The position numbers were made by a program, and so were the translations under genes. A stretch of DNA of 64,000 nt from a virus: IMG/VR virus record IMGVR_UViG_3300028920_000001, positions 188,001-252,000 of that record; one strand, given 5' to 3'. This document shows positions 1 through 64,000 of this stretch, one piece after another. The notes beneath the pieces are model-generated. The model was given only the letters and a program-made list of their open reading frames with translations, did no database searches and was not told the DNA's origin. Numbering within the stretch: the first letter of the stretch is position 1; the number at the start of each line of letters is the position of its first letter.

Positions 1-374
1 TTGATGCTGCGAAACTGGAACAGCTCCAGCATCGGGTTCTGAAGCTCAGGCTTGGCCTTGTCGATCTCGTCCACGAGAAGGACGGTCTCCTTGGCTTCAG
101 CTTCACTCACGAGCGGGAACCCCTCTGGAAGGGCGTAGATGCTCTTGTTGGTCTGCTCATTCACGGTAGGCAGACCCAGCAGGTCCGGTGCCTCTAGAAC
201 GGACAGGTTCAGGTACTTGTGACCGAGACCCGTCTCCTCACAAGCCTGCATGGCGATCTCGGTCTTGCCAATACCGGCCGGACCGAACGTCATCAGATTG
301 CTACCACGATGGATCGTGAAGATCATCAGGTGCTTGAGTGTCGCTTGGTTAATTTCGCTGACTTGGGTTAGCAT
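1..374 (-). CDS. MoxR-type AAA+ ATPase, N-terminal part (runs off left edge)
   Basis: The first 124 codons of a leftward gene, open to the window edge. Walker A GPAGIGKT lies at residues 31-38 and Walker B LLVDEID at about 99-105, followed by KAKPELQNPMLE, the usual helix after Walker B in MoxR-like ATPases. These are ring ATPases that remodel or activate partner proteins, often alongside a VWA-domain protein. The ATG at 374 has a good site, AGGAGGTGAC, 5 nt upstream. It shares the 375-661 gap with a divergent gene. Family assignment is firm; the phage role is not known. Confidence 0.85.
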   Translation of the reverse strand, partial: MLTQVSEINQATLKHLMIFTIHRGSNLMTFGPAGIGKTEIAMQACEETGLGHKYLNLSVLEAPDLLGLPTVNEQTNKSIYALPEGFPLVSEAEAKETVLLVDEIDKAKPELQNPMLELFQFRSI

Positions 375-661
375 GATATTGTCACCTCCTGTGGGCCAAA
401 GCCGCACCCACTGATACAGCAGGCACCAAGCGATCTACATGATGCGATGTATCGAATTGAGACAGAATTGGCCATCACAGGCACATACGCGAGACAAAGA
501 AAAGTTTACGCACTGTTCATTTTGGAATACACTCACACAACCCTCACGTATAAGTTTGATTCATATATAGCATAAATTGAAAAAATATATACTATACACT
601 TGATCATTGTTCAGTCAACCTTGACACAAACTCAATTGTAAATTTAATTATATAGAGGAAA
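375..661. promoter_or_regulatory. Divergent intergenic region with AT-rich promoter-like repeat
   Basis: No gene seen. The part from about 540 to 653 is very AT-rich. TTTGATTCATATAT (555-568) recurs exactly at 26733-26746, and in both places it is followed by a CATA-A-ATTGA block, so the repeat probably spans 555-580 and 26733-26758. Both copies lie ahead of a rightward gene after a quiet stretch, which suggests a promoter or operator. TTGACA near 612 may be a -35 box but has no convincing -10. Confidence 0.4.
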
Positions 662-991
662 GTGCAATTGATATTTGAAGCTGACTGCGTAATTCGAGAT
701 TTTGTTCCAGTTGTCTTTGACGCCGCTGGTTGGTCTGATGTTGCTCAGAAGATTAGAGCACTCCCGCCCCTGGAAAACGCTGAAGCGATTATTGAAGCGT
801 TTGAATACTTAGATATGCTTCAAGGTGAACCACCTAGTGAAGCATGGGCACAAGCAATTGAGGACTGTTGTTTTTGGTGCGAAGCAGCTGTATGGGCCGC
901 AATTAGAGAGGAACACAATTCCTTCAACGACTATATGGAACGGGCCCAACGAGCTTTAAGTCTCGAATTTAGATCAGTCCCTATTCACTAA
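662..991 (+). CDS. Unknown 109-aa acidic protein
   Basis: Starts at GTG 662 after AGAGGAA. Acidic and probably alpha-helical, with Trp/Cys-rich stretches around residues 60-80 (AWAQAIEDCCFWCEAAVWAA). No family recognised. Its TAA overlaps the stop of the convergent gene at 988 by 3 nt. No IMES tail. Confidence 0.65.
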   Translation: MQLIFEADCVIRDFVPVVFDAAGWSDVAQKIRALPPLENAEAIIEAFEYLDMLQGEPPSEAWAQAIEDCCFWCEAAVWAAIREEHNSFNDYMERAQRALSLEFRSVPIH

Positions 992-1335
992 AGCATCATC
1001 ACCTCAATTATAGTGATGTCTTTTTGATTGATCTCTATCCAACCTTGCTCTTTTAAGGATTCAAACCGTAATTTATGTTCATCACAAAATCCAGCTAGAA
1101 CTAAGTCTCCATCTTGGTGCCATTGAAAAGTGATATGGGCAGCAAATCGTGTAGGTTGCCCATCAATTCTGTCGATTTGACGATTGAGTCGATCTTTTTT
1201 GCAAAACAAACACCTGTTTGAATCATTCAATATTCTGGAATTAGGCGACGATAGTTTATCAATCAATTTCATCAAATCATCTGTATCCATAGCAGATTCC
1301 ACTGCATGAAAGAATGATTTAATACTATATTGCAC
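988..1335 (-). CDS. CxxC/CxxH zinc-binding small protein with IMES-type tail
   Basis: 115 aa, GTG start at 1335 with AGGATT upstream. Likely zinc ligands are C42, C45 (CLFCKK) and C84, H87 (GFCDEH), with about 38 residues between pairs. The same pattern recurs in the genes at 7687, 7992, 8207, 8470, 22380 and 23916. It ends EINQKDITIIEVMML, a variant of the common C-terminal tail. Probably the last gene of the leftward group 2385-988. Function unknown. Confidence 0.75.
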   Translation of the reverse strand: MQYSIKSFFHAVESAMDTDDLMKLIDKLSSPNSRILNDSNRCLFCKKDRLNRQIDRIDGQPTRFAAHITFQWHQDGDLVLAGFCDEHKLRFESLKEQGWIEINQKDITIIEVMML

Positions 1336-1378
1336 GTGTTAATCCTAATCGATTACAATGTCATGACCTGTAATCTAT

Positions 1379-2008
1379 CTACGAACACATTACCTCCGAA
1401 GTCAAGACTAACCTACGAGCTTCTTCAACTGTAGAAACGGACTCTATAACAGAAGACTCGAGTTTCAACAAATGGATTAAGAATAAATACTTAGGATTGA
1501 GCGGATCAGATGCCAACAATTTATCAAGCGCTTGATGCACACTTCTAATCTGCCAATCTGACTGAGTAGTAGATTCAGCCTGACTCCTAAAATATCTTTG
1601 AGCTCTATCTAAAATGTCTTCTTCGTTGAAATATGAAATAAACTGTAGAAAATCACTGGACATGGACAACTTGATGAACTGCCTCACCAAGCCAGGACGC
1701 AGAGACTTCCCATAACGCTTATCATATTGCAATGCAAGCTGTGTCAGGCCGACCGAAACCGGGAAAGCTGGCACAATAGCATTTGGCTTCTTCTTGGTCT
1801 GCCAAAATTTAATATCCAATCGCCTGTCAAGATAGACTTGAAGGATGGCGCTAGGATCGCATTTATCACATGAAAATACGTGGTTTTTCACCACACGGTA
1901 AAAAACCTGGTTATCAACTAGGAATTCTCGAACAGGACCGGAGCGGTCACACTTTGGGTGGCCATTATTGCCCACCCCATTCCCTTTGATGGAAATGATG
2001 CAGTCCAT
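1379..2008 (-). CDS. Unknown 209-aa protein, N-terminal zinc site, tail EVMCS
   Basis: A HxxC...CxxC set (H17, C20, C47, C50) suggests a small N-terminal zinc module, followed by a mostly helical region. The C-terminus EEARRLVLTSEVMCS fits the shared tail. The start ATG 2008 overlaps the upstream stop by 1 nt (TAATG), so it is translationally coupled to the 2008-2385 gene. No family recognised. Confidence 0.75.
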   Translation of the reverse strand: MDCIISIKGNGVGNNGHPKCDRSGPVREFLVDNQVFYRVVKNHVFSCDKCDPSAILQVYLDRRLDIKFWQTKKKPNAIVPAFPVSVGLTQLALQYDKRYGKSLRPGLVRQFIKLSMSSDFLQFISYFNEEDILDRAQRYFRSQAESTTQSDWQIRSVHQALDKLLASDPLNPKYLFLIHLLKLESSVIESVSTVEEARRLVLTSEVMCS

Positions 2009-2385
2009 TAGTCGTTTGCAGATTGACTACACTGCCAAACTCGACACGGAATCTGGAATTGTACACCGTTATGGGCTTCATGCCAATCATGATGGAAGAA
2101 CCAGAAGTGACCATCCTTGTGATCGTCAGTCAGTGTCAACGTCTTTAGAGGAAGACTCGAGAACAAACTTCCGGAAAAGGAAGCCCACCCCTTTCCAAGG
2201 TACCAAGATCCTCCGTCGGAGCTTTGGAACCACCCATCATCGTAATCCCAGATATGAGAAATCCGACGGACCACTCCATCCGAAAAAAGCACATAGTCAC
2301 CACATCGTGGCCTAGTGCTTTTGTCAAACTCGGCCTGGCGTTCCTTCAAAATCTCGGCGTCTCTATCATCAAACTCTGGATGCAT
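2008..2385 (-). CDS. Unknown 125-aa protein, aromatic-rich
   Basis: ATG 2385 follows AGAGGTGAC. The segment RCGDYVLFSDGVVRRISHIW (residues 28-47) looks like an SH3/tudor-like beta barrel of the kind found in many small phage proteins. The C-terminal half is rich in Trp, Phe and His. It ends CSQSAND without the common tail. First gene of a leftward operon with 1379-2008. Confidence 0.7.
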   Translation of the reverse strand: MHPEFDDRDAEILKERQAEFDKSTRPRCGDYVLFSDGVVRRISHIWDYDDGWFQSSDGGSWYLGKGWASFSGSLFSSLPLKTLTLTDDHKDGHFWFFHHDWHEAHNGVQFQIPCRVWQCSQSAND

Positions 2386-2484
2386 GTCACCTCTTATGAT
2401 CGAGATACGCGGGCAGATGTTCGATCTTCGCTACGTGCGCACATGCACGCACGTCGCGCGTATACACAGATCAGAAGGTGGCGC

Positions 2485-3057
2485 ATGTATGTAGTGTATA
2501 TACCCAAACTCGAATCAGCTAGGCAGAACCTTCCACTCATCAATGTCTGCGGATACGAAGTCACTGGTAAAAAGACCACTATTTATTACCATAAAGGTCC
2601 TGAGAATCTCGATCTAATCAATAAACCAGACCATTTTAAAATGAGGTCTCTTAGTCTCAGTCGTGCGAAGTCAGCCAAGCATCTTGAATCAACCATCCTA
2701 GATCACTGGTGGCCAGCCTCTCTTCAATTTATTGAAGTTGATGAGCTTGAAGTTGACAGTGCAAACCATGGGGCAGTTAAAGAAGCTAAACAACGTGTTA
2801 AAGTTGCTAAGGAACTAATCAAAACTTTGGCAGAATGGAAGCAGTGCGTCATTCATCTCAGAGGCCAAGTCAAAAAGATCACGGACGGTTCATTCAAGGA
2901 ACTCCGTCATGACAGCAGGAGAGCGGACGCAAAAGAGTACATTAAAGACACTGTAAAGACTTGTGTTTCAGTATATCACATCAAATTTGATGAAATAGTC
3001 GATCTAGCAGAGGAAGCAGTCAAAGAACTTCAAGTTGAAAATATCATGGAAGGATAG
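2485..3057 (+). CDS. Unknown 190-aa helical protein with tail NIMEG
   Basis: The open frame extends upstream to 2224, but that part overlaps the leftward gene. ATG 2485 is preceded by AAGGTGGCGC, matching the GGAGGTGACGC leaders of neighbours, so I start there. The N-terminus MYVVYIPKLES is beta-like; residues 90-190 are charged helices. It ends AVKELQVENIMEG, a variant of the shared tail. No family recognised. Confidence 0.7.
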   Translation: MYVVYIPKLESARQNLPLINVCGYEVTGKKTTIYYHKGPENLDLINKPDHFKMRSLSLSRAKSAKHLESTILDHWWPASLQFIEVDELEVDSANHGAVKEAKQRVKVAKELIKTLAEWKQCVIHLRGQVKKITDGSFKELRHDSRRADAKEYIKDTVKTCVSVYHIKFDEIVDLAEEAVKELQVENIMEG

Positions 3058-3070
3058 GCGCAAATCCAAC

Positions 3071-3107
3071 AGGATTGCACGTATCCCGACATGGAGGTGA
3101 CGCACGC
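3071..3107 (+). promoter_or_regulatory. GTATC/GGAGG leader of the 3108 gene
   Basis: CACGTATCCCGAC followed by TGGAGGTGACGC and then ATG 3108. It shares the ACGTATC-spacer-GGAGGTGACGC layout of many leaders in the left half, but I find no clear stem here. Confidence 0.5.
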
Positions 3108-3425
3108 ATGCTGACTGAGCAAGACATGCTAAATGCCTTAGACGGAACTCCGGATGGGGCAACCGTCTTTGTGAGTTATAATGCCGGCCGGCCGCCAACG
3201 GCCAGAGCCATCCGTGAAGCCCAGCCTGCAAAAGATATGGGCCTCAATCTGCGTCATTTCGTGGGTAAGCTGTCCAGCGTGTGGATGACCAAGAAAAGCC
3301 AGATTGTAATGACCGTTCTGTGTGACAACCGGTGCAATGAAGACAATGACATGCAACCGCCGCACTACCGGACTTTCAACCCGAGTCTAGGTACCATGCA
3401 TCTCGTCAAGGTGATCGATGCCTGA
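3108..3425 (+). CDS. Unknown 105-aa protein
   Basis: Start at ATG 3108, chosen over 3075 because of the GGAGGTGACGC site. Opens MLTEQDMLNALDGTPDGATV, then a likely beta-barrel region with VFVSYNAGRPP. No tail and no recognised family. The downstream gene starts 8 nt before its stop. Confidence 0.7.
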   Translation: MLTEQDMLNALDGTPDGATVFVSYNAGRPPTARAIREAQPAKDMGLNLRHFVGKLSSVWMTKKSQIVMTVLCDNRCNEDNDMQPPHYRTFNPSLGTMHLVKVIDA

Positions 3426-3672
3426 CGTACAGCTCCTAAGAACCAAGATAGAAAATCTTGGATCAATGACTTATTGGAAAATTCATTTCATGCTAGGTCC
3501 CCAACGCTTTCTCATGACCTTCATCGACGATCATCATAAAACATATCGTCTGTACAGACGAGAGCCTCGTTATAATCCCACATCTTGTCAGGATGTAACC
3601 GACGATCCAACCTCCTCAGAGGCTATGAAAGCCGGTAAGCAAGTCTTAATTCAAGAGGTGATGGAAACATGA
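3418..3672 (+). CDS. Unknown 84-aa protein with tail EVMET
   Basis: ATG 3418 overlaps the previous gene and follows AAGGTGATCG. A beta-rich N-terminal half (IHFMLGPQRFLMTFIDDHHK) is followed by the helix GKQVLIQEVMET, a copy of the shared C-terminal tail. Its stop overlaps the next ATG (ATGA). Confidence 0.75.
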   Translation: MPDVQLLRTKIENLGSMTYWKIHFMLGPQRFLMTFIDDHHKTYRLYRREPRYNPTSCQDVTDDPTSSEAMKAGKQVLIQEVMET

Positions 3673-4067
3673 GAATTTATCTCTCAATGGAAGATGAAAA
3701 CCGGTCATTCGAGACGGAACATCAATTTAGTACCGTCTCATCTGAAAACGAGCTTCATGAAATCATTAGGCGCCTGACCGTAGAAACATGGTCTAGCCTG
3801 ACTGAAAATCGTGGAGTATTGCTCCAGGCAGTGCCTCGTTCCAACTGGATACAAGCGATTAAGATCGTCCGAAATCATTCGGACATGGGCTTGAAAGAAG
3901 CTAAGGATTTCGTCGAACGAGTAATTGATGGCGTCCCATTAGCTTTTCTTGTAAATTTGAAAGATAGAGACGTAATAACTTGCGTAGAACAACTAACGCA
4001 AATTGATTGCAAAGCGACGCCATGTACCAAAGCTGAATATGATGTGTGTGAATTGATGGGGTCGTAA
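3669..4067 (+). CDS. Ribosomal protein L7/L12 C-terminal-domain-like protein with tail ELMGS
   Basis: 132 aa. Residues 61-93, with KIVRNHSDMGLKEAKDFVE, match the signature of the bacterial bL12 C-terminal domain (VIK-VR--TGLGLKEAKDLVE), the part of the stalk that recruits translation factors. The bL12 N-terminal dimerisation domain and hinge are absent; residues 1-55 are unrelated. It ends CTKAEYDVCELMGS, the common tail. Phages are known to carry ribosomal proteins including bL12. Whether this one joins ribosomes or is a ClpS-like fold reused elsewhere is open. Confidence 0.65.
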   Translation: MRIYLSMEDENRSFETEHQFSTVSSENELHEIIRRLTVETWSSLTENRGVLLQAVPRSNWIQAIKIVRNHSDMGLKEAKDFVERVIDGVPLAFLVNLKDRDVITCVEQLTQIDCKATPCTKAEYDVCELMGS

Positions 4068-4393
4068 TGGAACTTATCAAATATATGGGCGAAGTTGTTG
4101 GTTGGAGTTGTCCACAGTGCGGATTTATAGACAGGCATTCCCTCACGGAACCGTCTCAGTGCAAGCAATGCCAAGAGAAATCTAGACAAAAGCGGGATCA
4201 TTGGAAACAGGACACCCCGCGTGAACAGATGGTAGTCCTGACTCAAGCTATCGCTGGCTACGCGGTATGCGCTGATGATTTGGAATGGACACCTGAACGA
4301 ATGCGCCGAGTTCTTAAGTATATTAAAGAACACTGCGACGATCTATTTGAGCTTTCCAAGTGGATGGATTCTCAATGGGAACCACGAACGTAG
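4067..4393 (+). CDS. Zinc-ribbon small protein, 108 aa
   Basis: Overlaps the previous stop by 1 nt (TAATG). Zinc ligands C15/C18 (CPQCGF) and C32/C35 (CKQCQE) form a compact ribbon; a helical C-terminal half (residues 50-108) follows. Ends MDSQWEPRT without the common tail. Nucleic-acid or protein binding is possible but not shown. Confidence 0.75.
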   Translation: MELIKYMGEVVGWSCPQCGFIDRHSLTEPSQCKQCQEKSRQKRDHWKQDTPREQMVVLTQAIAGYAVCADDLEWTPERMRRVLKYIKEHCDDLFELSKWMDSQWEPRT

Positions 4394-5007
4394 TCATTAT
4401 TTCATATATGCCTATGTTGACACACAGGCCCGAAACTATTGACTTTGAAAATGGTGAATTTCCGGATTTGGATGATTTGCCAGATGGCACAGCTAGTGGC
4501 TGCGTTTGGATGATCAATAATGGCACTCCCACACCAGTGTTGGTTATGGATAATGCTCATCAAATTATTGATCATCTCATCACGTGGGCCGAAGAAAAAC
4601 CCGTAGAATGGTTTGACTTAGCCATTAAACGCAAAGATGGTAAATATATTATAGCTCTTCTTCCGAAGTTGCACAAATCAATTGAAAGATGGAGAATTGC
4701 TTTTCAACTTCAATATGGCTATCCATATCCTGAAAAAGACCCGAATATCAGGATTCTTTTCAAGCCAATCCACTTCGTCTCAGGAAGCGCCAACTGCTTA
4801 GACGAATTGACTTTGCAGGAAAATATGGAGGTAGGCTTCTTGGATACCAAGCATCTTAACTATCAAAATCCGGACAAGATGGGTGAGCATATTAAGTTTA
4901 TTGGCCCCTTCAAGCAAGAACATGACCCTTACTTTAATACTTATCTCGACCAAGCTTTGGGGGACGCAACAGAGCCCACTGAGAAATCTCATAGATTTGC
5001 AACATGA
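4375..5007 (+). CDS. Unknown 210-aa protein
   Basis: Possible starts are ATG 4360, 4375 and 4408; 4375 overlaps the previous gene by 19 nt. The acidic N-terminal region DFENGEFPDLDDLPDGTASG is followed by a mixed alpha/beta domain (HQIIDHLITWAEEKPVEWF; YIIALLPKLHKSIERWRIAF). No family recognised, no tail. Confidence 0.65.
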   Translation: MGTTNVVIISYMPMLTHRPETIDFENGEFPDLDDLPDGTASGCVWMINNGTPTPVLVMDNAHQIIDHLITWAEEKPVEWFDLAIKRKDGKYIIALLPKLHKSIERWRIAFQLQYGYPYPEKDPNIRILFKPIHFVSGSANCLDELTLQENMEVGFLDTKHLNYQNPDKMGEHIKFIGPFKQEHDPYFNTYLDQALGDATEPTEKSHRFAT

Positions 5008-5056
5008 TTTGCAAATCATGTGTGTAGGTTTCCGATCGTCGCACGTACCACCGGAC

Positions 5057-5341
5057 ATGGCGAACAACGTACCCAACGTCCCCAATCTTGACGCAATGGA
5101 CCAGGACGAACTGTGGGACTTTTGGAAGAAATTCCATCGCCCAAGTCGCAAAGACGCAGCTTGGCTGGTTGGAGACCGTCGTCCAGGGTACACCAATTTT
5201 GCATCAACTCTGGCCAATTACGCCTGTAATAAGGCGGTTGCCATGAAGTGTCGGCTGGACGGCAATATTCAAGGAGCCGAATGCTACGAATCGGCTGCAG
5301 AAATCTGCTACAAAGAACTGCCTGAGGATCTAAAGTGGTAA
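5057..5341 (+). CDS. Conserved-type phage protein, 94 aa
   Basis: The open frame extends to 4883, but that part overlaps the previous gene; ATG 5057 follows CCGGA. The core reads ASTLANYACNKAVAMKCRL then GNIQGAECYESAAEICYKEL and ends PEDLKW. I recognise this as a helical small-protein type seen in many phages, without a known function. Confidence 0.65.
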   Translation: MANNVPNVPNLDAMDQDELWDFWKKFHRPSRKDAAWLVGDRRPGYTNFASTLANYACNKAVAMKCRLDGNIQGAECYESAAEICYKELPEDLKW

Positions 5342-5394
5342 TCCCAATCCTCACCATCTGCATTGGTTTCCTCATCGTTTTGGGAGGATGGTAA
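5335..5394 (+). CDS. Tiny 19-aa transmembrane peptide
   Basis: GTG 5335 (GAGGAT about 8 nt upstream) opens a 19-codon frame reading VVIPILTICIGFLIVLGGW, a single hydrophobic helix. It overlaps the end of the previous gene and the start of the next (TAATG at 5392-5396). The arrangement supports translation; function unknown. Confidence 0.4.
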   Translation: MVIPILTICIGFLIVLGGW

Positions 5395-5609
5395 TGATCT
5401 TGGCAGTTGCTACTCGGGTAGTGGTATATTACCGTTCCATTTCAAGACAACAACTGTCTCGCCTCTTCAAAATTGATAATTTTGCCGAACGTAAACAGCA
5501 ACTTTGGAATGAATCCGAATCTCACGCGGTTATAGCTTCAAACCAAATTGAGGCTACATTGCAAGTCACTGAACCCGAAAGCTGGGGACAACTGGAAAAG
5601 CAACTGTAA
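5394..5609 (+). CDS. Unknown 71-aa protein with short hydrophobic N-terminus
   Basis: ATG 5394 sits 6 nt after GGAGG and overlaps the tiny TM frame's stop, so it is preferred to ATG 5388. The N-terminus MILAVATRVVVYYRS could touch the membrane; the rest is a charged helix (NFAERKQQLWNESESHAV). No family recognised. Confidence 0.6.
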   Translation: MILAVATRVVVYYRSISRQQLSRLFKIDNFAERKQQLWNESESHAVIASNQIEATLQVTEPESWGQLEKQL

Positions 5610-5777
5610 ATGGAACCCAAGATTCCTATTAATCTGCCTGGCGTCTGGGACAAGGAGATGCTAAAATCTCCCGCCCCAGAACAGCAGCGTTTCATTGATT
5701 TCCATGAAAGGCTACATATCAAACTTCATGCCCAGCATTTGGAGCAAAAACTCCATCAGGAAAAGAATGTACATTGA
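5610..5777 (+). CDS. Unknown 55-aa His-rich small protein
   Basis: ATG 5610 directly follows the previous stop. Sequence opens MEPKIPINLPGVWDKEML and ends in a His/Gln-rich helix (LHIKLHAQHLEQKLHQEK). Its end overlaps the next small gene by 11 nt. Length and tight spacing suggest a real gene; no family recognised. Confidence 0.55.
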   Translation: MEPKIPINLPGVWDKEMLKSPAPEQQRFIDFHERLHIKLHAQHLEQKLHQEKNVH

Positions 5778-5859
5778 TGATGGTGATGGACGTGAATGGA
5801 AGATCGGTCTTTTGCTAGGATTGATCCTAGCCGGAATCGTGTTTGGAGGTCTAATCTAA
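5767..5859 (+). CDS. Tiny 30-aa membrane protein
   Basis: ATG 5767 lies 7 nt after AGGA. Sequence is MYIDDGDGREWK followed by one hydrophobic helix of about 18 residues (IGLLLGLILAGIVFGGLI). The stop TAA overlaps the ATG of the next gene. Short acidic head plus one TM helix is typical of phage micro-membrane proteins. Confidence 0.6.
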   Translation: MYIDDGDGREWKIGLLLGLILAGIVFGGLI

Positions 5860-6122
5860 TGGTCCGTTTGCAAAGGTGGGGGAGCTCCCCAGTCAATTGG
5901 CGCGTCCAACGTCCTGAGGGTGGAGATAAGGTCGTGCCGGCAGATGCACTGACTGACGAAGAAATCAACCTCGCCATCGAGGAAGCCAACCGCTTCAAGA
6001 AATATCATGCAGAACGGCCTAAAACCGATCCACATCGAGCCGGTCTTGTTCAGTTCGAACAAAATATCCTGATGGATCTCCAAACCATTCTCGAGAAGAG
6101 AGCACGAAAGCATGCATCATAA
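5859..6122 (+). CDS. Unknown 87-aa protein
   Basis: Start ATG 5859 is set by GGAGGT at 5845-5850 and the TAATG overlap; the longer frame from 5796 is out. Basic N-terminus (MVRLQRWGSSPVNWRVQ), then a helical region with DEEINLAIEEANRFKKYH. No family recognised. Confidence 0.7.
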   Translation: MVRLQRWGSSPVNWRVQRPEGGDKVVPADALTDEEINLAIEEANRFKKYHAERPKTDPHRAGLVQFEQNILMDLQTILEKRARKHAS

Positions 6123-6303
6123 TTGGGGAGAGGCGTTACGCCAAAAGATCCGTGAAGCGGAAGAACTAAGGCACACTCCTCCACAAAAATGGCCTCGCGC
6201 GTTCCTCTTGCCGGACGCTTCCGGGCACATGCCTAAAGAAGCACTCGACCAGGCAATTGAAGAATTGAAGAAGCTTTCCCCAAAGAAGATCCACACAAGG
6301 TAA
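6112..6303 (+). CDS. Unknown 63-aa protein
   Basis: ATG 6112 overlaps the previous gene by 11 nt. Two short helices (WGEALRQKIREAEELR; KEALDQAIEELKKLS) are joined by a Pro-rich link. No tail, no family recognised. Confidence 0.65.
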   Translation: MHHNWGEALRQKIREAEELRHTPPQKWPRAFLLPDASGHMPKEALDQAIEELKKLSPKKIHTR

Positions 6304-6306
6304 ACG

Positions 6307-6510
6307 ATGCAACATCCTGAGCAACTCTGTTACTTCATCGACTGGCACTACATGGATGCGCATGGTTGGCCAGAGTGGTTGTGTCGACAACTCCGTAAAG
6401 ATCTTGCCAGCCTGGATGAACTCCAAGATGAATGCGCCGAGATTTTCGTCGAAGCGGTGGAAAAGAAGTACGGTGGAAAATCAATCCACGAACTTCGTAG
6501 CTTAGCATGA
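6307..6510 (+). CDS. Unknown 67-aa protein
   Basis: Aromatic N-terminus (YFIDWHYMDAHGWPEWLC) followed by charged helices. Its stop overlaps the next ATG by 4 nt (ATGA). No family recognised. Confidence 0.65.
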   Translation: MQHPEQLCYFIDWHYMDAHGWPEWLCRQLRKDLASLDELQDECAEIFVEAVEKKYGGKSIHELRSLA

Positions 6511-6716
6511 AGTATTTAATCCAAAGCGGCGGGCTCTTTATTGGTCCCCATGCCTTAGATAAAGGGAAAGCCGGTTGGACGTTTGATCTTAACGAAGCTT
6601 TTCGGTATTCTTCTGTTGAAGAAGCAACCAAAGAACAGGGGAGTCTCAAATTCCCCATTCAAGGAAAGGTGATTACTGAAGACGAAGCTCAAGTTTGGGC
6701 AATCATGAGATCATAA
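6507..6716 (+). CDS. MKYVI-type small protein with tail AIMRS
   Basis: 69 aa. One of a family in this window with the plan MKYxI...W...L-EA...EEA...VIT-EA-V--IM-S: here MKYLIQSGG, GWTFDLNEAFRYSSVEEA, then VITEDEAQVWAIMRS. Probably a small alpha/beta fold. Its TAA is directly followed by the first base of tRNA-Leu. Confidence 0.75.
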   Translation: MKYLIQSGGLFIGPHALDKGKAGWTFDLNEAFRYSSVEEATKEQGSLKFPIQGKVITEDEAQVWAIMRS

Positions 6717-7064
6717 GGCCCAGTGGCGGAATGGCATACGCAGGGGATTTCAACGGAATCCCATCAACAGAAATGTTGATCCAAAAAAACCCTGGAAATT
6801 GCTGGAAACCCCTTAGAGCCTGATACACCACAACATGACTGGAAACGGTAAGTGTGACGGTTTGAAAAGAATCAGGATTGGGCAATCAGCAGCCGAGCCC
6901 CTTGACTGGGGAAGGTTCAGAGACTCGCGCTCAGGGCACCTGACCAGATAATGCTGAAGGTGAAGATACAGTCCAGACCACAACGGAAACGGCTCGCGAA
7001 ATCGAGAGTGGTACGAAAATCCCTCGCCCTAACGGGATTGTGAGTTCGAATCTCACCTGGGCTA
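6717..7064 (+). tRNA. tRNA-Leu(UAA) interrupted by a group I intron
   Basis: Exons 6717-6750 and 7016-7064. Acceptor GGCCCAG/CTGGGCT, D stem GCG/CGC, anticodon stem GGGGA/TCCCT with loop TTTAAAA (anticodon TAA), long variable arm CCC-TAAC-GGG, T arm GTGAG-TTCGAAT-CTCAC and discriminator A, all as expected for Leu. CCA is not encoded. The intron lies between U34 and A35, the same site as in the cyanobacterial/plastid tRNA-Leu(UAA) intron. Confidence 0.92.
6751..7015 (+). ncRNA. Group I intron (265 nt) in the tRNA-Leu anticodon loop
   Basis: P1 pairs the exon end GGGATTT with GGAATCCC at 6755-6762, giving the required U-G wobble at the splice site. P2 is ATCAACA-GAAA-TGTTGAT. The conserved core is present: P (AATTGCTGGAAA), Q (AATCAGCAGCC), R (GTTCAGAGACT), S (AAGATACAGTCC). 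The last intron base is G (omega-G, 7015). There is no room for a homing endonuclease gene, so it is a minimal ribozyme that should self-splice. Confidence 0.92.
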
Positions 7065-7171
7065 CTATGGTGATAGGCTATGACAATATCATTCTGTGTG
7101 ATAATGCCATTCAGACGGCACAAAGATCTGAACGGAGGCAGTTTCCGGTCTGGCAGATAAAACCGGATTTC

Positions 7172-7244
7172 GGGAGTATAGCTCAGTCGGCAGAGCCACC
7201 GGCTTTTAACCGGTAGGTCCAGAGTTCGAGTCTCTGTGCTCCCA
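7172..7244 (+). tRNA. tRNA-Lys(UUU)
   Basis: Acceptor GGGAGTA/TGCTCCC, anticodon arm ACCGG-CTTTTAA-CCGGT (anticodon TTT), T arm CAGAG-TTCGAGT-CTCTG, discriminator A. CCA is not fully encoded. No intron. Confidence 0.93.
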
Positions 7245-7248
7245 CAAA

Positions 7249-7428
7249 ATGAAATCTGACGCTCAAAAAATGAAAGCTATCCGATTCTTGCTTACAAACG
7301 GTAGTCGCGGAAGCGAATGGCAAGAAGCAGGACTGCTTTGTGCAATCGAAAAAGTCGTCAACGAAGATTATAAAAATCTTTCCACAAGAACCTTACAAAG
7401 CCTCCTAGAGGAGGCTAAAAAATATTAA
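7249..7428 (+). CDS. Unknown 59-aa protein
   Basis: ATG 7249 starts 5 nt after tRNA-Lys. Begins MKSDAQKMKAIRFLL and ends in a helix (TLQSLLEEAKKY). It lies on the same transcript as the tRNAs and has no strong ribosome-binding site. No family recognised. Confidence 0.6.
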   Translation: MKSDAQKMKAIRFLLTNGSRGSEWQEAGLLCAIEKVVNEDYKNLSTRTLQSLLEEAKKY

Positions 7429-7438
7429 TGCAGCTACC

Positions 7439-7690
7439 ATGAAGCAAAATTTACTACAGCTCGCACAAAATACTCCTGGAACTGTAAACCCTAACGGGTA
7501 TCATACCTGGACACTTCATATAGCGTCGCATCTAGGAAATACTTGGAGATGTACGAGATGCAATTTTATTTATCCTAGTGGTAGTACCAGTCTTTTGATT
7601 AAACCATGCATCCACCAAGTGGACGATCAAGGACATTTTTGCAGAGATAGAATTCGTTCTCAGTTGATAGAAGAAGTCATGGAATCATGA
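7439..7690 (+). CDS. Small zinc-type protein with exact EVMES tail
   Basis: 83 aa. CTRC at residues 38-41 plus C57, H59 and H66/C68 form a possible zinc site in a Trp/His-rich domain (GYHTWTLHIASHLGNTWRC). Ends RSQLIEEVMES; the tail codons ATGGAATCATGA also make the 4-nt overlap with the next start. First of four coupled genes to 8730. Confidence 0.75.
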   Translation: MKQNLLQLAQNTPGTVNPNGYHTWTLHIASHLGNTWRCTRCNFIYPSGSTSLLIKPCIHQVDDQGHFCRDRIRSQLIEEVMES

Positions 7691-7995
7691 CTTTTCTTGA
7701 TCCTTCTAAAATAGTGCAGGTATCTGACTATTCATATGATTGCTACGAATGCTCGCGCCTAGGGCTCTTACATCGAGATCATCCGATCACAGGTTATGCT
7801 ATAACCACCATTAGCATGTGGTCTACTAACCCATTAGCCCCACTTTCTGAAAAAGAACGTTTAGTGGAAATATTGATTCGTGGATTCTGTAAAGAACATG
7901 ACCACATCCACACTTATCGTAACTATCCTAATTGGACGTGTATATCTAAGTCCGAATACGAACTACTTCAAGTAATTCAAACGATGCTAGAATGA
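7687..7995 (+). CDS. CxxC/CxxH zinc protein, 102 aa
   Basis: Ligands C19/C22 (CYEC) and C68/H71 (GFCKEH) in a beta-rich domain. The C-terminal helix SKSEYELLQVIQTMLE is a divergent tail with Met at -3. Coupled by ATGA overlaps on both sides. Paralogous in layout to 988, 8207 and 8470. Confidence 0.75.
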   Translation: MTFLDPSKIVQVSDYSYDCYECSRLGLLHRDHPITGYAITTISMWSTNPLAPLSEKERLVEILIRGFCKEHDHIHTYRNYPNWTCISKSEYELLQVIQTMLE

Positions 7996-8210
7996 GAGAT
8001 ATAGTCTATATCAAAGGCTTCGCCTGGCATAAGAAATGCTCCACTGGCTGCGGTAGACCTCCCACTCATTGGTATTCTTTAGAAACCCTATCTAGCACCC
8101 GAATCCAGATATTCGGTAGATGCGAAAAGCACCGACGTAATCCTTTACCTAAAAACTGTTACTGTGTGCCTATCCCAGATCCCATTGTGTTCATAGTAAT
8201 GGCATCATGA
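7992..8210 (+). CDS. CxxxC/CxxH zinc protein, 72 aa
   Basis: C16, C20 (CSTGC) and C44, H47 (GRCEKH). The intervening THWYSLETLSSTRIQIFG aligns with the THW/TSWVYRE segments of its neighbours. Ends DPIVFIVMAS, the shared tail. ATGA overlaps on both sides. Confidence 0.75.
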   Translation: MRDIVYIKGFAWHKKCSTGCGRPPTHWYSLETLSSTRIQIFGRCEKHRRNPLPKNCYCVPIPDPIVFIVMAS

Positions 8211-8473
8211 TCAACTTCGATAAATATGTAAGACTAGTCGATCGTTCAAACGTCTGTGAAGCTTGTCTTGCTCGAAATCCTCAAAATTCACCTACGTCTT
8301 GGGTTTATCGAGAATTTCTAGCTAAAGAACGATCAAACAAATTGGTCTGTCATGTTATCGGCCTTTGCAATCATCATCTCAATGATCAGGATGCGCTTTT
8401 AAAAGCTGGTTGGGAGTGGATTTCTAAAGAAGACTTGAAGCTATTCAGAATTGCCCTCCTTATGAAGTCATGA
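8207..8473 (+). CDS. CxxC/CxxH zinc protein, 88 aa
   Basis: C17/C20 (CEAC) and C54/H57 (GLCNHH). After the zinc core comes a Trp-containing turn (AGWEWISKED) and the tail DLKLFRIALLMKS. Coupled by ATGA overlaps. Clearly paralogous to 988-1335, where the same GWIEINQKD turn precedes the tail. Confidence 0.78.
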   Translation: MINFDKYVRLVDRSNVCEACLARNPQNSPTSWVYREFLAKERSNKLVCHVIGLCNHHLNDQDALLKAGWEWISKEDLKLFRIALLMKS

Positions 8474-8730
8474 TCTCTATCATCGACAAATCGGACGTCT
8501 GCGTCATTTGCAAACAATATGGTGAGTCCTACGATCCACCAACCGCTTGGAGTATTAAGACTGAAGTCAATGGAATTTTTTCTTCTGGCACTTTTTTAGA
8601 AATTACTGTACTTGGATTTTGCAATGTCCACTCTGATGAATGGAGCGTGCAAGTTCGTAAGCCTCCATGGGAAGATTTACCTTCATGGAAATTAGCTCAA
8701 TTTCAAGCTTTTGTTGTAATGTTTCAGTAA
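8470..8730 (+). CDS. CxxC/CxxH zinc protein, 86 aa
   Basis: C11/C14 (CVIC) and C51/H54 (GFCNVH). Ends WKLAQFQAFVVMFQ, a tail with Met at -3. Last gene of the coupled group 7439-8730; a stem-loop at 8764 follows. Confidence 0.75.
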   Translation: MISIIDKSDVCVICKQYGESYDPPTAWSIKTEVNGIFSSGTFLEITVLGFCNVHSDEWSVQVRKPPWEDLPSWKLAQFQAFVVMFQ

Positions 8731-8763
8731 TGCTCTCCCCAACTGAAAAGAACAGCATACGTA

Positions 8764-8779
8764 AGGCCCTTTAGGGCCT
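8764..8779. terminator. Stem-loop between zinc-protein operon and tRNA
   Basis: AGGCCC-TTTA-GGGCCT, 6 GC-rich pairs with a 4-nt loop. No U-run follows, so it may be a terminator or a processing stem ahead of the tRNA at 8791. Confidence 0.45.
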
Positions 8780-8790
8780 ATTCCTGTTTC

Positions 8791-8885
8791 GGGGGAGTAG
8801 CTTAGCCTGGTTCAAAGCACCGGCCCTATAACCCGGTTAGCGTCTGATAAGCGCGAGATCGTGGGTTCAAATCCCACCTCCCCTA
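8791..8885 (+). tRNA. Unusual 95-nt tRNA, probably Ile, with two anticodon-like loops
   Basis: Acceptor GGGGGAG/CTCCCCT, D arm GCTT...AAGC and T arm GTGGG-TTCAAAT-CCCAC are normal. Between the D and T arms lie 41-42 nt instead of about 22. The last part, CTGATAA-GCGCG-AGATC, looks exactly like a tRNA-Ile(GAU) loop, 3' stem and variable region. Just before it, CCGG-CCCTATAAC-CCGG forms a second arm with TAT. It could be a class I tRNA-Ile with a 20-nt insertion, or a damaged or class II-like tRNA. Discriminator A at 8885. Confidence 0.6.
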
Positions 8886-8904
8886 CCGAAGATCTCGGTG
8901 CCTG

Positions 8905-8931
8905 TGTCGTATCCGATTATGGAGGCGATCC
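8905..8931 (+). promoter_or_regulatory. GTATC/GGAGG leader of the 8932 gene
   Basis: GTCGTATCCGATTATGGAGGCGATCC then ATG. Same order of elements as other leaders in the left half; stem not obvious. Confidence 0.45.
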
Positions 8932-9285
8932 ATGTCACACGAAGTTGATCCAGAGCAGATGCTCGAAAAGGTTGAAACCATAAGGGAGCAGACTACTGAA
9001 TTGATGACAAACCTGTGGCAGTTGAAAGCCAAGATCAAGCAACTGGCCTGGGTAGTTTCTACTCAGGACGAAGACTTATTCAGTCTCTTGCTCAAATTGG
9101 CTGATGTCAAAGATAATATGAGCAAGTATCACACTGAATTACCACCAGACCAGGCCAAGCTAGAACACACAAATCGAGATGCTGCCCATCAAAAATACTG
9201 GTCTGATTTGTGCAATGAAGACCGACGCTTGACTGATAAATTGGCTATAATTGGACGCCAGTTCCGAGAAGCCAAAGAGCCGTGA
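8932..9285 (+). CDS. Coiled-coil protein, 117 aa
   Basis: Long charged helices with heptad-like spacing (MLEKVETIREQTTELMTNLW; LKAKIKQLAWVVS). Likely an oligomerising all-alpha protein. Stop overlaps the next GTG (GTGA). No tail and no family recognised. Confidence 0.7.
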   Translation: MSHEVDPEQMLEKVETIREQTTELMTNLWQLKAKIKQLAWVVSTQDEDLFSLLLKLADVKDNMSKYHTELPPDQAKLEHTNRDAAHQKYWSDLCNEDRRLTDKLAIIGRQFREAKEP

Positions 9286-9482
9286 AATATGTAGTTAAGT
9301 GCCGTACAGGATGGTATTGGAATGATTCCATCAGACTGTGGCGGGCAAACTTAGATGAAGCTACTTTATTTACTAAACCACAAGCTATCGAACTAGTAAC
9401 TCTTTTTCAAAAAGACCCGAGCATAGGCGGAGAAGCCAAACTTTTCCGTGAAGAATTGGTCTATCAAATAATGGAATCATAA
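9282..9482 (+). CDS. MKYVI-type small protein with exact QIMES tail
   Basis: 66 aa, GTG start overlapping the previous stop. Plan: MKYVVKCRTGWYWND, WRANLDEATLFTKPQA, then LFREELVYQIMES. The tail is encoded ATAATGGAATCATAA with no following overlap, so it is not explained by start/stop coupling. Confidence 0.78.
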   Translation: MKYVVKCRTGWYWNDSIRLWRANLDEATLFTKPQAIELVTLFQKDPSIGGEAKLFREELVYQIMES

Positions 9483-9500
9483 CGACCGGAAATTCTGGCT

Positions 9501-9531
9501 CATGCGCCGTACGCATTCGCGGAGGTGACGC
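9501..9531 (+). promoter_or_regulatory. Leader of the 9532 gene
   Basis: GCGCCGTACGCATTCGC then GGAGGTGACGC and ATG 9532. GCG/CGC can pair around the CGTACGCATT loop, placing the 3' arm next to GGAGG as in the other leaders. Confidence 0.45.
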
Positions 9532-9936
9532 ATGACTCGACCCGCAACTGGCCCTGGATCCCGTTACGTGGAAGTTCCAGCCCAGGCCATTGAGGATTTC
9601 CTTCAGAGCAAAGGTTTCACCCGTACGACCCAGCGCAACGAGGTCGTTTACGTGCGATCGCATCACGAATGGCCTTGCGTGAAGGTGAAGGTGTATACTT
9701 CCATCAAGGACGGACACACGTCAGTTCGCAAGCGTGGGGCTGATGCCATCAAGGTGTGCACCGTCTATGAAGGCAAAAAGCGAAAGCCTTTTGGGATTGG
9801 CAAGTTCCCGCATGTGCTCCGAACCGGAGATACCCAAGCGGTCTTGGATCGCATGTACGACCGCATGCGTGCAGCATATCGACGTGCCAACGAATGGGTT
9901 GCCAACACTCAGGTTAAACAGGTGATGAACTCTTGA
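9532..9936 (+). CDS. Unknown 134-aa basic protein with tail QVMNS
   Basis: Start after GGAGGTGACGC. Two-part sequence: VEVPAQAIEDFLQSKGF helix, then beta strands VVYVRSHHEWPCVKVKVYTS, and a basic helix RMYDRMRAAYRRANEWV. Ends TQVKQVMNS, the shared tail. A small alpha/beta fold is likely; nucleic-acid binding is possible from charge only. Confidence 0.75.
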   Translation: MTRPATGPGSRYVEVPAQAIEDFLQSKGFTRTTQRNEVVYVRSHHEWPCVKVKVYTSIKDGHTSVRKRGADAIKVCTVYEGKKRKPFGIGKFPHVLRTGDTQAVLDRMYDRMRAAYRRANEWVANTQVKQVMNS

Positions 9937-10181
9937 AATACCTGAAGAAAATCGCCAACCGGGCCAAGACCGGGATCTTCAAGCCCTTTCAATGGGAAGG
10001 GACTCAATACAAAATCAAACCAGTTCCAGGTAGAGAGTATAAATGGCTCCTATGGGAGGAACGCCCCTTTTACATGAAGGCCACCTGCATTAGCCTTGAT
10101 GAACTCACAGCTGAAGAACTATTGGGCGCCATCCATCAATTGGTAGCCTACCGTATCCTCGAGGAGATCCACGAATCATGA
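9933..10181 (+). CDS. Unknown 82-aa protein with degenerate tail EIHES
   Basis: Starts at TTG 9933, overlapping the stop as TTGA. Basic N-terminus (MKYLKKIANRAKTG), beta-like centre, then TAEELLGAIHQLVAYRILEEIHES. The tail has His where Met is usual. ATGA overlap with the next gene. Confidence 0.7.
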   Translation: MKYLKKIANRAKTGIFKPFQWEGTQYKIKPVPGREYKWLLWEERPFYMKATCISLDELTAEELLGAIHQLVAYRILEEIHES

Positions 10182-10405
10182 CCGGTGAACTCGTCGTCAA
10201 GGCTATCCGCAATCTGGAAACTAATCGTAAAACTGAAGCTAAAATAATGAATGATCTCGGATGGGATGGTCAAGTCTGGGGTGGTATTAGGAGCCTGCTT
10301 CAGACGATAAACAATCATTCCAAGAACGAGCTAAAGCAGCGAGAATCCGAAGGTAAGCTCCCTCTCGGCGTACGTGAAAAAGTCAAGAAGGTGATGGAAT
10401 CATGA
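10178..10405 (+). CDS. Unknown 75-aa helical protein with KVMES tail
   Basis: Charged helices throughout (VKAIRNLETNRKTEAKIMND); ends LGVREKVKKVMES. Start and stop both form ATGA overlaps. Confidence 0.72.
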   Translation: MTGELVVKAIRNLETNRKTEAKIMNDLGWDGQVWGGIRSLLQTINNHSKNELKQRESEGKLPLGVREKVKKVMES

Positions 10406-10713
10406 AGCGAGCCGTCAAGACCATCGACAAGCAGTGCTGCAAAGGCGGCCAGTCCATGAACTACACCGAGGTCGTTATCCTCGGGAAGGATCGGGTTCGC
10501 ATTGACATTCGCAGCGACTCCTACAAAGAGCAATGCTATGCACGCTGTCAGCTGTGGTCTGGCGGTAAGTGGCAGCTCATTCACAACATCCTCCCTGCTT
10601 TGATGCAGACTCCATCTGAGCTTGTCTACAAGAAGACAGCCGCCGAGAACGATTTCATGAAGGATCGTACTCAACTACTCAACGTGGCTGAACAGGTTCT
10701 ATTCTCAAACTGA
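10402..10713 (+). CDS. Unknown 103-aa protein
   Basis: Coupled by ATGA overlap. Possible internal start MNYTEVVILGKDRVRIDIRS at residue 19. A beta-rich half is followed by a helix. No tail, no family recognised. Confidence 0.65.
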   Translation: MKRAVKTIDKQCCKGGQSMNYTEVVILGKDRVRIDIRSDSYKEQCYARCQLWSGGKWQLIHNILPALMQTPSELVYKKTAAENDFMKDRTQLLNVAEQVLFSN

Positions 10714-10720
10714 GGTCGTC

Positions 10721-10927
10721 ATGAGCGCTGAAATGGAACGTGAGAAGAGAGCCATCCGCATGTTCGTGGCTACGGCTCTCGACCAAGAGCATCAAGCCGT
10801 CCTGGAAGGAGAACGGGAAGATTCCTCCTACGCTGAGTATTTGGACGACTCTGATCTTCAGCGTGACCCAAGCGGATGGACCATCAAGCTCCGTAACGGA
10901 CGTACTTTCAAGGTGACGGTACTGTGA
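10721..10927 (+). CDS. Unknown 68-aa acidic protein
   Basis: GAGGTCGTC precedes ATG 10721. Helical acidic N-terminal half (EMEREKRAIRMFVATALDQE), then a short beta hairpin (WTIKLRNGRTFKVTVL). No family recognised. Confidence 0.65.
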   Translation: MSAEMEREKRAIRMFVATALDQEHQAVLEGEREDSSYAEYLDDSDLQRDPSGWTIKLRNGRTFKVTVL

Positions 10928-11001
10928 CCGGAGCTTTAGCGGTAGAAGCTCTCCAGCAAGAGCTATTTGATCGGAGATATGAACAATTTCCCTTGTTCTG
11001 A
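10924..11001 (+). CDS. Possible 25-aa peptide
   Basis: GTG 10924 overlaps the previous stop (GTGA) and encodes MTGALAVEALQQELFDRRYE plus QFPLF. The overlap geometry is that of true neighbours, but the length gives little support. Another short frame (ATG 10979, 21 codons) overlaps it. Confidence 0.3.
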   Translation: MTGALAVEALQQELFDRRYEQFPLF

Positions 11002-11119
11002 ATTGATCGATCAAATGCTGAAACTACTGGAAACAGCATCTTAAGTTCCAGCAGATGCGAGGAAACCAAGCCTTTCGCTGAGATTCGCAGATCCGAATCT
11101 CTCGCGCGTACAACCAAAC

Positions 11120-11380
11120 ATGGAAGACTCGCGCATCCAGTCGCTGTTTGAGAAAATGGCGGATCAGTATCCACATCGTGTCCAGCTGGAAAAGTGGCAC
11201 GATGATGGGTCGGCGACTATCACCATCTTCAATGAGCGGAACGTCCTGATCTCAGAAAGTCGTCTCAGCTGGCACACCTTCAATGGTGTTCACCTCGTCC
11301 ACATCTGGCCCAAAGACGGCAGAGTGGACTTGCACGTATCGCCCATTGCATCTGCCGTTATCGCAGTTCTCACGAGATAG
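11120..11380 (+). CDS. Unknown 86-aa protein
   Basis: Begins MEDSRIQSLFEKMADQY and continues as beta strands (GSATITIFNERNVLISES). Upstream CTCGCGCGTACAACCAAAC recalls the GCGTA leaders but lacks GGAGG. No family recognised. Confidence 0.6.
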   Translation: MEDSRIQSLFEKMADQYPHRVQLEKWHDDGSATITIFNERNVLISESRLSWHTFNGVHLVHIWPKDGRVDLHVSPIASAVIAVLTR

Positions 11381-11382
11381 TC

Positions 11383-11568
11383 ATGGGAAAAATAAAGCAG
11401 CTCCTAATCCAAGAGCAAGAACGTGAGTACAATGCTCACGAAGAATGGTTGCTGCGTCGTCACGAAGAAGAGGCAAATGGCGCGGCAGAACAGCTCGACA
11501 CCCTGGAACATCATGGCCTCGTAAATGAGACCATTTACCCGAATCTGAGCAAGCCAACATGCCGATAA
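11383..11568 (+). CDS. Unknown 61-aa charged helical protein
   Basis: Mostly one Glu/His/Arg-rich helix (QLLIQEQEREYNAHEEWLLR). Starts 2 nt after the previous stop. Overlaps the frameshifted candidate gene at 11559. Confidence 0.55.
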   Translation: MGKIKQLLIQEQEREYNAHEEWLLRRHEEEANGAAEQLDTLEHHGLVNETIYPNLSKPTCR

Positions 11569-11737
11569 AGAAGCTCCCCCGCTGGGATGAATCCGGCTCA
11601 ATCGGGCCGCACTTCAAAAAGTCAATGGCACCACTTTTGATGAGTCTGGGCAGCTGAGCCGCGAAACCTTCAGATGCAAGCCGGATGGCAAGCCACTCCT
11701 TGGAATTCTAGACGACGATGCCGGATCTGACGATTGA
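11559..11737 (+). pseudogene. Frameshifted 59-codon gene (possible -1 frameshift)
   Basis: ATG 11559 opens MPIKKLPRWDESGSIGPHFK and meets a stop at about 11652. Shifting -1 at CAAAAAG (11615-11621) gives VNGTTFDESGQLSRETFRCK and continues to TGA 11735, which overlaps the next gene. The second part has no start of its own because a stop closes its frame upstream at about 11587. Either a programmed -1 slip on AAAAAG or a disabling indel. Confidence 0.5.
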
Positions 11738-12035
11738 GTATCACTACATGTGCACCAGCTTAGAGAGCTGGACCTGTCAGGTTCCTAGCTCTCACGGACG
11801 AGGCTATTACCTTGTCCAGTACCATCATTTCGAAATTAACTCTCCATCTGAAGGATGGAGCTGCGAATGTAAGAGCTTCAAGTTTCGTAAAAAGTGTAGC
11901 CATATTGAACAAGCTAAAGCTCAACACTGTGGTTGGCATGGACAGTTCGATGAAGGGGAGAGTGATATTGACCCGGAGAACCCGAAATGTCCACGATGCG
12001 GTGCTGAAGCTGTGTCTGTAAGATGCGGAGTCTGA
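11718..12035 (+). CDS. SWIM zinc-finger plus zinc-ribbon protein, 105 aa
   Basis: A SWIM motif CxC-x8-CxH (C49, C51, C60, H62; WSCECKSFKFRKKCSHIEQA) is followed by a C-terminal ribbon (CPRCGAEAVSVRCGV, C91/C94/C103). SWIM domains bind DNA or protein and also occur at the N-terminus of the DNA ligase at 16458. It may act with repair or DNA-handling enzymes. Confidence 0.75.
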   Translation: MPDLTIEYHYMCTSLESWTCQVPSSHGRGYYLVQYHHFEINSPSEGWSCECKSFKFRKKCSHIEQAKAQHCGWHGQFDEGESDIDPENPKCPRCGAEAVSVRCGV

Positions 12036-12036
12036 A

Positions 12037-12444
12037 ATGGGAAGTTCTACCTATAGCGATATCGTTCCATTCGTAGCACCTTGCGTGTACGAATCTAACA
12101 ATCCTTACGAAGAAACACCAAGGATCGGATTTACCCGAGACATGGCCCTCCGTCTCTGTTGTCCTGAAGATGAAGAATGTGACAGCCCTTACAGTCATCA
12201 AGGATGGAAATACCAAAAAGATTCTGAGGAGATTGGTAAACGTCAACGTCTGATTGCAAGAGCTTGGGTCAAAGGCAAACATCGAGTGTGGATTATCAAT
12301 GAATCAGAGTACGCAGCCGGTGGTGATTATCAAATTTCACTTATCGCCAATGATTCAGACTCCATCACAGAATTTGCCAAAGATTGGGACATCGAACTCA
12401 AGCTCGGTATCGAGGAGAATGATACCGTTCAACAGACTCTGTAA
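12037..12444 (+). CDS. Unknown 135-aa acidic protein
   Basis: Starts 1 nt after the previous stop. Contains LCCPEDEEC, possibly a metal site, and an acidic C-terminal half (SITEFAKDWDIELKLGIEEN). No family recognised. Confidence 0.6.
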   Translation: MGSSTYSDIVPFVAPCVYESNNPYEETPRIGFTRDMALRLCCPEDEECDSPYSHQGWKYQKDSEEIGKRQRLIARAWVKGKHRVWIINESEYAAGGDYQISLIANDSDSITEFAKDWDIELKLGIEENDTVQQTL

Positions 12445-12466
12445 ATGTGGTCGAAATTCATCAGCA

Positions 12467-12718
12467 ATGAGAAAAGAATTCATCAATTACACCAGATACG
12501 TTGTCTGGCATGAGTATCACGGCTTCATCTCTGCCAAGTCGGATTCACGTAGTAAATTTTGGACTAAAGATCTTGAACGCGCAGCCTATTGGAAAAGAGA
12601 AGACGAAGCCTATATTAATCGAAGAGAATTGATAGACTGTGGAATCGTAACCAGTCTTTCCGCCGTGCATGTTATGAATTGGAACCAAGTTTTGATTCAG
12701 GAATTGATGGAATCATGA
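12467..12718 (+). CDS. Unknown 83-aa protein with exact ELMES tail
   Basis: Start ATG 12467 chosen because the upstream part of the open frame overlaps the previous gene. Aromatic beta-like N-terminus (YTRYVVWHEYHGFISAKS) with KFWTKDLERAAYWKREDEA, similar to the W...L-EA plan of the MKYVI family. Ends NWNQVLIQELMES. Confidence 0.7.
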   Translation: MRKEFINYTRYVVWHEYHGFISAKSDSRSKFWTKDLERAAYWKREDEAYINRRELIDCGIVTSLSAVHVMNWNQVLIQELMES

Positions 12719-12727
12719 GGTAACGAA

Positions 12728-13024
12728 ATGTCAGCTCTTTTGGATAAAATGTGGGAAGAAGCTCAGAAGCTCCTCAAGCCCAACGTGACTAAAATCGAAT
12801 ACCCGAGATTTCTTCGTGAAGATATTATTGAAATTTCCGTCAAGACATATCGCACACCAACTGGTCCGTGTGAAGACGACTGTGACGGAACAGCTTGGCC
12901 TGATGAAGATGCTGATAAAGCAGCACAGCAAATTGCTGTAAATTGTGGTATCAAATTCGAGAGCTATGAACCTGTTGAAAAGGGATGGGGAGCCTATCTC
13001 TACAAAACTAATCACCTGAAGTGA
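12728..13024 (+). CDS. Unknown 98-aa protein
   Basis: Follows GAGGTAACGAA. Starts with a helix (MSALLDKMWEEAQKLLKP), then a beta region with CEDDCDG. No tail, no family recognised. Confidence 0.6.
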   Translation: MSALLDKMWEEAQKLLKPNVTKIEYPRFLREDIIEISVKTYRTPTGPCEDDCDGTAWPDEDADKAAQQIAVNCGIKFESYEPVEKGWGAYLYKTNHLK

Positions 13025-13078
13025 AAAGAAGATTCTAGTCACTCAGGCGTAGAACCAGCCAACCTAACGAGGTGAACC

Positions 13079-14005
13079 ATGATCGATTCAGGAGTCAGCG
13101 AAGCACTTGCTGTCGTCTCTAGCGACGACGCCATCAATACCTGGACTGACGAAAAGAAAAACGAATTCGTCGCCACTTTCGAGCAACGTGCACGCGTGAC
13201 CAGGTATCTGCTCATCACCTGTGCTCACAAGATCTTCCAAACTGCCAATTCCCGACAATACATTGGCAACCAACACGTCAACGAAATCCAGAAGGTATTG
13301 GTCCGCACGGACGATCTCTACGATCCCTCTCAAGAACGCTGGTCATGTTCAAACAAGGTCGGTGGTCGGTCTTGTGAAGAGTTGAACAAGATCGCTACGG
13401 AACGATCCGAGGCCGTCTTGGATGAACTCCCACCACTTCGTCAGGCAGTCAACATCATCAAGCCAGAAGTCGCGAAGAAGCTCGACAGACGCGCGGTCAT
13501 CCTCAAGCAGCTCAAGGAGCTCAAGGGAGAGCTGGAGGAACTGGGTGGAGAGATTCGCTTGAGCGAAGTGGATCAGAACATGACGATCGGCGCCTTTCGC
13601 AAGGCCATCAAGGCTCGCAACCAGCAGCGCAGTCGGTTGGCTCTCAAGCTCAAGGAACTGGCCGAAGAGGGCAATGAACTGGACAAGGACATCAACAAGG
13701 CCATGTACAAGGGCCTGCCCGGCTTGAGCGATGCAGTGACCAGGGTCATCAAGCAACATGTCGAACGAGCCACTGCCCTGGATGCAACCACTCGACGGGT
13801 GGCCGAAAAGGTGAAGTTCGGAGACAGCGCCACGGCAGTGGAATTGCTGCGCAATTTCGAAAAGGATGAAGCTCAGGTCTCGGATGAGATCAAGGAAGAG
13901 TTCAGCGAAGCGATGAAGGTTCTCCGTCTTGCTGGCAAGCCAGCAAAGAAGACAGCAAAGAAGACAGCAAAGAAGACCGCAAAGAAGACCGCCAAGAAGA
14001 GGTAA
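13079..14005 (+). CDS. Coiled-coil protein with histone H1-like KTAKK tail, 308 aa
   Basis: ATG 13079 follows CGAGGTGAACC. Residues 1-130 are helical with CSNKVGGRSCEEL; residues 130-215 form strong coiled coils (ILKQLKELKGELEELGGEIR). The last 21 residues are five AKK units separated by Thr, like the C-terminal tails of histone H1 and bacterial H1-like proteins. Such tails bind DNA without sequence specificity. A DNA-compacting or tethering role is plausible. Codon use is GC-richer than in its neighbours. Confidence 0.7.
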   Translation: MIDSGVSEALAVVSSDDAINTWTDEKKNEFVATFEQRARVTRYLLITCAHKIFQTANSRQYIGNQHVNEIQKVLVRTDDLYDPSQERWSCSNKVGGRSCEELNKIATERSEAVLDELPPLRQAVNIIKPEVAKKLDRRAVILKQLKELKGELEELGGEIRLSEVDQNMTIGAFRKAIKARNQQRSRLALKLKELAEEGNELDKDINKAMYKGLPGLSDAVTRVIKQHVERATALDATTRRVAEKVKFGDSATAVELLRNFEKDEAQVSDEIKEEFSEAMKVLRLAGKPAKKTAKKTAKKTAKKTAKKR

Positions 14006-14010
14006 GACTC

Positions 14011-14646
14011 ATGGACATAGAGGTCCCCAATTGGTTGAAGGGGAACACTACGTCACCAGAAGCCCCGGTATCCGGAAAAGCCGGATACCAGGAGAACGAG
14101 GATGACGCTGTGTTTCATCCTGTTTACATTTTTGTCAAGGCAGCTACAGAGTACTTGCGCAAACATGGACAGGAAAGACATGTACACAATTGTCCCCCAT
14201 CGCGTTCCAAAGGTCTCCTTGATGAGACCAGAGAGGCGATTACGAAGGCTCCAATCCATATCACTCAAAAGGGTGCTAAATTCAACGCCCAAGCACGTGT
14301 TAGACATGAAGTTCCATGCGAAACGCGAGCCCGCCTAGGTCTTCGACACAACGAGATTCAACAAGAAAATCTAGATGAATACGACCGTCGAAAGCGGGAA
14401 ATCTGGGAAAAATACCCATATAGTAAGTTCGAGTTAGACCTTCATAACTATGGTGGCGAAACTCACCCAGATCTCTTGAAGAGAGAAGAAGAACTTCGGA
14501 AACTAGATGAATGGGAAAAAACCCATCCACGTACAATCACAGATCCCATCCCTGAAGGAACGGAACGCCAACTCGTCGTTGAGGGTAACAACTATAAGGA
14601 CCGCAAATGGGAAATCCACGTCCTGAACGACACAATCAGTCTCTAG
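14011..14646 (+). CDS. Unknown 211-aa protein, paralogue of the next gene
   Basis: GC-neutral, charged protein. Its C-terminus (PIPEGTERQLVVEG...KWEIHVLNDTISL) aligns with the end of 14607-15254 (PIPENIGH...HWAYHVTNNDIKL), and a central ETRARLGL matches EIRERLKL there. The two are probably tandem duplicates. No family recognised. Confidence 0.7.
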   Translation: MDIEVPNWLKGNTTSPEAPVSGKAGYQENEDDAVFHPVYIFVKAATEYLRKHGQERHVHNCPPSRSKGLLDETREAITKAPIHITQKGAKFNAQARVRHEVPCETRARLGLRHNEIQQENLDEYDRRKREIWEKYPYSKFELDLHNYGGETHPDLLKREEELRKLDEWEKTHPRTITDPIPEGTERQLVVEGNNYKDRKWEIHVLNDTISL

Positions 14647-15254
14647 ACCTACCTGAAGGATTCACGGGCAACAAGACTCGCTGGAATAAAGGTCAGTGTC
14701 AGCCAATTGTTGACTATGATCAGCTGGCAATGATGGGTATCACTGAAGATGATGATTGTGTCGTTTGTTTTAATCATCTAGATGGACAGTGGCAGGCAGA
14801 TAGGTATGTAAATGAACATGATCCTATCCCAGATCCTGATTCAGAAGACGAGAATGAGAAAATCTCTTGGTGGGGAGGAAGCCTAAGAAAAGCACTTCAG
14901 AACCTGCCAGTTACCATTAACAACAAACGTGTTAGCTTTGGTAAGGTATTATTTCAACCTGAGTCGGACCGTGAAATACGAGAACGACTCAAGCTTTCTG
15001 GTCCAAAGCTAAATGCAATCCCTGAAGATAGGGCTCCAGAATGGGATTCATTCTTGGATGAACTCAATGAAAAATATCGTGGAGGAGAAATTTCTCACCA
15101 AGATCATGACACAATCATGAATCGTAAGTGGGCCGAGCTTTGCGGAGCCGATCCGATTCCTGAAAACATAGGGCATGGTGTGTCAGTACAGAGTTTGAAC
15201 CGCACTTCTTATCACTGGGCCTACCACGTCACCAACAACGATATCAAATTATAA
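14607..15254 (+). CDS. Unknown 215-aa protein, paralogue of the previous gene
   Basis: Overlaps the upstream paralogue by 40 nt with AAGGACC ahead of the ATG. Contains DDDCVVCFNH and an acidic loop (DPIPDPDSEDENEK). Ends in the same motif as 14011-14646 (W--HV-N--I-L). Confidence 0.68.
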   Translation: MGNPRPERHNQSLDLPEGFTGNKTRWNKGQCQPIVDYDQLAMMGITEDDDCVVCFNHLDGQWQADRYVNEHDPIPDPDSEDENEKISWWGGSLRKALQNLPVTINNKRVSFGKVLFQPESDREIRERLKLSGPKLNAIPEDRAPEWDSFLDELNEKYRGGEISHQDHDTIMNRKWAELCGADPIPENIGHGVSVQSLNRTSYHWAYHVTNNDIKL

Positions 15255-15259
15255 GAACA

Positions 15260-15535
15260 ATGAAATATATAGTTCGCAGCATAGGTGATGATGGTTGGCT
15301 GGAATATCTGAAGGAAAGCCGTGGGTGGGGACATTTATTGAAAGAGGCTAAAACCTTTCCGAAAGGAATGGCCGAGGAGATTGCTAATTCTTTTACAGAT
15401 GATGTTCAAGCCATATCCTACGAAGAAGCCTGCTTGGATATAATTGAAGATATAATTAAGTCACTTCGCAAAGAGCAGATTTCTATCTCAGACATCTTTC
15501 ATAAATTGGCGGTCCGAGAGGTGATGACTTCATAA
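15260..15535 (+). CDS. MKYVI-type protein, 91 aa, tail EVMTS
   Basis: Opens MKYIVRSIGDDGWLEYLKES and carries two helices before the tail HKLAVREVMTS. Longer insertion between core and tail than in its relatives (YEEACLDIIEDIIKS). Confidence 0.72.
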   Translation: MKYIVRSIGDDGWLEYLKESRGWGHLLKEAKTFPKGMAEEIANSFTDDVQAISYEEACLDIIEDIIKSLRKEQISISDIFHKLAVREVMTS

Positions 15536-15538
15536 ATT

Positions 15539-15796
15539 ATGGAAACTAAATATAAGCCCGTATTTGGTGATAGAGTTCGCCACAAGAAACATGGACTTGG
15601 ACTAGTTCTTGGTAAAGGTGTCCTTCCGAACGCCACTATTGTGCAATGGTACAAAAAATGGAACTTGGAAGGACGGGCCAACATCGCCAAAACATCCGAG
15701 CTAAAATTCGTTAGTAAAAGTGCAGCTTCGGGAGGCCCTTACTTTCACCGAGTAGGAAACGAATTGTTTCCAATCAAGAGGAATCATCGTGCTTAA
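15539..15796 (+). CDS. SH3/KOW-like small protein, 85 aa
   Basis: GDRVRHKKHGLGLVLGKGV (residues 10-28) is the classic turn of CarD/UvrD-C-like tudor/KOW barrels. Ends with a basic stretch FPIKRNHRA. Could bind RNA polymerase or nucleic acid; no closer family seen. Confidence 0.65.
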   Translation: METKYKPVFGDRVRHKKHGLGLVLGKGVLPNATIVQWYKKWNLEGRANIAKTSELKFVSKSAASGGPYFHRVGNELFPIKRNHRA

Positions 15797-15908
15797 GTGG
15801 CTTAAATTTACTACTATAGGACATAGCGTCAATTTAGACGCTGAGACCCATCAGAAGATTCAGGAGATTACCAAGAAATTGGGCCTCCCTCAAAACGAAA
15901 CCGGCTAA
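15789..15908 (+). CDS. Unknown 39-aa protein
   Basis: GTG 15789, 7 nt after AGAGG, overlapping the previous gene by 8 nt. Reads MLKWLKFTTIGHSVNLD then a helix HQKIQEITKKLGLPQNETG. Its TAA overlaps the next ATG (TAATG), strong context for a real gene. Confidence 0.55.
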   Translation: MLKWLKFTTIGHSVNLDAETHQKIQEITKKLGLPQNETG

Positions 15909-16168
15909 TGGACGCTTACTGCCTAGATATTCACACGCTCAAAAAGCGGCCACCTAAAGATTGGGTGCTGCATGATGTATGGGTCCAAAAATACGGACCA
16001 AAGCAAATCAAAGGCAAGCTCAAGGTATGGGTGGTGAGGCAGACTGATAGGAAATATGCACTAACTCATCTTGTGAATGGGGACGAATCTCAGCTATTCG
16101 ACACTGCTGAAGATGCTCAAGTAGAGTGTGACCGACTCAATCAAGTATCACTTATAATGGACTCGTGA
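15908..16168 (+). CDS. Unknown 86-aa protein with tail LIMDS
   Basis: Beta-rich (WVLHDVWVQKYGPKQIKG; KVWVVRQTDRKYAL), then the helix DAQVECDRLNQVSLIMDS. The Ser codon here is TCG and the stop forms a GTGA overlap. Confidence 0.72.
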   Translation: MDAYCLDIHTLKKRPPKDWVLHDVWVQKYGPKQIKGKLKVWVVRQTDRKYALTHLVNGDESQLFDTAEDAQVECDRLNQVSLIMDS

Positions 16169-16413
16169 TGCTTAAACGACTTTGGTGTTTCTTTTGGGGC
16201 CATCATTTTAGATATCATTGTTGCACCCGAGCCGCACCTGTAAGGGATTTCAAGACTAAAAATCTTAATTGCGATCAAATCATGCGTCTTGCGCAAGGAA
16301 GTCATATTCTGACCTTCATTTGCTCTCGCTGCGCAAAGTCAAAACAGGTTGTATCGGTTGGTGAAGTGTTAGAATTGAAAGAACATCTTGTAAAAGAAAT
16401 TATGGAATCGTAA
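16165..16413 (+). CDS. Zinc-type protein, 82 aa, exact EIMES tail
   Basis: GTG 16165 or ATG 16168. LWCFFWGHHF...CCT at the start and CSRCAKSK near residue 51 give a probable C/H-H and CxxC zinc site. Ends LELKEHLVKEIMES, encoded ATTATGGAATCGTAA, with no downstream overlap. A relative of the zinc protein at 63793. Confidence 0.72.
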   Translation: MMLKRLWCFFWGHHFRYHCCTRAAPVRDFKTKNLNCDQIMRLAQGSHILTFICSRCAKSKQVVSVGEVLELKEHLVKEIMES

Positions 16414-16420
16414 GTCGCAG

Positions 16421-16457
16421 CCGATCTCGCGTACCTGAGATCGAGGTGACGCATAGT
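16421..16457 (+). promoter_or_regulatory. Hairpin leader of the DNA ligase gene
   Basis: CGATCTC (16422-16428) pairs perfectly with GAGATCG (16437-16443) around loop GCGTACCT. The 3' arm runs straight into the ribosome-binding site GAGGTGAC. Same layout as 17979, 29905, 32032 and 37104 but with different stem bases. Confidence 0.7.
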
Positions 16458-17570
16458 ATGGCACTAGACCACGACGGCGATACTGCATCAATCCCTGGCA
16501 AGCCCTACAAGCTTCGAAACATCGGCGGGGTAATTGATTGCAGCTGCCCGGCTTGGCGCAATCAGTCAAAGCCCATCGACCAGCGTACGTGCAAGCACAT
16601 CATTGCCGTTCGTGGAGTGGAAGTTGAACGAGCTCGGGTAGGCAATGAAAACATGCCCACCAAGTTCAAGAACGCCATCAACCCAAACATGAGTCCTGCG
16701 GCTGCAGCAGCCGTTCAGGCCATCCCTCCCGGGACTCCTCCGGTCCAGACCGTCCAGCAGATGGTGTCGGCCGTCCAGCTTCAGAATATCATCAACGAAA
16801 AGGCAAACCCGCTAGGCGTCCTACTCGCCAAGAAATATGAGTGGGATTGGGATCCCAAAGGATATCTGATGAGTGAAAAGCTCGATGGTGTTCGAGCTTA
16901 CTGGGATGGTGAAAACTTCCTCACGCGCAACGGCAATGTACTGTACGCGCCCGATTGGTTCAAGGCCGGAATGCCCAAGGATGCTCGCGATGGCGAGCTA
17001 TGGATTGGGAGGCACAGGTTCCAAGAAACGATAAGCATCGTCCGTCGTCAGGATGCAGGGGACGGCTGGAAACAGGTCAAGTACCGCATGTTCGATGCCC
17101 CGGACTTCGAGGGCAGGTTCGAAGACCGGCTGAAGTATTGCGAAAGCGAACCAATACCGGCTCATTGCAGTGTGGTCGAGCACATCGTGTGCGAAGGCAA
17201 GGATCACCTGGAGCGGTACGTTCATGAAATCATCAAGTTGGACGGTGAAGGAGCCATGTTGCGAAAGCCCGGCTCCCACTATGTGCGATCTCGTTCAGAC
17301 ACTTTGTGGAAGGTCAAGCGGTTTCGAGACAGCGAGGCAGTCGTCATCGCGCACACTGCTGGCAAGGGCAAATACAAGGGAATGCTAGGAGCCCTGATCT
17401 GCAGATGGATCAAGAATGGTGCCGAATTCAACGTAGGTAGTGGCTTGTCAGACGCTGAACGACTAGAACCACCACCCGTCGGCAGTACTATCACCTTCCG
17501 CTACACAGAAACTACGAAGGCAGGTAAGCCTAAGTGCGGTTCTTTCGTTTGCGTAAGGGACTACGAATAA
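16458..17570 (+). CDS. ATP-dependent DNA ligase with N-terminal SWIM zinc finger
   Basis: 370 aa. SWIM motif C28, C30, C45, H47. After a Pro/Ala-rich linker comes the ligase core: motif I SEKLDGVRAYW with nucleophile K141, DGELW (178-182), VKYRMFDAP (motif III), EGAMLR (264-269, motif IV) and LWKVKR (283-288, motif V), then an OB-like C-terminal domain. It seals nicks in duplex DNA through a lysyl-AMP intermediate. The fused SWIM finger probably replaces a DNA-binding domain. ATG 16458 chosen after GAGGTGACGC. PolX lies two genes downstream, suggesting gap-filling repair. Confidence 0.9.
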   Translation: MALDHDGDTASIPGKPYKLRNIGGVIDCSCPAWRNQSKPIDQRTCKHIIAVRGVEVERARVGNENMPTKFKNAINPNMSPAAAAAVQAIPPGTPPVQTVQQMVSAVQLQNIINEKANPLGVLLAKKYEWDWDPKGYLMSEKLDGVRAYWDGENFLTRNGNVLYAPDWFKAGMPKDARDGELWIGRHRFQETISIVRRQDAGDGWKQVKYRMFDAPDFEGRFEDRLKYCESEPIPAHCSVVEHIVCEGKDHLERYVHEIIKLDGEGAMLRKPGSHYVRSRSDTLWKVKRFRDSEAVVIAHTAGKGKYKGMLGALICRWIKNGAEFNVGSGLSDAERLEPPPVGSTITFRYTETTKAGKPKCGSFVCVRDYE

Positions 17571-17971
17571 TGAGTGTAGTAGGCAAAGCCCGGGATGAGG
17601 TTCTCAAGATCGTGCTCGAGCATGGCTTCACTGAAGAAGCAGTGAGGCAAGTCAAGAGCTTGGGCTATTTCTTCTATCTCAACACCAACGGCCATCACAA
17701 ATTCCTTGATCGCCGATATGCCCGTATTTTCACTAGTCACTTGATGAGAGTGGTAAGCGGGAGTGAACGACGGGCAGAGTTCATGAAGCTAGAGCCTCAC
17801 ATTTACTTGGAGCATTTCTATAATTTGAGCAATCACCCGGAAGTGACCACTAAAAGCTTGCGTGCCTGGTTAGAGGACCAATTTGGAACAGGCAGTCAAT
17901 TTGGCCTGGAAGGGACGTCCCGAGAATTTTCCAGTAAGATCCAGGCTTTACTAGAACAGCCGAAATCGTAG
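17570..17971 (+). CDS. Unknown 133-aa protein downstream of ligase
   Basis: Starts inside the ligase stop (TAATG), so the frame upstream to 17534 is not used. Helical throughout (RDEVLKIVLEHGFTEEAVRQ; SLRAWLEDQFGTG). Position between ligase and PolX hints at a repair role only by context. Confidence 0.7.
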   Translation: MSVVGKARDEVLKIVLEHGFTEEAVRQVKSLGYFFYLNTNGHHKFLDRRYARIFTSHLMRVVSGSERRAEFMKLEPHIYLEHFYNLSNHPEVTTKSLRAWLEDQFGTGSQFGLEGTSREFSSKIQALLEQPKS

Positions 17972-17975
17972 ATCC

Positions 17976-18013
17976 CATCCGATCGTGCGTATCTCTGATC
18001 GGAGGTAACGCAT
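17976..18013 (+). promoter_or_regulatory. Hairpin leader of the PolX gene
   Basis: CCGATC (17979-17984) pairs with GATCGG (17997-18002) around loop GTGCGTATCTCT; AGGTAACGCAT and ATG 18014 follow. The stem's last GG is the start of the ribosome-binding site GGAGG. Confidence 0.7.
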
Positions 18014-18958
18014 ATGACAGAACTGCATAAGATCAATCGCGAGGTAGCAAGCCATCTGCGGATGATCATGCAGCTCTATCAAATGGATGATGCAAAGAAG
18101 CATAAATTTCGCATCAAGACCTTCGGGGAAGCAGCCGAGAAAATCGCCGCCCTGAACAAATCTGTCACTGAAGTGGAGCTGAGTAAGCTCCGCGGGTTCG
18201 GTTCCAGTGTCACCGAGGTCGTCAACGACTACCTCGGAACGGGCACTAGCCAGCGTCTCTGCGAACTAGGGAAGAAATGGCCGGTGGAATGCCTCACCAT
18301 GACGGTAGTTGATGGTATCGGCCCCAAGACTGCCCTAGGGTTGCATCGTGAAGGAATCCACAATTTTGACCAGCTGGTGGAAGCTGCCAAGAAGAATCAG
18401 CTCAAGGAGAGATTTATCAAGAATGTCCTGGCCGCTGCGTCCAAGCAAAATGGTCGGGTGCCCCACGAAACGGCCAAGGCTATCGCAGATTACGTCGTCT
18501 CCAAGATTGATTGTCTGTTCGTTACGGTCTGCGGATCACTACGCCGCAAAACCCGAGATAGCAAAGATATTGATATTATCGCCTGCCCGGATCCGATTGA
18601 CCGCGAGAAGGTCCTAGATGGGTTCTGCTCGGCTGGCGAGGTCATCAATCGAGGAGACCATAAGGCCACCCTACGAGTGACCCGAGATGGCGTCCAGATG
18701 AACGTAGATCTATGGCTTGTCGAATCCTGGCATGTAGGCGCGGCTCTCATCTACGCCACAGGCTCCAAGGAACACTGCGTGGCCCTGAGGTCCCGTGCCA
18801 AGTCCCGGGGATTCACACTGAACGAGTACGGGATCTTCCCGGCCACGTGCGATGTCTACAACGAGCAGAATCAATCGGTAGGCAAGACCGAGGAAGAGGT
18901 TTACAAGTTCCTCGACCTGCCCTGCCTGGTGCCTGAAAACCGAACAGGACGTATCTAA
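18014..18958 (+). CDS. polX: PolX-family DNA polymerase (Pol beta-like)
   Basis: 314 aa. N-terminal 8-kDa-type domain, helix-hairpin-helix VDGIGPKTALGLH (99-111), then the nucleotidyltransferase core: GSLRRKTRDSKDIDII with catalytic D185 and D187, third Asp D232 (NVDLW), and GAALIYATGSKEH (242-254) with the downstream LNEYGIF signature. No C-terminal PHP exonuclease domain, so it is the short form. Fills gaps in base-excision or end-joining repair. Shares a leader type with the ligase. Confidence 0.92.
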   Translation: MTELHKINREVASHLRMIMQLYQMDDAKKHKFRIKTFGEAAEKIAALNKSVTEVELSKLRGFGSSVTEVVNDYLGTGTSQRLCELGKKWPVECLTMTVVDGIGPKTALGLHREGIHNFDQLVEAAKKNQLKERFIKNVLAAASKQNGRVPHETAKAIADYVVSKIDCLFVTVCGSLRRKTRDSKDIDIIACPDPIDREKVLDGFCSAGEVINRGDHKATLRVTRDGVQMNVDLWLVESWHVGAALIYATGSKEHCVALRSRAKSRGFTLNEYGIFPATCDVYNEQNQSVGKTEEEVYKFLDLPCLVPENRTGRI

Positions 18959-19221
18959 TGAAAGTAAATCAAGAAACCTGGGACTGGATTCGGGCTGAAG
19001 TGAAGAAACTTCGGCCTGAAAAACCGGCTGCAAGCAATTTACTCCTGATGTGGGTTTGGAATACCGCTACTGCGACGCCACCCGAGCAAGATAAATTGAT
19101 CGAGTCTCTCAACAAAACTCTGGAATTGATTACGACCAAGCACCCGGAAGCGGTTCTTGGTCAGGAACTTCCCCAGCTAGAAAACAAGATCCGAAGTTTC
19201 CTGGAAAGGATCCAAACATGA
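18958..19221 (+). CDS. Unknown 87-aa helical protein
   Basis: ATG 18958 overlaps the polymerase stop (TAATG). Charged helices with a hydrophobic segment LLLMWVWNTATAT. No family recognised. ATGA overlap with the next gene. Confidence 0.68.
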   Translation: MKVNQETWDWIRAEVKKLRPEKPAASNLLLMWVWNTATATPPEQDKLIESLNKTLELITTKHPEAVLGQELPQLENKIRSFLERIQT

Positions 19222-19622
19222 AGAGTGCAACCCGAGCCAAGAAACTCATTCTCTCCTACCTGAGAAAGGTAGAGAAACAGCAAGCCGAAAAGGGCGAAGA
19301 TTCCTCCGTCAGCGGCAATTACGATGATGTAGAAACCATGCTCAACGAGCTGGCGGACTACCACATCATGGTCAGCGAAGATGTCGCCGACGACACCAAT
19401 ACCCTGGACTTGCAGGAGGGCCAGGTCTCAGCTTTCGAAGCCGGAATCAAGTTGGGAAAGCAATTGGCATCCAATCCCGTTACGCAATTGTTCTATATCT
19501 CTCTCAGTGGGCCGGATGAAGAAGATATTGACTCTCTTGGTCTGGACTACCACCTGGCATATTTCGTCGCCAAAGATGCGAACGAGGTATACGATCGCGT
19601 AAAGGAATATTTGGAGTCATGA
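19218..19622 (+). CDS. Unknown 134-aa protein (AGIxLGxxL family), tail EYLES
   Basis: Contains FEAGIKLGKQLASNPVTQLF and HLAYFVAKDANEVYDRV. The same pattern recurs in 19836-20198 (AAGIQLGIDAK...FYLLAKDVKDAR) and 36363-36620 (NGIRLGRKLGSNPRAKLF...FVYTDEDEL). So three paralogues are present. Ends VYDRVKEYLES, a degenerate shared tail. Confidence 0.72.
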   Translation: MKSATRAKKLILSYLRKVEKQQAEKGEDSSVSGNYDDVETMLNELADYHIMVSEDVADDTNTLDLQEGQVSAFEAGIKLGKQLASNPVTQLFYISLSGPDEEDIDSLGLDYHLAYFVAKDANEVYDRVKEYLES

Positions 19623-19822
19623 AGTTTACTGACCTTCATCCTGGACGTACCACCCTATCCCTGTCGGTGGCAGCGGTACTTGGGGTGTTGGCAAATCTGA
19701 TTGTCCGAACCTGGGTTGATCCTGGTCCGGTGATCCTCACTTTGACTATTGGTTTGCCAGTGGGATTTGCGGTGGGTTGGTGGACAGCCCACTATGTGAA
19801 AAAGAACAAAGGCGACCTATGA
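19619..19822 (+). CDS. Small membrane protein, two TM helices
   Basis: 67 aa. Hydrophobic segments at about residues 12-30 (LSLSVAAVLGVLANLIV) and 38-57 (VILTLTIGLPVGFAVGWWTA), then a basic end HYVKKNKGDL. ATGA overlap with the previous gene. Confidence 0.75.
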   Translation: MKFTDLHPGRTTLSLSVAAVLGVLANLIVRTWVDPGPVILTLTIGLPVGFAVGWWTAHYVKKNKGDL

Positions 19823-19835
19823 AAGATCACCTAGC

Positions 19836-20198
19836 ATGAGGTATTCCAATCAATATCCAAAGCCAATCTTCGCAATAGGGCTCGAGACCTGGGTTCAATG
19901 CCAGGCTCTGGACAAGCATGCCGGTGAGCTGGATAACTTGGTGCCACGACTTCGTCAACTCTGCGGTTATTACCACGAGATTGGCTTGGACGGCAGAGTT
20001 GACACTGACCACCTACTTCCTCTCCGGGACGAGTGGATCGCGGCCGGAATCCAACTCGGGATTGATGCCAAAACCGCCGGCCTGAGGATTTACCTATTCG
20101 AAATCAATGACTTTCCGAGGAACAAAGTTCATGTCTTTTATCTCCTCGCTAAAGATGTGAAGGACGCTAGGAAAAAGCTTCAGCCGGTTCTTGGCTGA
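19836..20198 (+). CDS. Unknown 120-aa protein (AGIxLGxxL family)
   Basis: Paralogue of 19218 and 36363: AAGIQLGIDAK, then a beta strand and VFYLLAKDVKDARKK. No tail. Last gene of the rightward block; its stop lies in a 7-bp stem (20179-20199). Confidence 0.7.
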   Translation: MRYSNQYPKPIFAIGLETWVQCQALDKHAGELDNLVPRLRQLCGYYHEIGLDGRVDTDHLLPLRDEWIAAGIQLGIDAKTAGLRIYLFEINDFPRNKVHVFYLLAKDVKDARKKLQPVLG

Positions 20199-20203
20199 AA
20201 CCT

Positions 20204-20273
20204 TAAAGCCCGCCTAAAGGTGCGTTGCCTCCAATCAGCGCAGCCGGTCACGGTTTCCTTTAGGCGGGCTTTA
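20204..20273. terminator. Bidirectional terminator-like 17-bp stem
   Basis: TAAAGCCCGCCTAAAGG (20204-20220) pairs perfectly with CCTTTAGGCGGGCTTTA (20257-20273), with a 36-nt loop. It sits between convergent gene blocks. The loop is long for a plain terminator and holds TTGCCTCCAATCAGCG, a near-reverse of the CAATC...GGAGG leader elements. Confidence 0.65.
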
Positions 20274-20284
20274 GGGTATTTCAA

Positions 20285-20437
20285 CATCAACTTTATCATC
20301 AACTTGACGATAAAGTTGATGATAAACTTGACGACTCAATTTTAACAACTTTATTATCAACTTGATAGACCGCCTCTATCAACTTGATAATCAACTTGAA
20401 AACGGGTCAAAGGGCCGACGAGCGTCAAGTTGATGAC
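20285..20437. repeat. Cluster of TCAACTTGAT-like repeats
   Basis: About eight copies of (A)TCAACTTGA(T), in both orientations, in 150 nt of gene-free DNA, some abutting (AACTTGATAATCAACTTGAA). AT-rich DNA follows to 20501. Two further copies lie at about 28565-28582. The spacing and imperfect palindromy look like binding sites for one protein: an iteron origin, a partition site or an operator. Confidence 0.65.
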
Positions 20438-20501
20438 GTAGCCTATTGAATATATATTAATTTATTATTCACAAAAAATGTAGGACAGTGTAGGATAAAC
20501 C

Positions 20502-20708
20502 TCATGATTCCATTACCTCACGAATCTCGGCTTCCTTCAAGGGCAAAATCTCCATTAAATGCCGGTTCCTGACGCCGATGGTTTCAACAATGTCAATGGC
20601 TTCTTGATAGGAAAACTGATCAGCATTTTCCAACCTGCCTCCCTGGCCCCAATAAACAAATCCCAAAGCGCCTTTCCAACGGATCACATAATCGAGTCGG
20701 ACTACCAT
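20502..20708 (-). CDS. MKYVI-type protein, 68 aa, exact EVMES tail
   Basis: Last gene of the leftward block. LDYVIRWKGALGFVYWGQGG, RLENADQFSYQEAID, then LPLKEAEIREVMES. Starts 1 nt after the upstream stop. Confidence 0.75.
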   Translation of the reverse strand: MVVRLDYVIRWKGALGFVYWGQGGRLENADQFSYQEAIDIVETIGVRNRHLMEILPLKEAEIREVMES

Positions 20709-20924
20709 TTAAGATTCCATGATCAACCGGACTTCAAGCTCATCAGTAGAGATAATTCGAGCATAATTTGGCAATCCATAGGAACCACAATTCAAACTAA
20801 ATATTTGTTGGGCCATCTCCCGTTCTTTATAGATCTTAGCCTCAAATCGGGAACCAGACTCTCCGGTCCAATAGAAATGGCCGTAGCGAGGATTCTCCCA
20901 AGTGATTATAAATCCGGATTTCAT
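20709..20924 (-). CDS. MKYVI-type protein, 71 aa, exact LIMES tail
   Basis: Start at ATG 20924 (ATGA overlap) rather than 20948. MKSGFIITWENPRYGHFYWT, FEAKIYKEREMAQQ, then IISTDELEVRLIMES. The final Ser is TCT and the stop TAA. Confidence 0.75.
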   Translation of the reverse strand: MKSGFIITWENPRYGHFYWTGESGSRFEAKIYKEREMAQQIFSLNCGSYGLPNYARIISTDELEVRLIMES

Positions 20925-21346
20925 GAATCCATGATCTTGCCGACCCATTTGAGATTTCTTTGAGCTCGAGCCTCACGAAGATTTCGATAAATAACTATTG
21001 CCCAAATCAACACGGTGATGGCCAAGCAAGGGCGAATGAAACCGCCATTTGAATAATATGAATAGCCCCAAGCTGCTGTACCACCTAAAGCATTCCATAA
21101 TTGAAGATACAACCAAAACATAGGTCGCTTTGAGAACATCGTTAATAGACGATTTCGAAATAACTTGAGCCGATATCGAAACTTGGCCTCAGAAAAAGTG
21201 ATAACGCGAAGGAAAGAATAACCCTGACTGCAACGTAAGGCTTCAGCCCGGGAGTTATAGACCTTGGCTCCCAAAGGATCTGGAGTAAACCAGCCAGTGT
21301 CTGGACTATAATTATCGCCATTAACGTTGATGACCACCCACTTCAT
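20921..21346 (-). CDS. MKYVI-type head fused to a two-TM segment, tail KIMDS
   Basis: 141 aa. Residues 1-60 match the small family (MKWVVINVNGDNY, AKVYNSRAEALRC, RVITFSEAKFRYR). Instead of ending there it continues with two hydrophobic helices (FWLYLQLWNALGGTAAWGYS; CLAITVLIWAIVIYRN) and ends RNLKWVGKIMDS. A membrane-anchored version of the family. Confidence 0.75.
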   Translation of the reverse strand: MKWVVINVNGDNYSPDTGWFTPDPLGAKVYNSRAEALRCSQGYSFLRVITFSEAKFRYRLKLFRNRLLTMFSKRPMFWLYLQLWNALGGTAAWGYSYYSNGGFIRPCLAITVLIWAIVIYRNLREARAQRNLKWVGKIMDS

Positions 21347-21600
21347 AAATCCATGATCTCCATAACTTTAGCTTCGTTTAAGCTTACTACACGAATATTC
21401 TCAGCAAATTCAGGATACTCGCCTTGGACGATTTGAAGAACGATATCAGCTGCAGCTTTATATGGATAGCAGGTGGCCAATTTCATACTAGTCCATTCGT
21501 GGACCCGGCTCCAATAACTGAAAGTCTCGTCCTCGGGAAACAGGGGTTCGCAATAGATAATATAACCACATTTTTCTGGCCGATTGAGATCTACGGTCAC
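21343..21600 (-). CDS. MKYVI-type protein, 85 aa, tail EIMDL
   Basis: GTG start at 21600 overlapping the upstream stop (GTGA). CGYIIYCEPLFPEDETFSYW, ...YPYKAAADIV..., RVVSLNEAKVMEIMDL. Confidence 0.74.
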   Translation of the reverse strand: MTVDLNRPEKCGYIIYCEPLFPEDETFSYWSRVHEWTSMKLATCYPYKAAADIVLQIVQGEYPEFAENIRVVSLNEAKVMEIMDL

Positions 21601-21839
21601 GACTCCATTACTTCCAGAGCTAGAGCCTCACTGACAGTCATAATCTGCAGCTGATGTTGCAGATATTGCCAAATTTCCCTCTGAACCGCCTCTTCGGCAT
21701 ATTGCTTAGTATAAAATATAGTCGCATATTGAAGCGGATGCCAAATCGGATCGCCGCTAGGAATCTTAGATGCCCAACCCCAAAAACCGTGTCCGGGATT
21801 GCAAATTACATATTTATCGTCGCAAGGTTCGTTATTCAT
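21597..21839 (-). CDS. MKYVI-type protein, 80 aa, exact EVMES tail
   Basis: DDKYVICNPGHGFWGWASKI, LQYATIFYTKQYAEEAV, QIMTVSEALALEVMES. ATGA overlap upstream, GTGA downstream. Confidence 0.75.
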   Translation of the reverse strand: MNNEPCDDKYVICNPGHGFWGWASKIPSGDPIWHPLQYATIFYTKQYAEEAVQREIWQYLQHQLQIMTVSEALALEVMES

Positions 21840-22150
21840 GACTGCATCAGATAAATTACATGGGCCTCGTCTAAACTGCAGACCTGCCCATCGAGCCCAT
21901 GACGTTCAATGAAATTGAGAGCGGCCTGTTCAGAATCGAATAAAATTGCCTCTGGAAGCTTAACGTTCCAGCCATTTCCTAAATTATTGCTGCACCAGAA
22001 GAAATACGATCCCTTAAATATTAGATAGATGACAAAAATATATAAGGGAGGGTTTGCTGAACTATATTCTATATAATGGCCGTCTTCATCAACCAACAAA
22101 CGTTGGCCCGGGATTGGGATAGGAGGATTTAAATGAATGGATTTAGTCAT
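21836..22150 (-). CDS. MKYVI-type protein, 104 aa, tail YLMQS
   Basis: Pro-rich N-terminal extension (SIHLNPPIPIPGQRLL), then YIFVIYLIFKGSYFFW, KLPEAILFDSEQAALN, VCSLDEAHVIYLMQS. The start ATG 22150 lies inside the possible read-through part of the upstream gene. Confidence 0.74.
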   Translation of the reverse strand: MTKSIHLNPPIPIPGQRLLVDEDGHYIEYSSANPPLYIFVIYLIFKGSYFFWCSNNLGNGWNVKLPEAILFDSEQAALNFIERHGLDGQVCSLDEAHVIYLMQS

Positions 22151-22373
22151 TCATCACCGCCTTAACCTCAACCAATTAGGCTTCCTCAAGGGAAATGACT
22201 CTAAGAGAAGCCGCAGAATCGATCGAAAGAGATAAAAGTGCGGCCTTGGCTTCAGCGAAAGAAGGAAACTGTTGAGTATGTTCAAAATCGACCCATTCAT
22301 TCTCCTCGAAATCTCGATAAAATCCGTCGGAGAAAATGAAGGCACGCAGCGGGTTATAAATCAGATAGGTCAT
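22143..22373 (-). CDS. MKYVI-type protein with TAA inside the conserved tail
   Basis: MTYLIYNPLRAFIFSDGFYR, ...SFAEAKAALLS..., RVISLEEA, then TAA at 22176-22178. Reading on in frame gives LVEVKAVMND and a second TAA at 22143-22145, which overlaps the next gene's start. The part after the first stop still looks like the family tail. Annotated end includes it; the conventional product ends at 22176. Nonsense mutation or read-through; cannot tell. Confidence 0.6.
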
Positions 22374-22379
22374 GATTTA

Positions 22380-22646
22380 CTATGAGGTCATGATTTCGAT
22401 TATCCGGTCCACTGACCGGGCTTCTCCTAAATTGAGGATAAAAACTAAGCCAGGCGAGGCTTTGGTCCAATTCTTAATCCAGTCTTGATGGCAATCAAAA
22501 CAACGGCCGGAAATGAATCGGTGAGGGTAAAGGGAACTTGAAGGATGATGAGGAATGGGATAAACCCAAACGACGGCCGGAGCGGCACCGCAGATAAAAC
22601 AATCCTCTAAGAGGAAATTGGAAGGACGTTTCCCAAGCTCAGACAT
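22380..22646 (-). CDS. CxxC/CxxC zinc protein, 88 aa, tail EIMTS
   Basis: C16/C19 (CFICGAAPAVVW) and RFISGRCFDCHQDW (CxxCH) bracket a His/Pro-rich link (PIPHHPSSSLYPHRF). Nearly the same core is in 23916-24158. Ends SVDRIIEIMTS. Confidence 0.77.
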   Translation of the reverse strand: MSELGKRPSNFLLEDCFICGAAPAVVWVYPIPHHPSSSLYPHRFISGRCFDCHQDWIKNWTKASPGLVFILNLGEARSVDRIIEIMTS

Positions 22647-22647
22647 T

Positions 22648-22878
22648 TCATAAATCCATAATGTGTTGGACCTGGGCCAATTTCAGGGTTATAACTTTAA
22701 CGTCACCTAATTTATAAGTGTTGACAGTGCATAGGGCATCTGCCCGAGAAGTATAGATAAGGGCTTGGCTCAATTTACCCCACCCAGTTTCGTCAGGCCA
22801 ATTTTTACCGCCCCAATAAAAGAAGGCTCCAGGTCGGGTGACGGAAGAGGCAAGACAGGCTTGAATCACCCATTTCAT
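22648..22878 (-). CDS. MKYVI-type protein, 76 aa, tail HIMDL
   Basis: MKWVIQACLAS, GAFFYWGGKNWPDETGW, LSQALIYTSRADAL, VITLKLAQVQHIMDL. ATGA overlap with the upstream gene. Confidence 0.75.
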   Translation of the reverse strand: MKWVIQACLASSVTRPGAFFYWGGKNWPDETGWGKLSQALIYTSRADALCTVNTYKLGDVKVITLKLAQVQHIMDL

Positions 22879-23177
22879 GAGCTCATCACCTCAACCAACG
22901 CTAGAGCTTCGACAATATGGAGAAGATTAGATTCAGGAAAAGGTCCAGTCAATTCCTCTTGAATGGCAATTTGATAGGTGCCATCAAAATTGAGCTGGAT
23001 TGAGACACCGGTTGGTGCCATCTTACCCGATGAATTTGTACCCCAAAGACGCAAGGTGCACGGACCTATATTGACCAATTCCACCTTATATTTTCGTAAA
23101 TTAGGATTATGCTCTTCGGCAAACTTAATGGTCCGCTGTAGAAAAGATTCCTCTAATTTGGCCAATCCCCATTTCAT
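22875..23177 (-). CDS. Unknown 100-aa protein, tail EVMSS
   Basis: Starts like the family (MKWGLAKLEES) but the core differs: a beta domain with GPCTLRLWGTNSSGK and VSIQLNFDGTYQIAIQEE. Ends LLHIVEALALVEVMSS. The NFDGTYQI strand resembles LSLNGTCQMSFIE in 54494-54832. Confidence 0.72.
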   Translation of the reverse strand: MKWGLAKLEESFLQRTIKFAEEHNPNLRKYKVELVNIGPCTLRLWGTNSSGKMAPTGVSIQLNFDGTYQIAIQEELTGPFPESNLLHIVEALALVEVMSS

Positions 23178-23407
23178 GAATCCATCACCTCCAACACTTG
23201 GGCGTCTTGAAGGGTTATGACTTGGAGCTTATGGAGTTGATTTCCCTGAATGGTTTTAAGCACCACATTAGAATTCATTTCTGTTTGGGCTAAATCCAAG
23301 GTCTTGTAAGTATAAGCGAAATCCAAAGTCCCCCAAACAGGATAGGGTTCATCACCGCCCCAGAAATAGTCGCCGAAAGGCGGATTGTGGAGGTAAATGA
23401 CGTACAT
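23174..23407 (-). CDS. MKYVI-type protein, 77 aa, tail EVMDS
   Basis: MYVIYLHNPPFGDYFWGGDE, TLDFAYTYKTLDLAQ, QVITLQDAQVLEVMDS. ATGA overlap downstream. Confidence 0.75.
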   Translation of the reverse strand: MYVIYLHNPPFGDYFWGGDEPYPVWGTLDFAYTYKTLDLAQTEMNSNVVLKTIQGNQLHKLQVITLQDAQVLEVMDS

Positions 23408-23413
23408 AGGATT

Positions 23414-23629
23414 TCAGGATGTCATGATTTCTTGGACCAAAGCTTGATTCAGGGTGATGATGTAGCGGGTATAACAATCAAGATTTGGGGTGGACTCCCG
23501 ACCCTCTTCAGCAGCTTTCCTATCAGAATAAATAGTAGCCCGGTTGAGACGACTCCATTCTTCAGTATCTTGATTCCAATACCACCGGACGGATTGGTCA
23601 CTGGAAAAGGAGAAGATGACGTAGGACAT
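23414..23629 (-). CDS. MKYVI-type protein, 71 aa, tail EIMTS
   Basis: MSYVIFSFSSDQSVRWYWNQ, WSRLNRATIYSDRKAAE, YIITLNQALVQEIMTS. This is the clearest consensus member. First gene of the block 23629-20502. Confidence 0.75.
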   Translation of the reverse strand: MSYVIFSFSSDQSVRWYWNQDTEEWSRLNRATIYSDRKAAEEGRESTPNLDCYTRYIITLNQALVQEIMTS

Positions 23630-23915
23630 GCGGTGGTTTATTGACTCAGGTGTGGTTTATGCTGGGACCCTAGAATTTATTGTCTCTTGGACCCTGGAAT
23701 TTCTTGGACTCCGGAATTATCCCTCTTTACCCTTGAGACCCTCAGGTTTTGTTCCTTGTTCCTCGGGACCTTTGGGTTTTTGGCCGGATAATCACCCTCT
23801 CACCGGGATGGGTTCAGAATTAGACAAAGAAAAGACCATAAGGTATTAATTTCCTTTCGAAGAAATTAATTGACTGCATCGATAACTCACGAAACGGCTT
23901 CTTTGCTGAAGAGTT
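23630..23915. other. Gene-free stretch with short direct repeats
   Basis: No gene seen on either strand. GGACCCTAGAATTTATTG and GGACCCTGGAATTTCTTG (about 23664-23706) are near-identical neighbours, and TGGTTTATTG/TGGTTTATGC recur just before. May hold the promoter of the leftward block 23629-20502. Confidence 0.4.
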
Positions 23916-24158
23916 CTAGGACCACATAACCTCGAGAATTATCTCCATGGCCATGGAATCCTGGAGGTTATTCAGAACCACCAAGTCTACGCCCATTTCT
24001 TTCCAATTCTCTATCCAGCCTGGATGACATTCCTCACATCTACCTGAAATAAATCTATGTGGGAAGATGCTGAGTCGATGAGGACAATAGGTCCAATAAG
24101 CGGCTGGTTTCCCGCAGATGAAGCACTCACTGAGGTCAGGATAAATTGATGGTCTCAT
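23916..24158 (-). CDS. CxxC/CxxC zinc protein, 80 aa, tail EVMWS
   Basis: Start ATG 24158 fixed by the ATGA overlap; the longer frame to 24269 is not used. CFICGKPAAYWTYCPHRLS and HRFISGRCEECHPGWIENW match 22380-22646. Ends MAMEIILEVMWS. Confidence 0.76.
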   Translation of the reverse strand: MRPSIYPDLSECFICGKPAAYWTYCPHRLSIFPHRFISGRCEECHPGWIENWKEMGVDLVVLNNLQDSMAMEIILEVMWS

Positions 24159-24601
24159 TCTTCCATTAGCTCCATGACCACCAAAGAATTCACGAAATTG
24201 CGGAGGTCTCCGTAGTAGTACATCTCGGGCTGAATGACCCGATGAACTCCATTTATCAGCATCCCCCACTGAAATTGGAGATTGTAGAACCGGAAAATTG
24301 GCTCCTGAGTGCAGTGTTTTTCATCTATAAATTTGACGGCTGTTAAGCCCGGAAGGCTCCCGTCTGAAAACGTAGTCAAAGTGGCCACCCGACGTACGCT
24401 CTTGTAAATTTTAAACTCACCTAAGCAAGACGCGGGAATTGGTGTAATTCCTAAAGTAACTACTAAATAGCCATGACGGGCGAACTCCGGTTCAATTTTG
24501 TTCCGGAGTTTCATCTTCAATTTGCGATCTAATCCTGCGACCTTCATCAACCCGGCTCCCAAACCATAAATTTGGTCCATTAACCAAATTTTGTGATACA
24601 C
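24155..24601 (-). CDS. Unknown 148-aa protein, tail ELMEE
   Basis: Likely starts at ATG 24601 or 24580. Basic N-terminal helix (MKVAGLDRKLKMKLRNKIEP), then a beta domain with HCTQEPIFRFYNLQFQWG; a related DNA segment occurs at about 26005-26045. Ends NSLVVMELMEE. Confidence 0.68.
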   Translation of the reverse strand: MYHKIWLMDQIYGLGAGLMKVAGLDRKLKMKLRNKIEPEFARHGYLVVTLGITPIPASCLGEFKIYKSVRRVATLTTFSDGSLPGLTAVKFIDEKHCTQEPIFRFYNLQFQWGMLINGVHRVIQPEMYYYGDLRNFVNSLVVMELMEE

Positions 24602-24605
24602 CTAT

Positions 24606-24633
24606 GCCCTGGGAAGAGTGAACTTCCCAGGGC
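24606..24633 (-). terminator. Terminator-like hairpin after the 24648 gene
   Basis: GCCCTGGGAAG (24606-24616) pairs with CTTCCCAGGGC (24623-24633), 11 bp, loop AGTGAA. It lies 15 nt past the stop of the leftward gene. Confidence 0.65.
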
Positions 24634-24647
24634 CAGATGCGTCAGGT

Positions 24648-25124
24648 TCAGTTGGCGCTGAACAGGGCCGCCAACTCCGCCTTGGCGGGGTCCTTGGCGC
24701 ACTCTTCGGCTCGGAAGTGGGCCGCGAGCTGCCGGCCGTATCGGGCCGTGATGGTCCGGGCCTGCTCCAGCTCCTCTCCCTCGAGGGTGCCCTCTTCGGC
24801 AGCCTTCTTGGCGAGCTTGGTGCCCACGACCGCGTGGCTTGACATGAAGCCCTGCCGGTTGCGGGTCTCGGTGGAACCGTTGGACTGCTCGGAAGCCGTC
24901 TGCCGGTCGTACAGGATGCCCAAGCATCGCACGCAGAACTCGTCGTCGGACTCGACCTGTGCGACGATGTCCTTCTTGCTGCGGAAGGGGTACGGCTTGG
25001 GATTCTTGTTGACGCGCTTCTTGCGGGTCTTCTTCGGGGCGGTTGCGGTTTCGGCCTGCACGGGTGCTTCTGCGGCCTCTTCCGCCTGGACTTCGATCGT
25101 CTCTGCGGTGTTGGTGTTGCTCAT
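24648..25124 (-). CDS. GFMSSHAV-family protein 1, 158 aa
   Basis: Start ATG 25124 (AGGAGAATCCCAA upstream) preferred to 25157. Acidic Ala/Glu-rich N-terminus, a basic patch KKTRKKRVNKNPK, then the family core: DEFCVRCLGILYDRQT, RNRQGFMSSHAVVGTKLAKK, RYGRQLAAHFRAEE. Paralogues at 27962 and 35473 share LYRRQT...RGFMSSHAV-GS...YTKQLAAH-RAEQ. Function unknown; more divergent and longer than the other two. Confidence 0.75.
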   Translation of the reverse strand: MSNTNTAETIEVQAEEAAEAPVQAETATAPKKTRKKRVNKNPKPYPFRSKKDIVAQVESDDEFCVRCLGILYDRQTASEQSNGSTETRNRQGFMSSHAVVGTKLAKKAAEEGTLEGEELEQARTITARYGRQLAAHFRAEECAKDPAKAELAALFSAN

Positions 25125-25299
25125 TTGGGATTCTCCTGGTTTGTCTGAGCGGAACAAGGTCCGCGTCGCAGTCCAGGGTACGTCGGCCCGCAGCGGATCT
25201 GCGCGGGTCTCTTCCCAATCAATTTTGCAACCTATTACTCAAAAACAAGACGGAAGCCGTATTGATCTGCGCGTACAGCAGCGCACGGAGGTCAAATCA
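25125..25299. promoter_or_regulatory. Divergent region between GFMSSHAV-1 and the KH gene
   Basis: No gene. Contains short GC-rich inverted repeats such as GCGGACCTTGTTCCGC (on the minus strand). Probably holds promoters for both genes. The rightward gene has CACGGAGGTCAAATCA directly before ATG 25300. Confidence 0.4.
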
Positions 25300-25584
25300 A
25301 TGAGTGAGAATCAAGTCAAATCAAGTGAACCCATGGTCGAAGAGGATCTGCTGCACGAGCTGGTGGTGGGTCTGGTCCAGCGACCGGGAGAGGTCGAAAT
25401 CACCAACTTCGCCGGCCCTGAGGGTCACAAGAACCTGGTCATCCACTGCGCCAGTGAAGATCGTGGCCGGATCATCGGCAAGCAAGGTTGCAACATCGCG
25501 GCCCTGCGCGCCTACTTCCGCAGCTACGCCACCTTCGACGGAGGTCGCCGGCTGTACGTCCACCTGGAAAAGCTGGACGACTAA
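25300..25584 (+). CDS. KH-domain RNA-binding protein, 94 aa (KhpA-like)
   Basis: A single KH domain with the GxxG loop in RGRIIGKQGCNIAALRAYFR (residues 61-80) and flanking strands (KNLVIHCASED; RLYVHLEKLDD). Size and layout match bacterial KhpA/YlqC, small RNA-binding regulators. The acidic N-terminus (SSEPMVEEDLLHELVVGL) is as in that family. The longer open frame upstream is a shadow. Confidence 0.85.
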   Translation: MSENQVKSSEPMVEEDLLHELVVGLVQRPGEVEITNFAGPEGHKNLVIHCASEDRGRIIGKQGCNIAALRAYFRSYATFDGGRRLYVHLEKLDD

Positions 25585-25787
25585 TGAAGTATCAGATACT
25601 CGTCCATGACGGCTGCAACGGCTGGAAGCAGGCAGGCGAAATGGAGATGGACCCTCCCAAGTCCGGGTCAATCAAAATCAACGATCCAGACTACGATCCT
25701 CCGGAGCGAGAGTTTATCGACCGAGGGAACGGAGTCTATGAAGAAGCGGAAGAAGGACTGGAGATGTGGGTCCCTATTGAGCCCTGA
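25584..25787 (+). CDS. Unknown 67-aa protein
   Basis: ATG 25584 overlaps the KH stop (TAATG). MKYQILVHDGCNGWKQAGEM recalls the MKYVI family start, but no tail follows; it ends EEGLEMWVPIEP. Acidic. Confidence 0.65.
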   Translation: MKYQILVHDGCNGWKQAGEMEMDPPKSGSIKINDPDYDPPEREFIDRGNGVYEEAEEGLEMWVPIEP

Positions 25788-25799
25788 GGAGTCAAGCTA

Positions 25800-26114
25800 A
25801 TGCGCGTTTTTCGAATCCCAATTCGTTTGGTCATCAACGGGATAGCCGAAGTGGCTGTCCCGAACAATGGCACGGCGGAGGACGCTGAAAAGAAGGTTCG
25901 TGACCTGCAGTTCGCAGGCATAATGTCCCCTTCCTGCACCACAGTTATCAACATCAATGACTCTGACATTGAGTTTGTGGGAGCAGCACAGGAAAGAAAA
26001 ATATTGCACTCAGGAGCCGATCTACAATCTTCAATTTCAGTGGGACCCAACGATTTTGGTTTTGCTTCAGCCGACCCGGACATTCCAGACCCGGACCACG
26101 GAGGACCCAGTTGA
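25800..26114 (+). CDS. Unknown 104-aa protein, possibly frame-disrupted
   Basis: Opens MRVFRIPIRLVINGIAEVAV, an alpha/beta start. At about 26005-26045 the DNA matches the gene at 24155, but the matching peptide (CTQEPIYNLQFQW) is in another frame here. So the C-terminal half may be read out of the ancestral frame. Its stop overlaps the next ATG (TGATG), so the present frame may still be used. Confidence 0.5.
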   Translation: MRVFRIPIRLVINGIAEVAVPNNGTAEDAEKKVRDLQFAGIMSPSCTTVININDSDIEFVGAAQERKILHSGADLQSSISVGPNDFGFASADPDIPDPDHGGPS

Positions 26115-26281
26115 TGCGTCAAATCCAAAAGCCGCATCCGAAAGACCAACGGTTCTGGCCTGGTTACCGCACGGCCATCAGCAAGCACTTGGCGCGTAAG
26201 CAGGGAATCATGGTCATCAAGTTGCGGCCTGTGAAGATAGAGGCCGAAGACTTGCTTGGCCTGCCGAAAATCCTACCCTAA
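26114..26281 (+). CDS. Unknown 55-aa basic protein
   Basis: ATG 26114 overlaps the previous stop. MRQIQKPHPKDQRFWPGYRT followed by a basic helix and EAEDLLGLPKILP. No family recognised. Confidence 0.5.
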   Translation: MRQIQKPHPKDQRFWPGYRTAISKHLARKQGIMVIKLRPVKIEAEDLLGLPKILP

Positions 26282-26305
26282 AGCGAACAACCGCCAGCGA
26301 CACAG

Positions 26306-26329
26306 CCCGGACAGCGTAAGTTGTCCGGG
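26306..26329. terminator. Terminator-like hairpin followed by GCGTATC
   Basis: CCCGGACA/TGTCCGGG, 8 bp, 8-nt loop; then TCGCCGCGTATCTGG. Combines a stop signal for the upstream gene with the GCGTATC element of the next. Confidence 0.55.
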
Positions 26330-26386
26330 TCGCCGCGTATCTGGCGTAGGGCTGCAAGTCTCACGTTCGTCATCGTACCAATCAGT

Positions 26387-26623
26387 ATGATGAACGCAAC
26401 CGACGTGATGACGAGCAGGTTTTCGAAGCCATCCCGAATTCAGCAATTTCGGACCATCAACGAAACCGAGACTGCTGGAACCGTGGATGGGTATGAAGTT
26501 GACCCACACACCGCGTTCATCGTCTGTAGTGTCTACGACAAGGTCAATTCCCAAAACCAGCAAGCACTTGATCAACTTTCTACCCGAGACCTGATCGCAG
26601 TTTCCATTCAAATGGTGATGTAA
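26387..26623 (+). CDS. Unknown 78-aa protein
   Basis: ATG 26387 within CATCGTACCAATCAGTATGA, nearly repeated at 27577-27595 ahead of another ORF. Sequence MMNATDVMTSRFSKPSRIQQ then NSQNQQALDQLSTRDLIAVS. Weak ribosome-binding site. The strand is supported by the following 14-bp terminator. Confidence 0.45.
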   Translation: MMNATDVMTSRFSKPSRIQQFRTINETETAGTVDGYEVDPHTAFIVCSVYDKVNSQNQQALDQLSTRDLIAVSIQMVM

Positions 26624-26666
26624 GAACAACCAGGGCAGTTCGCCTCCAACCATACTGACCCTGACC

Positions 26667-26708
26667 TGCGCCCGATGTGCTTTCGCGTTGCCTCGCACAT
26701 CGGGCGCA
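26667..26708 (+). terminator. Strong intrinsic terminator
   Basis: TGCGCCCGATGTGC (26667-26680) pairs fully with GCACATCGGGCGCA (26695-26708); AATTTAT follows. Ends the rightward group before the AT-rich region. Confidence 0.75.
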
Positions 26709-26732
26709 AATTTATGAATTATATAGCATAAA

Positions 26733-26758
26733 TTTGATTCATATATGCCATATATTGA
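26733..26758 (+). promoter_or_regulatory. AT-rich promoter-like repeat ahead of the HAD gene
   Basis: TTTGATTCATATAT followed by GCCATATATTGA, sharing its first 14 bases with 555-568. A terminator precedes and a gene follows, so a promoter is likely here. Confidence 0.45.
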
Positions 26759-26829
26759 TAAATTAAGTAGAAAACTTGATAGTTATTTTAACCACGCAAA
26801 CAGTTCTGTTCGGGCCGTAAAGTTGATCG

Positions 26830-27282
26830 ATGACCGAGCCAACCTTGGATATTCTTATCTTGGATATTGATGGGGTCCTTAACACTCGTGAGGATCTTCT
26901 TCAAGAGGTTGAAATTACCAAAGTTTGCATGGATGAGCTAGAGCGGATCGTTGAGACTACTGGCTGCAAAATTGTGATTAGTAGCTCTTGGCGGTGCCTG
27001 GGTAAAAAGCACATCGTGCGCATGTTCAATCATGCGCTAGGTCGAGTCGGCTCAGCCGTTCGAGCCATCGTTGGTATGACCCCTAACCGACTCAAAAATA
27101 GCGATTTGAGAGGTGACGAGATTCAGGCTTGGCTAGACCAGAATCCGAACGTCGGTAAAATCGTCATTCTAGACGATGACGTTGATATGGGTCATTTAAT
27201 ACCTCATTTGGTCAGGACGGACCCGGCAGTAGGCTTGACGCCTGAAATCGCAGACGAGGTGATCAGTCGATTTCAGAACTAA
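26830..27282 (+). CDS. HAD-superfamily phosphatase-like protein, 150 aa
   Basis: Motif I DIDGVLN (12-18; nucleophile and acid D12/D14), motif II SSSWRC (51-56), GDEIQAWL (residues 95-102) and motif IV ILDDDVDM. This set matches the small HAD proteins related to the HAD domain of 'Swiss army knife' RNA-repair proteins, and phage 5'-nucleotidase/phosphatase-like proteins. The substrate may be a nucleic-acid end or nucleotide phosphate. Confidence 0.82.
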   Translation: MTEPTLDILILDIDGVLNTREDLLQEVEITKVCMDELERIVETTGCKIVISSSWRCLGKKHIVRMFNHALGRVGSAVRAIVGMTPNRLKNSDLRGDEIQAWLDQNPNVGKIVILDDDVDMGHLIPHLVRTDPAVGLTPEIADEVISRFQN

Positions 27283-27363
27283 AGCCCGCTTATGTGCTCT
27301 AATAAGAAATTCTCGAGCTCCAGTTGACAACTGCTCGCGAGCTCGTCGAGTTGGAAAAAGTTG

Positions 27364-27437
27364 TGGGACCCGTCGGGTTCGAACCGACAACAGCCCGCTT
27401 ATGAGGCGGGGGCTCTGACCGATTGAGCTAGAGTCCC
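27364..27437 (-). tRNA. tRNA-Met(CAU), elongator type or Ile2
   Basis: Read on the minus strand: acceptor GGGACTC/GGGTCCC, anticodon arm CCCGC-CTCATAA-GCGGG, T arm GTCGG-TTCGAAC-CCGAC, discriminator A. A paired G1-C72 argues against initiator tRNA. A CAU anticodon could also be tRNA-Ile2 if C34 is modified. The string GCCCGCTTATG also occurs at 27285-27295. Confidence 0.9.
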
Positions 27438-27592
27438 TTGAGTTCAGAAAACCATACAGTAAAGCTTTGAATCAATTATGTGGGAAGAAATTGATTGAAA
27501 TATCCCTATATACTTTGAAGCCGAGCTTCAAAAATTCCCTCGATGAAGCTCGGCTCGGCGGAAATCTCAGTGTGGCCATCGTACCTATCGGT
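27438..27592. terminator. Gap with an 11-bp hairpin
   Basis: AGCCGAGCTTC (27519-27529) pairs with GAAGCTCGGCT (27545-27555). It precedes the CATCGTACCTATCGGTATGA leader of the next ORF. No other gene seen in this stretch. Confidence 0.5.
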
Positions 27593-27712
27593 ATGAAACG
27601 GAACGCGGCCAGCATTTGCATGTCGATCGCATACGTGTGCCTGCCGCCGATCTGCGGCCCTGTAGATGCGCGCATTTCGCGCGTATCAGAACACGTGCGG
27701 ATAGCGAATTGA
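27593..27712 (+). CDS. Possible 39-aa protein with hydrophobic N-terminus
   Basis: ATG 27593 in a leader nearly identical to that at 26372-26390. MKRNAASICMSIAYVCLPPI looks like a short signal or membrane segment. Support is context only. Confidence 0.35.
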   Translation: MKRNAASICMSIAYVCLPPICGPVDARISRVSEHVRIAN

Positions 27713-27747
27713 CGCTAACACTCCGACTCCGGTACTATCCGGTTGAA

Positions 27748-27876
27748 ATGTCACGAAAGCCACTGAGGTCCGGCAGGCTGAGTAAGTCCGGTGTCCCTTT
27801 GGTGAAGGCAGCCCCCGGAAGGAGAGAAACCTTCCGGGCGGTGGCTTATACGTCTGAGACTATCTTTGAAAACTAG
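27748..27876 (+). CDS. Possible 42-aa basic protein
   Basis: Reads MSRKPLRSGRLSKSGVPLVK then AAPGRRETFRAVAYTSETIF. It spans the hairpin 27814-27838. Weak ribosome-binding site; may be non-coding. Confidence 0.3.
   Translation: MSRKPLRSGRLSKSGVPLVKAAPGRRETFRAVAYTSETIFEN
27814..27838. terminator. Hairpin CCCGGAAGG/CCTTCCGGG
   Basis: Nine perfect pairs with loop AGAGAAA. No U-run. A second hairpin, GAGCCGGG/CCCGGCTC, lies at 27917-27942 beside the stop of the leftward gene. Confidence 0.45.
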
Positions 27877-27916
27877 CTTTTGAAGGTCCTTAGGAAAAGA
27901 AGCGTTAGATACTTTT

Positions 27917-27942
27917 GAGCCGGGCTCCGAAGAACCCGGCTC
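27917..27942 (-). terminator. Hairpin downstream of GFMSSHAV-2
   Basis: GAGCCGGG (27917-27924) pairs with CCCGGCTC (27935-27942), 20 nt past the stop of the leftward gene. Confidence 0.55.
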
Positions 27943-27961
27943 TAGCTGGTGTTGGCGTAAA

Positions 27962-28357
27962 TCACACGCCGAACTTGGCGCGGATTTGCTCCTGGGCCTC
28001 TTCGTCCAGGTGCATCTGCTGCTCTGCCCGGAAATGGGCTGCGAGCTGCTTGGTGTAGCGGCAAGGGATCTCCTCGGCCTTCCCTTCCTCCTCTTCCGTC
28101 AGCTCCTCGCCCGAGATCACCTTCTCGGCGATCTTGCTGCCCCACACTGCGTGCGAGGACATGAAGCCACGACGGTTCTTGTACTTGGTATCCTTCTCAT
28201 CCCGCTCGTCTTCCGTCTGACGCCGGTACAGGACGAGGATGCACTGCAGACGGAAGTCCGCATCCTCTTCCAGACGTGCCTTGACCTGCGCCTTGGTCAC
28301 GTACGGGTAGGAGTTGGTGGGGTTGGTGTTGATTGCAAAAGTCGGTTGGTTGCTCAT
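27962..28357 (-). CDS. GFMSSHAV-family protein 2, 131 aa
   Basis: Start ATG 28357 after GGAGGTAACGCAACC; the longer frame is not used. Core: VTKAQVKARLEEDADFRLQC, LVLYRRQTEDERDEKDTKYK, RRGFMSSHAVWGSKIAEKVI, RYTKQLAAHFRAEQ. Very close to protein 3 at 35473, including NPT-NSYPYVTK near the N-terminus. Alone on this strand, flanked by a terminator and a conserved RNA element. Function unknown. Confidence 0.78.
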   Translation of the reverse strand: MSNQPTFAINTNPTNSYPYVTKAQVKARLEEDADFRLQCILVLYRRQTEDERDEKDTKYKNRRGFMSSHAVWGSKIAEKVISGEELTEEEEGKAEEIPCRYTKQLAAHFRAEQQMHLDEEAQEQIRAKFGV

Positions 28358-28384
28358 GGTTGCGTTACCTCCAGTGTCCGATAC
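28358..28384 (-). promoter_or_regulatory. GTATC/GGAGG leader of GFMSSHAV-2
   Basis: On the minus strand: AACGTATCGGACACTGGAGGTAACGCAACC then ATG. Same leader type as on the plus strand elsewhere. Confidence 0.55.
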
Positions 28385-28489
28385 GTTGCGCAGCAGGAGA
28401 CTTCCGGCAGCGGAAATGAGCAGCAACCAAACGTAAACGCTGATGGGGAAGAGTAGCAGCAGCGCGAATTAACTGATTTTAAATACTTT

Positions 28490-28552
28490 TCCCCGAAGCG
28501 TTCCTACTTCGTCCGGGTTTATCACTCTGTGTGAAATTACCGTCCGCTTCAA
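28490..28552 (-). ncRNA. Conserved structured RNA element, copy 1 (riboswitch-like)
   Basis: 56-nt element closed by GAAGCG/CGCTTC, with an internal TCAC-ACAGA-GTGA hairpin and conserved single-stranded blocks GACGGT, CCGGACG and AGTAG. Copy 2 (35979-36040) has the same length, the same blocks and a CGGC-ACAAG-GCCG hairpin at the same place: three compensatory pair changes. It lies 138 nt upstream of GFMSSHAV-2. Strand is inferred from the gene. Confidence 0.65.
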
Positions 28553-28849
28553 TCAAGTGTACGCATCAACTTGATCAACTTGCGGATTTTATAGGTCTAT
28601 GCCTAAAGAAAACAAACATCTTGGACGGCAGGACACCGCTCCCTCCCGCAGGAACCGTCTGGTTCAGAAGCGTTTGGTTCGTCCTGCCGCCAGGCCCTTA
28701 CTGTCGCTCACTGCGCCCCGTCGGAACGGATTACGTGAACCGGGAACCCACAGACTGTTACGCGGCAATTGATCGCATTTCCGCCTGTCTTTTGAAGGTG
28801 ATCCCCTAAAGCCAAAGAAAATGCGCCCATTTCGCGCGTAAAAAGGAAC
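28553..28849. other. Gap before 28850 with two repeat copies
   Basis: CATCAACTTGATCAACTTG at about 28564-28582 holds two copies of the repeat clustered at 20285-20437. A 92-codon frame exists (28531-28809) but overlaps the RNA element and lacks a ribosome-binding site, so I do not call it. TTCGCGCGTAAAAAGGAAC precedes ATG 28850. Confidence 0.4.
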
Positions 28850-29056
28850 ATGCGAGTTTCTCAGTTGATCGACGCTTTGAGCAAGCTGGACCAAGACGCG
28901 TTCGTTCGAGTTTCGGTTGGATGGGCTGCAGACACGGCCATCAGCAGTCGGTACGACGATACGTTGACGGTAGTGGCCAAAGGAGACACCGTGGAGATCG
29001 GTGGTTGGCTTCCCAACTGTGGCACTGAGTTGGAAATCTACGAGGACGAAGAATAA
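28850..29056 (+). CDS. Small phage-type protein, 68 aa (MRVxxLIxxLxxLD family)
   Basis: MRVSQLIDALSKLDQDAFVR VSV is the start common to many short phage proteins (helix then strand). Ends with an acidic stretch LEIYEDEE. A paralogue is at 29687-29896. Its TAATG overlap couples the next gene. Confidence 0.7.
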   Translation: MRVSQLIDALSKLDQDAFVRVSVGWAADTAISSRYDDTLTVVAKGDTVEIGGWLPNCGTELEIYEDEE

Positions 29057-29280
29057 TGGCGGACAAAACCGAGGACGTCAGCGAAGAGATCCGTGTGTTC
29101 ATGGCCGAACGCCTGGCCCCGACTCAGATTTTGCTCGATTCTCTTCAAAAGCTGACCGAATACGACGACGTCGACTGGGATCAAGTCGAAGAAGAGGTGC
29201 TAGCTGCAGGGGACCGGCTAGCTGAAAGCTTGTTAGGCGAAATCAAAGACAAGCTGGAAGTGGACGAGGACGGCGAGTAA
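29056..29280 (+). CDS. Unknown 74-aa acidic helical protein
   Basis: Very acidic (DDVDWDQVEEEVLAAGD; KLEVDEDGE). TAATG overlap with the previous gene. No family recognised. Confidence 0.66.
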   Translation: MADKTEDVSEEIRVFMAERLAPTQILLDSLQKLTEYDDVDWDQVEEEVLAAGDRLAESLLGEIKDKLEVDEDGE

Positions 29281-29326
29281 ACAGGACTGAGGTCGCCGTT
29301 TCATTGCGGGTAAGCTCCTCAAAGAC

Positions 29327-29347
29327 GGGCCGGAGATCATCCGGCCC
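29327..29347. terminator. Hairpin followed by GTATC leader
   Basis: GGGCCGG (29327-29333) pairs with CCGGCCC (29341-29347), then GAGCCGTATCTCTCATC and ATG 29365. Confidence 0.55.
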
Positions 29348-29364
29348 GAGCCGTATCTCTCATC

Positions 29365-29652
29365 ATGGCCAATTCGATTGTTTGTTTCAGGCTCAGAAAA
29401 GGTGAAGCACCGGAGCTTGCTTCACCGACCATCTATCGAAATTGGAAGCGAGCCGTTCGAATCAACCTGGGCACCAAGGGCACCAAGGGACGTTTGGTCC
29501 TCGAAACCCAAAACAGCAAGGTCTTCGAGGCTGACGATTTGATTTGGGTTGGTGACGGATACGGCCCCTGTCATCTGGTTTTCTTGGATGTTGAGGCAGA
29601 CTTCCAAGAAACCTTGGCCTCTATTCGCAAACGAATACCGTCCGCAGATTGA
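29365..29652 (+). CDS. Unknown 95-aa protein
   Basis: Beta-rich (SIVCFRLRKGEAPEL; RAVRINLGTKGTKGRLVLET) with a helix at the end (FQETLASIRKRI). No family recognised. Confidence 0.65.
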   Translation: MANSIVCFRLRKGEAPELASPTIYRNWKRAVRINLGTKGTKGRLVLETQNSKVFEADDLIWVGDGYGPCHLVFLDVEADFQETLASIRKRIPSAD

Positions 29653-29686
29653 CGCACAGCACGCGTATCTTTGACTGGAGGCACAC
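29653..29686 (+). promoter_or_regulatory. GTATC/GGAGG leader
   Basis: GCACGCGTATCTTTGACTGGAGGCACAC then GTG 29687. Member of the repeated leader set; stem weak. Confidence 0.5.
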
Positions 29687-29896
29687 GTGAGAATTAAGGA
29701 CTTGCTCGCCCGGTTAGTGCACTATGATCCTGAAATGGAGGTTGTAGTGGTCAACGAAGAGACTGGCAGGCTGGAAGAGGCTTGCCTCGTCCAGGTTTGT
29801 AACACCAACCTTGTGCCAGACACGGGCGAAGAACAAGAAGGACCATTCCTAGTCATAAACTGGGTGCCAGACTGGGTGCCAGACGAAACTCGGTAA
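29687..29896 (+). CDS. Small phage-type protein, 69 aa (paralogue of 28850)
   Basis: GTG start. MRIKDLLARLVHYDPEMEVV aligns with MRVSQLIDALSKLDQDAFVR. Contains a tandem NWVPDWVPDE at the end. Acidic. Confidence 0.7.
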   Translation: MRIKDLLARLVHYDPEMEVVVVNEETGRLEEACLVQVCNTNLVPDTGEEQEGPFLVINWVPDWVPDETR

Positions 29897-29900
29897 ATCT

Positions 29901-29934
29901 CACGCTAGTCCGCGTATCCGGGACTGGAGGCAAC
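29901..29934 (+). promoter_or_regulatory. Hairpin leader (7-bp stem)
   Basis: CTAGTCC (29905-29911) pairs with GGACTGG (29921-29927; one T-G pair), loop GCGTATCCG, then AGGCAAC and ATG 29935. The 3' arm includes the first GG of GGAGG. Confidence 0.7.
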
Positions 29935-30237
29935 ATGCAGGCTCAGATTCATTCAGCAACATACTGCGACAAAGATGAAGCAGTGTGGTCTGGATACGAC
30001 CCGGATCACGCACACCATGTGTTGACCCCAGAAGGTAGCCTTCTCGTCGTCCGCAACGACGAGGACGGCCCTGTGGTCTTTGCCCTACCCGGGGCCACGA
30101 ACAAGCTTATGGCGGCCGTCGAGCAGTTCCTTTCCCCGGACCCGGCAACGGGAGACGTGAGCTACGACGAGTCTGCATTCGACAGCTCTGCCCACACGGC
30201 AGCCCAGTTGTTGGCGGATTACCTACAAAACAAGTAA
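29935..30237 (+). CDS. Unknown 100-aa protein
   Basis: MQAQIHSATYCDKDEAVWSG, then a strand-rich region (LLVVRNDEDGPVVFALPGAT) and an acidic helical end. No family recognised. Confidence 0.65.
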   Translation: MQAQIHSATYCDKDEAVWSGYDPDHAHHVLTPEGSLLVVRNDEDGPVVFALPGATNKLMAAVEQFLSPDPATGDVSYDESAFDSSAHTAAQLLADYLQNK

Positions 30238-30242
30238 GGAAA

Positions 30243-30281
30243 TCGCGCGTCAGCACGCGTATCCACGTCTGGAGGCAACAC
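30243..30281 (+). promoter_or_regulatory. GTATC/GGAGG leader
   Basis: CAGCACGCGTATCCACGTCTGGAGGCAACAC then GTG 30282. CAG/CTG can pair next to GGAGG. Confidence 0.5.
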
Positions 30282-30503
30282 GTGGATTTGACGATCATCA
30301 TCCTGTACGACGATGGGCTGTGTGAACACTACGTTGGTGCTTGGCCTGGCCCAATCCCTTCGGACGTAAGAAAAAGCCTGGCGAGGCAGTACCGGGCCGT
30401 CATTGACGGCGAACCTGGTTCTCACGAAGAGAATGCTCGTACCATCAGCTTCCGTGAAGTCCGGGCTGGTGCAGGTGATTTGGTCAACATCTGGAACTCG
30501 TAG
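30282..30503 (+). CDS. Unknown 73-aa protein
   Basis: GTG start. MDLTIIILYDDGLCEHYVG; ends EVRAGAGDLVNIWNS. Mixed alpha/beta, no family recognised. Confidence 0.62.
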   Translation: MDLTIIILYDDGLCEHYVGAWPGPIPSDVRKSLARQYRAVIDGEPGSHEENARTISFREVRAGAGDLVNIWNS

Positions 30504-30541
30504 ATTCTACGCAAGCACGTGTATCCGTGACTGGAGGTAAT
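30503..30541 (+). promoter_or_regulatory. GTATC/GGAGG leader
   Basis: CACG (30516-30519) pairs with CGTG (30526-30529) around TGTATC; CTGGAGGTAAT and GTG 30542 follow. Confidence 0.55.
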
Positions 30542-30817
30542 GTGGCGAAACCGAAATACGAAGCACTTCAAATCGACGACGCTTGCTGCGAACTCATCGC
30601 ACTCGACAAGGTAGTCCAAGTCGGATCCTGTCTCATCGGTATACTGGGAGGCAGAGCCGGTCAGTATACGCTCATTGGTCCAGCCGATGAGGTCAAGATG
30701 GTCAAGATGCTCTACGATGAGCACGAAAAGGAACTGAACGCACGGGAAGAGGATTACGACGAAGACGAGGGTGAATGGTTCGATTTGGTTCAAATCGCTC
30801 GTAAAGCGTTAGAGTAA
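30542..30817 (+). CDS. Unknown 91-aa acidic protein
   Basis: GTG 30542 is the start (GGAGG 6 nt upstream), not the earlier in-frame GTG at 30527, which lies inside the leader. AKPKYEALQIDDACCELIAL, ... EDYDEDEGEWFDLVQIARKA. No family recognised. Confidence 0.66.
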   Translation: MAKPKYEALQIDDACCELIALDKVVQVGSCLIGILGGRAGQYTLIGPADEVKMVKMLYDEHEKELNAREEDYDEDEGEWFDLVQIARKALE

Positions 30818-30819
30818 AT

Positions 30820-30855
30820 CACGCGCCAGTATACGTATCCGTGGGTGGAGGCGAC
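30820..30855 (+). promoter_or_regulatory. GTATC/GGAGG leader
   Basis: CGCCAGTATACGTATCCGTGGGTGGAGGCGAC then ATG 30856. CCA/TGG may pair across the loop. Confidence 0.5.
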
Positions 30856-31077
30856 ATGCGATACGTAAGAATCAACTGTAACGTGAGCCCGGCCCGATAC
30901 AGCGGAACCCTATATGCGGGCACTGTGGCCACAGTGCGCGTTGTGAAGAGGTGGCAGCTGAAGATCGAGCTGCATGATGGCAATTGCTACTGGTTATACA
31001 AAGACCAGGTGGACGAAATCACACAGCAGGAATACGCAGCACAGCATCCGGTGATGGAGGCAACACATGAAACCTGA
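30856..31077 (+). CDS. Unknown 73-aa SH3-like protein
   Basis: Start ATG 30856 (the frame from 30841 includes the leader). MRYVRINCNVSPARYSGTLY with TVATVRVVKRWQLKIEL looks like a small beta barrel. DEITQQEYAAQHPVMEAT resembles the I-x-EEY...VM-x arrangement of the shared tail, displaced from the end. Confidence 0.62.
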   Translation: MRYVRINCNVSPARYSGTLYAGTVATVRVVKRWQLKIELHDGNCYWLYKDQVDEITQQEYAAQHPVMEATHET

Positions 31078-31348
31078 GCAAGTTCGCGAAGCGATCGAAG
31101 CGGTCTACGAGGTCCGGGACTATTCGGGTCGTGCCATGTTCGGCAAGCAGTGTGTGGGCATCGAGGTAGATGACCCAACCAAGGCCATACTCGAAATCGT
31201 GGAGGAGTTCTACCGGTCCACGGACACGGAAGAAGAGCCAGGCGCACTTCCGGACTTGTGCTACGAACTGAAGAATCATCGGGTTGATATGATGGGTCTC
31301 GGCAGCATCCTCTACTGGCCCAGCATCCCGTGGGAAGCGGACGAGTAG
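31067..31348 (+). CDS. Unknown 93-aa protein
   Basis: ATG 31067 after GATGGAGGCAACAC, overlapping the previous gene by 11 nt. Helical start (KPEQVREAIEAVYEVRDYSG), acidic centre. No family recognised. Confidence 0.64.
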   Translation: MKPEQVREAIEAVYEVRDYSGRAMFGKQCVGIEVDDPTKAILEIVEEFYRSTDTEEEPGALPDLCYELKNHRVDMMGLGSILYWPSIPWEADE

Positions 31349-31349
31349 A

Positions 31350-31388
31350 TCTCGCGCCAGCACGCGTATCGGTGAGTGGAGGCAACAC
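31350..31388 (+). promoter_or_regulatory. GTATC/GGAGG leader
   Basis: CTCGCGCCAGCACGCGTATCGGTGAGTGGAGGCAACAC then ATG 31389, directly after the previous TAG. One of the closest matches to the leader consensus. Confidence 0.6.
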
Positions 31389-31802
31389 ATGGCGCAGATC
31401 ATCAGCAGGCGAGAGCACCACGAAGAGAAGGTCTACAACCTGGCCTTTCATTGGCGGGACGACCCGGGTGCCGGTTTTTCCTTCCCGTGTGACAAGGACG
31501 GGAACGTGGACGAAGACCACGTTCCCGAGAGCTATTACAAGTGCCTAAGCGGCGAATACGACGTCGTGGCTGATGGGGTAGTCTGCTACACCCATCGGTG
31601 GACGTCGCCAACCGTCATCAGGTGCACTTGTGGCGCAGAGGTGGAACTGTACGGATTCACGAACACCTGCCACGTATGTGAGGCCGACTACAACATGAGC
31701 GGCCAGAGGTTGGCTCCTCGATGCCAATGGGGTGAGGAAACCGGCGAGTCACTGTCGGACATCATGGCTGCGGACACCGACCCATGGGGAGGCGACTACT
31801 GA
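31389..31802 (+). CDS. Zinc-ribbon protein, 137 aa
   Basis: Zinc ligands C79, C81 (RCTCGAEVELYG) and C94, C97 (TNTCHVCEADYN). This GFTNTC...DYNMSGQ-LAPR-QWGEETGE layout is a type seen in many phage and bacterial hypotheticals. N-terminal half is beta-rich. Stop overlaps the next ATG (TGATG). Confidence 0.75.
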   Translation: MAQIISRREHHEEKVYNLAFHWRDDPGAGFSFPCDKDGNVDEDHVPESYYKCLSGEYDVVADGVVCYTHRWTSPTVIRCTCGAEVELYGFTNTCHVCEADYNMSGQRLAPRCQWGEETGESLSDIMAADTDPWGGDY

Positions 31803-32023
31803 TGGCGTGCTATCAGCGTGAACAAACCGGCAACTGCAACCACCATCAGTGTCAGTTCAGTTCGGATACTGATCACGGATACGAATGCGTGGAACTAGCT
31901 TCCGGTTTCTGTGAATGTGGTGAAGACTGCCTCGCCAAGTGTCCTCACTCTTGGCGAACTTCTGCTCGGGCAGAACAGGCAGACACAGCTTTTCGCAGGA
32001 AGTACCCAGAAATCAAATTGTAG
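31802..32023 (+). CDS. Cys-rich 73-aa protein
   Basis: Nine Cys plus several His: CYQREQTGNCNHHQCQF and GFCECGEDCLAKCPHSW. Likely binds one or two zinc ions. Start ATG 31802 is fixed by the TGATG overlap. Confidence 0.68.
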   Translation: MACYQREQTGNCNHHQCQFSSDTDHGYECVELASGFCECGEDCLAKCPHSWRTSARAEQADTAFRRKYPEIKL

Positions 32024-32061
32024 ATCTTGCGCCAATCCGCGTATCCGTGATTGGAGGCAAC
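32022..32061 (+). promoter_or_regulatory. Hairpin leader (perfect 6-bp stem)
   Basis: CCAATC (32032-32037) pairs with GATTGG (32049-32054) around CGCGTATCCGT, then AGGCAAC and ATG 32062. A textbook member of the family. Confidence 0.72.
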
Positions 32062-32271
32062 ATGAGCCACGTCACTCTGAATCAGGAAGAGGCTGAACAA
32101 GCCTCCAACTTCCTGTCTGCATACAGCGCTTACTTGGATAACCACGGATACAAACATGATCCGGATTGGAAGACCAAGATAGACCAAGCTGAAAAGCTGA
32201 TTGATATCCTGGAAGGACGACGACCCTGCGCTGAGTGTGGTTACTACCCTTGCTGTTGTGAGGCGACATGA
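32062..32271 (+). CDS. Unknown 69-aa protein with C-terminal Cys cluster
   Basis: Start set by the leader, so the long upstream frame is ignored. Helical body (NQEEAEQASNFLSAYSAYLD), then PCAECGYYPCCCEAT. ATGA overlap with the next gene. Confidence 0.68.
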   Translation: MSHVTLNQEEAEQASNFLSAYSAYLDNHGYKHDPDWKTKIDQAEKLIDILEGRRPCAECGYYPCCCEAT

Positions 32272-32519
32272 CGTACCAAGTCTTCTATACCAACCACGGA
32301 TACTACAGCTCAGAGCAACCGGTCAATTTCCAGGATGCCCTGACCGTGGCGCGTGCCAGCGGTTTCGAAGCCCGAATCGACAGAGACGGGCAGCCTATTG
32401 GTGCCTGGTCTCCCTTGTACGGCTACAGGTCACTGTTCTACGTCCGGTTCTTCGGGGAGCTACCCACCGAAGCCGAAATTGACGTGGCTTTCGAAGAACT
32501 GAGACAATTCGGCTGGTAG
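32268..32519 (+). CDS. Unknown 83-aa protein
   Basis: MTYQVFYTNHGYYSSEQPVN, then NFQDALTVARASGFEARID, similar in plan to the MKYVI family (strand, helix, strand) but without the tail. Ends FEELRQFGW. Confidence 0.66.
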   Translation: MTYQVFYTNHGYYSSEQPVNFQDALTVARASGFEARIDRDGQPIGAWSPLYGYRSLFYVRFFGELPTEAEIDVAFEELRQFGW

Positions 32520-32558
32520 ATTTCACGCTAGGCGTTGTATCCTTGACCGGAGGCGACG
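32520..32558 (+). promoter_or_regulatory. GTATC/GGAGG leader
   Basis: ATTTCACGCTAGGCGTTGTATCCTTGACCGGAGGCGACG then ATG 32559. Confidence 0.5.
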
Positions 32559-32711
32559 ATGGCACGGACCCAGAAGCAGACCAAACCCCGGAAGACCCGC
32601 AATATGATCGCCTTCGGGCTGATCGTCCAGGGTCGAAATCGGGTGATGCGTGACCGGCGTAAGCGCCGACCTGGCGATCGTACCGACAACTGGCGCAAGG
32701 AGCTGGACTGA
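32559..32711 (+). CDS. Small basic protein, 50 aa
   Basis: MARTQKQTKPRKTRNMIAFG and VMRDRRKRRPGDRTDNWRKE: about one third Lys/Arg. Looks like a small nucleic-acid binding protein. Its stop overlaps the next start (TGATG). Confidence 0.6.
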   Translation: MARTQKQTKPRKTRNMIAFGLIVQGRNRVMRDRRKRRPGDRTDNWRKELD

Positions 32712-32896
32712 TGCGAATCAAGCTTGGTGATCTTGTCAGAGTGGTTCAAGGAAGAAGGACGTGCAGCACTCACGAGCTGGCACGTTTGCTTCTGGAGCTA
32801 CCGGAGACCCCTATCCGAAAAGTGGAGCAGACCGTAGCTTGGTCCGGTCCTCTAGCAAAGGAAGAGGACGTCCAGATTGGCGTCCGAGCTTGGTAA
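32711..32896 (+). CDS. Unknown 61-aa protein
   Basis: MRIKLGDLVRVVQGRRTCST then a helix and ...EEDVQIGVRAW. The start resembles the MRIKDLL family. Overlaps the previous stop. Confidence 0.58.
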   Translation: MRIKLGDLVRVVQGRRTCSTHELARLLLELPETPIRKVEQTVAWSGPLAKEEDVQIGVRAW

Positions 32897-32941
32897 GTTC
32901 ATTCCGTCCAATCGTCGAAGGCATTTGGAAAGGACTAACCC

Positions 32942-33142
32942 GTGGGAGCAAAGCTGACGATTGAGCAAGACCGTCTTGGTTGGTGGTGTGCGTACGAGCA
33001 CAGCCCGATTCCAGGCCAAGGAAAACGCATCGTCGTTGCCCGTAAGGACCGGAAGGAAGCAGAACGCGATGCCCGGACGTTCCTCAAGAAGGAACGTGAT
33101 GGGTCTATCTTCAAAGCAGAGCGATCGGTGGTGGGCGCGTAG
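32942..33142 (+). CDS. Unknown 66-aa basic protein
   Basis: GTG 32942. MGAKLTIEQDRLGWWCAYEH, then VVARKDRKEAERDARTFLKK; strand-strand-helix. No family recognised. Confidence 0.6.
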   Translation: MGAKLTIEQDRLGWWCAYEHSPIPGQGKRIVVARKDRKEAERDARTFLKKERDGSIFKAERSVVGA

Positions 33143-33175
33143 ATCGCCAGTCATCTGGCGTAAAGGCGAACATGA
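33136..33175 (+). repeat. 40-nt leader repeat, copy 1
   Basis: Identical to 33459-33498. Contains the stop TAG, CGCCAG-TCAT-CTGGCG (33145-33160), then TAAAGGCGAAC and ATG 33172. A hairpin leader variant using AAGGCG rather than GGAGG. Confidence 0.7.
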
Positions 33176-33465
33176 CACTGCATGAACAACTTAAGACCCT
33201 GAATGATGATTTCGGGGTTGTCACTCACACCCGTGACAAGGATGAATTCAGCAGTGGGGAATTGTGGGACAACCTCGTATATACCTGCTTGCAAAGGCAG
33301 AGGCATGAACAAGTGCATCTTTCCTTTGTGATTAGGTATGATGCGTTGGGTGTTGTTGCCTATGACACCGTAGTCACGACCAAAATGATCACTCAGGAGC
33401 AAGCTCGTCAGTACCTTGACTTACTGAATCAAGTCACTGAAAAGGAAGAACAAGAAGACGCGTAG
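33172..33465 (+). CDS. Unknown 97-aa protein
   Basis: MTLHEQLKTLNDDFGVVTHT, beta strands (VHLSFVIRYDALGVVAYDTV), then a helix ending EKEEQEDA. No family recognised. Confidence 0.65.
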   Translation: MTLHEQLKTLNDDFGVVTHTRDKDEFSSGELWDNLVYTCLQRQRHEQVHLSFVIRYDALGVVAYDTVVTTKMITQEQARQYLDLLNQVTEKEEQEDA

Positions 33466-33498
33466 ATCGCCAGTCATCTGGCGTAAAGGCGAACATGA
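33459..33498 (+). repeat. 40-nt leader repeat, copy 2
   Basis: Exact copy of 33136-33175 with hairpin CGCCAG/CTGGCG at 33468-33483; ATG 33495 follows. Identity stops at the first codons of each gene. Confidence 0.7.
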
Positions 33499-33944
33499 GG
33501 CAGGCATTGATCACGGCAAGTCAGCAGAAGCCACTTCCGCCTTGGGTGCGGGATGTGGCAGATGCCGCCAGGGCTGGCGGAACTCTTGTTCCGGAATCCA
33601 CCTGGACCTGGCTTGGTGCCTGGCTGGCCACCCTAGCGGAAACCGAGCTGGACCTAGAGGATTGTCTCCCTCAGATCCTGTCGGCCGAATTCATCTATCT
33701 CCAGAACCACGCTAGATCCCAGGACCACCGAGAGTGGATCGAGGACCAGCTTCACCGAATCCAGGACGAAAACCCGGGCCAAACTGTTTGGTTCATTCCG
33801 GTTGACGAGCTGCTCTGCCTCCATCTGCAGGATGAGTACGGCAGTGACGGAATCCAGCTGGAGCGACTGGTGTTCGTGGGGACCGAACCCGAGCTACTTG
33901 CGGCCATTCATCAATTGACGCACGTCGACCTGCCGGTGCCGTAA
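33495..33944 (+). CDS. Unknown 149-aa protein
   Basis: Alpha-rich, with a Trp cluster (STWTWLGAWLATLAETELDL) and HREWIEDQLHRIQDENPGQ. No family recognised, no tail. Confidence 0.66.
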   Translation: MRQALITASQQKPLPPWVRDVADAARAGGTLVPESTWTWLGAWLATLAETELDLEDCLPQILSAEFIYLQNHARSQDHREWIEDQLHRIQDENPGQTVWFIPVDELLCLHLQDEYGSDGIQLERLVFVGTEPELLAAIHQLTHVDLPVP

Positions 33945-33959
33945 ACACAAGAGGAAAGC

Positions 33960-34211
33960 ATGGCTGAAGCTGTTCGTCACCCGTACGATTTATGGGATGT
34001 CCTCAAAGGCCGAGTCATCGTGGCGGCAGATGAATGCAAAAGTCTGTTCGTCACCTGGAACCGGTCAGACACCTTTCAGGTCTTCTACGTAGATAAAGGA
34101 TTCGAGGACGTAACGTACCGCGAATGTCAAATTGCAACCGGATTCGACGTCCCAAGAAACGATCTCGAAGCGGCAATCCACGTCGCCGAGCAGCTTCTAC
34201 GAGAAAGCTAG
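33960..34211 (+). CDS. Unknown 83-aa protein
   Basis: ATG 33960 after GAGGAAAGC. MAEAVRHPYDLWDVLKGRVI, then strands (FQVFYVDKGFEDVTYRE) and the helix ...HVAEQLLRES. Ends in -ES like the tail but lacks IM. Confidence 0.64.
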   Translation: MAEAVRHPYDLWDVLKGRVIVAADECKSLFVTWNRSDTFQVFYVDKGFEDVTYRECQIATGFDVPRNDLEAAIHVAEQLLRES

Positions 34212-34309
34212 GCAGGTGTGATTGGTGCGGAGGCCGAATCGTTGAGGGTGACGAGGTTCACCCCGGTTATCGAGGCTGGCCCTGTTGCGAAGACTGTAAG
34301 GCGGTGTGA
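34124..34309 (+). CDS. Small zinc protein; start uncertain
   Basis: The C-terminal 33 residues, GRCDWCGGRIVEGDEVHPGY and CCEDCKAV, form a convincing CxxC...CxxC zinc module. The first ~28 residues from ATG 34124 are Arg-rich and overlap the previous gene, so the true start may be a non-ATG codon near 34190-34210. GTGA overlap with the next gene. Confidence 0.5.
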   Translation: MSNCNRIRRPKKRSRSGNPRRRAASTRKLGRCDWCGGRIVEGDEVHPGYRGWPCCEDCKAV

Positions 34310-34551
34310 TGGCTGTCGAGTACTTGATCGGTGAGGTTCCAGGAAGCGTGGAGGAACGGGTGGCGTTGGTAGACAGCGTTACCAGCGTCTGTGTGCCGGT
34401 TCACACCTTCAGAAGCCCGGAAGCGGCCGAGGATTTTCTCACGTACGTACGTGAAAACCAAGCTGGTGTTGACGTACGCCAGCTCAACCAACGGACCCTC
34501 AGCGGTTTGTGGAACAATTGGTGGGAAGAACGCGGCAAATCCCTGGCATAG
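34306..34551 (+). CDS. Unknown 81-aa protein
   Basis: GTG 34306 or ATG 34309. AVEYLIGEVPGSVEERVALV then FRSPEAAEDFLTYVREN: the strand-helix plan of the MKYVI family, with SPEAAEDF like the SREEAE segment; no tail. Confidence 0.64.
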   Translation: MMAVEYLIGEVPGSVEERVALVDSVTSVCVPVHTFRSPEAAEDFLTYVRENQAGVDVRQLNQRTLSGLWNNWWEERGKSLA

Positions 34552-34587
34552 GGTTTAAAGAAATATATACCATATATTGCTGCCATC

Positions 34588-34665
34588 ATGGCCTCTGATG
34601 CGGTCTTGACCGCAATCATTTTGGTAGGAAGTTGGTACCGACTCTCGCGTAAGCCAGCTGCCTAG
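34588..34665 (+). CDS. Possible 25-aa membrane peptide
   Basis: MASDAVLTAIILVGSWYRLS then RKPAA. One short hydrophobic helix. No ribosome-binding site; AATATATACCATATATTG just upstream resembles the AT-rich promoter-like motif. Confidence 0.25.
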   Translation: MASDAVLTAIILVGSWYRLSRKPAA

Positions 34666-34681
34666 TCGCGTATCCAACAAC

Positions 34682-34855
34682 ATGACGAGGCTACTCATAG
34701 CTCTGTTAGTGGCAGTTGGGCTTTACATCTTGCTGTTCATCTTCTTACCCATCACCCAGGAAACGGCCGTCGTCATCCCCCTACTCGGCAAGTTCGAGTG
34801 GTCCTTTGGTGGGCTAGGGTGTACGGGCATTTTCGCGATCATTATGGGGAAGTGA
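34682..34855 (+). CDS. Small membrane protein, 57 aa, two TM helices
   Basis: MTRLLIALLVAVGLYILLFI (TM1) and GGLGCTGIFAIIMGK (TM2). CGCGTATCCAACAAC precedes the ATG: the GTATC part of the leader without GGAGG. Could be a spanin or holin-type accessory by size only. Confidence 0.6.
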   Translation: MTRLLIALLVAVGLYILLFIFLPITQETAVVIPLLGKFEWSFGGLGCTGIFAIIMGK

Positions 34856-34890
34856 GCGTAAATTTTAGGGTGGGGATCGTAGAAAAACCT

Positions 34891-35283
34891 ATGCTAAGAT
34901 TCGCTGCGATATATATCCTAACCATCGTTGTCAGTCTCCCATTGATGATTGCGGGAGGAGTGTGGGCAGCGCAAGCATACTTAGAACATAAGCAAGAAAT
35001 ATCTACCCAGGAGCCAGCTCCATTACCTGTCCTAGTTCTTCCTAAGACTACTACAGTCTCGGCTCCCTCGGCTCAGCCAACTGCCTCTGCAAAGCCGGCT
35101 CGAGAGAAACCTAAGCTCCACCCGACCAAGCCACGTTTTATCCGTAAAGCTCCCAAGCGGAAGCACGGACCGTGCTTTTACGGGGCGAATGGTCAATGCT
35201 ATCCGATAGACGCCTACTCAAACTGGCGTGCAACACCAGTGATGCGTCCAGACGGCACCTATCCGGAGCCCGGCGAATACTGA
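34891..35283 (+). CDS. Membrane-anchored Pro/Ala/Lys-rich protein, 130 aa
   Basis: TM helix at residues 4-27 (FAAIYILTIVVSLPLMIAGG), then a Pro-rich linker (PAPLPVLVLPKTTTVSAPSA) and a basic stretch (KPKLHPTKPRFIRKAPKRK), with GPCFYGANGQCYP near the end, possibly a disulfide loop. GTG 34852, overlapping the previous stop, is an alternative start. Resembles periplasm-exposed phage proteins in plan. Confidence 0.62.
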   Translation: MLRFAAIYILTIVVSLPLMIAGGVWAAQAYLEHKQEISTQEPAPLPVLVLPKTTTVSAPSAQPTASAKPAREKPKLHPTKPRFIRKAPKRKHGPCFYGANGQCYPIDAYSNWRATPVMRPDGTYPEPGEY

Positions 35284-35422
35284 GATAGTCGTCCTCCTAC
35301 GGGCGTGCCACGGGTTGGTTACCGCTGGCCGGCCAAGGCACCAATATGCTGTGGTCTTGGACACCGCTGCACATATGATACTGTAGTGATAGCGGACGGC
35401 TATCCCACTTGAGTGTACGCTT

Positions 35423-35452
35423 GAGCCCGGCCAACTTCCGTCAGCCGGGCTC
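35423..35452. terminator. Bidirectional terminator between convergent genes
   Basis: GAGCCCGGC (35423-35431) pairs with GCCGGGCTC (35444-35452). Located 20 nt past the stop of the leftward gene and 140 nt past the rightward one. The rest of 35284-35422 shows no gene. Confidence 0.65.
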
Positions 35453-35472
35453 TGTGGGTTGGGTTGTCGGGA

Positions 35473-35874
35473 TCAGACCCCGAACTTCTCGTGAATCTGG
35501 GCGGCAGCTTCGTCGTCCAAGCAGGCCGTCTGCTCTGCTCGGTAGTGGGCCGTCAACTGCTTGCTGTACTTGCAGACGATCCCTTCGATCTTGCCGGACT
35601 CTTCCTCGGTCAGCTCCTCACCTGCGATCACCTTCTCGGCCAGCCGGCTGCCGTTCACGGCATGGCTGCTCATGAAGCCACGCTTGTTCTTCCACTTGGT
35701 GTCTTTGGTCTCCCGCTCGTCCTCGGTCTGCCGGCGATACAGGACCAGCAGGCACTGCAGGCGGAAGTCTGCGTCGTCGGCCAGCCGTTCGGCGACCTGC
35801 TTCTTGGTGACGTAGGGGTAGCTGTTGTTGGCTGCGGGGTTGATCGCGAAAGTCGGAATCTTGGTGTCGGTCAT
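35473..35874 (-). CDS. GFMSSHAV-family protein 3, 133 aa
   Basis: ATG 35874 after GGAGGCAACGACA. Core: VTKKQVAERLADDADFRLQC, LVLYRRQTEDERETKDTKWK, KRGFMSSHAVNGSRLAEKVI, KYSKQLTAHYRAEQ. Close paralogue of protein 2, sharing ETKDTK-KN-RGFMSSHAV. Alone on its strand. Confidence 0.78.
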   Translation of the reverse strand: MTDTKIPTFAINPAANNSYPYVTKKQVAERLADDADFRLQCLLVLYRRQTEDERETKDTKWKNKRGFMSSHAVNGSRLAEKVIAGEELTEEESGKIEGIVCKYSKQLTAHYRAEQTACLDDEAAAQIHEKFGV

Positions 35875-35898
35875 TGTCGTTGCCTCCAGCCAAGGATA
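35875..35898 (-). promoter_or_regulatory. GTATC/GGAGG leader of GFMSSHAV-3
   Basis: On the minus strand: CTCCGTATCCTTGGCTGGAGGCAACGACA then ATG 35874. Confidence 0.55.
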
Positions 35899-35978
35899 CG
35901 GAGTTCGACCCGAGACCTACGCAGGGAATCTGTCGCGAAGCGTGAATCGGCCGGCTGGTCCGGATTTCGGACAGATCT

Positions 35979-36040
35979 CCCCGAAGCGTGTCTACTCCGT
36001 CCGGATTTACGGCCTTGTGCCGGGTCACCGTCCGCTTCAA
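35979..36040 (-). ncRNA. Conserved structured RNA element, copy 2 (riboswitch-like)
   Basis: GAAGCG/CGCTTC closing stem (35983-36038), internal CGGC-ACAAG-GCCG hairpin, conserved GACGGT, CCGGACG and AGTAG. Same 56-nt length as copy 1 with base changes that keep pairing. A second small hairpin, GTCCG-AAATC-CGGAC, follows downstream on the minus strand. Lies 109 nt before GFMSSHAV-3. Confidence 0.65.
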
Positions 36041-36075
36041 AGATAAGTACGTAAAGATAAGGAAGATCTGCACCG

Positions 36076-36183
36076 ATGACTGCCGCTGCGAGGTGGTTTT
36101 CCCACGGCTTCTTCGGCCCGTTCGGTTCTAGAAACCGCACGGTTGCCATCGGTGCAGTGAAGTATACGAAGTGGCCACCATGA
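36076..36183 (+). CDS. Possible 35-aa protein
   Basis: MTAAARWFSHGFFGPFGSRN then RTVAIGAVKYTKWPP. Overlaps the next small frame by ATGA. No ribosome-binding site seen; low support. Confidence 0.28.
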   Translation: MTAAARWFSHGFFGPFGSRNRTVAIGAVKYTKWPP

Positions 36184-36290
36184 TTTCCGGCTGCGGAAGT
36201 GCGGATCCGGCCTGCGTATCCGACAGTGACAGCGGGCACGGTTGGCTTCTCAGAGCCGACCCAACTTCCGCTTGCAGCCCCTTGCCGTGA
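36180..36290 (+). CDS. Possible 36-aa protein
   Basis: Starts in an ATGA overlap; MISGCGSADPACVSDSDSGH then GWLLRADPTSACSPLP. The GCCTGCGTATCCGACAG inside it resembles the leader motif, so this region may be regulatory rather than coding. Confidence 0.22.
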   Translation: MISGCGSADPACVSDSDSGHGWLLRADPTSACSPLP

Positions 36291-36297
36291 CAGCCCA

Positions 36298-36331
36298 CCT
36301 CCCGCCCGGACCATCGCGGCCGGGCGGGAGG
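36298..36331. terminator. 12-bp GC-rich hairpin
   Basis: CCTCCCGCCCGG (36298-36309) pairs with CCGGGCGGGAGG (36320-36331). No U-run follows on the plus strand. Confidence 0.5.
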
Positions 36332-36362
36332 AAATCTTGGGGTACGACAGGTACACGAGGAC

Positions 36363-36620
36363 ATGATGGCTGATTTGACCAAGCTCTGCGCCAGCAAAGA
36401 TCCGGATGACCTGTTTACCGTTTGCAATGGGACTTGCACGGCCGGGTTCGACCAAGACGGGTCTACGGGCCGAGAGATCTACGAGAACGGAATCCGACTC
36501 GGCCGAAAGCTCGGGTCAAACCCAAGAGCCAAGCTCTTCACGTACTCAAACGGCCAAACGGCCTGGTTTTTCGTGTACACAGACGAAGACGAGCTGGTCA
36601 CCCGGCTGAACACCATCTGA
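36363..36620 (+). CDS. Unknown 85-aa protein (AGIxLGxxL family)
   Basis: NGIRLGRKLGSNPRAKLFTY and WFFVYTDEDELVTRL match 19218-19622 and 19836-20198. Shorter N-terminus than those two. Starts at ATG 36363 or 36366. Confidence 0.68.
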   Translation: MMADLTKLCASKDPDDLFTVCNGTCTAGFDQDGSTGREIYENGIRLGRKLGSNPRAKLFTYSNGQTAWFFVYTDEDELVTRLNTI

Positions 36621-36668
36621 CCGGAAATCTCACGCCACGCCAGGTAGAAGAAACCGGAGGCAATTGAA

Positions 36669-37037
36669 ATGAAAAAGACGACCAAAGCTCACCTGATCGC
36701 GGTTTCCCTTCTCGGACTGGCCATGGCAGCAGCCCCTGCGTCCATGATTCTCAACGCGCCTGATGCCAACGCGCGGGTCGCCCATCCGGCTCCTTCCGCA
36801 AGCGAAGCTACTGTGGCTCCGGAGGCGTCCGTTCCGGCTCCTCCGGCCGTCGTTGAGCTGGACGAGGTCAAGGTCGTGGGGAACCCGAAGCCTGCGACGT
36901 CGGCCCGTCCTGCGGCCAAGAAGACCCACAAGAGCTGGACCTGTCACCGGGTGCCGCTCGCGCAGAACCGGCCTGCCCTGGCGACCAAGGACAGCGCCCC
37001 GGCCAACCAGACGGTCCAGCTCTGCGAGTGGCTGTAA
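36669..37037 (+). CDS. Secreted or membrane-targeted Ala/Pro-rich protein, 122 aa
   Basis: CGGAGGCAATTGAA precedes the ATG. Sec-type signal: KKTTK, hydrophobic HLIAVSLLGLAMAAAP, likely cleavage near residues 24-36. Then a low-complexity Ala/Pro region (SEATVAPEASVPAPPAVVEL), VKVVGNPKP, and a C-terminal CHR...QLCEWL with two Cys that could form a disulfide. Probably acts in the periplasm or outside. Confidence 0.7.
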   Translation: MKKTTKAHLIAVSLLGLAMAAAPASMILNAPDANARVAHPAPSASEATVAPEASVPAPPAVVELDEVKVVGNPKPATSARPAAKKTHKSWTCHRVPLAQNRPALATKDSAPANQTVQLCEWL

Positions 37038-37096
37038 GTCTCTTCGGGCAGGGGAGGCCCAAAACCTCCCCTGCCCGGCCTCCACCTCGGAGGTCC

Positions 37097-37132
37097 CAAC
37101 GGACTCGGCGTATCCGAGAGTGGAGGCGACAC
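37097..37132 (+). promoter_or_regulatory. Hairpin leader
   Basis: CTCGG (37104-37108) pairs with CCGAG (37114-37118) around CGTAT; AGTGGAGGCGACAC and ATG 37133 follow. Confidence 0.62.
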
Positions 37133-37219
37133 ATGGTAGTTCTTTCACTCATCGCGATTTTCGTTCCCATCATTTGGGTAGCGTGTCCGAACCGGCCCTA
37201 TCGCCGAGATCTGGCCTGA
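37133..37219 (+). CDS. Tiny membrane protein, 28 aa
   Basis: MVVLSLIAIFVPIIWVACPN then RPYRRDLA: one TM helix and a basic tail. The strong leader makes this small gene credible. Confidence 0.55.
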   Translation: MVVLSLIAIFVPIIWVACPNRPYRRDLA

Positions 37220-37283
37220 TGGCCAAAAGACGACCGGTGGCCTGCTAGGCGTTCATGGCCAGTCTGCCTTAGCGTTCCACCTA

Positions 37284-37313
37284 GAGCCCGGCCAGCGGAA
37301 GTTGGTCGGGCTC
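37284..37313 (+). terminator. Terminator hairpin joined to GCGTATC leader
   Basis: GAGCCCG (37284-37290) pairs with CGGGCTC (37307-37313); AAGCGTATCAGAGATTGGAGG follows at once. Confidence 0.6.
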
Positions 37314-37343
37314 AAGCGTATCAGAGATTGGAGGCAACGCAAA
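37314..37343 (+). promoter_or_regulatory. GTATC/GGAGG leader
   Basis: AAGCGTATCAGAGATTGGAGGCAACGCAAA then ATG 37344. Confidence 0.55.
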
Positions 37344-37463
37344 ATGAAGAGATGCCCACACTGTGGAAGGACTGACTGTGCGGTTCATGCCGAGGACGGT
37401 GGAGTGACCGAACTCTGCAGCGTGACTGGCAAGGTCATTCCTCCGGCCAAGAAGACCCGTTAA
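37344..37463 (+). CDS. Small CxxC protein, 39 aa
   Basis: MKRCPHCGRTDCAVHAEDGG then VTELCSVTGKVIPPAKKTR. CPHC, C12, H15 and C25 suggest a zinc site. The strong leader supports translation. Confidence 0.62.
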   Translation: MKRCPHCGRTDCAVHAEDGGVTELCSVTGKVIPPAKKTR

Positions 37464-37521
37464 GGGTCCACGGCGTAAATGTGATAGCCTGCGGTGTACC
37501 TGAAATTGGAGGCAACGCGAA

Positions 37522-37836
37522 ATGAGCGAAGAGCATCATCCTAGGTACTGCAAGACCGTCGATCTCATCGGGCGCATTCGAAAAGCCCCTGCTGAGATCA
37601 GCTATCGCGATGCGGCCGTCAAGCTGATTCAGGAGGGAGCCTGTACGCCCGAGGAAGCGTTCTTCGCGGAAATGGGTGCCAGAATCTTGAACAAACCCTC
37701 CTGTGAGGTCTGTGGCGGTTTCTTGACCAACGACGAGGCCCGGGTCGGTGTCCTGTGCACCGGATGCCACGACGAGATGTTCGGCGACCGCGGACCGGTC
37801 GCACATCTCGGTACCCGACCCGTACGGATGTGGTGA
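37522..37836 (+). CDS. Zinc-type protein, 104 aa
   Basis: TTGGAGGCAACGCGAA precedes the ATG. Helical N-terminal half; CEVCGGFLTNDEARVGVLCT and CHDEMFG form a CxxC...CxxC site. No family recognised. Confidence 0.68.
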   Translation: MSEEHHPRYCKTVDLIGRIRKAPAEISYRDAAVKLIQEGACTPEEAFFAEMGARILNKPSCEVCGGFLTNDEARVGVLCTGCHDEMFGDRGPVAHLGTRPVRMW

Positions 37837-37845
37837 GGAGGCAAG

Positions 37846-38049
37846 ATGCAAGATCTCGAGAGCCGTATCAACCAATTGCTGGAAGACTCTGACCGGGCCG
37901 ACAAGATGGGCCTGACCAACCGCAGCATGAAGCTGCTCAGTCAGGCGGCCGAACTCGAAACCGAGCTGCTGAAGAAGCGCAAGGAAGCGGCCAGGGCCCG
38001 GTCCGTCGAACGGATGGTGCGAGAAGCTCTCGCCGATTGTGGTCAGTAG
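37846..38049 (+). CDS. Coiled-coil protein, 67 aa
   Basis: Follows GAGGAGGCAAG. One long charged helix (ESRINQLLEDSDRADKMGL; AELETELLKKRKEAARARSV). Probably oligomeric. Confidence 0.66.
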   Translation: MQDLESRINQLLEDSDRADKMGLTNRSMKLLSQAAELETELLKKRKEAARARSVERMVREALADCGQ

Positions 38050-38088
38050 ATCTTCCAAGCCTTCCCGTATTCGTGACTGGAGGTCACG
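38050..38088 (+). promoter_or_regulatory. GTATT/GGAGG leader
   Basis: ATCTTCCAAGCCTTCCCGTATTCGTGACTGGAGGTCACG then ATG 38089. GTGAC-TGGAG-GTCAC can also form a hairpin that would hide the ribosome-binding site. Confidence 0.55.
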
Positions 38089-38256
38089 ATGGCGCAAATT
38101 GGTTGGAAGGGTCAAGGGCAGGATGGGTCAAAGCTCTGCGTTCAACGGCATGGGCACAAGCGCGGAAAGGCCCGTCGTTCATACAACGCGGCTGAAAAGG
38201 CCGCTGAGACGCGAGTTCGGCAGGCCGGCAAGAAAATCTGCCGAGATTGGCAATAG
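38089..38256 (+). CDS. Small basic protein, 55 aa
   Basis: MAQIGWKGQGQDGSKLCVQR then a Lys/Arg/Ala-rich helix (RGKARRSYNAAEKAAETRVR). Likely nucleic-acid binding by charge. Confidence 0.58.
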   Translation: MAQIGWKGQGQDGSKLCVQRHGHKRGKARRSYNAAEKAAETRVRQAGKKICRDWQ

Positions 38257-38265
38257 GGAAAGCAA

Positions 38266-38288
38266 GAGCCCGGAAATTCTCCGGGCTC
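38266..38288 (+). terminator. Terminator hairpin joined to GCGTATC (copy A)
   Basis: GAGCCCGG-AAATTCT-CCGGGCTC followed by ACGCGTATCTGG. The same hairpin and flank recur at 38527. Confidence 0.65.
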
Positions 38289-38304
38289 ACGCGTATCTGG
38301 AATT

Positions 38305-38490
38305 GTGATAGCGGCTCTTCTCGTCTTGCTAGCTCTCGCTATCTGGCTGCTTCTCCTCCTACGGACTGAGAAAAAGCCACAAGCGATTCCAGTCTGGGCG
38401 AATGTAAGGACCCGCTGTCCTTGTGTACAGACACGCATAGCACAAGTACCCTCTATGAAACCAAGGTTCGGAGGTGGCCACCCGCCTTAG
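38305..38490 (+). CDS. Small membrane protein, 61 aa
   Basis: GTG 38305. TM helix IAALLVLLALAIWLLLLL, then a basic region with TRCPCVQTR. No family recognised. Confidence 0.55.
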   Translation: MIAALLVLLALAIWLLLLLRTEKKPQAIPVWANVRTRCPCVQTRIAQVPSMKPRFGGGHPP

Positions 38491-38526
38491 GTACGTCAGC
38501 TTTACAACCATCAAAGAACGACTGCA

Positions 38527-38549
38527 GAGCCCGGAAATTCTCCGGGCTC
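38527..38549 (+). terminator. Terminator hairpin joined to GCGTATT (copy B)
   Basis: GAGCCCGG-AAATTCT-CCGGGCTC, identical to copy A, then ATGCGTATTTGAGATCGG. No gene follows closely, so the leader part is orphaned. Confidence 0.6.
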
Positions 38550-38874
38550 ATGCGTATTTGAGATCGGAAACGAGTTCGGCCGAACTTGAGAACTCTCGTA
38601 AACTCGCCCTATAACTCCGTACCTAGAAACATGGGAACACGGATTATGGAGATAGGAGGTGGTAAGAGACATATCTACGTAAATACCCTATACTTATAGG
38701 TATACGCCCCATATAGGATGGTATAGGGGATATAATGTAAATAGGATTCCCCAGTAGATATCTTTGGGTGGGGAAATTTATGCACCCCTTTGAAATGGGT
38801 CCTCGCGTTCGAAAGATATTCCTTTAAATTAGACGGGGCGAAGCCTTCTTTCGAAATATTTAATATTTTAAAGC
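38550..38874. other. Gene-free junction between GC-balanced and AT-rich halves
   Basis: No gene seen. Contains palindrome-rich DNA such as CTATACTTATAGGTATAC and GGTATAGGGGATATAATG (TATAAT at about 38734-38741 could be a -10). GGAGGTGGTAAGAG at about 38660 looks like a ribosome site with no frame behind it. The base composition changes here. Confidence 0.4.
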
Positions 38875-38899
38875 AACATTCAAACTACACTTGAATGTT
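38875..38899 (-). terminator. Hairpin after the 38915 gene
   Basis: AACATTCAA (38875-38883) pairs with TTGAATGTT (38891-38899), loop ACTACAC; 16 nt past the leftward stop. Confidence 0.55.
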
Positions 38900-38914
38900 G
38901 GAACAATATGAGGT

Positions 38915-39091
38915 TTAGGAATAGTTGTAAGAACGTGTTTCCCACCAAATTGCCATTGTGACTGTTATTTGTCCGTTTGTATCAAAGCAAGAGTTAACTG
39001 CATCACGCACCACATGAATCCGGTCAGTTTTCCATTTATTAATTAATTCTTCTACTTCTTTTGGTTTTCCCACAAACAGTTTTAGTTGCAT
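38915..39091 (-). CDS. Unknown 58-aa protein
   Basis: MQLKLFVGKPKEVEELINKW then RIHVVRDAVNSCFDTNGQIT and VTMAIWWE. Strand-helix-strand-strand plan, similar in outline to Cse60-type small proteins, a weak resemblance only. AT-rich codons like the right half. Confidence 0.58.
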   Translation of the reverse strand: MQLKLFVGKPKEVEELINKWKTDRIHVVRDAVNSCFDTNGQITVTMAIWWETRSYNYS

Positions 39092-39163
39092 ATTAAATAT
39101 TACATTTTAATCCTTAAAATATCAGCCACTGCTAACGTCTTTGATGGGTTTGATAAGGTTAAT

Positions 39164-39331
39164 CTACTTGAAAATGTACGTCTGAACCAAATATAAAACT
39201 AGACCAAACATTAGGGCTGCAATTATATAAAATCCGGCTAACCCGAAGATTGTCTTGGCGCTAAATAAATTCTTACAACTACAGTCTTCTTCATTATGTA
39301 AGATCCTGCCACAATTACCACATCTTCGCAT
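39164..39331 (-). CDS. Zinc-knuckle plus TM protein, 55 aa
   Basis: MRRCGNCGRILHNEEDCSCK (C4, C7, C17, C19), then one TM helix (IFGLAGFYIIAALMFGLVLY). Cytosolic zinc head and membrane anchor. Probably a transcript with the 38915 gene. Confidence 0.6.
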   Translation of the reverse strand: MRRCGNCGRILHNEEDCSCKNLFSAKTIFGLAGFYIIAALMFGLVLYLVQTYIFK

Positions 39332-39378
39332 ATTTTAATTTACACAGCTTCGAATCATAAAACAATATATTTCCGAAG

Positions 39379-39397
39379 TTTCGCGAAGCGAAACTAA
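39379..39397. promoter_or_regulatory. Inverted repeat AGTTTCGC-GAA-GCGAAACT
   Basis: Eight perfect pairs, 3-nt centre, upstream of the 39464 gene. A similar palindrome GTTCGC-TTC-GCGAAC lies at about 40573-40587, upstream of the NADAR gene. Possible operators for one regulator. Confidence 0.4.
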
Positions 39398-39463
39398 ACC
39401 CTTTTTGAGAAATATACTATTTGAGCCCTTTCAATTTTCGGGTCCTTCTTTGTACCTTAATAA

Positions 39464-39682
39464 GTGATTGACCTCGGTACTTATATCAAATTTAATCATC
39501 AGAGTTTCCCCGGATTATTTTATGGGAGAATCATTGCTAAAACTAGTGAAAGATATGGTATTTCGATTTTTGACCCTCAGCAAATTACAGAAACTTGGTT
39601 TGCTTGGATTTTTCTCAAACATATTAAGAAAATTTATATTAATCGGGAAGAGATGTTGGTTGAATTCATCATGGAGTTATGA
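39464..39682 (+). CDS. SH3/tudor-like protein, 72 aa, tail FIMEL
   Basis: GTG 39464. LGTYIKFNHQSFPGLFYGRI IAKTSE is a small-barrel turn; ends YINREEMLVEFIMEL. The overlapping +4 frame from 39468 lacks the tail and is a shadow. ATGA overlap with the next gene. Confidence 0.7.
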   Translation: MIDLGTYIKFNHQSFPGLFYGRIIAKTSERYGISIFDPQQITETWFAWIFLKHIKKIYINREEMLVEFIMEL

Positions 39683-39753
39683 GTAAAATCATTCGTAAAC
39701 TCGGGGAGGGTTCGTGTCGGGTTTGTTATTTACTCGAGCAATTATTAAGATAG
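39679..39753 (+). CDS. Possible 24-aa CxxC peptide
   Basis: ATGA overlap with the previous stop. MSKIIRKLGEGSCRVCYLLE then QLLR. Runs 9 nt into the convergent gene. Confidence 0.4.
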   Translation: MSKIIRKLGEGSCRVCYLLEQLLR

Positions 39754-39948
39754 CATAATTCGAGCAATTTCATATTCTTCTCGAGAAATCGACTGTTTAC
39801 TTGGGCCTAATAATTTAGAGCAATGGTCACAACAGGCTTTGAGATAGAGGTCAGTTTTTCCAAAAATCAAATAAAATTGGGTCGCTTCTGCCGTGCACGA
39901 CGGTTCCCCGGTCGTTAGCAGTAGGTTATAGTTGTCACATATAGGCAT
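39745..39948 (-). CDS. Cys-rich zinc-type protein, 67 aa, tail RIMLS
   Basis: C4, C18 and ACCDHCSKLLG near residues 46-56 form a probable zinc site. Ends SISREEYEIARIMLS. Starts 1 nt after the upstream stop. Confidence 0.68.
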   Translation of the reverse strand: MPICDNYNLLLTTGEPSCTAEATQFYLIFGKTDLYLKACCDHCSKLLGPSKQSISREEYEIARIMLS

Positions 39949-40215
39949 TTAAACTTCCATAATATCTTCAACCAACAACCGGTCGTATTCCATGAGTTCG
40001 CCGGTCCCGTATTCTTGTAACACTTTAGCCAAACGTCTTTCCGCATCTTTCTTGCAAACAAAAACGCTGGCTAAATTAATATGGCAGGTCCAACGATAGG
40101 TTTGCCGAGAACCCTTCTTCATATAATACACACGTTCTGAATCCTTCTTCATATAGTACATACCCCAAGGCACGTTGCAGAGTTCGAGTTCGGTGGTTGT
40201 AATTACGTACCTCAT
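39949..40215 (-). CDS. MKYVI-type protein, 88 aa, tail DIMEV
   Basis: MRYVITTTELELCNVPWGMY; an internal repeat YYMKKDSERV/YYMKKGSRQT; then VCKKDAERRLAKV and DRLLVEDIMEV. Confidence 0.7.
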   Translation of the reverse strand: MRYVITTTELELCNVPWGMYYMKKDSERVYYMKKGSRQTYRWTCHINLASVFVCKKDAERRLAKVLQEYGTGELMEYDRLLVEDIMEV

Positions 40216-40249
40216 TTTATACGGTTCATTTTATGTACAATTTGAATAG

Positions 40250-40456
40250 ATGAATGTTACCAAAGCAGAAGAAAAATCTTTAAGGAAAAATATTTGTCCT
40301 GATTGTGGACATGAAGAATTTATAGCTGGGCCTGAAGGTGGAGGCAGTCAAAATTTTAAATGCCGTCATTGTGGTAGCCGATTTAATGATATGGGTCCAT
40401 TCGGTATTGAGCGTATTGGAACTCCTGTAAGGAAACGAATCTTCGTTAAGAAATAA
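40250..40456 (+). CDS. Zinc-ribbon protein, 68 aa (CPDCGHEEF type)
   Basis: C16/C19 and C38/C41 with FIAGPEGGGSQNFKCRHCGS and FNDMGPFGIERI. This small ribbon is a well-spread phage hypothetical. No tail. Confidence 0.75.
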   Translation: MNVTKAEEKSLRKNICPDCGHEEFIAGPEGGGSQNFKCRHCGSRFNDMGPFGIERIGTPVRKRIFVKK

Positions 40457-40603
40457 TTTTTAATAATCACCGCCCTAGGGTAACGGCGGCGTTTTAAAGA
40501 AAGTTCGTGCCGCCTGTAAACTTGGCTATGAGTCATTTATTCAAATACGTTTCCGATTAGTATATTTACGAAGTTCGCTTCGCGAACAAATGTAATTTAT
40601 TGA
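40457..40603. other. Gap before the NADAR gene
   Basis: Hairpin-forming CACCGCCCTAGGGTAACGGCGG (about 40465-40486) with a following GTTTT looks like a terminator for 40250. GTTCGC-TTC-GCGAAC at about 40573-40587 may be an operator. Confidence 0.45.
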
Positions 40604-41170
40604 GTGATTTTATTTTATCGACCCCAGGACCCGCACGGTCATTATTCTAATTTTTCGAGTCATCCCGTCCATTTCATAGGCCAGGATTGGGATACTAGTG
40701 AACATGCCTTTCAGGCCATGAAATATTGGCCCCATCGGCCTGACCTGGTCAAAGCGGTTCATGACGCTAAAACTCCTGGGAAGGCTGCCATGATTGGTCG
40801 AGACCGTTCTTTACCGTTGCGACCTGATTGGGATTTGTCTCCAAACAATGATGTGCGAGTTCGCATTCCGGATCTGTTGAATATTGGACCAGTGTGGATG
40901 GATGATGGACGCGGGGTTTCACCCCCACCTCAGCCCATCTTTGCCAAAACCAAAGATGTGTTTATGTATGAGGTCGTTTGGCATAAATTCCATCAACATG
41001 CGAATCTCAAGCAAGCTCTGCTGGACACTGGAGAACAGCCTTTAATTGAGGACGCCGTTGGCGATCCTTATTGGGGTTGGGGTTGTTCCCGAGTTGGGCA
41101 AAACATGCTAGGGAGGATTTTGATGTTGGCTCGGCGTTCATTCCGAGTTGGAGGCTATATTCCGGCATGA
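40604..41170 (+). CDS. NADAR-family hydrolase (YbiA-like), 188 aa
   Basis: GTG 40604. Motifs: GHYSNFSSHPVHFIGQDWDT, SEHAFQAMKYW, KTPGKAAMIGRD, MYEVVWHKFHQHANLKQALL, DPYWGWG and GQNMLGRILMLARR, in the order and spacing of the NADAR fold. Members cleave N-glycosidic bonds; some remove ADP-ribose from guanine in DNA and act as antitoxins to DarT toxins. So this may counter host ADP-ribosylation defence or serve NAD metabolism. Confidence 0.88.
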   Translation: MILFYRPQDPHGHYSNFSSHPVHFIGQDWDTSEHAFQAMKYWPHRPDLVKAVHDAKTPGKAAMIGRDRSLPLRPDWDLSPNNDVRVRIPDLLNIGPVWMDDGRGVSPPPQPIFAKTKDVFMYEVVWHKFHQHANLKQALLDTGEQPLIEDAVGDPYWGWGCSRVGQNMLGRILMLARRSFRVGGYIPA

Positions 41171-41230
41171 TTAGGCCCGGCACTCCCGTCAGATTTCCGT
41201 TAAATTTCCTGATGGTGATGCTTATATTGA

Positions 41231-41473
41231 ATGTACAATATTAGAATGAAATCTGGTACGCCTATTCGATATAAATTTAGTTTTAATCCCCGTAGCTTTT
41301 CTTCGGTTCAACACACGTTTATTGGATATGGGCGTTTAGCTTATACGATGCGCGATGTGATGAATTCGCATGTAATTAGGGATATAAGCGGACATGAATA
41401 TTCATTTACACCTGATGAGCTCGAGCCAATTACTGAAGAAGAATTTGTAATTGCTCAGATTATGCAATCATGA
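41231..41473 (+). CDS. SH3/tudor-like protein, 80 aa, tail QIMQS
   Basis: MYNIRMKSGTPIRYKFSF, FIGYGRLAYTMRDVM, EYSFTPDELEPITEEEFVIA QIMQS. Paralogue of 45927-46154 (PLTGYGRFLYATQDVLDPII; CFSPSNLKRISEEEYL). Confidence 0.72.
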   Translation: MYNIRMKSGTPIRYKFSFNPRSFSSVQHTFIGYGRLAYTMRDVMNSHVIRDISGHEYSFTPDELEPITEEEFVIAQIMQS

Positions 41474-41499
41474 AACCAATTATCTGAATTGGTTTCATG
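41471..41499 (+). terminator. Hairpin after 41231 gene
   Basis: ATGAAACCAATT pairs with AATTGGTTTCAT around ATCTG, 12 bp, overlapping the stop codon. Confidence 0.55.
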
Positions 41500-41527
41500 G
41501 CTGGATTCTAAAAATGTAATATAAAAT

Positions 41528-41887
41528 ATGGCTAGGTACCCATTTCTTTACCGAACCCGAAGTGGCAAATATCCGAGCCTAAAATTACTAGACGAGCTTA
41601 ATTTGTTATCTGAGCCCGTAATGGAAAAATTTATCGCCAAGATGAAGGTTGATTTTCCAATTTCTTATCATGATGGCTTAATCATTGTTGGAAATCCGAT
41701 TTACAACATAACTGGTATTCAACGGATGTTAATCAAACGTTATACTAATGTCCGCCGTTTAAATAAACGGGCCAAACAACGAAAAGCCAACTACAAGAAA
41801 CTCCGGCGGGAAATTCTATACCAGTATAAGCTCGAGGCTTATGAGCTCAATCAATTGATGGCTGAAGCTAATAGTCGTAACAAATAA
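41528..41887 (+). CDS. Unknown 119-aa basic protein
   Basis: C-terminal half is a Lys/Arg-rich helix (RRLNKRAKQRKANYKKLRRE). N-terminal half mixed. Could bind nucleic acid. No tail. TAATG overlap with the next gene. Confidence 0.66.
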   Translation: MARYPFLYRTRSGKYPSLKLLDELNLLSEPVMEKFIAKMKVDFPISYHDGLIIVGNPIYNITGIQRMLIKRYTNVRRLNKRAKQRKANYKKLRREILYQYKLEAYELNQLMAEANSRNK

Positions 41888-42132
41888 TGTTTGTGATTCG
41901 TCTTTTAAATCCGGTAATTAGACTCGAAGACGCTGGAAAACCTATCTTTGTTTATTTAGATAAAGAAGGGCCAACTCCTGATGTTGTTTGGAACTGCACT
42001 GATCCTAAAGAAGCTACCCGATTTTCATTAGTTGACGCCAAAATCTTCCAAAATCGAAATCCAAAATGTGAGGTTATTGATGAAATCATTTTGAATGAAT
42101 ATGTTCAATTATTCGACATCATGGAATCATGA
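41887..42132 (+). CDS. MKYVI-type protein, 81 aa, exact DIMES tail
   Basis: MFVIRLLNPVIRLEDAGKPI, NCTDPKEATRFSLVDAKIF, EIILNEYVQLFDIMES. Confidence 0.74.
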   Translation: MFVIRLLNPVIRLEDAGKPIFVYLDKEGPTPDVVWNCTDPKEATRFSLVDAKIFQNRNPKCEVIDEIILNEYVQLFDIMES

Positions 42133-42155
42133 GTTCGTAGCTGTAATCTAAAGAA

Positions 42156-42380
42156 ATGGAAATTGAGCCTGGAGAGCTCGTTCGGTCTATTTTAGACGGC
42201 CTCTACGGCTGTGTTGTTACTAAAAGTAATATCTTCGATCAAGACGGTCATCGGATTACATTTGATGTGGTGTGGTTTGAAGATGAAGATGACTTAAGAA
42301 CTGATAGAGCTATCGACAGTTCACAAATTCAGCTCGCCACTAACGATGAAAGAATGGTCTTCCACATCATGTGTTCCTAA
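42156..42380 (+). CDS. SH3/tudor-like protein, 74 aa, tail HIMCS
   Basis: EPGELVRSILDGLYGCVVTK and FDVVWFEDEDDLRT form a barrel; ends LATNDERMVFHIMCS. Ser is TCC and the TAA overlaps the next ATG. Confidence 0.72.
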   Translation: MEIEPGELVRSILDGLYGCVVTKSNIFDQDGHRITFDVVWFEDEDDLRTDRAIDSSQIQLATNDERMVFHIMCS

Positions 42381-42595
42381 TGATTAACCGCCCTATCATA
42401 TGGATGTGTGTTTTTTGTTCAACTAAACAGACTCATATGTTTATTGAAAGGACTGACCATCCTGGAATTGCACTTTATGGATATTGTGAGCATTGTCTTA
42501 AATTTGAGAATGTTCGTAATCATATGAATGACTCAAACATGAAATTTCATGTTCGAGAAGAGATAGAGATTATTTTACCAGTCATGCAGTCTTGA
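42380..42595 (+). CDS. CxxC/CxxC zinc protein, 71 aa, tail PVMQS
   Basis: Start ATG 42380 by overlap. CVFCSTKQTHMFIERTDH and YGYCEHCLKFENV; ends REEIEIILPVMQS. Confidence 0.74.
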   Translation: MINRPIIWMCVFCSTKQTHMFIERTDHPGIALYGYCEHCLKFENVRNHMNDSNMKFHVREEIEIILPVMQS

Positions 42596-42596
42596 T

Positions 42597-42869
42597 ATGG
42601 TTGCACTTCAAAAATTTCCTGATCTTTATATTCTTCCTGATTATCCTTATTGGGGCTTAGATTTTGTCGATGATTTTAAAATCAATTTATACTTTATTAG
42701 AGGAGTAACTAAAGTAAACGGAAAACTGAGTTATTACATGTGTTCACCGGAGGCTGTCGGCTTTATTTATAAAGGTGAATTTCGATCTTATGAAAAAATC
42801 AGTGTTTCAGTTGGAGTTCTTCACCAATTACTTCAACATTGGGAAGTATTTCGAATGATGGCCACTTAA
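42597..42869 (+). CDS. Unknown 90-aa protein, tail RMMAT
   Basis: Aromatic, beta-rich (YILPDYPYWGLDFVDDFKIN). Ends VLHQLLQHWEVFRMMAT, a variant of the shared tail. Converges with the 42871 gene. Confidence 0.68.
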   Translation: MVALQKFPDLYILPDYPYWGLDFVDDFKINLYFIRGVTKVNGKLSYYMCSPEAVGFIYKGEFRSYEKISVSVGVLHQLLQHWEVFRMMAT

Positions 42870-42870
42870 A

Positions 42871-43143
42871 TCATGACTCCATAATTTTAGCAACTATATA
42901 TTCTTCTTTACTAACTGTAGTTAAAACATCTGTATCAAGTGGGACAATCTCTCCAGGAGAAATTTCGATCATCCGATAAGTATCTTGTTGAGTTGGAATT
43001 TGAAAGAAATCACTAGTCATGAAGCGATTGCCACCTAATTCTCGCATTTCTTCCTTAGATCGAATAATGCCGTAATTGCTAAATGAATGAGTTTGTTGAT
43101 AAGTTCGATTCCAACTTATTTTGACATAGTCACCAATTTTCAT
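42871..43143 (-). CDS. SH3/tudor-like protein, 90 aa, exact KIMES tail
   Basis: MKIGDYVKISWNRTYQQTHS, NYGIIRSKEEMRELG, then VSKEEYIVAKIMES. Third gene of a leftward coupled group from 43402. Confidence 0.74.
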   Translation of the reverse strand: MKIGDYVKISWNRTYQQTHSFSNYGIIRSKEEMRELGGNRFMTSDFFQIPTQQDTYRMIEISPGEIVPLDTDVLTTVSKEEYIVAKIMES

Positions 43144-43241
43144 AGAAACGTCCAGAGTGCTATTAAAGGTGCTAAAATCCCTACTGAAATGCCTAGAATA
43201 GTAGCAATTTTTTCTGATTTAGAATACTTAGCAAACATCAT
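43140..43241 (-). CDS. Tiny membrane protein, 33 aa
   Basis: MMFAKYSKSEKIATILGISV then GILAPLIALWTFL. ATGA overlaps at both ends with the zinc protein upstream and the SH3-like protein downstream. Confidence 0.62.
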   Translation of the reverse strand: MMFAKYSKSEKIATILGISVGILAPLIALWTFL

Positions 43242-43402
43242 TTAGTCACAATCTGTTTTGTCCTAGAACGCCCTGTACCATTACAAGCTGTGCACATCCG
43301 GCTACAAGAATGTGATGCGTCAAACCATCGCCCCTTACCATCACATTCTTTACACATATTTTTAGGCACAATTTTCTTGGTGCGTTGGGGTTGTTTAATC
43401 AT
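43238..43402 (-). CDS. DnaJ-type zinc-finger protein, 54 aa
   Basis: Two CxxCxGxG repeats, CKECDGKG and CTACNGTG, separated by a Trp/His-rich loop (RWFDASHSCSRM): the zinc module of DnaJ without a J domain. Basic N-terminus (IKQPQRTKKIVPK). First gene of the leftward trio ending at 42871. Confidence 0.7.
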   Translation of the reverse strand: MIKQPQRTKKIVPKNMCKECDGKGRWFDASHSCSRMCTACNGTGRSRTKQIVTK

Positions 43403-43419
43403 GGATGTAAAGTACAATT

Positions 43420-43782
43420 ATGGCCAGTTTAGAAGAACAAATGCAGGAAATTGTTGGAGAAGAATCTGAAGGTCATAAATTAGCAATGAGAACTCTCAAA
43501 GATTTTGCTCGAGCATTGCAAAAGGCTATTGGAGACCCCTTTGTCGCCAGATTTGAACCAGGATTTGCTATTTGTGATGGATTACAATTTACGTTAAAAG
43601 TCAAATCTGAGTATGCTGAAGATTCTCTCTTCAGAGTTTATGTTCCGTGTGAAGGATTTCCAGTTAAACATAGAAGGTTCGGATCAGCTAACGATATAGA
43701 AGAATTGAATGATATGTTGTACAATCTTTTAGAAGAACAAAAATTAAGATTACGAAGTGTACTGATCTTAGGAAAGCCATGA
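43420..43782 (+). CDS. Unknown 120-aa protein
   Basis: Helix MASLEEQMQEIVGEESEGHK, then a beta domain (FAICDGLQFTLKVKSEYAED) and a C-terminal helix (ELNDMLYNLLEEQKLRLRS). ATGA overlap with the next gene. Confidence 0.68.
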   Translation: MASLEEQMQEIVGEESEGHKLAMRTLKDFARALQKAIGDPFVARFEPGFAICDGLQFTLKVKSEYAEDSLFRVYVPCEGFPVKHRRFGSANDIEELNDMLYNLLEEQKLRLRSVLILGKP

Positions 43783-44042
43783 ATTTTAAACAAATTATTC
43801 GAAATGCTAGACGTAATTATTTAAAAGATTTTATTCGTGATCAAAAAGTAATTGCAACTGTTCATGGTCAATTTCAAGTTATGGAGAAACAGGAATATGA
43901 AGATTGGATGACGCTTAATCCTGAAGCTTTAAAAAATCCAGATTTCTTTCCGGGTCGTTATTTATTTAATGATACTGAATTCGAGCTTATTAAGCTCGAG
44001 GCTGAACGAGAACGTGAATGGCAGAAGCTTCTTGAATCATGA
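43779..44042 (+). CDS. Unknown 87-aa protein, degenerate tail KLLES
   Basis: Basic N-terminus (MNFKQIIRNARRNYLKDFIR), QKVIATVHGQFQVMEKQEYE, and a C-terminal helix ending EREREWQKLLES. ATGA overlaps at both ends. Confidence 0.68.
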   Translation: MNFKQIIRNARRNYLKDFIRDQKVIATVHGQFQVMEKQEYEDWMTLNPEALKNPDFFPGRYLFNDTEFELIKLEAEREREWQKLLES

Positions 44043-44269
44043 GAGTTTTACTTTCAAATAATTTGAATTCCGGACTTTGTTATTGTAATAATCAATGTCG
44101 TTTACCTTGTACCCGATGGTTTATACGTAAGCCAATTGATGGGAATCTGTATATATTCGGACGTTTCGAAAATCATGTACCTCGGCGATGCGCACCAAAT
44201 ATACGTTCTGAGGAATTAATTGAGATTAGCCATGATGAAATGATGGTGTATAAATTAATGGATAGCTAA
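44039..44269 (+). CDS. Cys-rich zinc-type protein, 76 aa, tail KLMDS
   Basis: CYCNNQCRLPCTRWFIRKPI: four Cys in 11 residues, followed by a YIFGRFENHVPRRC strand like the zinc paralogues. Ends EISHDEMMVYKLMDS with Ser as AGC and stop TAA. Confidence 0.7.
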   Translation: MRVLLSNNLNSGLCYCNNQCRLPCTRWFIRKPIDGNLYIFGRFENHVPRRCAPNIRSEELIEISHDEMMVYKLMDS

Positions 44270-44644
44270 TTATGATTCCATAATTTGTTCGATTAGTAGT
44301 GAAGCTATTGATAAATAACTGATTCCAAAAGTTTCTTCACATTGAGTACGTTCTGCATCAGTTTGATTTACAGGGTACTTAAAACGTCTTTGTTGATCTG
44401 TGAAAAACGCTTCTCGAGCTTCTTTTTCTGTGTTAAATAATTTGGCTTGACGCCAATGCTCTACAAATCTATTATTAAATCCATTTTCATTTGATTTGAT
44501 ATCAGGATTCCCCGTCCAGAATTCAATTGTTCTTCCAAATTTATTAAAAAGACCGTTCTCAGTTCTTTTACAAACTAAATATTTTGTAGCTTCATCCTCT
44601 ATAATATCCACCCAATTCCCATTTTTCCAAACTATATGTTTCAT
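44270..44644 (-). CDS. MKYVI-type protein, 124 aa, exact QIMES tail
   Basis: MKHIVWKNGNWVDIIEDEAT, RTIEFWTGNPDIKSNENGF, WRQAKLFNTEKEAREAFFTD, and SIASLLIEQIMES. A longer member of the family. Confidence 0.73.
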   Translation of the reverse strand: MKHIVWKNGNWVDIIEDEATKYLVCKRTENGLFNKFGRTIEFWTGNPDIKSNENGFNNRFVEHWRQAKLFNTEKEAREAFFTDQQRRFKYPVNQTDAERTQCEETFGISYLSIASLLIEQIMES

Positions 44645-44880
44645 ATGTTCATTACTAAATGAACTGTTGCTTCTGGTTCTGAAATTTCTTCAAATTCATG
44701 TCGATAAAGAATAACTTTAAATCCATCAAAAAAATCGATATAATAAACTGGTTTGTTGCAAATAGTGTTATTCCAATCACAAATTAATAAACCATATTGT
44801 TCCGTATTTGTTCGTTTAACTACATGGTCTTGATGATAATTCTTTTTAACTTGATACTTATCTAGGTCAATTTCTGTCAT
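44641..44880 (-). CDS. Unknown 79-aa beta-rich protein, tail LVMNI
   Basis: QYGLLICDWNNTICNKPVYY and FFDGFKVILYRHEF form strands; ends EISEPEATVHLVMNI. ATGA overlap downstream. Confidence 0.7.
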   Translation of the reverse strand: MTEIDLDKYQVKKNYHQDHVVKRTNTEQYGLLICDWNNTICNKPVYYIDFFDGFKVILYRHEFEEISEPEATVHLVMNI

Positions 44881-44929
44881 TTAAATATTGTACATCGGAA
44901 ATAAAATGATAGTCTGTGTAAATTAGTAC

Positions 44930-45217
44930 ATGTCCCTTGTGGTCATCGAGCTCAAGCCCAACCTTTCGTTTCAGAAAACTCGTAATTTACTTCATTGGTA
45001 CACTCCTAAGATTATCCGGTCTCATCCTGAATATGGAAGATATAAACTCAAGACTGAACCTGCGCAGCATGCTCCTCCAGTTAAAGTCAGGGGCCCATTT
45101 ACTGATGTTGATTCTCGAGGACTTACTTTTGAAGTAGACAATCGAGAAGATGCAGAGAAATTTGCAGCTCATATGCAAAAGTCGGGTTGTGTTGCTAACC
45201 ACTGGATTGAGGACTAA
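44930..45217 (+). CDS. Unknown 95-aa protein
   Basis: Ferredoxin-like alternation of strands and helices, with NREDAEKFAAHMQKSGCVAN near the end. No tail. Followed 3 nt later by the 45220 gene. Confidence 0.66.
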   Translation: MSLVVIELKPNLSFQKTRNLLHWYTPKIIRSHPEYGRYKLKTEPAQHAPPVKVRGPFTDVDSRGLTFEVDNREDAEKFAAHMQKSGCVANHWIED

Positions 45218-45219
45218 TT

Positions 45220-45894
45220 ATGGGATACGATATCTATACTCTTGCTCGATCGATGCAACTTAAGCAGAAGATGCTTAAATTCATGCGTAAAAATCATGTT
45301 ACTTGGGAAAAATTGACGGGCTGTGAGCATCGATATACTTCAAAAATCTTGCATGGACGGCAATTATTCGCGTCTAAGTACGCTCTTGGATTTCATTACG
45401 GAGTGGTAACGGGACTCGAGCGGGAATATGCCTATTCATTGGTTCGATGGATGGCGCTCAAAGTTGGAAAGAGATGTCGCACCTTCGGCCATAATGGAAA
45501 GGAAGGCCGGAGTAACAAGCCTATTCCTTATTATGTGTATGATGGCTTTGAACGCTTTCCAGTGTTTACTGAACAATGTGGACTTCCCTCGGGTACTTAT
45601 CGGGCAGTTGATAACTATGGAATTCTCAAGAGACCATATCTAATAGATTTAAGAATGGCTGGCTTGCATAAAATTCATTTTGATAAGATGAAGAAAACCA
45701 AAGATGGAAAATATTTAATTTTTCCCATCACGGCTGCCGATTGTAAAAAGTATGGACTGAGAAAAGGCAGTCATATGAATACCCCGGCGGCTCAAAAATT
45801 ATTTGAAAGACTGGGACGGGAAGCTGTCCGCCGGGATCGCAAGTTCATCCGAGATGAAATTAAGAGACTCGATGCGTTATGGGAAGGATCATAA
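45220..45894 (+). CDS. Unknown 224-aa basic protein
   Basis: Helical N-terminus (SMQLKQKMLKFMRKNHVTWE), then RYTSKILHGRQLFASKYALG, a middle domain with GLPSGTYRAVDNYGILKRPY, and a basic C-terminal helix (RREAVRRDRKFIRDEIKRLD motif region 200-218). Looks nucleic-acid binding. No family recognised. Confidence 0.68.
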   Translation: MGYDIYTLARSMQLKQKMLKFMRKNHVTWEKLTGCEHRYTSKILHGRQLFASKYALGFHYGVVTGLEREYAYSLVRWMALKVGKRCRTFGHNGKEGRSNKPIPYYVYDGFERFPVFTEQCGLPSGTYRAVDNYGILKRPYLIDLRMAGLHKIHFDKMKKTKDGKYLIFPITAADCKKYGLRKGSHMNTPAAQKLFERLGREAVRRDRKFIRDEIKRLDALWEGS

Positions 45895-45926
45895 TTTTTT
45901 TCAAGTGTAAAATTATTTAAGTAAAA

Positions 45927-46154
45927 ATGAATGTACTTCTTCTGCGGTCTGGCGCCCCTTATAAATATACCGTAAATATACCGTATAACCAGCAGCCTCT
46001 TACTGGTTATGGTAGGTTTTTATATGCTACGCAAGATGTCTTAGATCCAATTATTTTAAGAAGAATTGATGGTATAGAATTGTGCTTTTCTCCATCTAAT
46101 TTGAAAAGAATCAGCGAAGAAGAATATCTAACAGCTGAAGTTATGGAATTATGA
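45927..46154 (+). CDS. SH3/tudor-like protein, 75 aa, tail EVMEL
   Basis: Paralogue of 41231-41473: MNVLLLRSGAPYKYTVNIPY, TGYGRFLYATQDVLDPI, SPSNLKRISEEEYLTAEVM then EL. Confidence 0.72.
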   Translation: MNVLLLRSGAPYKYTVNIPYNQQPLTGYGRFLYATQDVLDPIILRRIDGIELCFSPSNLKRISEEEYLTAEVMEL

Positions 46155-46172
46155 ATAATTGTAAAGTAGGAT

Positions 46173-46367
46173 ATGAAAGCAAGTCTAGAAGCTCGAATAG
46201 CAAAAGTATTGGAAAAACTTGAAGAAGAATCTATATCCATCACTTACAATAAACCAAAACACATGTTAAATGTAGGTGACGCTCAAACTCGAAATGTTCA
46301 AGGAAAATTTCTGAGTCAAACTACTTATAGTGAAATTGTTCAATTACTTGGTGGAACTGTTGATTAA
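46173..46367 (+). CDS. Unknown 64-aa protein
   Basis: Helix (ARIAKVLEKLEEESISITYN) then short strands. No tail. Converges with the 46370 gene. Confidence 0.62.
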   Translation: MKASLEARIAKVLEKLEEESISITYNKPKHMLNVGDAQTRNVQGKFLSQTTYSEIVQLLGGTVD

Positions 46368-46369
46368 AG

Positions 46370-46573
46370 TTAAAGTTCCCAGCCCATTCTTTCTCGAGCC
46401 CAATTTACAAGGATTTTGAAATTATCTTTATCAAAAGTGATAGATTCATGCGCTTGATCAAAAGCCAGACGAATCTTAAAACCTGATTTAGATACTGATA
46501 CATTAAATATTTTTCCTTTACTTTCAAGATAATCGCTTATTTTAAGTAAATCAGCTTTAGGTTCGTCAGACAT
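46370..46573 (-). CDS. Unknown 67-aa protein
   Basis: Helix-strand-strand-helix plan (LLKISDYLESKGKIFNVSVS; FKIRLAFDQAHESITFDKDN). Start overlaps the upstream stop by 1 nt. Confidence 0.64.
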   Translation of the reverse strand: MSDEPKADLLKISDYLESKGKIFNVSVSKSGFKIRLAFDQAHESITFDKDNFKILVNWARERMGWEL

Positions 46574-46884
46574 TATGATTCCATAATTTCTTCTACGTCA
46601 ATAGACTTTACTAAATGAATTAAATCTTCTTGTTCGTAACCTAATGCGTGGGCATGAAGTAAGACTTCACTAAGGTCTTCGTTGGCTTGTTTAATAATCA
46701 TATCTATGGCTTGTTCAATGGCGTCATAAATAGTTTCAGTTTGGATAGTTTTAGTGTTTTCTAGACGGTTTTTAGTGTAAATCCAAGCTCCTTTAGCATC
46801 TAATTCTACCCAAATCATGAGTTTACGTCCAATTTCTAGATGATTACCACTTCCTAACGATTTTTGTAGAACAATTCGATTCAT
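46573..46884 (-). CDS. Unknown 103-aa protein, exact EIMES tail
   Basis: Beta strands, then a long helix (TIYDAIEQAIDMIIKQANED) and DLIHLVKSIDVEEIMES. Confidence 0.72.
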   Translation of the reverse strand: MNRIVLQKSLGSGNHLEIGRKLMIWVELDAKGAWIYTKNRLENTKTIQTETIYDAIEQAIDMIIKQANEDLSEVLLHAHALGYEQEDLIHLVKSIDVEEIMES

Positions 46885-46934
46885 ATCATATTATACATGA
46901 AGAAGTAGAAACGCTATTAGATGTAGATTAAAAC

Positions 46935-47342
46935 ATGAATAATATTCGGGAAGCTGATATTAAGAAAGCTCTGGTTGGATATGAAATTATAAATGTTCGT
47001 AAAAAACGCGGTGGAGAATTTTGTGATGAACAAATGACTCTTACGTTGCGCCATTCTAAAACTAAAGAAGAGCTAAAAGCTAAAATTTTCTATTACAGTA
47101 ACGATCATGAGATTTGGGTTGAAACTTATCAAAGACCTCGAAATAGTAAATCGAAGAAAAAACGTGAACATCAATGGAAACGAATCGGAGACGCTGGAAC
47201 TTGCATTCATGAATCATCCATCTTTAAATGTGAACATTGTGGTTGTATGGCTACTGTTACTGTAGGACATGCCATTAATCCTAAAGATTACCCACCTTGT
47301 GTATCCCGAAGTTTCATGAAAGCTTGGCGCAAGAAACACTAA
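46935..47342 (+). CDS. Unknown 135-aa basic zinc-type protein
   Basis: Beta domain first, basic stretch (RPRNSKSKKKREHQWKRIG), then FKCEHCGCMATVTVGHAINP with CxxCxC and later C124. TAATG overlap with the next gene. Confidence 0.7.
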   Translation: MNNIREADIKKALVGYEIINVRKKRGGEFCDEQMTLTLRHSKTKEELKAKIFYYSNDHEIWVETYQRPRNSKSKKKREHQWKRIGDAGTCIHESSIFKCEHCGCMATVTVGHAINPKDYPPCVSRSFMKAWRKKH

Positions 47343-47548
47343 TGCAGTATGTTATCTGGAGTATTACTTTTAGTAAATATTACTATGAGCATTATAATGG
47401 ATTTGATCACTTTCATAATATTGAAAAAGCTTCATATTATTCTTCCAGAGAAGAAGCTATGCTGGCAGTTAAAAGACGACCAGATCCTGATAGTCTAATC
47501 ATTTATAGCATAGATGAAGCCATAGTCGCGGAGATTATGAGGAAATGA
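47342..47548 (+). CDS. MKYVI-type protein, 68 aa, tail EIMRK
   Basis: Start ATG 47342 by overlap. MQYVIWSITFSKYYYEHYNG, EKASYYSSREEAMLAV, IIYSIDEAIVAEIMRK. Confidence 0.74.
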   Translation: MQYVIWSITFSKYYYEHYNGFDHFHNIEKASYYSSREEAMLAVKRRPDPDSLIIYSIDEAIVAEIMRK

Positions 47549-47820
47549 ACAGTAAATGTCATGCTGCCATGAAGTACGCTATTCGAATTGCAAATGCTCC
47601 ATTTCCAGTCTGGATTGAAGCTATTTATCCTGATCAACTTGGAAAGCCAGGGCCTAAAGATAAATATGGTTTAGGTGCTAGTCATTTTTACACTGATTTT
47701 CCTCGACGTGCGACTTTATACACTACTGTTCAATTAGCGATTGAAGCTAGATGCGTAGAAGATCCGATAGAAATCATTACTGAAGATGAATTACAGGTGT
47801 ATATTATAATGGATGAGTAA
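47545..47820 (+). CDS. MKYVI-type protein, 91 aa, tail IIMDE
   Basis: ATG 47545 (ATGA overlap) or ATG 47572. MKYAIRIANAPFPVWIEAIY, RRATLYTTVQLAIEA, EIITEDELQVYIIMDE. Confidence 0.72.
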   Translation: MNSKCHAAMKYAIRIANAPFPVWIEAIYPDQLGKPGPKDKYGLGASHFYTDFPRRATLYTTVQLAIEARCVEDPIEIITEDELQVYIIMDE

Positions 47821-48139
47821 TTATAAAGAAACATTAGAACGATACATCATTGGTGAATACGTTAAAGTCATGGCTGGTCGGACTAAGTTAACAATCATGC
47901 TCGGTGATGGGGTTATAGCAACCGAACTTGATAAGAATGTATTTCAAATTGGTTCTCGCGTGAGAATTGAATATAATCACAAATACCAAGGAGAACATTA
48001 CGGAACAATAACTGAACGTTTTTCAAATCGCGGAACTTGCATGGTAGAATTCAAAGAATCGATTTTAGAATGGAGAATGCGAGATCTTAAATTAATAAGC
48101 GAAGATGAATTTCAAATAGGCATAATCATGGAGATGTAA
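47813..48139 (+). CDS. SH3/tudor-like protein, 108 aa, tail IIMEM
   Basis: Two barrel-like segments: GEYVKVMAGRTKLTIMLGDG and GSRVRIEYNHKYQGEHYGTI. Ends KLISEDEFQIGIIMEM. Overlaps the previous gene by 8 nt. Confidence 0.74.
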   Translation: MSNYKETLERYIIGEYVKVMAGRTKLTIMLGDGVIATELDKNVFQIGSRVRIEYNHKYQGEHYGTITERFSNRGTCMVEFKESILEWRMRDLKLISEDEFQIGIIMEM

Positions 48140-48364
48140 ATGGGTGATTTATTCAGATCGATGGCTGCCTCTTTAAATAAGCCTGTTCGAATTTTGGATA
48201 ATCATATGTGTGGAACAGTTATTTCTCGAGGATTAGACGGTTCACTTGAAATTCAAATTTATGGTTCTAAAGAAATCCAATTTGTTAGATTTCAAGATGT
48301 TGAGTTCATGGCAGCAGACGAATTTGAACAAATTAAGACATTGTTGGAAATCATGCAATCATGA
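48140..48364 (+). CDS. SH3/tudor-like protein, 74 aa, tail EIMQS
   Basis: NKPVRILDNHMCGTVISRGL and SLEIQIYGSKEIQFVRFQDV; ends EQIKTLLEIMQS. Starts right after the previous stop; ATGA overlap with the next small gene. Confidence 0.73.
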   Translation: MGDLFRSMAASLNKPVRILDNHMCGTVISRGLDGSLEIQIYGSKEIQFVRFQDVEFMAADEFEQIKTLLEIMQS

Positions 48365-48456
48365 TTGAAGTAACGGTATGGCTCGGCTCGAAACTCAAAG
48401 ATTTAATTACCAGAATGTCAAGATTTTTGAATCAATTAGCTTTGAACCGAATTTAA
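48361..48456 (+). CDS. Small 31-aa peptide
   Basis: ATGA overlap with the previous gene. MIEVTVWLGSKLKDLITRMS then RFLNQLALNRI: one amphipathic helix. Confidence 0.45.
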   Translation: MIEVTVWLGSKLKDLITRMSRFLNQLALNRI

Positions 48457-48522
48457 TTGCTTTTAACATAGTTCTTATTTTATCATCCAGGAAGTCATGA
48501 AATTATGACTGTATGTTAAAGT

Positions 48523-49050
48523 GTGAATTTAATCATAGCTTTTATTATAGTATTTAACTTTGGGGTTTGTTTTGCTTTAATCTGGCAGATACGACGTGCC
48601 AAAGATGAGGCTGCTAGATATGAGGCATTGAATATACTAAAAACAAATGTCAGTAAGCTTGATTTAGGTTTATATGAGCAAAGAACTTTTTCTTTTGATT
48701 CCAGTTCTTGTTTTGTTCAGTACGAATCGATTAGGTTCAGTATTAGACTTCATAAATATAAATACAGAAAGTATGACGCAGAAATTACTATTGATTATTT
48801 CAATCAAGTTGAATTTGAAGTATTGGAAAGCAGATTTTGCGGATTATCTTTCAGTGATTTAAGAGCTACCATTCAGCATATGGTCGAGAGACTAAATGCT
48901 AAATTAATCAGAGCTACCATGCATTTAGGTGTTCTTACTCAAAATGATATAATTTCAATTATGCTAGATGAAACTACGAGAGTAAGATCACGCGAAACAT
49001 TAATTACTATTATCGATCAATCGATAGTAAAAAGAATTATGGAAAGTTAG
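48523..49050 (+). CDS. Membrane-anchored 175-aa protein, exact RIMES tail
   Basis: GTG 48523. TM helix IIAFIIVFNFGVCFALIWQI, then a soluble alpha/beta domain. Ends IIDQSIVKRIMES, where Ser is AGT and the stop TAG: the best codon-level evidence that the tail is kept as protein. Confidence 0.76.
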   Translation: MNLIIAFIIVFNFGVCFALIWQIRRAKDEAARYEALNILKTNVSKLDLGLYEQRTFSFDSSSCFVQYESIRFSIRLHKYKYRKYDAEITIDYFNQVEFEVLESRFCGLSFSDLRATIQHMVERLNAKLIRATMHLGVLTQNDIISIMLDETTRVRSRETLITIIDQSIVKRIMES

Positions 49051-49063
49051 TTGTACTATTTAA

Positions 49064-49585
49064 ATGATGATTACGTTTGTTCAATACAGATTAGCTGATG
49101 GTGAAATTGCACCTCGTTGTAAGAGTAACTGTATTGGTCTTTCGTCAAATGCTTTAAAGAGTAATAAAAAGTGGTCCTGTTTACAAATTACGGATCATCC
49201 TCCATTATTTGAATTTTCGAGCAATTACACTATATTAATTTCTCAAATTAACCAACTGAATTTTAAATGCACTAATAAATGGTTACAAAAAATGGCATAT
49301 GAAAAGTTTGTCCAAGATTTTCAAGATTTTTTAGAAAGACAAATATTTAGTGTTTGGCATAGTTGTCCTTTCGTGACTGTTATTTTTGAGCCACTCAATG
49401 TTTCACCAGCTGATAGTCCTCCATCTAAAGGGATGGTTCATTTTATTAACATGACTTTAGTTATGGGGAATCAGCCAGTAGCAAAATCTAATTGTTGCGA
49501 AAAGTGGCTCCCTAAATTTTGGGATTCAGATTTTGTTCAGGAACGTCGTAACTTTTATATGGTTGAAAGGATCATGCAATTATAA
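49064..49585 (+). CDS. Unknown 173-aa protein, tail RIMQL
   Basis: Cys and aromatic-rich with many beta strands (FVTVIFEPLNVSPADSPPSK). Ends ERRNFYMVERIMQL. TAATG overlap with the next gene. No family recognised. Confidence 0.7.
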   Translation: MMITFVQYRLADGEIAPRCKSNCIGLSSNALKSNKKWSCLQITDHPPLFEFSSNYTILISQINQLNFKCTNKWLQKMAYEKFVQDFQDFLERQIFSVWHSCPFVTVIFEPLNVSPADSPPSKGMVHFINMTLVMGNQPVAKSNCCEKWLPKFWDSDFVQERRNFYMVERIMQL

Positions 49586-49776
49586 TGCCTGTTACTCAAG
49601 TGACTCCGTATATGATGAAACCAGGACAATATGTTCGACAAGGTGATCATCTGTCTATAGTTGAATCTTGTGAATTTTGTAATAAGCCCAGATCGATATT
49701 TAATGGGAAGTGGGTTTCAAAGATGAGAGCTCCAACCGAGAAAGAACATATTGTGTCTGATGTGATGCAAACGTAG
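49585..49776 (+). CDS. SH3-like CxxC protein, 63 aa, tail DVMQT
   Basis: KPGQYVRQGDHLSIVESCEF with CEFC; ends APTEKEHIVSDVMQT. Confidence 0.7.
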   Translation: MPVTQVTPYMMKPGQYVRQGDHLSIVESCEFCNKPRSIFNGKWVSKMRAPTEKEHIVSDVMQT

Positions 49777-49790
49777 ATGTAATCTAAATT

Positions 49791-49976
49791 ATGAGTGATT
49801 GGGAAGTTTCTGGTTATTTAAGACGTCAAGACCGGGCTGATAAGGCTTTGTATGAGTCTATTTCTAGAGTAATCAAAGTTTTTGAAGAAATGGAACGAAA
49901 ACCTAAAGTTCTACGAGAACCAATAGCTAAATTAAAGAAACAAACTAAAAAACATAAAAAGGGTGAAGATGAATAA
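49791..49976 (+). CDS. Unknown 61-aa basic helical protein
   Basis: One long helix with a Lys-rich end (PIAKLKKQTKKHKKGEDE). Overlaps the next gene by 14 nt. Confidence 0.62.
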   Translation: MSDWEVSGYLRRQDRADKALYESISRVIKVFEEMERKPKVLREPIAKLKKQTKKHKKGEDE

Positions 49977-50340
49977 TCGAACAGACTTGCCTAAAGATCA
50001 TGCTGAATGGCAAGCTCAGTTAGAAGCAAAAAATCAAGAGTCGCTTCAACTTGCCATATCTGTTTTAAAACGCGTTCCTCAAATTGTTGGTGAATTTGCA
50101 CCTGTACAAGTTCAGCGTACTTTTGCTGGAATTATTAATGGATACAAATATCGGAAACGTCGTAACTCTGGCAACATATTTCTTCATATGTTGCCAGAGT
50201 TAGCAAAACAATCTGCTCGAACATTCGGACTTTTTGAGCCTGATGAATGTGTGCTGATAGCTCAGGCGATTGTTGATGAAACTGCATCTAATAATGAACT
50301 TCACAATCTTTTGAAATACGAAAGGTACGAAAATGACTGA
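49963..50340 (+). CDS. Unknown 125-aa helical protein
   Basis: Helices throughout (EWQAQLEAKNQESLQLAISV; NIFLHMLPELAKQSARTFGL). Overlaps the next gene by 8 nt. No tail. Confidence 0.66.
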   Translation: MKMNNRTDLPKDHAEWQAQLEAKNQESLQLAISVLKRVPQIVGEFAPVQVQRTFAGIINGYKYRKRRNSGNIFLHMLPELAKQSARTFGLFEPDECVLIAQAIVDETASNNELHNLLKYERYEND

Positions 50341-50548
50341 TCAAGAACGAATTGCTGAGCTCGAGCAACGAATCGCTGAGCTTGAATATGCTCTAGCTGG
50401 AACAATGATTTCATTGTCTTCTCGGGATGGTGTAATACCTGATCCTCATATAATTCAAGCGATGCAGGCGAGTAAACAAGTTCAATTTAAAATTATGTTT
50501 GATGACGAACGCATAATAATGGTCAAACTTGAAATTAAAGATGCGTGA
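50333..50548 (+). CDS. Unknown 71-aa protein with N-terminal coiled coil
   Basis: ERIAELEQRIAELEYALAGT is a clear short coiled coil with repeat RIAELE. A beta hairpin follows (VQFKIMFDDERIIMVKLEIK). Confidence 0.68.
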   Translation: MTDQERIAELEQRIAELEYALAGTMISLSSRDGVIPDPHIIQAMQASKQVQFKIMFDDERIIMVKLEIKDA

Positions 50549-50918
50549 AGAAGTATTTAACGTAAAATTTCTACATTATTGCTACGAAATCTTTATCCGA
50601 GGTCCTGGTTATCGGGTTGAGCGTATTACTGTAAGTCCATATGATTATCAAGATATTCTTAAAGGCGGTAAAGAAACGTTAGATCTAACAAATAATCGTT
50701 TTGATTTAAAAAGAGGAAAAGTAGCTACCCTTTTTGGAACAGACTTGTATGTAAACAAAATTGCTCCTATTGGAATAATTGAAATTAAACATGGTAGACA
50801 TAAAATTAAAACATCTCATGTGTTTATTTCAACCTGGGAAAGTCATTCGGGAGCCATTTTAGATTGTAGACATGCTTCTTGTAGAAAGTATTTAATTGCT
50901 CATATAATGGAGACCTAG
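50541..50918 (+). CDS. Unknown 125-aa protein, tail HIMET
   Basis: Start ATG 50541 overlaps the previous gene by 8 nt. Beta-rich (VKFLHYCYEIFIRGPGYRVE) with CRHASCRKYLIAHIMET at the end, joining a C/H motif directly to the tail. Confidence 0.72.
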   Translation: MREEVFNVKFLHYCYEIFIRGPGYRVERITVSPYDYQDILKGGKETLDLTNNRFDLKRGKVATLFGTDLYVNKIAPIGIIEIKHGRHKIKTSHVFISTWESHSGAILDCRHASCRKYLIAHIMET

Positions 50919-50941
50919 ATCCAAATGTAAGTTTAAATAGT

Positions 50942-50996
50942 GAAGATCCTGATCCCCCTTGGGATCTTCCGAGAGCCTGGATACCCTCCGGGCTCT
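50942..50996 (+). terminator. Tandem terminator hairpins
   Basis: GAAGATCC/GGATCTTC (50942-50969) and AGAGCCTGG/CCGGGCTCT (50972-50996), the second followed by TGTTTATTT. Ends the rightward group from 46935. Confidence 0.72.
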
Positions 50997-51003
50997 TGTT
51001 TAT

Positions 51004-51207
51004 TTAGAAATAATTCCAGAGAATGTCTCTCTTATATTTATTTTTAATAATATCAAATTTATCACTTTGAATGAAGTGACAAGTTACTCGTCGCCTTCTT
51101 CTATTACTTTCTTGCTTCCAGCTTTTCAGGGAAGGAAAGTATCCCCAATAACGACAATTGTGATGTTTGGCCCGATGGATATTTTTGCGTCGATAGTTGA
51201 TGTGCAT
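51004..51207 (-). CDS. Small basic protein, 67 aa
   Basis: MHINYRRKNIHRAKHHNCRY, then YFPSLKSWKQESNRRRRR. Strongly basic with His/Cys; GGAGG is 19 nt upstream, rather far. Preferred over the plus-strand frame because of its composition and the leftward genes around it. Confidence 0.5.
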   Translation of the reverse strand: MHINYRRKNIHRAKHHNCRYWGYFPSLKSWKQESNRRRRRVTCHFIQSDKFDIIKNKYKRDILWNYF

Positions 51208-51234
51208 ACTTAAGTCATAACCAAACCTCCAAGT

Positions 51235-51639
51235 CTATTTTACAGTCTGCACAAAATCCTTGATTTCATTAGGTGGATAACCTGATAAGTAACCGACTAA
51301 GTAATGATAATCTTTTCCAGTTAAATTATCCTGACACCATCTTAGTAATTTAGCCATGTCTCTATTTTCAGGCAAATATGCAGATACACCGTCAGATTCC
51401 AGGCCGTATTTTTCAGCGTTTTCTTTAAGTTCATCCTCTCGCCAACCATGTGTTAATGGTTTAGTTCCTTTTTTAACAAATCGACAGGCTTTTTCAACTG
51501 AATAGTCCCAGCCTTTAGTTTTAGGGTCCCAATTCACTGCTTTTTCAAACGCTGGAATATATTCTTCAGGCACCTTATCTTTTATGATAGATACCATTGA
51601 ATCTTCCGTCATTTTACGTGCAATCTTAAATAGATCCAC
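51235..51639 (-). CDS. Unknown 134-aa protein
   Basis: MDLFKIARKMTEDSMVSIIK; the N-terminal MDLxxIAxR helix also begins the 52183 protein. Helical, charged. No family recognised. Confidence 0.68.
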   Translation of the reverse strand: MDLFKIARKMTEDSMVSIIKDKVPEEYIPAFEKAVNWDPKTKGWDYSVEKACRFVKKGTKPLTHGWREDELKENAEKYGLESDGVSAYLPENRDMAKLLRWCQDNLTGKDYHYLVGYLSGYPPNEIKDFVQTVK

Positions 51640-51712
51640 GCTTCAATGACTAGATAAAAATTTAATGGAAAAGTTTAAATGCCTTCTTCTTGATCTCCCT
51701 CTCGCCAGTCAT

Positions 51713-51740
51713 GAAGACCCAGGCTAATGCTTGGGTCTTC
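51713..51740. terminator. Terminator hairpin
   Basis: GAAGACCCA (51713-51721) pairs with TGGGTCTTC (51732-51740); GTTTATTT follows on the plus strand. It overlaps the end of the leftward frame 51724-51900. Confidence 0.6.
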
Positions 51741-51900
51741 GTTTATTTGGGAAGGTATCTATTTCTTCTTGATTAAACTTAATTATTATTTCTTCTACAG
51801 ATTTCCATTCATGTTCACATTGTTTGCAACGATAATAAGTAAGCACATTTATACCATCTGAATGGCCGCCTAATCTTTCTATAAATCTATGATCACACAG
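51724..51900 (-). CDS. Zinc-type small protein without a clear start codon
   Basis: Frame open from about 51921 to TAG 51724 with CDHRFIERLGGHSDGINVLT and YYRCKQCEHEWKSVEE: CxxH...CxxCxHxW, a convincing zinc pattern. No ATG/GTG/TTG; CTG 51900 is one option. It directly follows the 51914 gene, whose tail IMTV is odd, so a frameshift may have separated the parts. Confidence 0.45.
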   Translation of the reverse strand: MCDHRFIERLGGHSDGINVLTYYRCKQCEHEWKSVEEIIIKFNQEEIDTFPNKRRPKH

Positions 51901-51913
51901 AGATAATAATGAA

Positions 51914-52141
51914 TTAAACTGTCATGATTTTGAGCACATTAGCTTCTTTACAGTCTATTGGGACTCCAACGTGTTTTAATAATTCACCAGGAGTAGTTTT
52001 CTTTAATTTGTCGAGCTTAATTTTTGTTCCTCGAGTAGTAATTCTGTGACCACAACCCGGACAGCACCAAGTTCGATGAAGAGTCGGTTGTGCTTCTCTA
52101 ATCTTCACCCAATTATGCTGCTTCATATTTTCATATACCAC
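51914..52141 (-). CDS. Zinc-type protein, 75 aa, tail KIMTV
   Basis: CCPGCGHRITTRGTKIKLDK with several Cys (C26, C27, C30) and later C66. Ends CKEANVLKIMTV, the shared tail with Val last. Confidence 0.68.
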   Translation of the reverse strand: MVYENMKQHNWVKIREAQPTLHRTWCCPGCGHRITTRGTKIKLDKLKKTTPGELLKHVGVPIDCKEANVLKIMTV

Positions 52142-52182
52142 TGGCCTTAATAAATTTACAGTTCTAATCTCTTGGTTCGGAC

Positions 52183-53334
52183 GTGGATTTACACGCGATA
52201 GCCATCCGGATTGCTAGCCGGCATTTAGGATTTAGTGGTGTCCGTGGGTGGCTTTACACTGATGGGAAATACGCTTCACTTAAAGATCGAGATTCAAACA
52301 TGCACCGGGAATTTGCTCAAAAGCATATTCTTGAAGACGCTGGACTAGATCAATTTTTAGAAGCTCAAAAAGGTAAGATTTCAGAGCATACTTTGAAGGA
52401 ATTGGAAAGTGCCCCAACTTTCTCAATTTTTCCAGCGTACATAGGAACTGATGAACAGGAGTTGATAGACTCGGTGGTAGAGAATACCGCACTTACTCCT
52501 GAAATTTACAAAAAATACCAAGAAGACGCCGAAAAAGCCTATTCTGAAGATTATGACGCTATTCGAATTTGGGGTCAGAGCTCAGAATTAACTGCTGACT
52601 TTTATGGATGGGATCGGAAAGCCTTATTAACTCTACAGGATTTTGTAATAGATAATCCGGAAGTTCAGAAGCCGAATCTGAAAGTCAAACTCGGTGATTA
52701 TAAGACCGGAAAGACCTATGATACCACTATTGAAGATTTACTAGCTTATTCCGGGAAGGGTAAATCACTAGTATCTAGTCAATTACGTAGAATTGCAGCT
52801 CGAGTTGCATTTTTCCATCAAGCTTTTACTGGATTACGATGGTGGGTCTTCATCGATGGTAATAAGATTATACCAATAAAGGGATTTCATGATGCTTTTG
52901 CTGAAGCCTATTTACTGAAAGACTTAGGTATTGATAAATATTTAGAAGAAAATCAAGAAAGTTTAGGAGATTTAGGTTATGCTATAAAGGTTTCTGGGCC
53001 TAAAGCTATTTGGTATCGAAAAGTAGAAGAGATCCCAGAGGCAGTGTTTAATGATACTGCTTTGACTCCTGAAGTATTTGAACGTTATAAAGAAGATACT
53101 GAGGAGTCATTTTCTAAAGATTATAATGCAATTCGAATGTGGGAAATGGATCCAGGTACATTAAATGTTGAATATTATAAATGGGATGACGCGGCTCTTC
53201 AGACTTTAAAGAACTTTTTGCGAAAAGAGCACTTAACGGACAATGTATTTATTGAAGAATCGAGTACTGATAGGCATAAATTATTATCTATAAAGGCCGT
53301 ACTCAAGTTACGAAGCATAAATAAACTATTCTAA
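52183..53334 (+). CDS. Internally duplicated 383-aa protein
   Basis: GTG 52183. Two copies of one domain: residues 6-180 (RIASRHLGFSGVRGWLYTDG, NTALTPEIYKKYQEDAEKAY, YDAIRIW, YGWDRKALLTLQDFV) and 206-360 (RIAARVAFFHQAFTGLRWWV, DTALTPEVFERYKEDTEESF, YNAIRMW, YKWDDAALQTLKNFL). Even the leading helix is repeated, so it arose by fusion of full-length copies. Acidic, soluble, no family recognised. Confidence 0.75.
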   Translation: MDLHAIAIRIASRHLGFSGVRGWLYTDGKYASLKDRDSNMHREFAQKHILEDAGLDQFLEAQKGKISEHTLKELESAPTFSIFPAYIGTDEQELIDSVVENTALTPEIYKKYQEDAEKAYSEDYDAIRIWGQSSELTADFYGWDRKALLTLQDFVIDNPEVQKPNLKVKLGDYKTGKTYDTTIEDLLAYSGKGKSLVSSQLRRIAARVAFFHQAFTGLRWWVFIDGNKIIPIKGFHDAFAEAYLLKDLGIDKYLEENQESLGDLGYAIKVSGPKAIWYRKVEEIPEAVFNDTALTPEVFERYKEDTEESFSKDYNAIRMWEMDPGTLNVEYYKWDDAALQTLKNFLRKEHLTDNVFIEESSTDRHKLLSIKAVLKLRSINKLF

Positions 53335-53337
53335 TAA

Positions 53338-53592
53338 TTATTTAGTAATAATAGGTTTGGCTTCAACGCCTTCCTGCGCTAAAATATGATTTTGATCATT
53401 AAGTCGAAGAATGACTTCATGTTTGTGTGTTAGAACGACTTGACCCTCCGGAGTTTGGAGAAAAGGTTGCACACAATGGGCATGGAGTCCCGTGTCCCAT
53501 TCTTCACAGAAATGATCGAGTTGTCCAGTTTTCCCACAATGGAAACATTCACCTTCAAATGGGTCAACTGGCCAGATTCCTCCACAAGGCAT
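53338..53592 (-). CDS. Zinc-type protein, 84 aa
   Basis: ECFHCGKTGQLDHFCEEWDT, then GLHAHCVQPFL: CxxC, HxxC and HxHC ligands in a LIM/RING-like arrangement. Leftward, downstream of the 53604 gene. Confidence 0.68.
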   Translation of the reverse strand: MPCGGIWPVDPFEGECFHCGKTGQLDHFCEEWDTGLHAHCVQPFLQTPEGQVVLTHKHEVILRLNDQNHILAQEGVEAKPIITK

Positions 53593-53603
53593 TACAAACC
53601 ATC

Positions 53604-54476
53604 CTATTGGTTAGTTTTTAATTTTTCTTCTGCTGTTCGGCCAAGAATTTCTGCCATCTTATCTAAAGTTAAATCGCACATGTCATCAACCCAATCCCCG
53701 ATAATATAAAGGTCGCTCCTGCCTTTCAAAATTCCAAATAAAATAGGATCTTTGCGTGCAGCTCTCTCAGCTTTAGTTTCTTCCCATGATTTACCATCCG
53801 GATCATAATGAAGTACAGCGTAATTGTCGAAAATTTCGAGCTCATCAGCTTTCATTTTAAGTTGGGTAAGTTCATCTGGAATTGGCCTGGTGAAATTTTT
53901 AATGTAACTCAGACACATTCCCTTTTTTGATTTCTTGTAAAATTCGACAATAGTTTGTTCTGAAACGTAACTTGTGATACCAACTGAAAGCATGAGCGTT
54001 TCTACTCTAAATGCATTGAGTCCATCTTTCAATTTTTCTAAGAGCGCTATTTGTCCAGCTTGTTTAGCTTTGATAATGGCTTGTTCGTAACCTTTAGCTC
54101 GAGATTCTACTAAATTGATATCCTGGGCAGAGCTTTTTATATTAGTGAAGAACTCTAATATGCTCATCTCAGGAACAGCTTCTTTTATTGGTTTTCGAAA
54201 TATATTTAAAAACCAATTCCAAAATCTTCCCCAAAAGTTTACTGAACGTGCTTCTCCAACAGGACGTACTGCAAGTTGGGTTATTTCTCCTGAATTTCCT
54301 CCTGTAACCATGAAATCAAAGTTATTGCCTGAAAATTCTATATTATCCCCATATTTGGAATTAGAATTCTTTATCCTTTCTTTTCGTTCTTTTTCTAATC
54401 TGATATATTTAGGAAGTCCCATATCAGGATGAAAATCTTCAATAATTGCAAGCCGCTGTTCAGTTCGATCTAACAT
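53604..54476 (-). CDS. Unknown 290-aa protein
   Basis: N-terminal basic helix, a beta region with FMVTGGNSGEITQLAV, a hydrophobic Trp/Phe patch (NFWGRFWNWFLNIF), a long helical part and a C-terminal alpha/beta domain with IIGDWVDDMCDLTLDKMAEI. The patch may contact membrane. No family recognised. Confidence 0.7.
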   Translation of the reverse strand: MLDRTEQRLAIIEDFHPDMGLPKYIRLEKERKERIKNSNSKYGDNIEFSGNNFDFMVTGGNSGEITQLAVRPVGEARSVNFWGRFWNWFLNIFRKPIKEAVPEMSILEFFTNIKSSAQDINLVESRAKGYEQAIIKAKQAGQIALLEKLKDGLNAFRVETLMLSVGITSYVSEQTIVEFYKKSKKGMCLSYIKNFTRPIPDELTQLKMKADELEIFDNYAVLHYDPDGKSWEETKAERAARKDPILFGILKGRSDLYIIGDWVDDMCDLTLDKMAEILGRTAEEKLKTNQ

Positions 54477-54493
54477 AAATGTATTTTACATTT

Positions 54494-54832
54494 ATGGGTA
54501 TACTAAGCTGGGATAAGCCTAAGAAAGTCAAGGAAACTGGAACTTGTTATAAGTATGAATCCAACATGAGCAAAGAAGATGAACAAAAATGGAAAGCTAA
54601 AATTGTTGGTCATCGAGTTGGGAAACCTAGAATTGAAATTCGAAAGATAATGAATGGAACCAATATTAAGGTAATTATTTCAGATGGGAAAAATAAAGGA
54701 ATGAAGCATGCACTTCCTGGATGCAACGTTCATTTATCATTAAATGGAACTTGCCAAATGTCCTTTATAGAATACGATGAACTACATCAAGCCATTGAAG
54801 AAGCTCGAGCAGTAATGGAACAAGCTTTGTAG
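54494..54832 (+). CDS. Unknown 112-aa protein
   Basis: Start ATG 54494 or 54479. Basic, beta-rich (GKPRIEIRKIMNGTNIKVII), with VHLSLNGTCQMSFIEYDELH like the NFDGTYQIAIQEE strand of 22875. Ends in the helix EEARAVMEQAL. Overlaps the next GTG. Confidence 0.66.
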   Translation: MGILSWDKPKKVKETGTCYKYESNMSKEDEQKWKAKIVGHRVGKPRIEIRKIMNGTNIKVIISDGKNKGMKHALPGCNVHLSLNGTCQMSFIEYDELHQAIEEARAVMEQAL

Positions 54833-55155
54833 TGGGTATCAGGTCTTTGCCAAAGCCTATGGGATGGAAACCCCCGCCTTTTCCAAGGCAATCATCTTTT
54901 CAAGAAATCATAAAACGAAAAGAGAAAAGTGCACGAAGAGCATTGTGTTTAAATAAAATAATAATTATCTCTAGTGCTTCTGCTTCAATTTTTAACATGG
55001 TCTCTGCTATTATTCAATGGCGACCTTTTGCATCTAGCTTAAGTTTAATGGGTTCAATCTGTTTTTTGGTTATTACCCTAATATATTTGAAGGGTCGATC
55101 AAACTTAGTTAATGAATTAGATAATGTGATGGTGGAAAATATTATGGAATCCTAA
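54832..55155 (+). CDS. Two-TM membrane protein, 107 aa, exact NIMES tail
   Basis: GTG 54832. Pro-rich N-terminus, helices IIIISSASASIFNMVSAII and LSLMGSICFLVITLIYL, then LVNELDNVMVENIMES, predicted cytosolic. Ser is TCC, stop TAA. Confidence 0.74.
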   Translation: MGIRSLPKPMGWKPPPFPRQSSFQEIIKRKEKSARRALCLNKIIIISSASASIFNMVSAIIQWRPFASSLSLMGSICFLVITLIYLKGRSNLVNELDNVMVENIMES

Positions 55156-55169
55156 TATTAAATTAGGAT

Positions 55170-55595
55170 GTGAATGTTAGTGAAATAATTAAAGATCAAT
55201 TATGGATAGGGAGTAAACCTGATCCCGGTACTTATTGTTTCGATTTAATTGTATTAGCTGCATATGAATATCCGCTACGAATCGTGGGTTCTATTGAAGG
55301 ACCTAAAATAATCGAGGTTGGACTCTCGGACCGAGAATTAAATAATCAACAAGTAACTCGAGCTCTAGAAGCCGCTCAAACAGTAGCTAAATACTTATCA
55401 GAGGGAAAGAAGGTTTGTTGTACTTGTGCGATGGGTATTAACCGGTCTTCTTTAGTGGCTGCCTTATCCTTGGTATTATTAGGCGTATCCCCTCGGAGGG
55501 TAATCTCAAGGATAAGGAAAGCTCGAGGAATAGCCTTGACTAATCCTTGGTTCATTGAACAGATTTATGAAACCTATTTAGGTATAAAGCCCTAA
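55170..55595 (+). CDS. Dual-specificity protein phosphatase, 141 aa
   Basis: GTG 55170. Active-site loop CAMGINRS (C86-x5-R92, then S93), the CX5R signature of cysteine phosphatases; the acid is probably D54 in GLSDREL. Size matches compact DSPs that act on phosphotyrosine or phosphothreonine, or on RNA 5' ends. No signal or TM segment, so it works in the cytosol. Confidence 0.85.
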   Translation: MNVSEIIKDQLWIGSKPDPGTYCFDLIVLAAYEYPLRIVGSIEGPKIIEVGLSDRELNNQQVTRALEAAQTVAKYLSEGKKVCCTCAMGINRSSLVAALSLVLLGVSPRRVISRIRKARGIALTNPWFIEQIYETYLGIKP

Positions 55596-55610
55596 TCTAA
55601 TTATTTGAAT

Positions 55611-56363
55611 GTGAAAAGAAACGCTGCAATAGTCACGATGGAAGATTTAACCAACTTCTTCAAGGGGGAAGCTTGGAAGTCTGTTGATTTAAGAGATTCA
55701 GAATTGTTTGCTAGAGCGAATCAAGCTATAGTTAACGTTGAGGAAAGTGAAACTCAGTATAATGTTAAAATTCAAGCTATAGATGACCCTTATGATTCTG
55801 AAGAAGTCACTACTGGAGAACCGATTAAGGCCATTGTTGATTTTTTAGGGGAGGGACTTCCAGGGGCTGAGTATTTTGAACAAATGGCTTCCAGTCCAAG
55901 AGCTTTTGCATCATACTTGAATTTATTAGCTTATCAAATAGACAAAAAGAATATTGATAAGAAAACGTTGATCGAAACCCTGCGTAGGGTTTCGGTAGCC
56001 TTAAATCGTAACCTATTGCATCATATTGTAATAGCTATGACTAGACTTGCACGGGAAAATGTTGAACAAAAGGAAATGAGTAAATTGCTTAGCGAAATGA
56101 AGAAAAAGGGTTGGAAAGTTAAAGAATCTGAAGATGATCGTGGGGAACTTCAATTAACTGTAAACATATCGGATATTTACGAAGTTGTTATCTCGGTTGA
56201 GAGCATATTATATGATTATATCTTCCAAATCCCAGATCATCCAGATTTAACTGAAGATGGAATAACTGACGACCCTATTCGAGAATTTCAGAAATATGTC
56301 AAAAAACATGACGAGGTGATGTCTTCTATCAAGAGCCCGGAAAATATGGAAATTAGGGCCTGA
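55611..56363 (+). CDS. Unknown 250-aa protein
   Basis: GTG 55611 preferred to TTG 55605. Acidic, alpha-rich, with a long basic/acidic helix region (LARENVEQKEMSKLLSEMKK) and a C-terminal beta part (ELQLTVNISDIYEVVISVES). No family recognised. Confidence 0.68.
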   Translation: MKRNAAIVTMEDLTNFFKGEAWKSVDLRDSELFARANQAIVNVEESETQYNVKIQAIDDPYDSEEVTTGEPIKAIVDFLGEGLPGAEYFEQMASSPRAFASYLNLLAYQIDKKNIDKKTLIETLRRVSVALNRNLLHHIVIAMTRLARENVEQKEMSKLLSEMKKKGWKVKESEDDRGELQLTVNISDIYEVVISVESILYDYIFQIPDHPDLTEDGITDDPIREFQKYVKKHDEVMSSIKSPENMEIRA

Positions 56364-56383
56364 AATTTGTATATTTATATAGA

Positions 56384-56752
56384 ATGCGAATCAAGAGCTT
56401 TAAGATTACTAATGGATTGATATCAATCGAACTAGAAAGATATGAAGCAGATATTATTCTTGAAAAAGTTTCTGATATCATTCGACAGTTAACACGAATC
56501 AACCCTGACCCCGAAAATTTTACTAAAATTTGTCGAGCTGCACTGATTTGTCACAAGCTTTCGAAGCCCGGTAATACTGTTTCTTTAGACAATTTATCTA
56601 AAGAAGACATGAATATTCTTTGTAATTTAAATCTAAATGGTACGATTGTTAATGACTTAAGTGGGCTTAGGATGATAGCTCGATCTTGTGTCATGACCAT
56701 GGTCGAGGCTGACCAGATAGCTAAAGATTTCGAAAATGTAATGACTTGTTAA
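56384..56752 (+). CDS. Unknown 122-aa protein, tail-like end NVMTC
   Basis: RIKSFKITNGLISIELERYE then helices; ends EADQIAKDFENVMTC, which fits the Met-at-minus-3 tail loosely. Confidence 0.64.
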   Translation: MRIKSFKITNGLISIELERYEADIILEKVSDIIRQLTRINPDPENFTKICRAALICHKLSKPGNTVSLDNLSKEDMNILCNLNLNGTIVNDLSGLRMIARSCVMTMVEADQIAKDFENVMTC

Positions 56753-56767
56753 TTGATTCTTTCAGAT

Positions 56768-57151
56768 ATGAAACCGGGCCATCTTCAGAGGATTGCTAGT
56801 AGGCTTGCGGCTGATTTAGATGGAGATCAGAGCAAGAAATCTACACAGTGGAAGTCGTTCCTTAAGCAATTAACTAAAAGTCTTGACCATGGCGTCAAGG
56901 AATTAGAACAAATTATTTTTAATGTGAATCATAATACAAAGCTTCAGGATTTAAAGGGAAACCCTGAAGCCATTCAAATGATTGAAGCTGAAAAAGAAAA
57001 TCTAGTTAGGACGTTAAAATCAAAGAGCGAGAGACTTCAAACAGTCATGGAAGCACTGAAAGAAGCTGAATCTGACCTTGATGACGTTTATTCGGCAATC
57101 AATGCGCTCGAGGAGAGTGCTGAACAAGCTAAGGAATCTAAGACTCCATAA
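56768..57151 (+). CDS. Unknown 127-aa coiled-coil protein
   Basis: ATG 56768 (TTG 56753 also possible). HLQRIASRLAADLDGDQSKK echoes the RIASR start of 52183; then a long coiled coil (LVRTLKSKSERLQTVMEALK). Its end overlaps the convergent gene by 14 nt. Confidence 0.68.
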   Translation: MKPGHLQRIASRLAADLDGDQSKKSTQWKSFLKQLTKSLDHGVKELEQIIFNVNHNTKLQDLKGNPEAIQMIEAEKENLVRTLKSKSERLQTVMEALKEAESDLDDVYSAINALEESAEQAKESKTP

Positions 57152-57644
57152 TTTTAGGAAGATATTTCACAGCATCTTTTCTTACAGCTGTTTTAATTAC
57201 ATTAGCTGTATAGGCTCCGAATTTTTTAAATTTTGGCCTCTTTTGTATCGGTAATCTCAGATTATACTGTAATTTTCTTCTTGGTATAACTGCTCTTACC
57301 CAAGTTTTCTTTAGGGGATAATGTAAATAATTTACCCTTCCAACATTAAGTTCAAGCCAATTTTTTGCAATTAAGATTTCTACACTTAGCCATTCATCTC
57401 CGACTGGATAAATGAAATTTCCATAAACAATGTTTGTTATTTTGAAATAGAGAGTATGACAGGATTTTAAAGGTCTTAGATTTTCATATTTGAGAATAAT
57501 TCCTCTATTGGTAAGGGCACGCAAGAAAGCCCTGATGCCCATTTCATGATAAGGAATCTTGAGATTAGAGATGCTGTTATTTTGGGTAGTTAGCATACTC
57601 TGAACAACTCCGGACTGATATCTATCAATGGCGCGCATGTCCAA
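57138..57644 (-). CDS. Unknown 168-aa basic protein, exact KIMES tail
   Basis: Beta-rich and basic (WVRAVIPRRKLQYNLRLPIQ; KRPKFKKFGAYTANVIKTAV). Ends RKDAVKYLPKIMES. Start ATG 57644 or 57638. Confidence 0.72.
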   Translation of the reverse strand: MDMRAIDRYQSGVVQSMLTTQNNSISNLKIPYHEMGIRAFLRALTNRGIILKYENLRPLKSCHTLYFKITNIVYGNFIYPVGDEWLSVEILIAKNWLELNVGRVNYLHYPLKKTWVRAVIPRRKLQYNLRLPIQKRPKFKKFGAYTANVIKTAVRKDAVKYLPKIMES

Positions 57645-57722
57645 AGTATCTTTCCCTTCTGTATGTCGCCGTCACAGCTTCACGTGCATTGAGAGGTAGG
57701 ATAATCAAATGTACAATGGAAT

Positions 57723-58094
57723 ATGAAATTATTTAAATTATCTAGAGCTATCGGAATGCCGTGCCTTGATCCAAATGATTTACGTTCAGTATTACTAGTC
57801 ACAGCTCCTACTGCACGACATGCTCGAGTTTTAGCTAAACAATACGCTCTTTCAACTGGCGGACTAAAAGAATATGCGGATGAATGGATGAATACTGATG
57901 TAACTACATGTGAAGAACGTGGGTTAGATGAGGGAAGAGTATATGAAGTTCGTTTGAGTAAAATAGTGACTTATCCTGAATCAATACTTACAGACAAATA
58001 TTGTGCCCTTTGTGGAAGGCAATTATTTAGTTGTCCGAGTGGTTTGCTTTGTAAAAATTGTGGAGGCGGAGTTCCTGTTAAAGAATCTGATTGA
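57723..58094 (+). CDS. Zinc-ribbon protein, 123 aa
   Basis: N-terminal alpha/beta domain (TAPTARHARVLAKQYALST), then a C-terminal ribbon C94/C97 and C110/C113 (YCALCGRQLFSC; LLCKNCGGG). Overlaps the convergent DHH gene by 17 nt. Confidence 0.7.
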   Translation: MKLFKLSRAIGMPCLDPNDLRSVLLVTAPTARHARVLAKQYALSTGGLKEYADEWMNTDVTTCEERGLDEGRVYEVRLSKIVTYPESILTDKYCALCGRQLFSCPSGLLCKNCGGGVPVKESD

Positions 58095-59025
58095 GACCTT
58101 TGTGTAAATCAGAAATAATATACCCCAAAGGATAAAGATCAGACTTTACCCTAAATCCGGCAGCCTTAGGATGGCCTCCTCCTTTGTAGAGTTTGGCCAC
58201 TTCATTAATCGGAATCTCTTTTGATCTCAAGGAAATAATAGTGTGGTGTTGGCCATCCATATAAGCTATGAAATAACTAACAGCTATATCACAGTTTTTT
58301 TCTTCTAAAAGAACATGACAAGCTTCAGAAATAATTTTTTCAGTGCAATTAAAATATCCAATTTTAAGTTCACGTCCCTTAATGATCACGGTTTGAATAT
58401 AGGCACTATCGGCTAACACTTCAGCCTTTTTCATCATTTTAGTATATAAAATATCTCCAAACTTGTAAAAATCATCGAATGGAACTGTTCCTTGACGAGC
58501 TCGTTCAATCAGTTCTTTGCTTGAATAAAGCTGCATTCCTTGAGAAATTTCATGAGCTTGTCTCCAATCTGGATGATGAGCTTGCCATGTATCGCGAATA
58601 GAAACAAGATGGGCAATTCTTTCCCAGTTTCCAGCTGGAATCCAGCTTGACTCCACCAATTGTTGCATTACATGCCGAAAAGCCAGTGTAGCGCCTGATT
58701 CAGTTTCGTTTCCGTAAATTCCATTTAGTCCTTCAACTACATGTTTAGTTGTAGCATGATGATCTAAAACAATCGGTTCAAATTCTTTCCATCTTTCCCA
58801 GCCATCTTTGCATGGAGTCATGTCTACAAACATGACTCCATGTTCTGGTTCAAGTTCATTGTGATCTTTAGTATCATACTGAATTAATTTAATATCGGGA
58901 ATACCATACGGAGTTTGACGATAAGCGGCGGCACAAATCATTGCCGCTGTGATGCCATCACCACAACTAGCATGGGAATAAATTTTCTTAATTTTGATTA
59001 AACGGTCCCTTGTAATGGTGTCCAT
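58078..59025 (-). CDS. DHH/DHHA1 phosphoesterase (NrnA-like), 315 aa
   Basis: SHASCGDGITA (17-27; a variant of the H-x-DxDG metal motif), FVDMT with D68, VLDHHAT (DHH 88-90), and C-terminal DHHA1 signature GGGHPKAAGF. The family hydrolyses short oligoribonucleotides, pAp or cyclic dinucleotide products with Mn2+. Overlaps the kinase gene by 28 nt, so both are one transcript; together they could turn RNA/DNA ends into nucleotides. Codons 19-20 differ from the usual DxD. Confidence 0.85.
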   Translation of the reverse strand: MDTITRDRLIKIKKIYSHASCGDGITAAMICAAAYRQTPYGIPDIKLIQYDTKDHNELEPEHGVMFVDMTPCKDGWERWKEFEPIVLDHHATTKHVVEGLNGIYGNETESGATLAFRHVMQQLVESSWIPAGNWERIAHLVSIRDTWQAHHPDWRQAHEISQGMQLYSSKELIERARQGTVPFDDFYKFGDILYTKMMKKAEVLADSAYIQTVIIKGRELKIGYFNCTEKIISEACHVLLEEKNCDIAVSYFIAYMDGQHHTIISLRSKEIPINEVAKLYKGGGHPKAAGFRVKSDLYPLGYIISDLHKGLNQIL

Positions 59026-59909
59026 CCTGGTGTCCTTATGGTAGTAAGTATTTTTTCAACTTTTCGGTCTAAATCTTCTAGAGTCTTGTCATTGTTAATT
59101 ACAAAGTCAAAAGCTCCATCTTCAATCGTGGCTTGTTCAGTTTCTGAACGATGATTGAAAGGAGGTTTGTCGATTCCAGGTCGTTTAATTCTGATAAGGG
59201 CCGGGGTTAAAGCCGGTCCGGCTTTGTTACGAAGATAATTAATTTCATGTTTATGCCTGAAGTCAGCGAAGCAAGTTATAATAACATTTTCTTTAATCAC
59301 TGGGCCATGATTATTAGGTCCATAATATTTTTTAAGTCCTTCCATTTGGCTATACCTGTATTGAGCCAGATTCACGCCAGTTTTAAAAAAATAAGTTTCA
59401 GCTAGTTTTAGACTGGTATCGATCCCTTTATGGATCCAAGTATCTCCATAAAGGGTATTCATGAGTTCGCAGTATTTTTGAAGGGCTTCTCGAGGGGAGA
59501 GCCAAAAACGGGGATCGCCTTGTTGTATAAAGATCCTGGCACTTCCCAACCTAAGTGGGATATAAGGATCATTATTATTGTAAGTTTTTCCAACTCGGTC
59601 TCTTCCCTCAAACCACCAATAAGTGGCGTTATCATCCCAATCTCCAATTAATCCCTCACCTTCCGGTTTAGGACCATTCCATAATCGTAATTTTTCCATT
59701 GCTGGTTTAGGATAACGGAGATCACCACCATTTCGAAATTCACTTGGACCAAATAGCTGCTGCTCTGTAAATTCATAAAGATCAGCCATGTGTCGCTTAG
59801 CTGGGTCGGCTAAACCTAATTGGATTGCGCCCCTCTTTACAAGACTTTTTGCTACTTCATCTTTTCCAGAGCCGGAGAAACCTGATATACCAATACAAAT
59901 GTTCCTCAT
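58998..59909 (-). CDS. Deoxynucleoside monophosphate kinase-like protein, 303 aa
   Basis: P-loop GFSGSGKD (residues 10-17), then KSLVKRGAIQLGLADPAKRH, FTEQQLFGPSEFRN, and DPRFWLSPREALQKYCELMN, matching phage dNMP kinases of the T4 gp1 type, which make dNDPs from several dNMPs. Longer than T4 gp1 because of an insertion around residues 70-140. First gene of the leftward pair. Confidence 0.85.
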   Translation of the reverse strand: MRNICIGISGFSGSGKDEVAKSLVKRGAIQLGLADPAKRHMADLYEFTEQQLFGPSEFRNGGDLRYPKPAMEKLRLWNGPKPEGEGLIGDWDDNATYWWFEGRDRVGKTYNNNDPYIPLRLGSARIFIQQGDPRFWLSPREALQKYCELMNTLYGDTWIHKGIDTSLKLAETYFFKTGVNLAQYRYSQMEGLKKYYGPNNHGPVIKENVIITCFADFRHKHEINYLRNKAGPALTPALIRIKRPGIDKPPFNHRSETEQATIEDGAFDFVINNDKTLEDLDRKVEKILTTIRTPGWTPLQGTV

Positions 59910-59933
59910 GAATAATTATACATTTCAAAAACA

Positions 59934-60308
59934 ATGACAGACACAAGAGATTATCAAGATACTTTTCAGTATTTAACTGAACTAATTAAATCATATAAGA
60001 GGAGACTACGAAAAAGAATAGTTAAGAAAAATCGTAAATCTCGATTTGTACCTTCAGATGCTATTATTGTTCCCCCTGATCATGAAATTTCGCCCATTAT
60101 GCCGTCTGCTTATTTAAAGAACCTCCGTATAGTTTTTCTTTCTACTAGTCATGGCATTGGGATGACTTGTATCCTTCCTGATGAGCTCACTTCGTTTACA
60201 ACTCCGCCTAAATCTGTTCATTGTATTAATGTCCATACCTTAAGTTCTAAGCGACTAGCACGATTCATAACTTATGATTGGATGGTGGAAGATATTATGG
60301 AATCCTAG
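59934..60308 (+). CDS. Unknown 124-aa basic protein, exact DIMES tail
   Basis: Basic N-terminus (KSYKRRLRKRIVKKNRKSRF), then a beta part and FITYDWMVEDIMES. Ser is TCC, stop TAG. Converges with the next gene by 4 nt. Confidence 0.72.
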   Translation: MTDTRDYQDTFQYLTELIKSYKRRLRKRIVKKNRKSRFVPSDAIIVPPDHEISPIMPSAYLKNLRIVFLSTSHGIGMTCILPDELTSFTTPPKSVHCINVHTLSSKRLARFITYDWMVEDIMES

Positions 60309-60781
60309 CTATTCATCAAATCTTGAACTAAAGATAAATCAACAGCTTCTCTAATCTTTTCTTCTGATATTCCTCGTTGTTTGGCTATAGTAACTATCTC
60401 AATTATATCTTCAATCAATGCGCTTTCCGGAATAGGTTCTCTTATGGCTTTCTCAGGGGAGCTAAAATACTCAAGATCACCCTCATATTGTATTTCTTTG
60501 GATGTCACTCTAAAATTACTTCGAATTTGTCGATTGGAATGGGTTAGATTTTCTAATATGTGTCCTATATAATGGTTCATTTTGTCTGATTTAATATGAT
60601 CAAAATAGGCAATAGGTCGTTTTGTACGAATCGCTTCTCGAATAAATCCGATAGCCAATAAAAATGTTCGTCCTTGACCCCGGTTCTTACTATTTAAAAG
60701 CCAGTTGATAGTTCGAAGGTGACTTAATTGATCATCGTTAAGTCGAGCTACTAGGTCATAATAATATTGCCAACCACTCAT
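60305..60781 (-). CDS. Unknown 158-aa helical protein, tail DLMNS
   Basis: DLVARLNDDQLSHLRTINWL, RGQGRTFLLAIGFIREAIRT, ending EKIREAVDLSLVQDLMNS. GRTFLLAI could be read as a P-loop remnant but lacks GxxxxGK[ST]. No family recognised. Confidence 0.7.
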   Translation of the reverse strand: MSGWQYYYDLVARLNDDQLSHLRTINWLLNSKNRGQGRTFLLAIGFIREAIRTKRPIAYFDHIKSDKMNHYIGHILENLTHSNRQIRSNFRVTSKEIQYEGDLEYFSSPEKAIREPIPESALIEDIIEIVTIAKQRGISEEKIREAVDLSLVQDLMNS

Positions 60782-60810
60782 GTTTAGAGTTTACATTGGT
60801 ATCATAAAAT

Positions 60811-61938
60811 ATGGTAGATGCTAGTAAAATTGGTTGGGGTCATTATCGAGAGTACGAAGGACCTTTTTTCAAGGGAAATGCCCCTTTTAAGTTTCCTGAA
60901 GACCCATCTGAAAATCATAAGAGATTAGCAGTTATTACTGCTACTGAAGGTGGACGTTATAACGCCTATAATGGATATGATCGGTGTATTTGTTCACTTG
61001 GTTTGATTCAGTGGTGTGAGGCTAAGTATTATCTAGTTTCAACTATGCTTGGATATGTAGCTGATTTACACCCGGAGGCTCTTCAGCCTCTTCACACTCA
61101 TTTAGCTAAAATTAGAGCTGAATTCAAAAAGAATCATCGTGATCGTTATCGTTTCTTTTTCAAGGATGAACGGGGTGAAGTTGATCAGGGTCAAGAACAA
61201 AAGCAACTTTTCTTGTTAAACTCGAGTGGACTTCGAAATTCCTGGGATGAAGAATCAAAGTATTATGCTAAGCAAATGGCTTCGGTTCTAGCTTCAGTAT
61301 TTGAAGATAATAATGCTCAAAATGCTCAAGCAGTCTACACTGCTAAAAAATTGATTGGATTTGCTACCAAGCAAGCTCAACAAATTTTATTTGGTCATGA
61401 GCCTTCTGGGAAGGCTGAAGATTGGGTAGGAGCCGCTCAAGCTGCATATTTATCATATGCGGCTAATCTACCTGCTGTGGCATCTAAGCATATTATAAAA
61501 TATCAAGAACAAGCTGGTGACTTCCAACCAAATCAAGAATGGGTGGTTGGAATGTTGAAGCAACTCACTTTCGGGCCTAGTATTTCCATTTATCCACATC
61601 GATACAACGCTATTCGTCCAGTTCTCGAGAAGCTCTACAAAATCGATTTACCTGATTTTGCTAAAGAACTGAAGGAACAAGAAGACTTTCATGCTTCAAA
61701 AGTCGATATTGATATTGATGATGATTTTGATAAGTTAAAAGAACCTAAAGCAGTTCAAGAAGCACTTATTAGTCTGGGTTTTGATTTGGGTCCGCATGGA
61801 GCTGATGGAGTAATTGGTCGCAAAACACTTGCAGCTCTTATGGCTTTCCAACAACATCGTGGACTTAAAGTTGATGGAGTTATAGGATCAGATACTCGAA
61901 AGAAATTATGGGAAGCAATAACTGGTCGGTATTGTTAG
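60811..61938 (+). CDS. Peptidoglycan-degrading lysin with PG-binding domain, 375 aa
   Basis: N-terminal catalytic-type region with ATEGGRYNAYNGYDRCICSL and GLIQWCEA (E46 is the candidate acid), the pattern of lysozyme/transglycosylase-like phage enzymes. Residues ~308-372 are a PG_binding_1 domain (EALISLGFDLGPHGADGVIG; FQQHRGLKVDGVIGSDTRKK). No signal peptide or TM, so it needs a holin or acts from the virion. No IMES tail. Confidence 0.82.
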   Translation: MVDASKIGWGHYREYEGPFFKGNAPFKFPEDPSENHKRLAVITATEGGRYNAYNGYDRCICSLGLIQWCEAKYYLVSTMLGYVADLHPEALQPLHTHLAKIRAEFKKNHRDRYRFFFKDERGEVDQGQEQKQLFLLNSSGLRNSWDEESKYYAKQMASVLASVFEDNNAQNAQAVYTAKKLIGFATKQAQQILFGHEPSGKAEDWVGAAQAAYLSYAANLPAVASKHIIKYQEQAGDFQPNQEWVVGMLKQLTFGPSISIYPHRYNAIRPVLEKLYKIDLPDFAKELKEQEDFHASKVDIDIDDDFDKLKEPKAVQEALISLGFDLGPHGADGVIGRKTLAALMAFQQHRGLKVDGVIGSDTRKKLWEAITGRYC

Positions 61939-61941
61939 ATT

Positions 61942-62130
61942 ATGGTATTTGATTATCCCGATAAACCATTGAAGGAATTAACTGATGTTGAACTTTTGAA
62001 TTTATTAGATAAAGTTTCGGGTGAAGTTAAGATTAGAAATAGTCTAAAGTTAGAAGCTATTGGAAGAAATCCTCAAGAGGCTATCAAAACTGCTATAAAT
62101 ACGTTCATGGAGAATATGGATAAAAAATAA
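61942..62130 (+). CDS. Unknown 62-aa protein
   Basis: Starts 4 nt after the lysin. Helical (ELTDVELLNLLDKVSGEVKI; EAIKTAINTFMENMDKK). No TM, so not a holin. Confidence 0.62.
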   Translation: MVFDYPDKPLKELTDVELLNLLDKVSGEVKIRNSLKLEAIGRNPQEAIKTAINTFMENMDKK

Positions 62131-62150
62131 AAACGAACTAATTATCCTGA

Positions 62151-62669
62151 TTAGAATAGCCTCAGAGAATTTCTAGATTCTTCTTCATCATACTTTTGCT
62201 GAAGCCAAAAACGAAGATGAATAAGAGTTTCTTCCAATGCTGCAATAGTGTTTCTTAATTGGTTTGGGTTACAACTACTATCCCAATCAGTTAAGTGGAT
62301 ATAGAGATGTTTATGACTTTCAATAACACTCAATTTGACATCTAATGGAGGAACTCTCATCACTTGAATTCCATCATCCTCCAATTGTAGGTATTCCCAT
62401 TCTTCTTTATTTGAACCATCATAAGGAAAATGACAATAAGTAACTCTTTCGAGCTTCTCAGGTTGAGATCCACGATTAATTTTATTTACCTTAGCTATAC
62501 CGGAAAACGAAATCCAATCGCCGATTTGTAAGCCTGGATTTAATAAATCCTTAAGACGGTACGCTTTTTGATTTAAAGCACATTCAACAGTAACATGGTG
62601 ATTTGGTCCTTTTTGAGTTTCGTAACAAATTCTTCCTGTATCTGTCACATTAATAATCTTAGGATCCAT
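62151..62669 (-). CDS. Unknown 172-aa protein
   Basis: Start ATG 62669 or 62702. OB- or SH3-like centre (LQIGDWISFSGIAKVNKINR) and a C-terminal helix (ALEETLIHLRFWLQQKYDEE). No family recognised. Confidence 0.66.
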   Translation of the reverse strand: MDPKIINVTDTGRICYETQKGPNHHVTVECALNQKAYRLKDLLNPGLQIGDWISFSGIAKVNKINRGSQPEKLERVTYCHFPYDGSNKEEWEYLQLEDDGIQVMRVPPLDVKLSVIESHKHLYIHLTDWDSSCNPNQLRNTIAALEETLIHLRFWLQQKYDEEESRNSLRLF

Positions 62670-62758
62670 ATTACTACAATACAATGAAGCAGTTATTTTC
62701 ACAAAAGGTTAAGTGTTCTAAGTGGTTGCGTTCTATTCGTCTATTAAGTGTAGATCAC

Positions 62759-62995
62759 ATGGCAACTATATTATGGGAATATGAACAGGGCGTATGTAGT
62801 GAATGCGGGTCCCATTCGCATTATGTGCGCAGGTATACAGACGGAAACAAACATAAGATTTTTTGTTTTGCCTGTTGGGACGCACACCAGAACGGTTGTA
62901 TAGTAAGTAGTAGAGAATGGAGAGAATCGGTCTCTTACATTTTCCGTCAGAGGCACAACTTTGGAACCACACAAGCCGCTTCCTGCCTCCATTAA
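62759..62995 (+). CDS. Zinc-type protein, 78 aa
   Basis: ATG 62759 (frame open from 62684). CSECGSHSHYVRRYTDGNKH and FCFACWDAHQNGC: CxxC...CxxC...H. No tail. Overlaps the next gene by 35 nt. Confidence 0.64.
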   Translation: MATILWEYEQGVCSECGSHSHYVRRYTDGNKHKIFCFACWDAHQNGCIVSSREWRESVSYIFRQRHNFGTTQAASCLH

Positions 62996-63641
62996 GAAAT
63001 ATCAACTGTCACTGCAAGATAGCCCCAAAGAATATTTTAAGAAAGCTTATGCTTTCGTAAAGAAGTTTCATCGACAAGAACTGGATTTTATTCAGTCTAC
63101 TAAATTTGAAAAAGTCGATGAAGATTTCTTTTTTAAAGAGTATATTTGGGTTGTATATGCTTCCGGGTTTTCTGCTAAAGTTGTTAGCAAGATGCATCCT
63201 CGATTAGTTGATGCCTTTGGATATTTTGATCAATTAGCACAGAAAGAATTTGATGAAATCTTTGAAAAAGTGAAGCCGATTTGTAGAAATAAACAAAAAG
63301 CGAAATCGGTTTATAATATGGCTGTTTGGATGAGTTCTGAATTGGAGAAATTGTTGTGGGTTGAATTGAAAGATCAAAAATTAAATTCACCCGAAAAATT
63401 AATGAAACTGCCCTATATCGGTAAAATTACTTGTTATCATTTAGCACGCAACATTGGTTTACTCGAATTTGTAAAGCCTGATCTGCATTTAGTTAGAATG
63501 GCAGAACACTGGGGTTATGAGGACTGTATCAAATTATGCGAAGCAGTTCGACCTAAAAATATGTCGTTGGGGGTTGTGGATTTAATATTATGGTATGCTG
63601 CTTCTACTTTCGGCACTCTTGAAATTAAGACCTCTCGTTAA
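62961..63641 (+). CDS. HhH-type DNA glycosylase/endonuclease III-like protein, 226 aa
   Basis: TTG 62961 is the only early start. Helical protein with helix-hairpin-helix KLPYIGKITCYHLARNIG (149-166) and the following KPDLHLVR with D174, the position of the catalytic Asp in HhH-GPD glycosylases. No Fe-S Cys cluster and no Lys in the hairpin (T157-C158), so it would be a monofunctional glycosylase if active. Fits with the ligase and PolX as base-excision repair. Confidence 0.68.
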   Translation: MEPHKPLPASIKKYQLSLQDSPKEYFKKAYAFVKKFHRQELDFIQSTKFEKVDEDFFFKEYIWVVYASGFSAKVVSKMHPRLVDAFGYFDQLAQKEFDEIFEKVKPICRNKQKAKSVYNMAVWMSSELEKLLWVELKDQKLNSPEKLMKLPYIGKITCYHLARNIGLLEFVKPDLHLVRMAEHWGYEDCIKLCEAVRPKNMSLGVVDLILWYAASTFGTLEIKTSR

Positions 63642-63796
63642 AATAAAGGACCGAAGGCGAAATCGAATAAAAGGATTTCAATATTTATTCTTTGTTCTGT
63701 TTCAGATTGTCGATTTAAGTCCTTTGAAATACGTTGATCTTCTTCTTTGCAGACTGTATAATATTCAGGTGGCATGCATTTATTAGATTCATTCAT
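63638..63796 (-). CDS. Unknown 52-aa protein
   Basis: Start ATG 63796 in an ATGA overlap with the upstream gene. MNESNKCMPPEYYTVCKEED, ending INIEILLFDFAFGPLF. Confidence 0.55.
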   Translation of the reverse strand: MNESNKCMPPEYYTVCKEEDQRISKDLNRQSETEQRINIEILLFDFAFGPLF

Positions 63797-63978
63797 AGAA
63801 GTCCCATTCCCTTGGCCCCACAGCGTTTGCATTCCGCCCATATTATTAATGGTTTTCCTGCCCCATTTTTCTTTTTTATAACTAAGTTATGGCCTATAAT
63901 ACGGCAAATCCAAAGTTTAGAAGGTTTGCCTAGATGTGATTGTTTAGCTTTGAATATGAGATTGGATTCTGCTTTCAA
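63793..63978 (-). CDS. Zinc-type protein, 61 aa
   Basis: WICRIIGHNLVIKKKNGAGK and AECKRCGAKGMGLL: C-x-x-x-GH plus CxxC, like the zinc protein at 16165. Coupled to the 63638 gene. Confidence 0.65.
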   Translation of the reverse strand: MKAESNLIFKAKQSHLGKPSKLWICRIIGHNLVIKKKNGAGKPLIIWAECKRCGAKGMGLL

Positions 63979-64000
63979 CTAGTACCACCATAGCTGTTAA

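Follow-up and report, generated by a model that had tools for sequence, protein, structure and literature searches.

In an uncultured huge phage, roughly one protein in four ends in a shared short C-terminal tail, while the protein bodies are otherwise unrelated. This was confirmed in the 64,000-nucleotide stretch of DNA analysed here (the window), which comes from a phage record of 427 kb, and in the whole genome, where the phenomenon proved larger than first noted. The tail is probably an address: a docking helix at the C-terminus, specific to the clade, by which accessory proteins are recruited to one putative cytosolic hub.

Enrichment and consensus of the tail

Genes were called as the longest open reading frames, and their ends were scored with a 16-residue tail model. 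In the window, 55 genes scored at least 6 bits (Table 1), compared with 0 of the 676 stops obtained when the window was reversed or complemented. Weaker matches, such as 7992-8210 (ending in IVFIVMAS) and 42597-42869 (EVFRMMAT), raise the total to near 60, which agrees with the approximately 60 proteins of the initial annotation, and the ends of the nine examples it named (at 8207, 22380, 9282, 23414, 42871, 47813, 20921, 48523, and 54832) all match its description. Tails had also been reported from both the GC-balanced and AT-rich halves of the window; the tags are real, but the GC-rich region at 24.6-38 kb contains none.

Genome-wide, the number of tagged proteins was about 176-184, with 0-2 matches in reversed-sequence controls; at least 6 bits were reached by 174 stops in the genome and by 0 in the control. 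A count that required no training, of [IVL]M[EDQNTSA]S followed by a stop, gave 101 versus 6 in the reversed control. The tails might have proved to be at chance level across the genome, but Met was found at position -3 in 175 of the 644 genes when 10.7 were expected. A framework that ignored position -3 ([VIAC] at -7, [VI] at -4, and a polar residue at -2) was found 136 times versus 9.6 expected, and in one untagged relative 10 times versus 8.8 expected.

The consensus is E or L at -10, [VI] at -7, [IV] at -4, M at -3, E/D/N at -2, and S at -1, with a helix N-cap near -13. The final Ser was present in 112 of 167 tails, and the residue at -2 was not strict (E, D, N, Q, K, or T). The spacing is amphipathic, with hydrophobic residues at -12, -8, -7, -4, and -3 and polar residues at -11, -5, -2, and -1. 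In all cases the tag was located at the C-terminus.

Table 1. Genes in the window with the C-terminal tail (all rows except the last three) or with the N-terminal tag (last three rows)
Position	Strand	Feature	Tail or sequence	Remarks
988..1335	-	gene	ITIIEVMML	14.1 bits
1379..2008	-	gene	VLTSEVMCS	orthologues in G002, G010, G018 also tagged
2224..3057	+	gene	ELQVENIMEG	25.7 bits
3418..3672	+	gene	VLIQEVMET	
3669..4067	+	L7/L12 C-terminal-domain protein	YDVCELMGS	
6507..6716	+	gene	AQVWAIMRS	
7439..7690	+	gene	QLIEEVMES	
8207..8473	+	gene (CxxC)	FRIALLMKS	
9282..9482	+	gene	ELVYQIMES	
9532..9936	+	gene	TQVKQVMNS	G018 orthologue ends in TVKKVMGA
9933..10181	+	gene	RILEEIHES	His at -3
10178..10405	+	gene	KVKKVMES	
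12254..12718	+	gene	VLIQELMES	
15260..15535	+	gene	LAVREVMTS	
15908..16168	+	gene	NQVSLIMDS	
16165..16413	+	gene	HLVKEIMES	28.5 bits
20502..20708	-	gene	AEIREVMES	
20709..20948	-	gene	LEVRLIMES	
20921..21346	-	membrane protein	KWVGKIMDS	preceded by basic, probably cytosolic segment
21343..21600	-	gene	AKVMEIMDL	
21597..21839	-	gene	ALALEVMES	
21836..22150	-	gene	AHVIYLMQS	
22380..22646	-	gene	DRIIEIMTS	
22648..22878	-	gene	AQVQHIMDL	
23174..23407	-	gene	AQVLEVMDS	26.7 bits
23414..23629	-	gene	ALVQEIMTS	
23916..24269	-	gene	EIILEVMWS	
24155..24601	-	ORF	LVVMELMEE	12.5 bits; overlaps 23916..24269 in another frame
39464..39682	+	gene	MLVEFIMEL	
39745..39948	-	gene	YEIARIMLS	
39949..40215	-	gene	LLVEDIMEV	
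41231..41473	+	gene	FVIAQIMQS	
41887..42132	+	gene	VQLFDIMES	
42156..42380	+	gene	RMVFHIMCS	
42371..42595	+	gene	EIILPVMQS	
42871..43143	-	gene	YIVAKIMES	26.8 bits
43779..44042	+	gene	REWQKLLES	Leu at -3; 12.9 bits
44039..44269	+	gene	MMVYKLMDS	convergent with 44270..44644, stops abut
44270..44644	-	gene	LLIEQIMES	
44641..44880	-	gene	ATVHLVMNI	
45927..46154	+	gene	YLTAEVMEL	
46573..46884	-	gene	IDVEEIMES	
47297..47548	+	gene	AIVAEIMRK	
47545..47820	+	gene	LQVYIIMDE	
47813..48139	+	gene	FQIGIIMEM	
48140..48364	+	gene	KTLLEIMQS	
48523..49050	+	membrane protein	SIVKRIMES	N-terminal TM helix
49064..49585	+	gene	YMVERIMQL	
49585..49776	+	gene	HIVSDVMQT	
50529..50918	+	gene	YLIAHIMET	
51914..52141	-	gene	ANVLKIMTV	
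54832..55155	+	membrane protein	VMVENIMES	
57138..57644	-	gene	KYLPKIMES	10.7 bits
59934..60308	+	gene	WMVEDIMES	convergent overlap with 60305..60781
60305..60781	-	gene	SLVQDLMNS	
51235-51639	-	N-terminal-tag protein	VDLFKIARKMTE	
52183..53334	+	N-terminal-tag protein	VDLHAIAIRIASRHLG	no tail
56753-57151	+	N-terminal-tag protein	HLQRIASRLAAD	

Unrelated bodies and selection on the peptide

When the tail was removed, 176 tagged proteins fell into 172 clusters (phmmer, E 1e-3). Pfam matches were found for 3 of 150 tagged proteins, in three different families, and when 150 tagged proteins were aligned with MAFFT, the start Met and the Met at -3 were the only near-invariant residues. These results rule out that the tail is the conserved last helix of a single homologous domain, and the original description of the proteins as unrelated stands.

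If the peptide were a by-product, the selected feature could be a nucleic-acid element at the stop codon, such as a terminator, restart site, or recombination site. TCATGA is self-complementary, the ends of eight convergent tagged pairs lie 20 bp or less apart, and there is a codon preference for GTG at Val -4 and TCA at Ser -1. However, without the ATGA overlaps between a gene and its successor there is no TCA excess, the choice among synonymous codons at positions -7 and -2 is that of the bodies, and the selected positions extend 7-14 codons back with protein periodicity. In relatives, furthermore, the near-invariant ATG at -3 becomes CAY or CAR (His and Gln codons). Because of this codon diversity and this drift, a DNA or RNA element was ruled out; the codon data refute that reading in the main, we give it almost no chance, and the claim that selection acts on the peptide is borne out.

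Proteins with and without the tail

The tagged genes are accessory, neither structural nor replicative, and RNR, the clamp loader, and the sigma factor are untagged. The statement that no recognised enzyme has the tail did not survive genome-wide analysis, since RuvC (genome positions 54718-55455; E = 1.4e-4 with Pfam, 2.7e-19 with PHROG) is tagged, as is a DHH protein in the relative G004. Gain and loss of the tail is modular: RuvC orthologues are tagged in G000 and G002 and untagged in G006, G013, G018, and W01, and among DHH orthologues only that of G004 has the tag. In the structure model of RuvC the tail was of low confidence, and helix formation there was only indicated. TM helices are predicted in about ten tagged proteins, and where the tail follows the predicted last TM helix it is probably in the cytosol, because the flank is mostly basic. 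Homologues were fewer for tagged G000 proteins (13/116) than for their untagged neighbours (48/167, p = 4e-4), a deficit not seen in G002 or G018.

A second tag, M[ND][LF]xxIAxRIA, was found at the N-terminus of about 20 other proteins (20 versus 2.2 expected), several of them in the structural half. It never coincided with the C-terminal tail (0/20, p = 0.003), and for head loading it is a better candidate than the tail.

Distribution across the clade

Only members of one terminase clade (support 100/100) have the tag, which is absent from wider relatives. LR745208 and Tunturi_5, the closest untagged relatives, were searched without bias for a tag of different wording, and none was found. The consensus shifts coherently genome by genome, as IMES, VMES, VHES, or VHDL, and the ratio of Met to His at -3 was 120/3 in G000, 88/5 in G002, 7/10 in G013, and 0/6 in G004 (p about 1e-20). 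An independent scan for the VH pattern gave 13 matches versus 0 in the control for G004 and 19 versus 1 for G018, and outside the clade the counts were close to those of the control. For the smaller sets (G004, G005, and G006), the tail models recruit a few chance matches, 2-3 in controls.

Because the consensus drifts coherently by genome, the simplest reason would be one putative reader for each phage, though a host reader or homotypic tail interaction would also give concerted drift. A host search for related phage contigs in GTDB genomes found no relative, and a comparison of upstream promoter classes between tagged and structural genes found no clear motif.

Possible function of the tail

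We infer that a short amphipathic helix is made up of the 12-14 residues at the end, and that its face (-8/-7, -4, and -3), together with the chain end at -1, would fit a groove of one cytosolic reader, most likely phage-encoded. Approximately 170 small accessory proteins of varied folds, soluble or membrane-bound, would be gathered in this way at the same machine or place. The initial annotation had proposed an address tag with one receptor, and the unrelated bodies, the codons, the homologues with and without the tail, and the shift in consensus from phage to phage all argue for such a tag with a putative receptor. Its suggestion of virion packaging is less likely, because there is a separate N-terminal tag and some tagged proteins are membrane proteins.

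Regulated turnover, in which the tail would be a C-degron and an AAA+ protease of host or phage would receive the early accessory proteins, is an unlikely alternative with some points in its favour: short length and C-terminal position are typical of bacterial degrons (PMC8138137), the tagged genes are accessory rather than structural or replicative, and in several tagged genomes a MoxR-type AAA+ ATPase and a VWA-metallopeptidase are encoded inside the tag cluster. Against it, the tail is amphipathic, acidic, and Ser-ending, unlike ssrA- or MuA-like degrons, and MoxR-VWA pairs are found in rV5-like and N4-like phages as well, two of which lacked a shared C-terminus when examined. We consider it quite unlikely that the tail loads the virion, in the role of the T4 capsid targeting sequence but at the C-terminus, packaging a fast-changing protein arsenal for injection. 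The internal proteins of T4 are likewise diverse, with only the targeting sequence in common (PMC3012670), and the shortage of homologues in G000 would fit, but that shortage is missing in G002 and G018, the N-terminal tag is a better candidate for loading the head, TM helices are predicted in some ten tagged proteins, and -2 is not a strict protease-type residue. Self-association, with tails packing together to join the proteins in one large assembly without a separate reader, would account for the amphipathic spacing and for the coherent drift, which is also expected if tails must fit each other. We think it improbable: 12-14 residues make a short helix for a homotypic bundle, in which, moreover, no role is evident for the selected Ser at the free end.

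Candidate readers

For the docking tag, 67 clade-specific families are reader candidates, and none was singled out. The VWA-metallopeptidase was found in 11 of 19 clade records, many of the others being fragments, and in 0 of 29 other records. Its position and co-occurrence make the MoxR-VWA pair attractive as a reader, but it was rejected: such pairs are widespread in phages, and two phages outside the clade with a VWA-metallopeptidase or MoxR partner had no tags and no shared C-terminus. For a clade-specific protein (257251-258021), considered as a reader, the structure model (mean pLDDT 59.5) was too weak for a search. A small BRCT-like protein of the tag cluster contains an internal VxVMEV that resembles the tag; its counterpart in a ligase-like paralogue is VLEI, and it does not change along with the tags, so we took the resemblance to be coincidental.

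Comparison with known systems

By the features compared here, the tail does not belong with T4-type capsid targeting, nucleus import, or ssrA-like degrons. ssrA- and MuA-like C-degrons end in non-polar residues, e.g. LAA or KAI. The tail is likewise a C-terminal peptide independent of the body, but it is acidic, helical in pattern, and drifts by phage, and it ends mostly in Ser preceded by E/D/N. Encapsulin cargo-loading peptides are also C-terminal and dock unrelated proteins on one shell protein, but with few cargoes per shell.

PTS1 is a C-terminal tripeptide read by the soluble receptor PEX5 (PMC8086558). Like it, the tail is a short signal at the extreme C-terminus of many unrelated proteins, with modular gain and loss; PTS1 is eukaryotic, however, and the phage tail is longer and helical in pattern, with a receptor that is only putative. 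In the T4 internal proteins and Alt, the capsid targeting sequence is the sole common feature of a diverse set (PMC3012670), just as a short terminal tag is all that these phage proteins have in common, but it is N-terminal, cleaved, and present on few proteins (PMC7411985), whereas the tail is C-terminal, occurs on ~170 proteins, and has no strict cleavage residue (-2 is not strictly Glu). For PicA-type import into the phage nucleus of Chimalliviridae, no N- or C-terminal signal was found, and recognition is presumed to involve a surface patch (PMC11087766). Such import shares with the tail the selective routing of many phage proteins in an infected cell, for the tail proposed only; here, in contrast, a terminal signal is the shared feature, and of the replication and transcription proteins, which are cargo in that system, RNR, the clamp loader, and the sigma factor are untagged.

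Implications

There is perhaps an even chance that this huge-phage clade has a proteome-scale address code, in which ~100-180 unrelated accessory proteins per near-complete genome bear the tag, tag and phage-encoded reader change together, and newly acquired genes need the local tag to reach a common hub or compartment. A search of the literature for a shared C-terminal phage motif found nothing matching. If true, terminal sorting signals at proteome scale, so far known for eukaryotic organelles, would extend to bacterial viruses, and the clade would offer natural peptide-receptor pairs that diverged in parallel. It would also provide a handle on hundreds of orphan phage proteins at once, as finding the reader would give their place or partner.

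The phage record and its relatives

The window represents bases 188001-252000 of a 426,960-base IMG/VR record (G000), which was taken in 20 kb pieces with open reading frames called by length. Because sequence matches included a terminase large subunit, portal, prohead protease, RNR, sigma factor and clamp loader, the record was assigned to a huge tailed phage. Megablast against the phage collection found no near relative, and relatives were gathered via the terminase from IMG/VR and GenBank. An intein with a LAGLIDADG domain apparently interrupts the prohead protease (genome 299465-302224, +), and the 1107-aa terminase ORF of the relative G018 also suggests an insert. The predicted PurZ-like synthetase and YfbR-like 5'-deoxynucleotidase perhaps indicate that this huge phage has 2-aminoadenine (Z) in its genome.

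A C-terminal tail on unrelated proteins

The initial annotation had described a C-terminal tail (consensus I-x-x-x-E-x-x-V-x-x-I-M-E-S, -1 being the last residue) common to many small proteins, and this observation was confirmed. [IVL]M[EDQNTSA]S occurred directly before a stop 101 times in the six frames of the genome versus 6 times in the reversed sequence, and a 16-residue weight matrix (threshold at least 6 bits) identified 174 stops in the genome versus none in the control. In a model-independent count, 175 of 644 genes had Met at -3 versus 10.7 expected (z = 50); the next most enriched were Ser -1, Val -7, Glu -2, Ile/Val -4 and Glu -10. Tags were found mainly at genome 7-9 kb and 54-263 kb, with 55 tagged genes inside the window, and the structural half of the genome was nearly free of them. 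Two corrections were needed: RuvC has the tail, which the initial annotation had seen on none of the enzymes recognised in the window, and the tail is not found throughout the window, as there were no tagged genes in a GC-rich island (window 24637-38500; 50-60% GC versus 33-52% elsewhere), which was perhaps acquired recently or results from an assembly join.

That the tails are the last helix of one homologous domain, the alternative named in the initial annotation, was checked and not seen. The 176 tagged proteins minus their last 18 residues fell into 172 clusters, and an alignment of 150 of them showed no near-invariant residues besides the start Met and Met -3, ruling out a single shared domain as the source of the tail. 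Pfam matched three tagged proteins (L7/L12 C-terminal domain, RuvC and DnaJ zinc domain), and ten PHROG families were matched, by one tagged protein each. In the RuvC structure model the last helix was low-confidence and separate from the confident core. Positions -12, -8, -7, -4 and -3 were hydrophobic and -11, -5, -2 and -1 polar, a spacing that fits an amphipathic helix.

At the codon level, the tail is evidently selected as a peptide. Usage at -7 and -2 was the same as in the protein bodies, and the over-use of TCA at Ser -1 came from ATGA overlaps with the start of the next gene; over-use of TCG at -1 and of GTG and ATC at -4 persisted, a minor bias without explanation. Some convergent tagged genes have ends that overlap or abut within 20 bp, and the shared bases of TCATGA can encode the tag end on both strands.

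Distribution and drift among relatives

The tail DNA pattern was counted 94 times in G002, 38 in G050, 18 in G054 and 16 each in G018 and G010, with fewer in other clade members and near-control levels in 42-45% identical relatives. An unbiased comparison of C-termini across whole gene sets recovered the tail from G002, G018, G010 and G013; the signal was weak for G005 and G006, and G004 had a variant. No common C-terminus of any kind was found in the nearest untagged relatives, LR745208 and Tunturi_5. The tag-bearing phages formed one clade (support 100/100), in which the tag of G008 is weak and three members are contigs too short to judge for the tag.

RuvC was tagged in G000 and G002 and untagged in G006, G013, G018 and W01, and a DHH protein had the tag in G004 only. 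Conserved core genes almost never had it: among 165 G000-G002 reciprocal best pairs, 152 were both untagged and 9 both tagged. Compared with untagged neighbours of similar size, tagged proteins of G000 had fewer homologues (p = 4e-4), a deficit given no weight because it was not seen in G002 or G018. A small protein which we take to be BRCT-like (genome 166395-166763, -) is retained within the tag cluster of G000, G002, G010, G013 and G050.

The consensus differed by genome: IMES in G000, VMES in G002, V[M/H/Q]xS in G018 and G050, VHES in G013 and VHDL in G004. The -3 residue varied by genome (p about 1e-20, for tails picked without use of -3); one genome's proteins do not count as wholly independent samples, although they have unrelated bodies. 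The same picture came from an independent search for VHD or VHE ahead of stops, and orthologous pairs had the local form (VKVVKEVMES in G002 versus VKLIKSVQEA in G018). Many unrelated proteins thus shift together, and therefore a common partner is needed.

A second, N-terminal tag

About 20 other proteins begin with M[ND][LF]xxIAxRIA, against an expectation of 2.2 (p = 2.5e-13). Six are consecutive at genome 306-309 kb in the structural half, and none of the 20 or so has the C-terminal tail. This tag, possibly a capsid targeting sequence, recalls those at the N-terminus of T4 proteins (PMC3012670, PMC7411985), a likeness which suggests that head loading, if any, would use the protein end opposite to the C-terminal tail.

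Coordinates of tagged genes, reader candidates and other features
Feature	Coordinates	Strand	Basis or remark
N-terminal tag sites	genome 306299-308591; 286060; 106369-107770		
N-terminal tag site	window 51235-51639	-	
N-terminal tag site	window 52183-53334	+	
N-terminal tag site	window 56753-57151	+	
Convergent tagged pairs	genome ends 93530/93543, 108254/108267, 115709/115712, 121443/121448, 126680/126688, 232269/232270, 248305/248308, 113433/113444		
L7/L12 C-terminal domain protein, tagged	window 3669-4067	+	Pfam
EF-Tu, phage-encoded, untagged	genome 125069-126268	-	
VWA-metallopeptidase (DUF2201)	genome 183462-184934	-	inside tag cluster
MoxR-like AAA+	genome 187265-188407	-	paired with VWA-metallopeptidase, inside tag cluster
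C-terminal Mom-like DNA modification domain	genome 5654-7537	+	domain match
C-terminal Mom-like DNA modification domain, endonuclease-type matches	genome 322031-323518	+	domain match
PurZ-like synthetase	genome 255984-257204	-	top NCBIfam hit is PurZ, scoring under the cut-off
HD YfbR-like 5'-deoxynucleotidase	genome 48366-49049	-	family match

The proposed reader

Sixty-seven families were conserved in the clade but missing from both outgroups. The VWA gene was clade-specific among the relatives tested (11 clade records versus 0 of 29 others); it is paired with the MoxR gene inside the tag cluster, the stretch of G013 that was covered having the VWA gene alone. Iyer and colleagues proposed that MoxR/VWA-type pairs act in virion assembly (PMC7824862). 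Since rV5-like and N4-like phages have similar proteins, and the two such phages tested outside the clade had no common C-terminus, the pair is a candidate reader and no more.

No description of a phage system of this kind was found in the literature searched; others looked for terminal signals in nucleus-forming phages and found none (PMC11087766). The initial interpretation, an address tag read by one receptor, appears right in kind, its detail being unproven. The reader would be in the cytosol, because the tag is present on soluble, zinc-binding and membrane proteins, and where it follows the last predicted TM helix the flank is mostly basic. One partner would be common to all tagged proteins of a phage, and it could also be a host protein.
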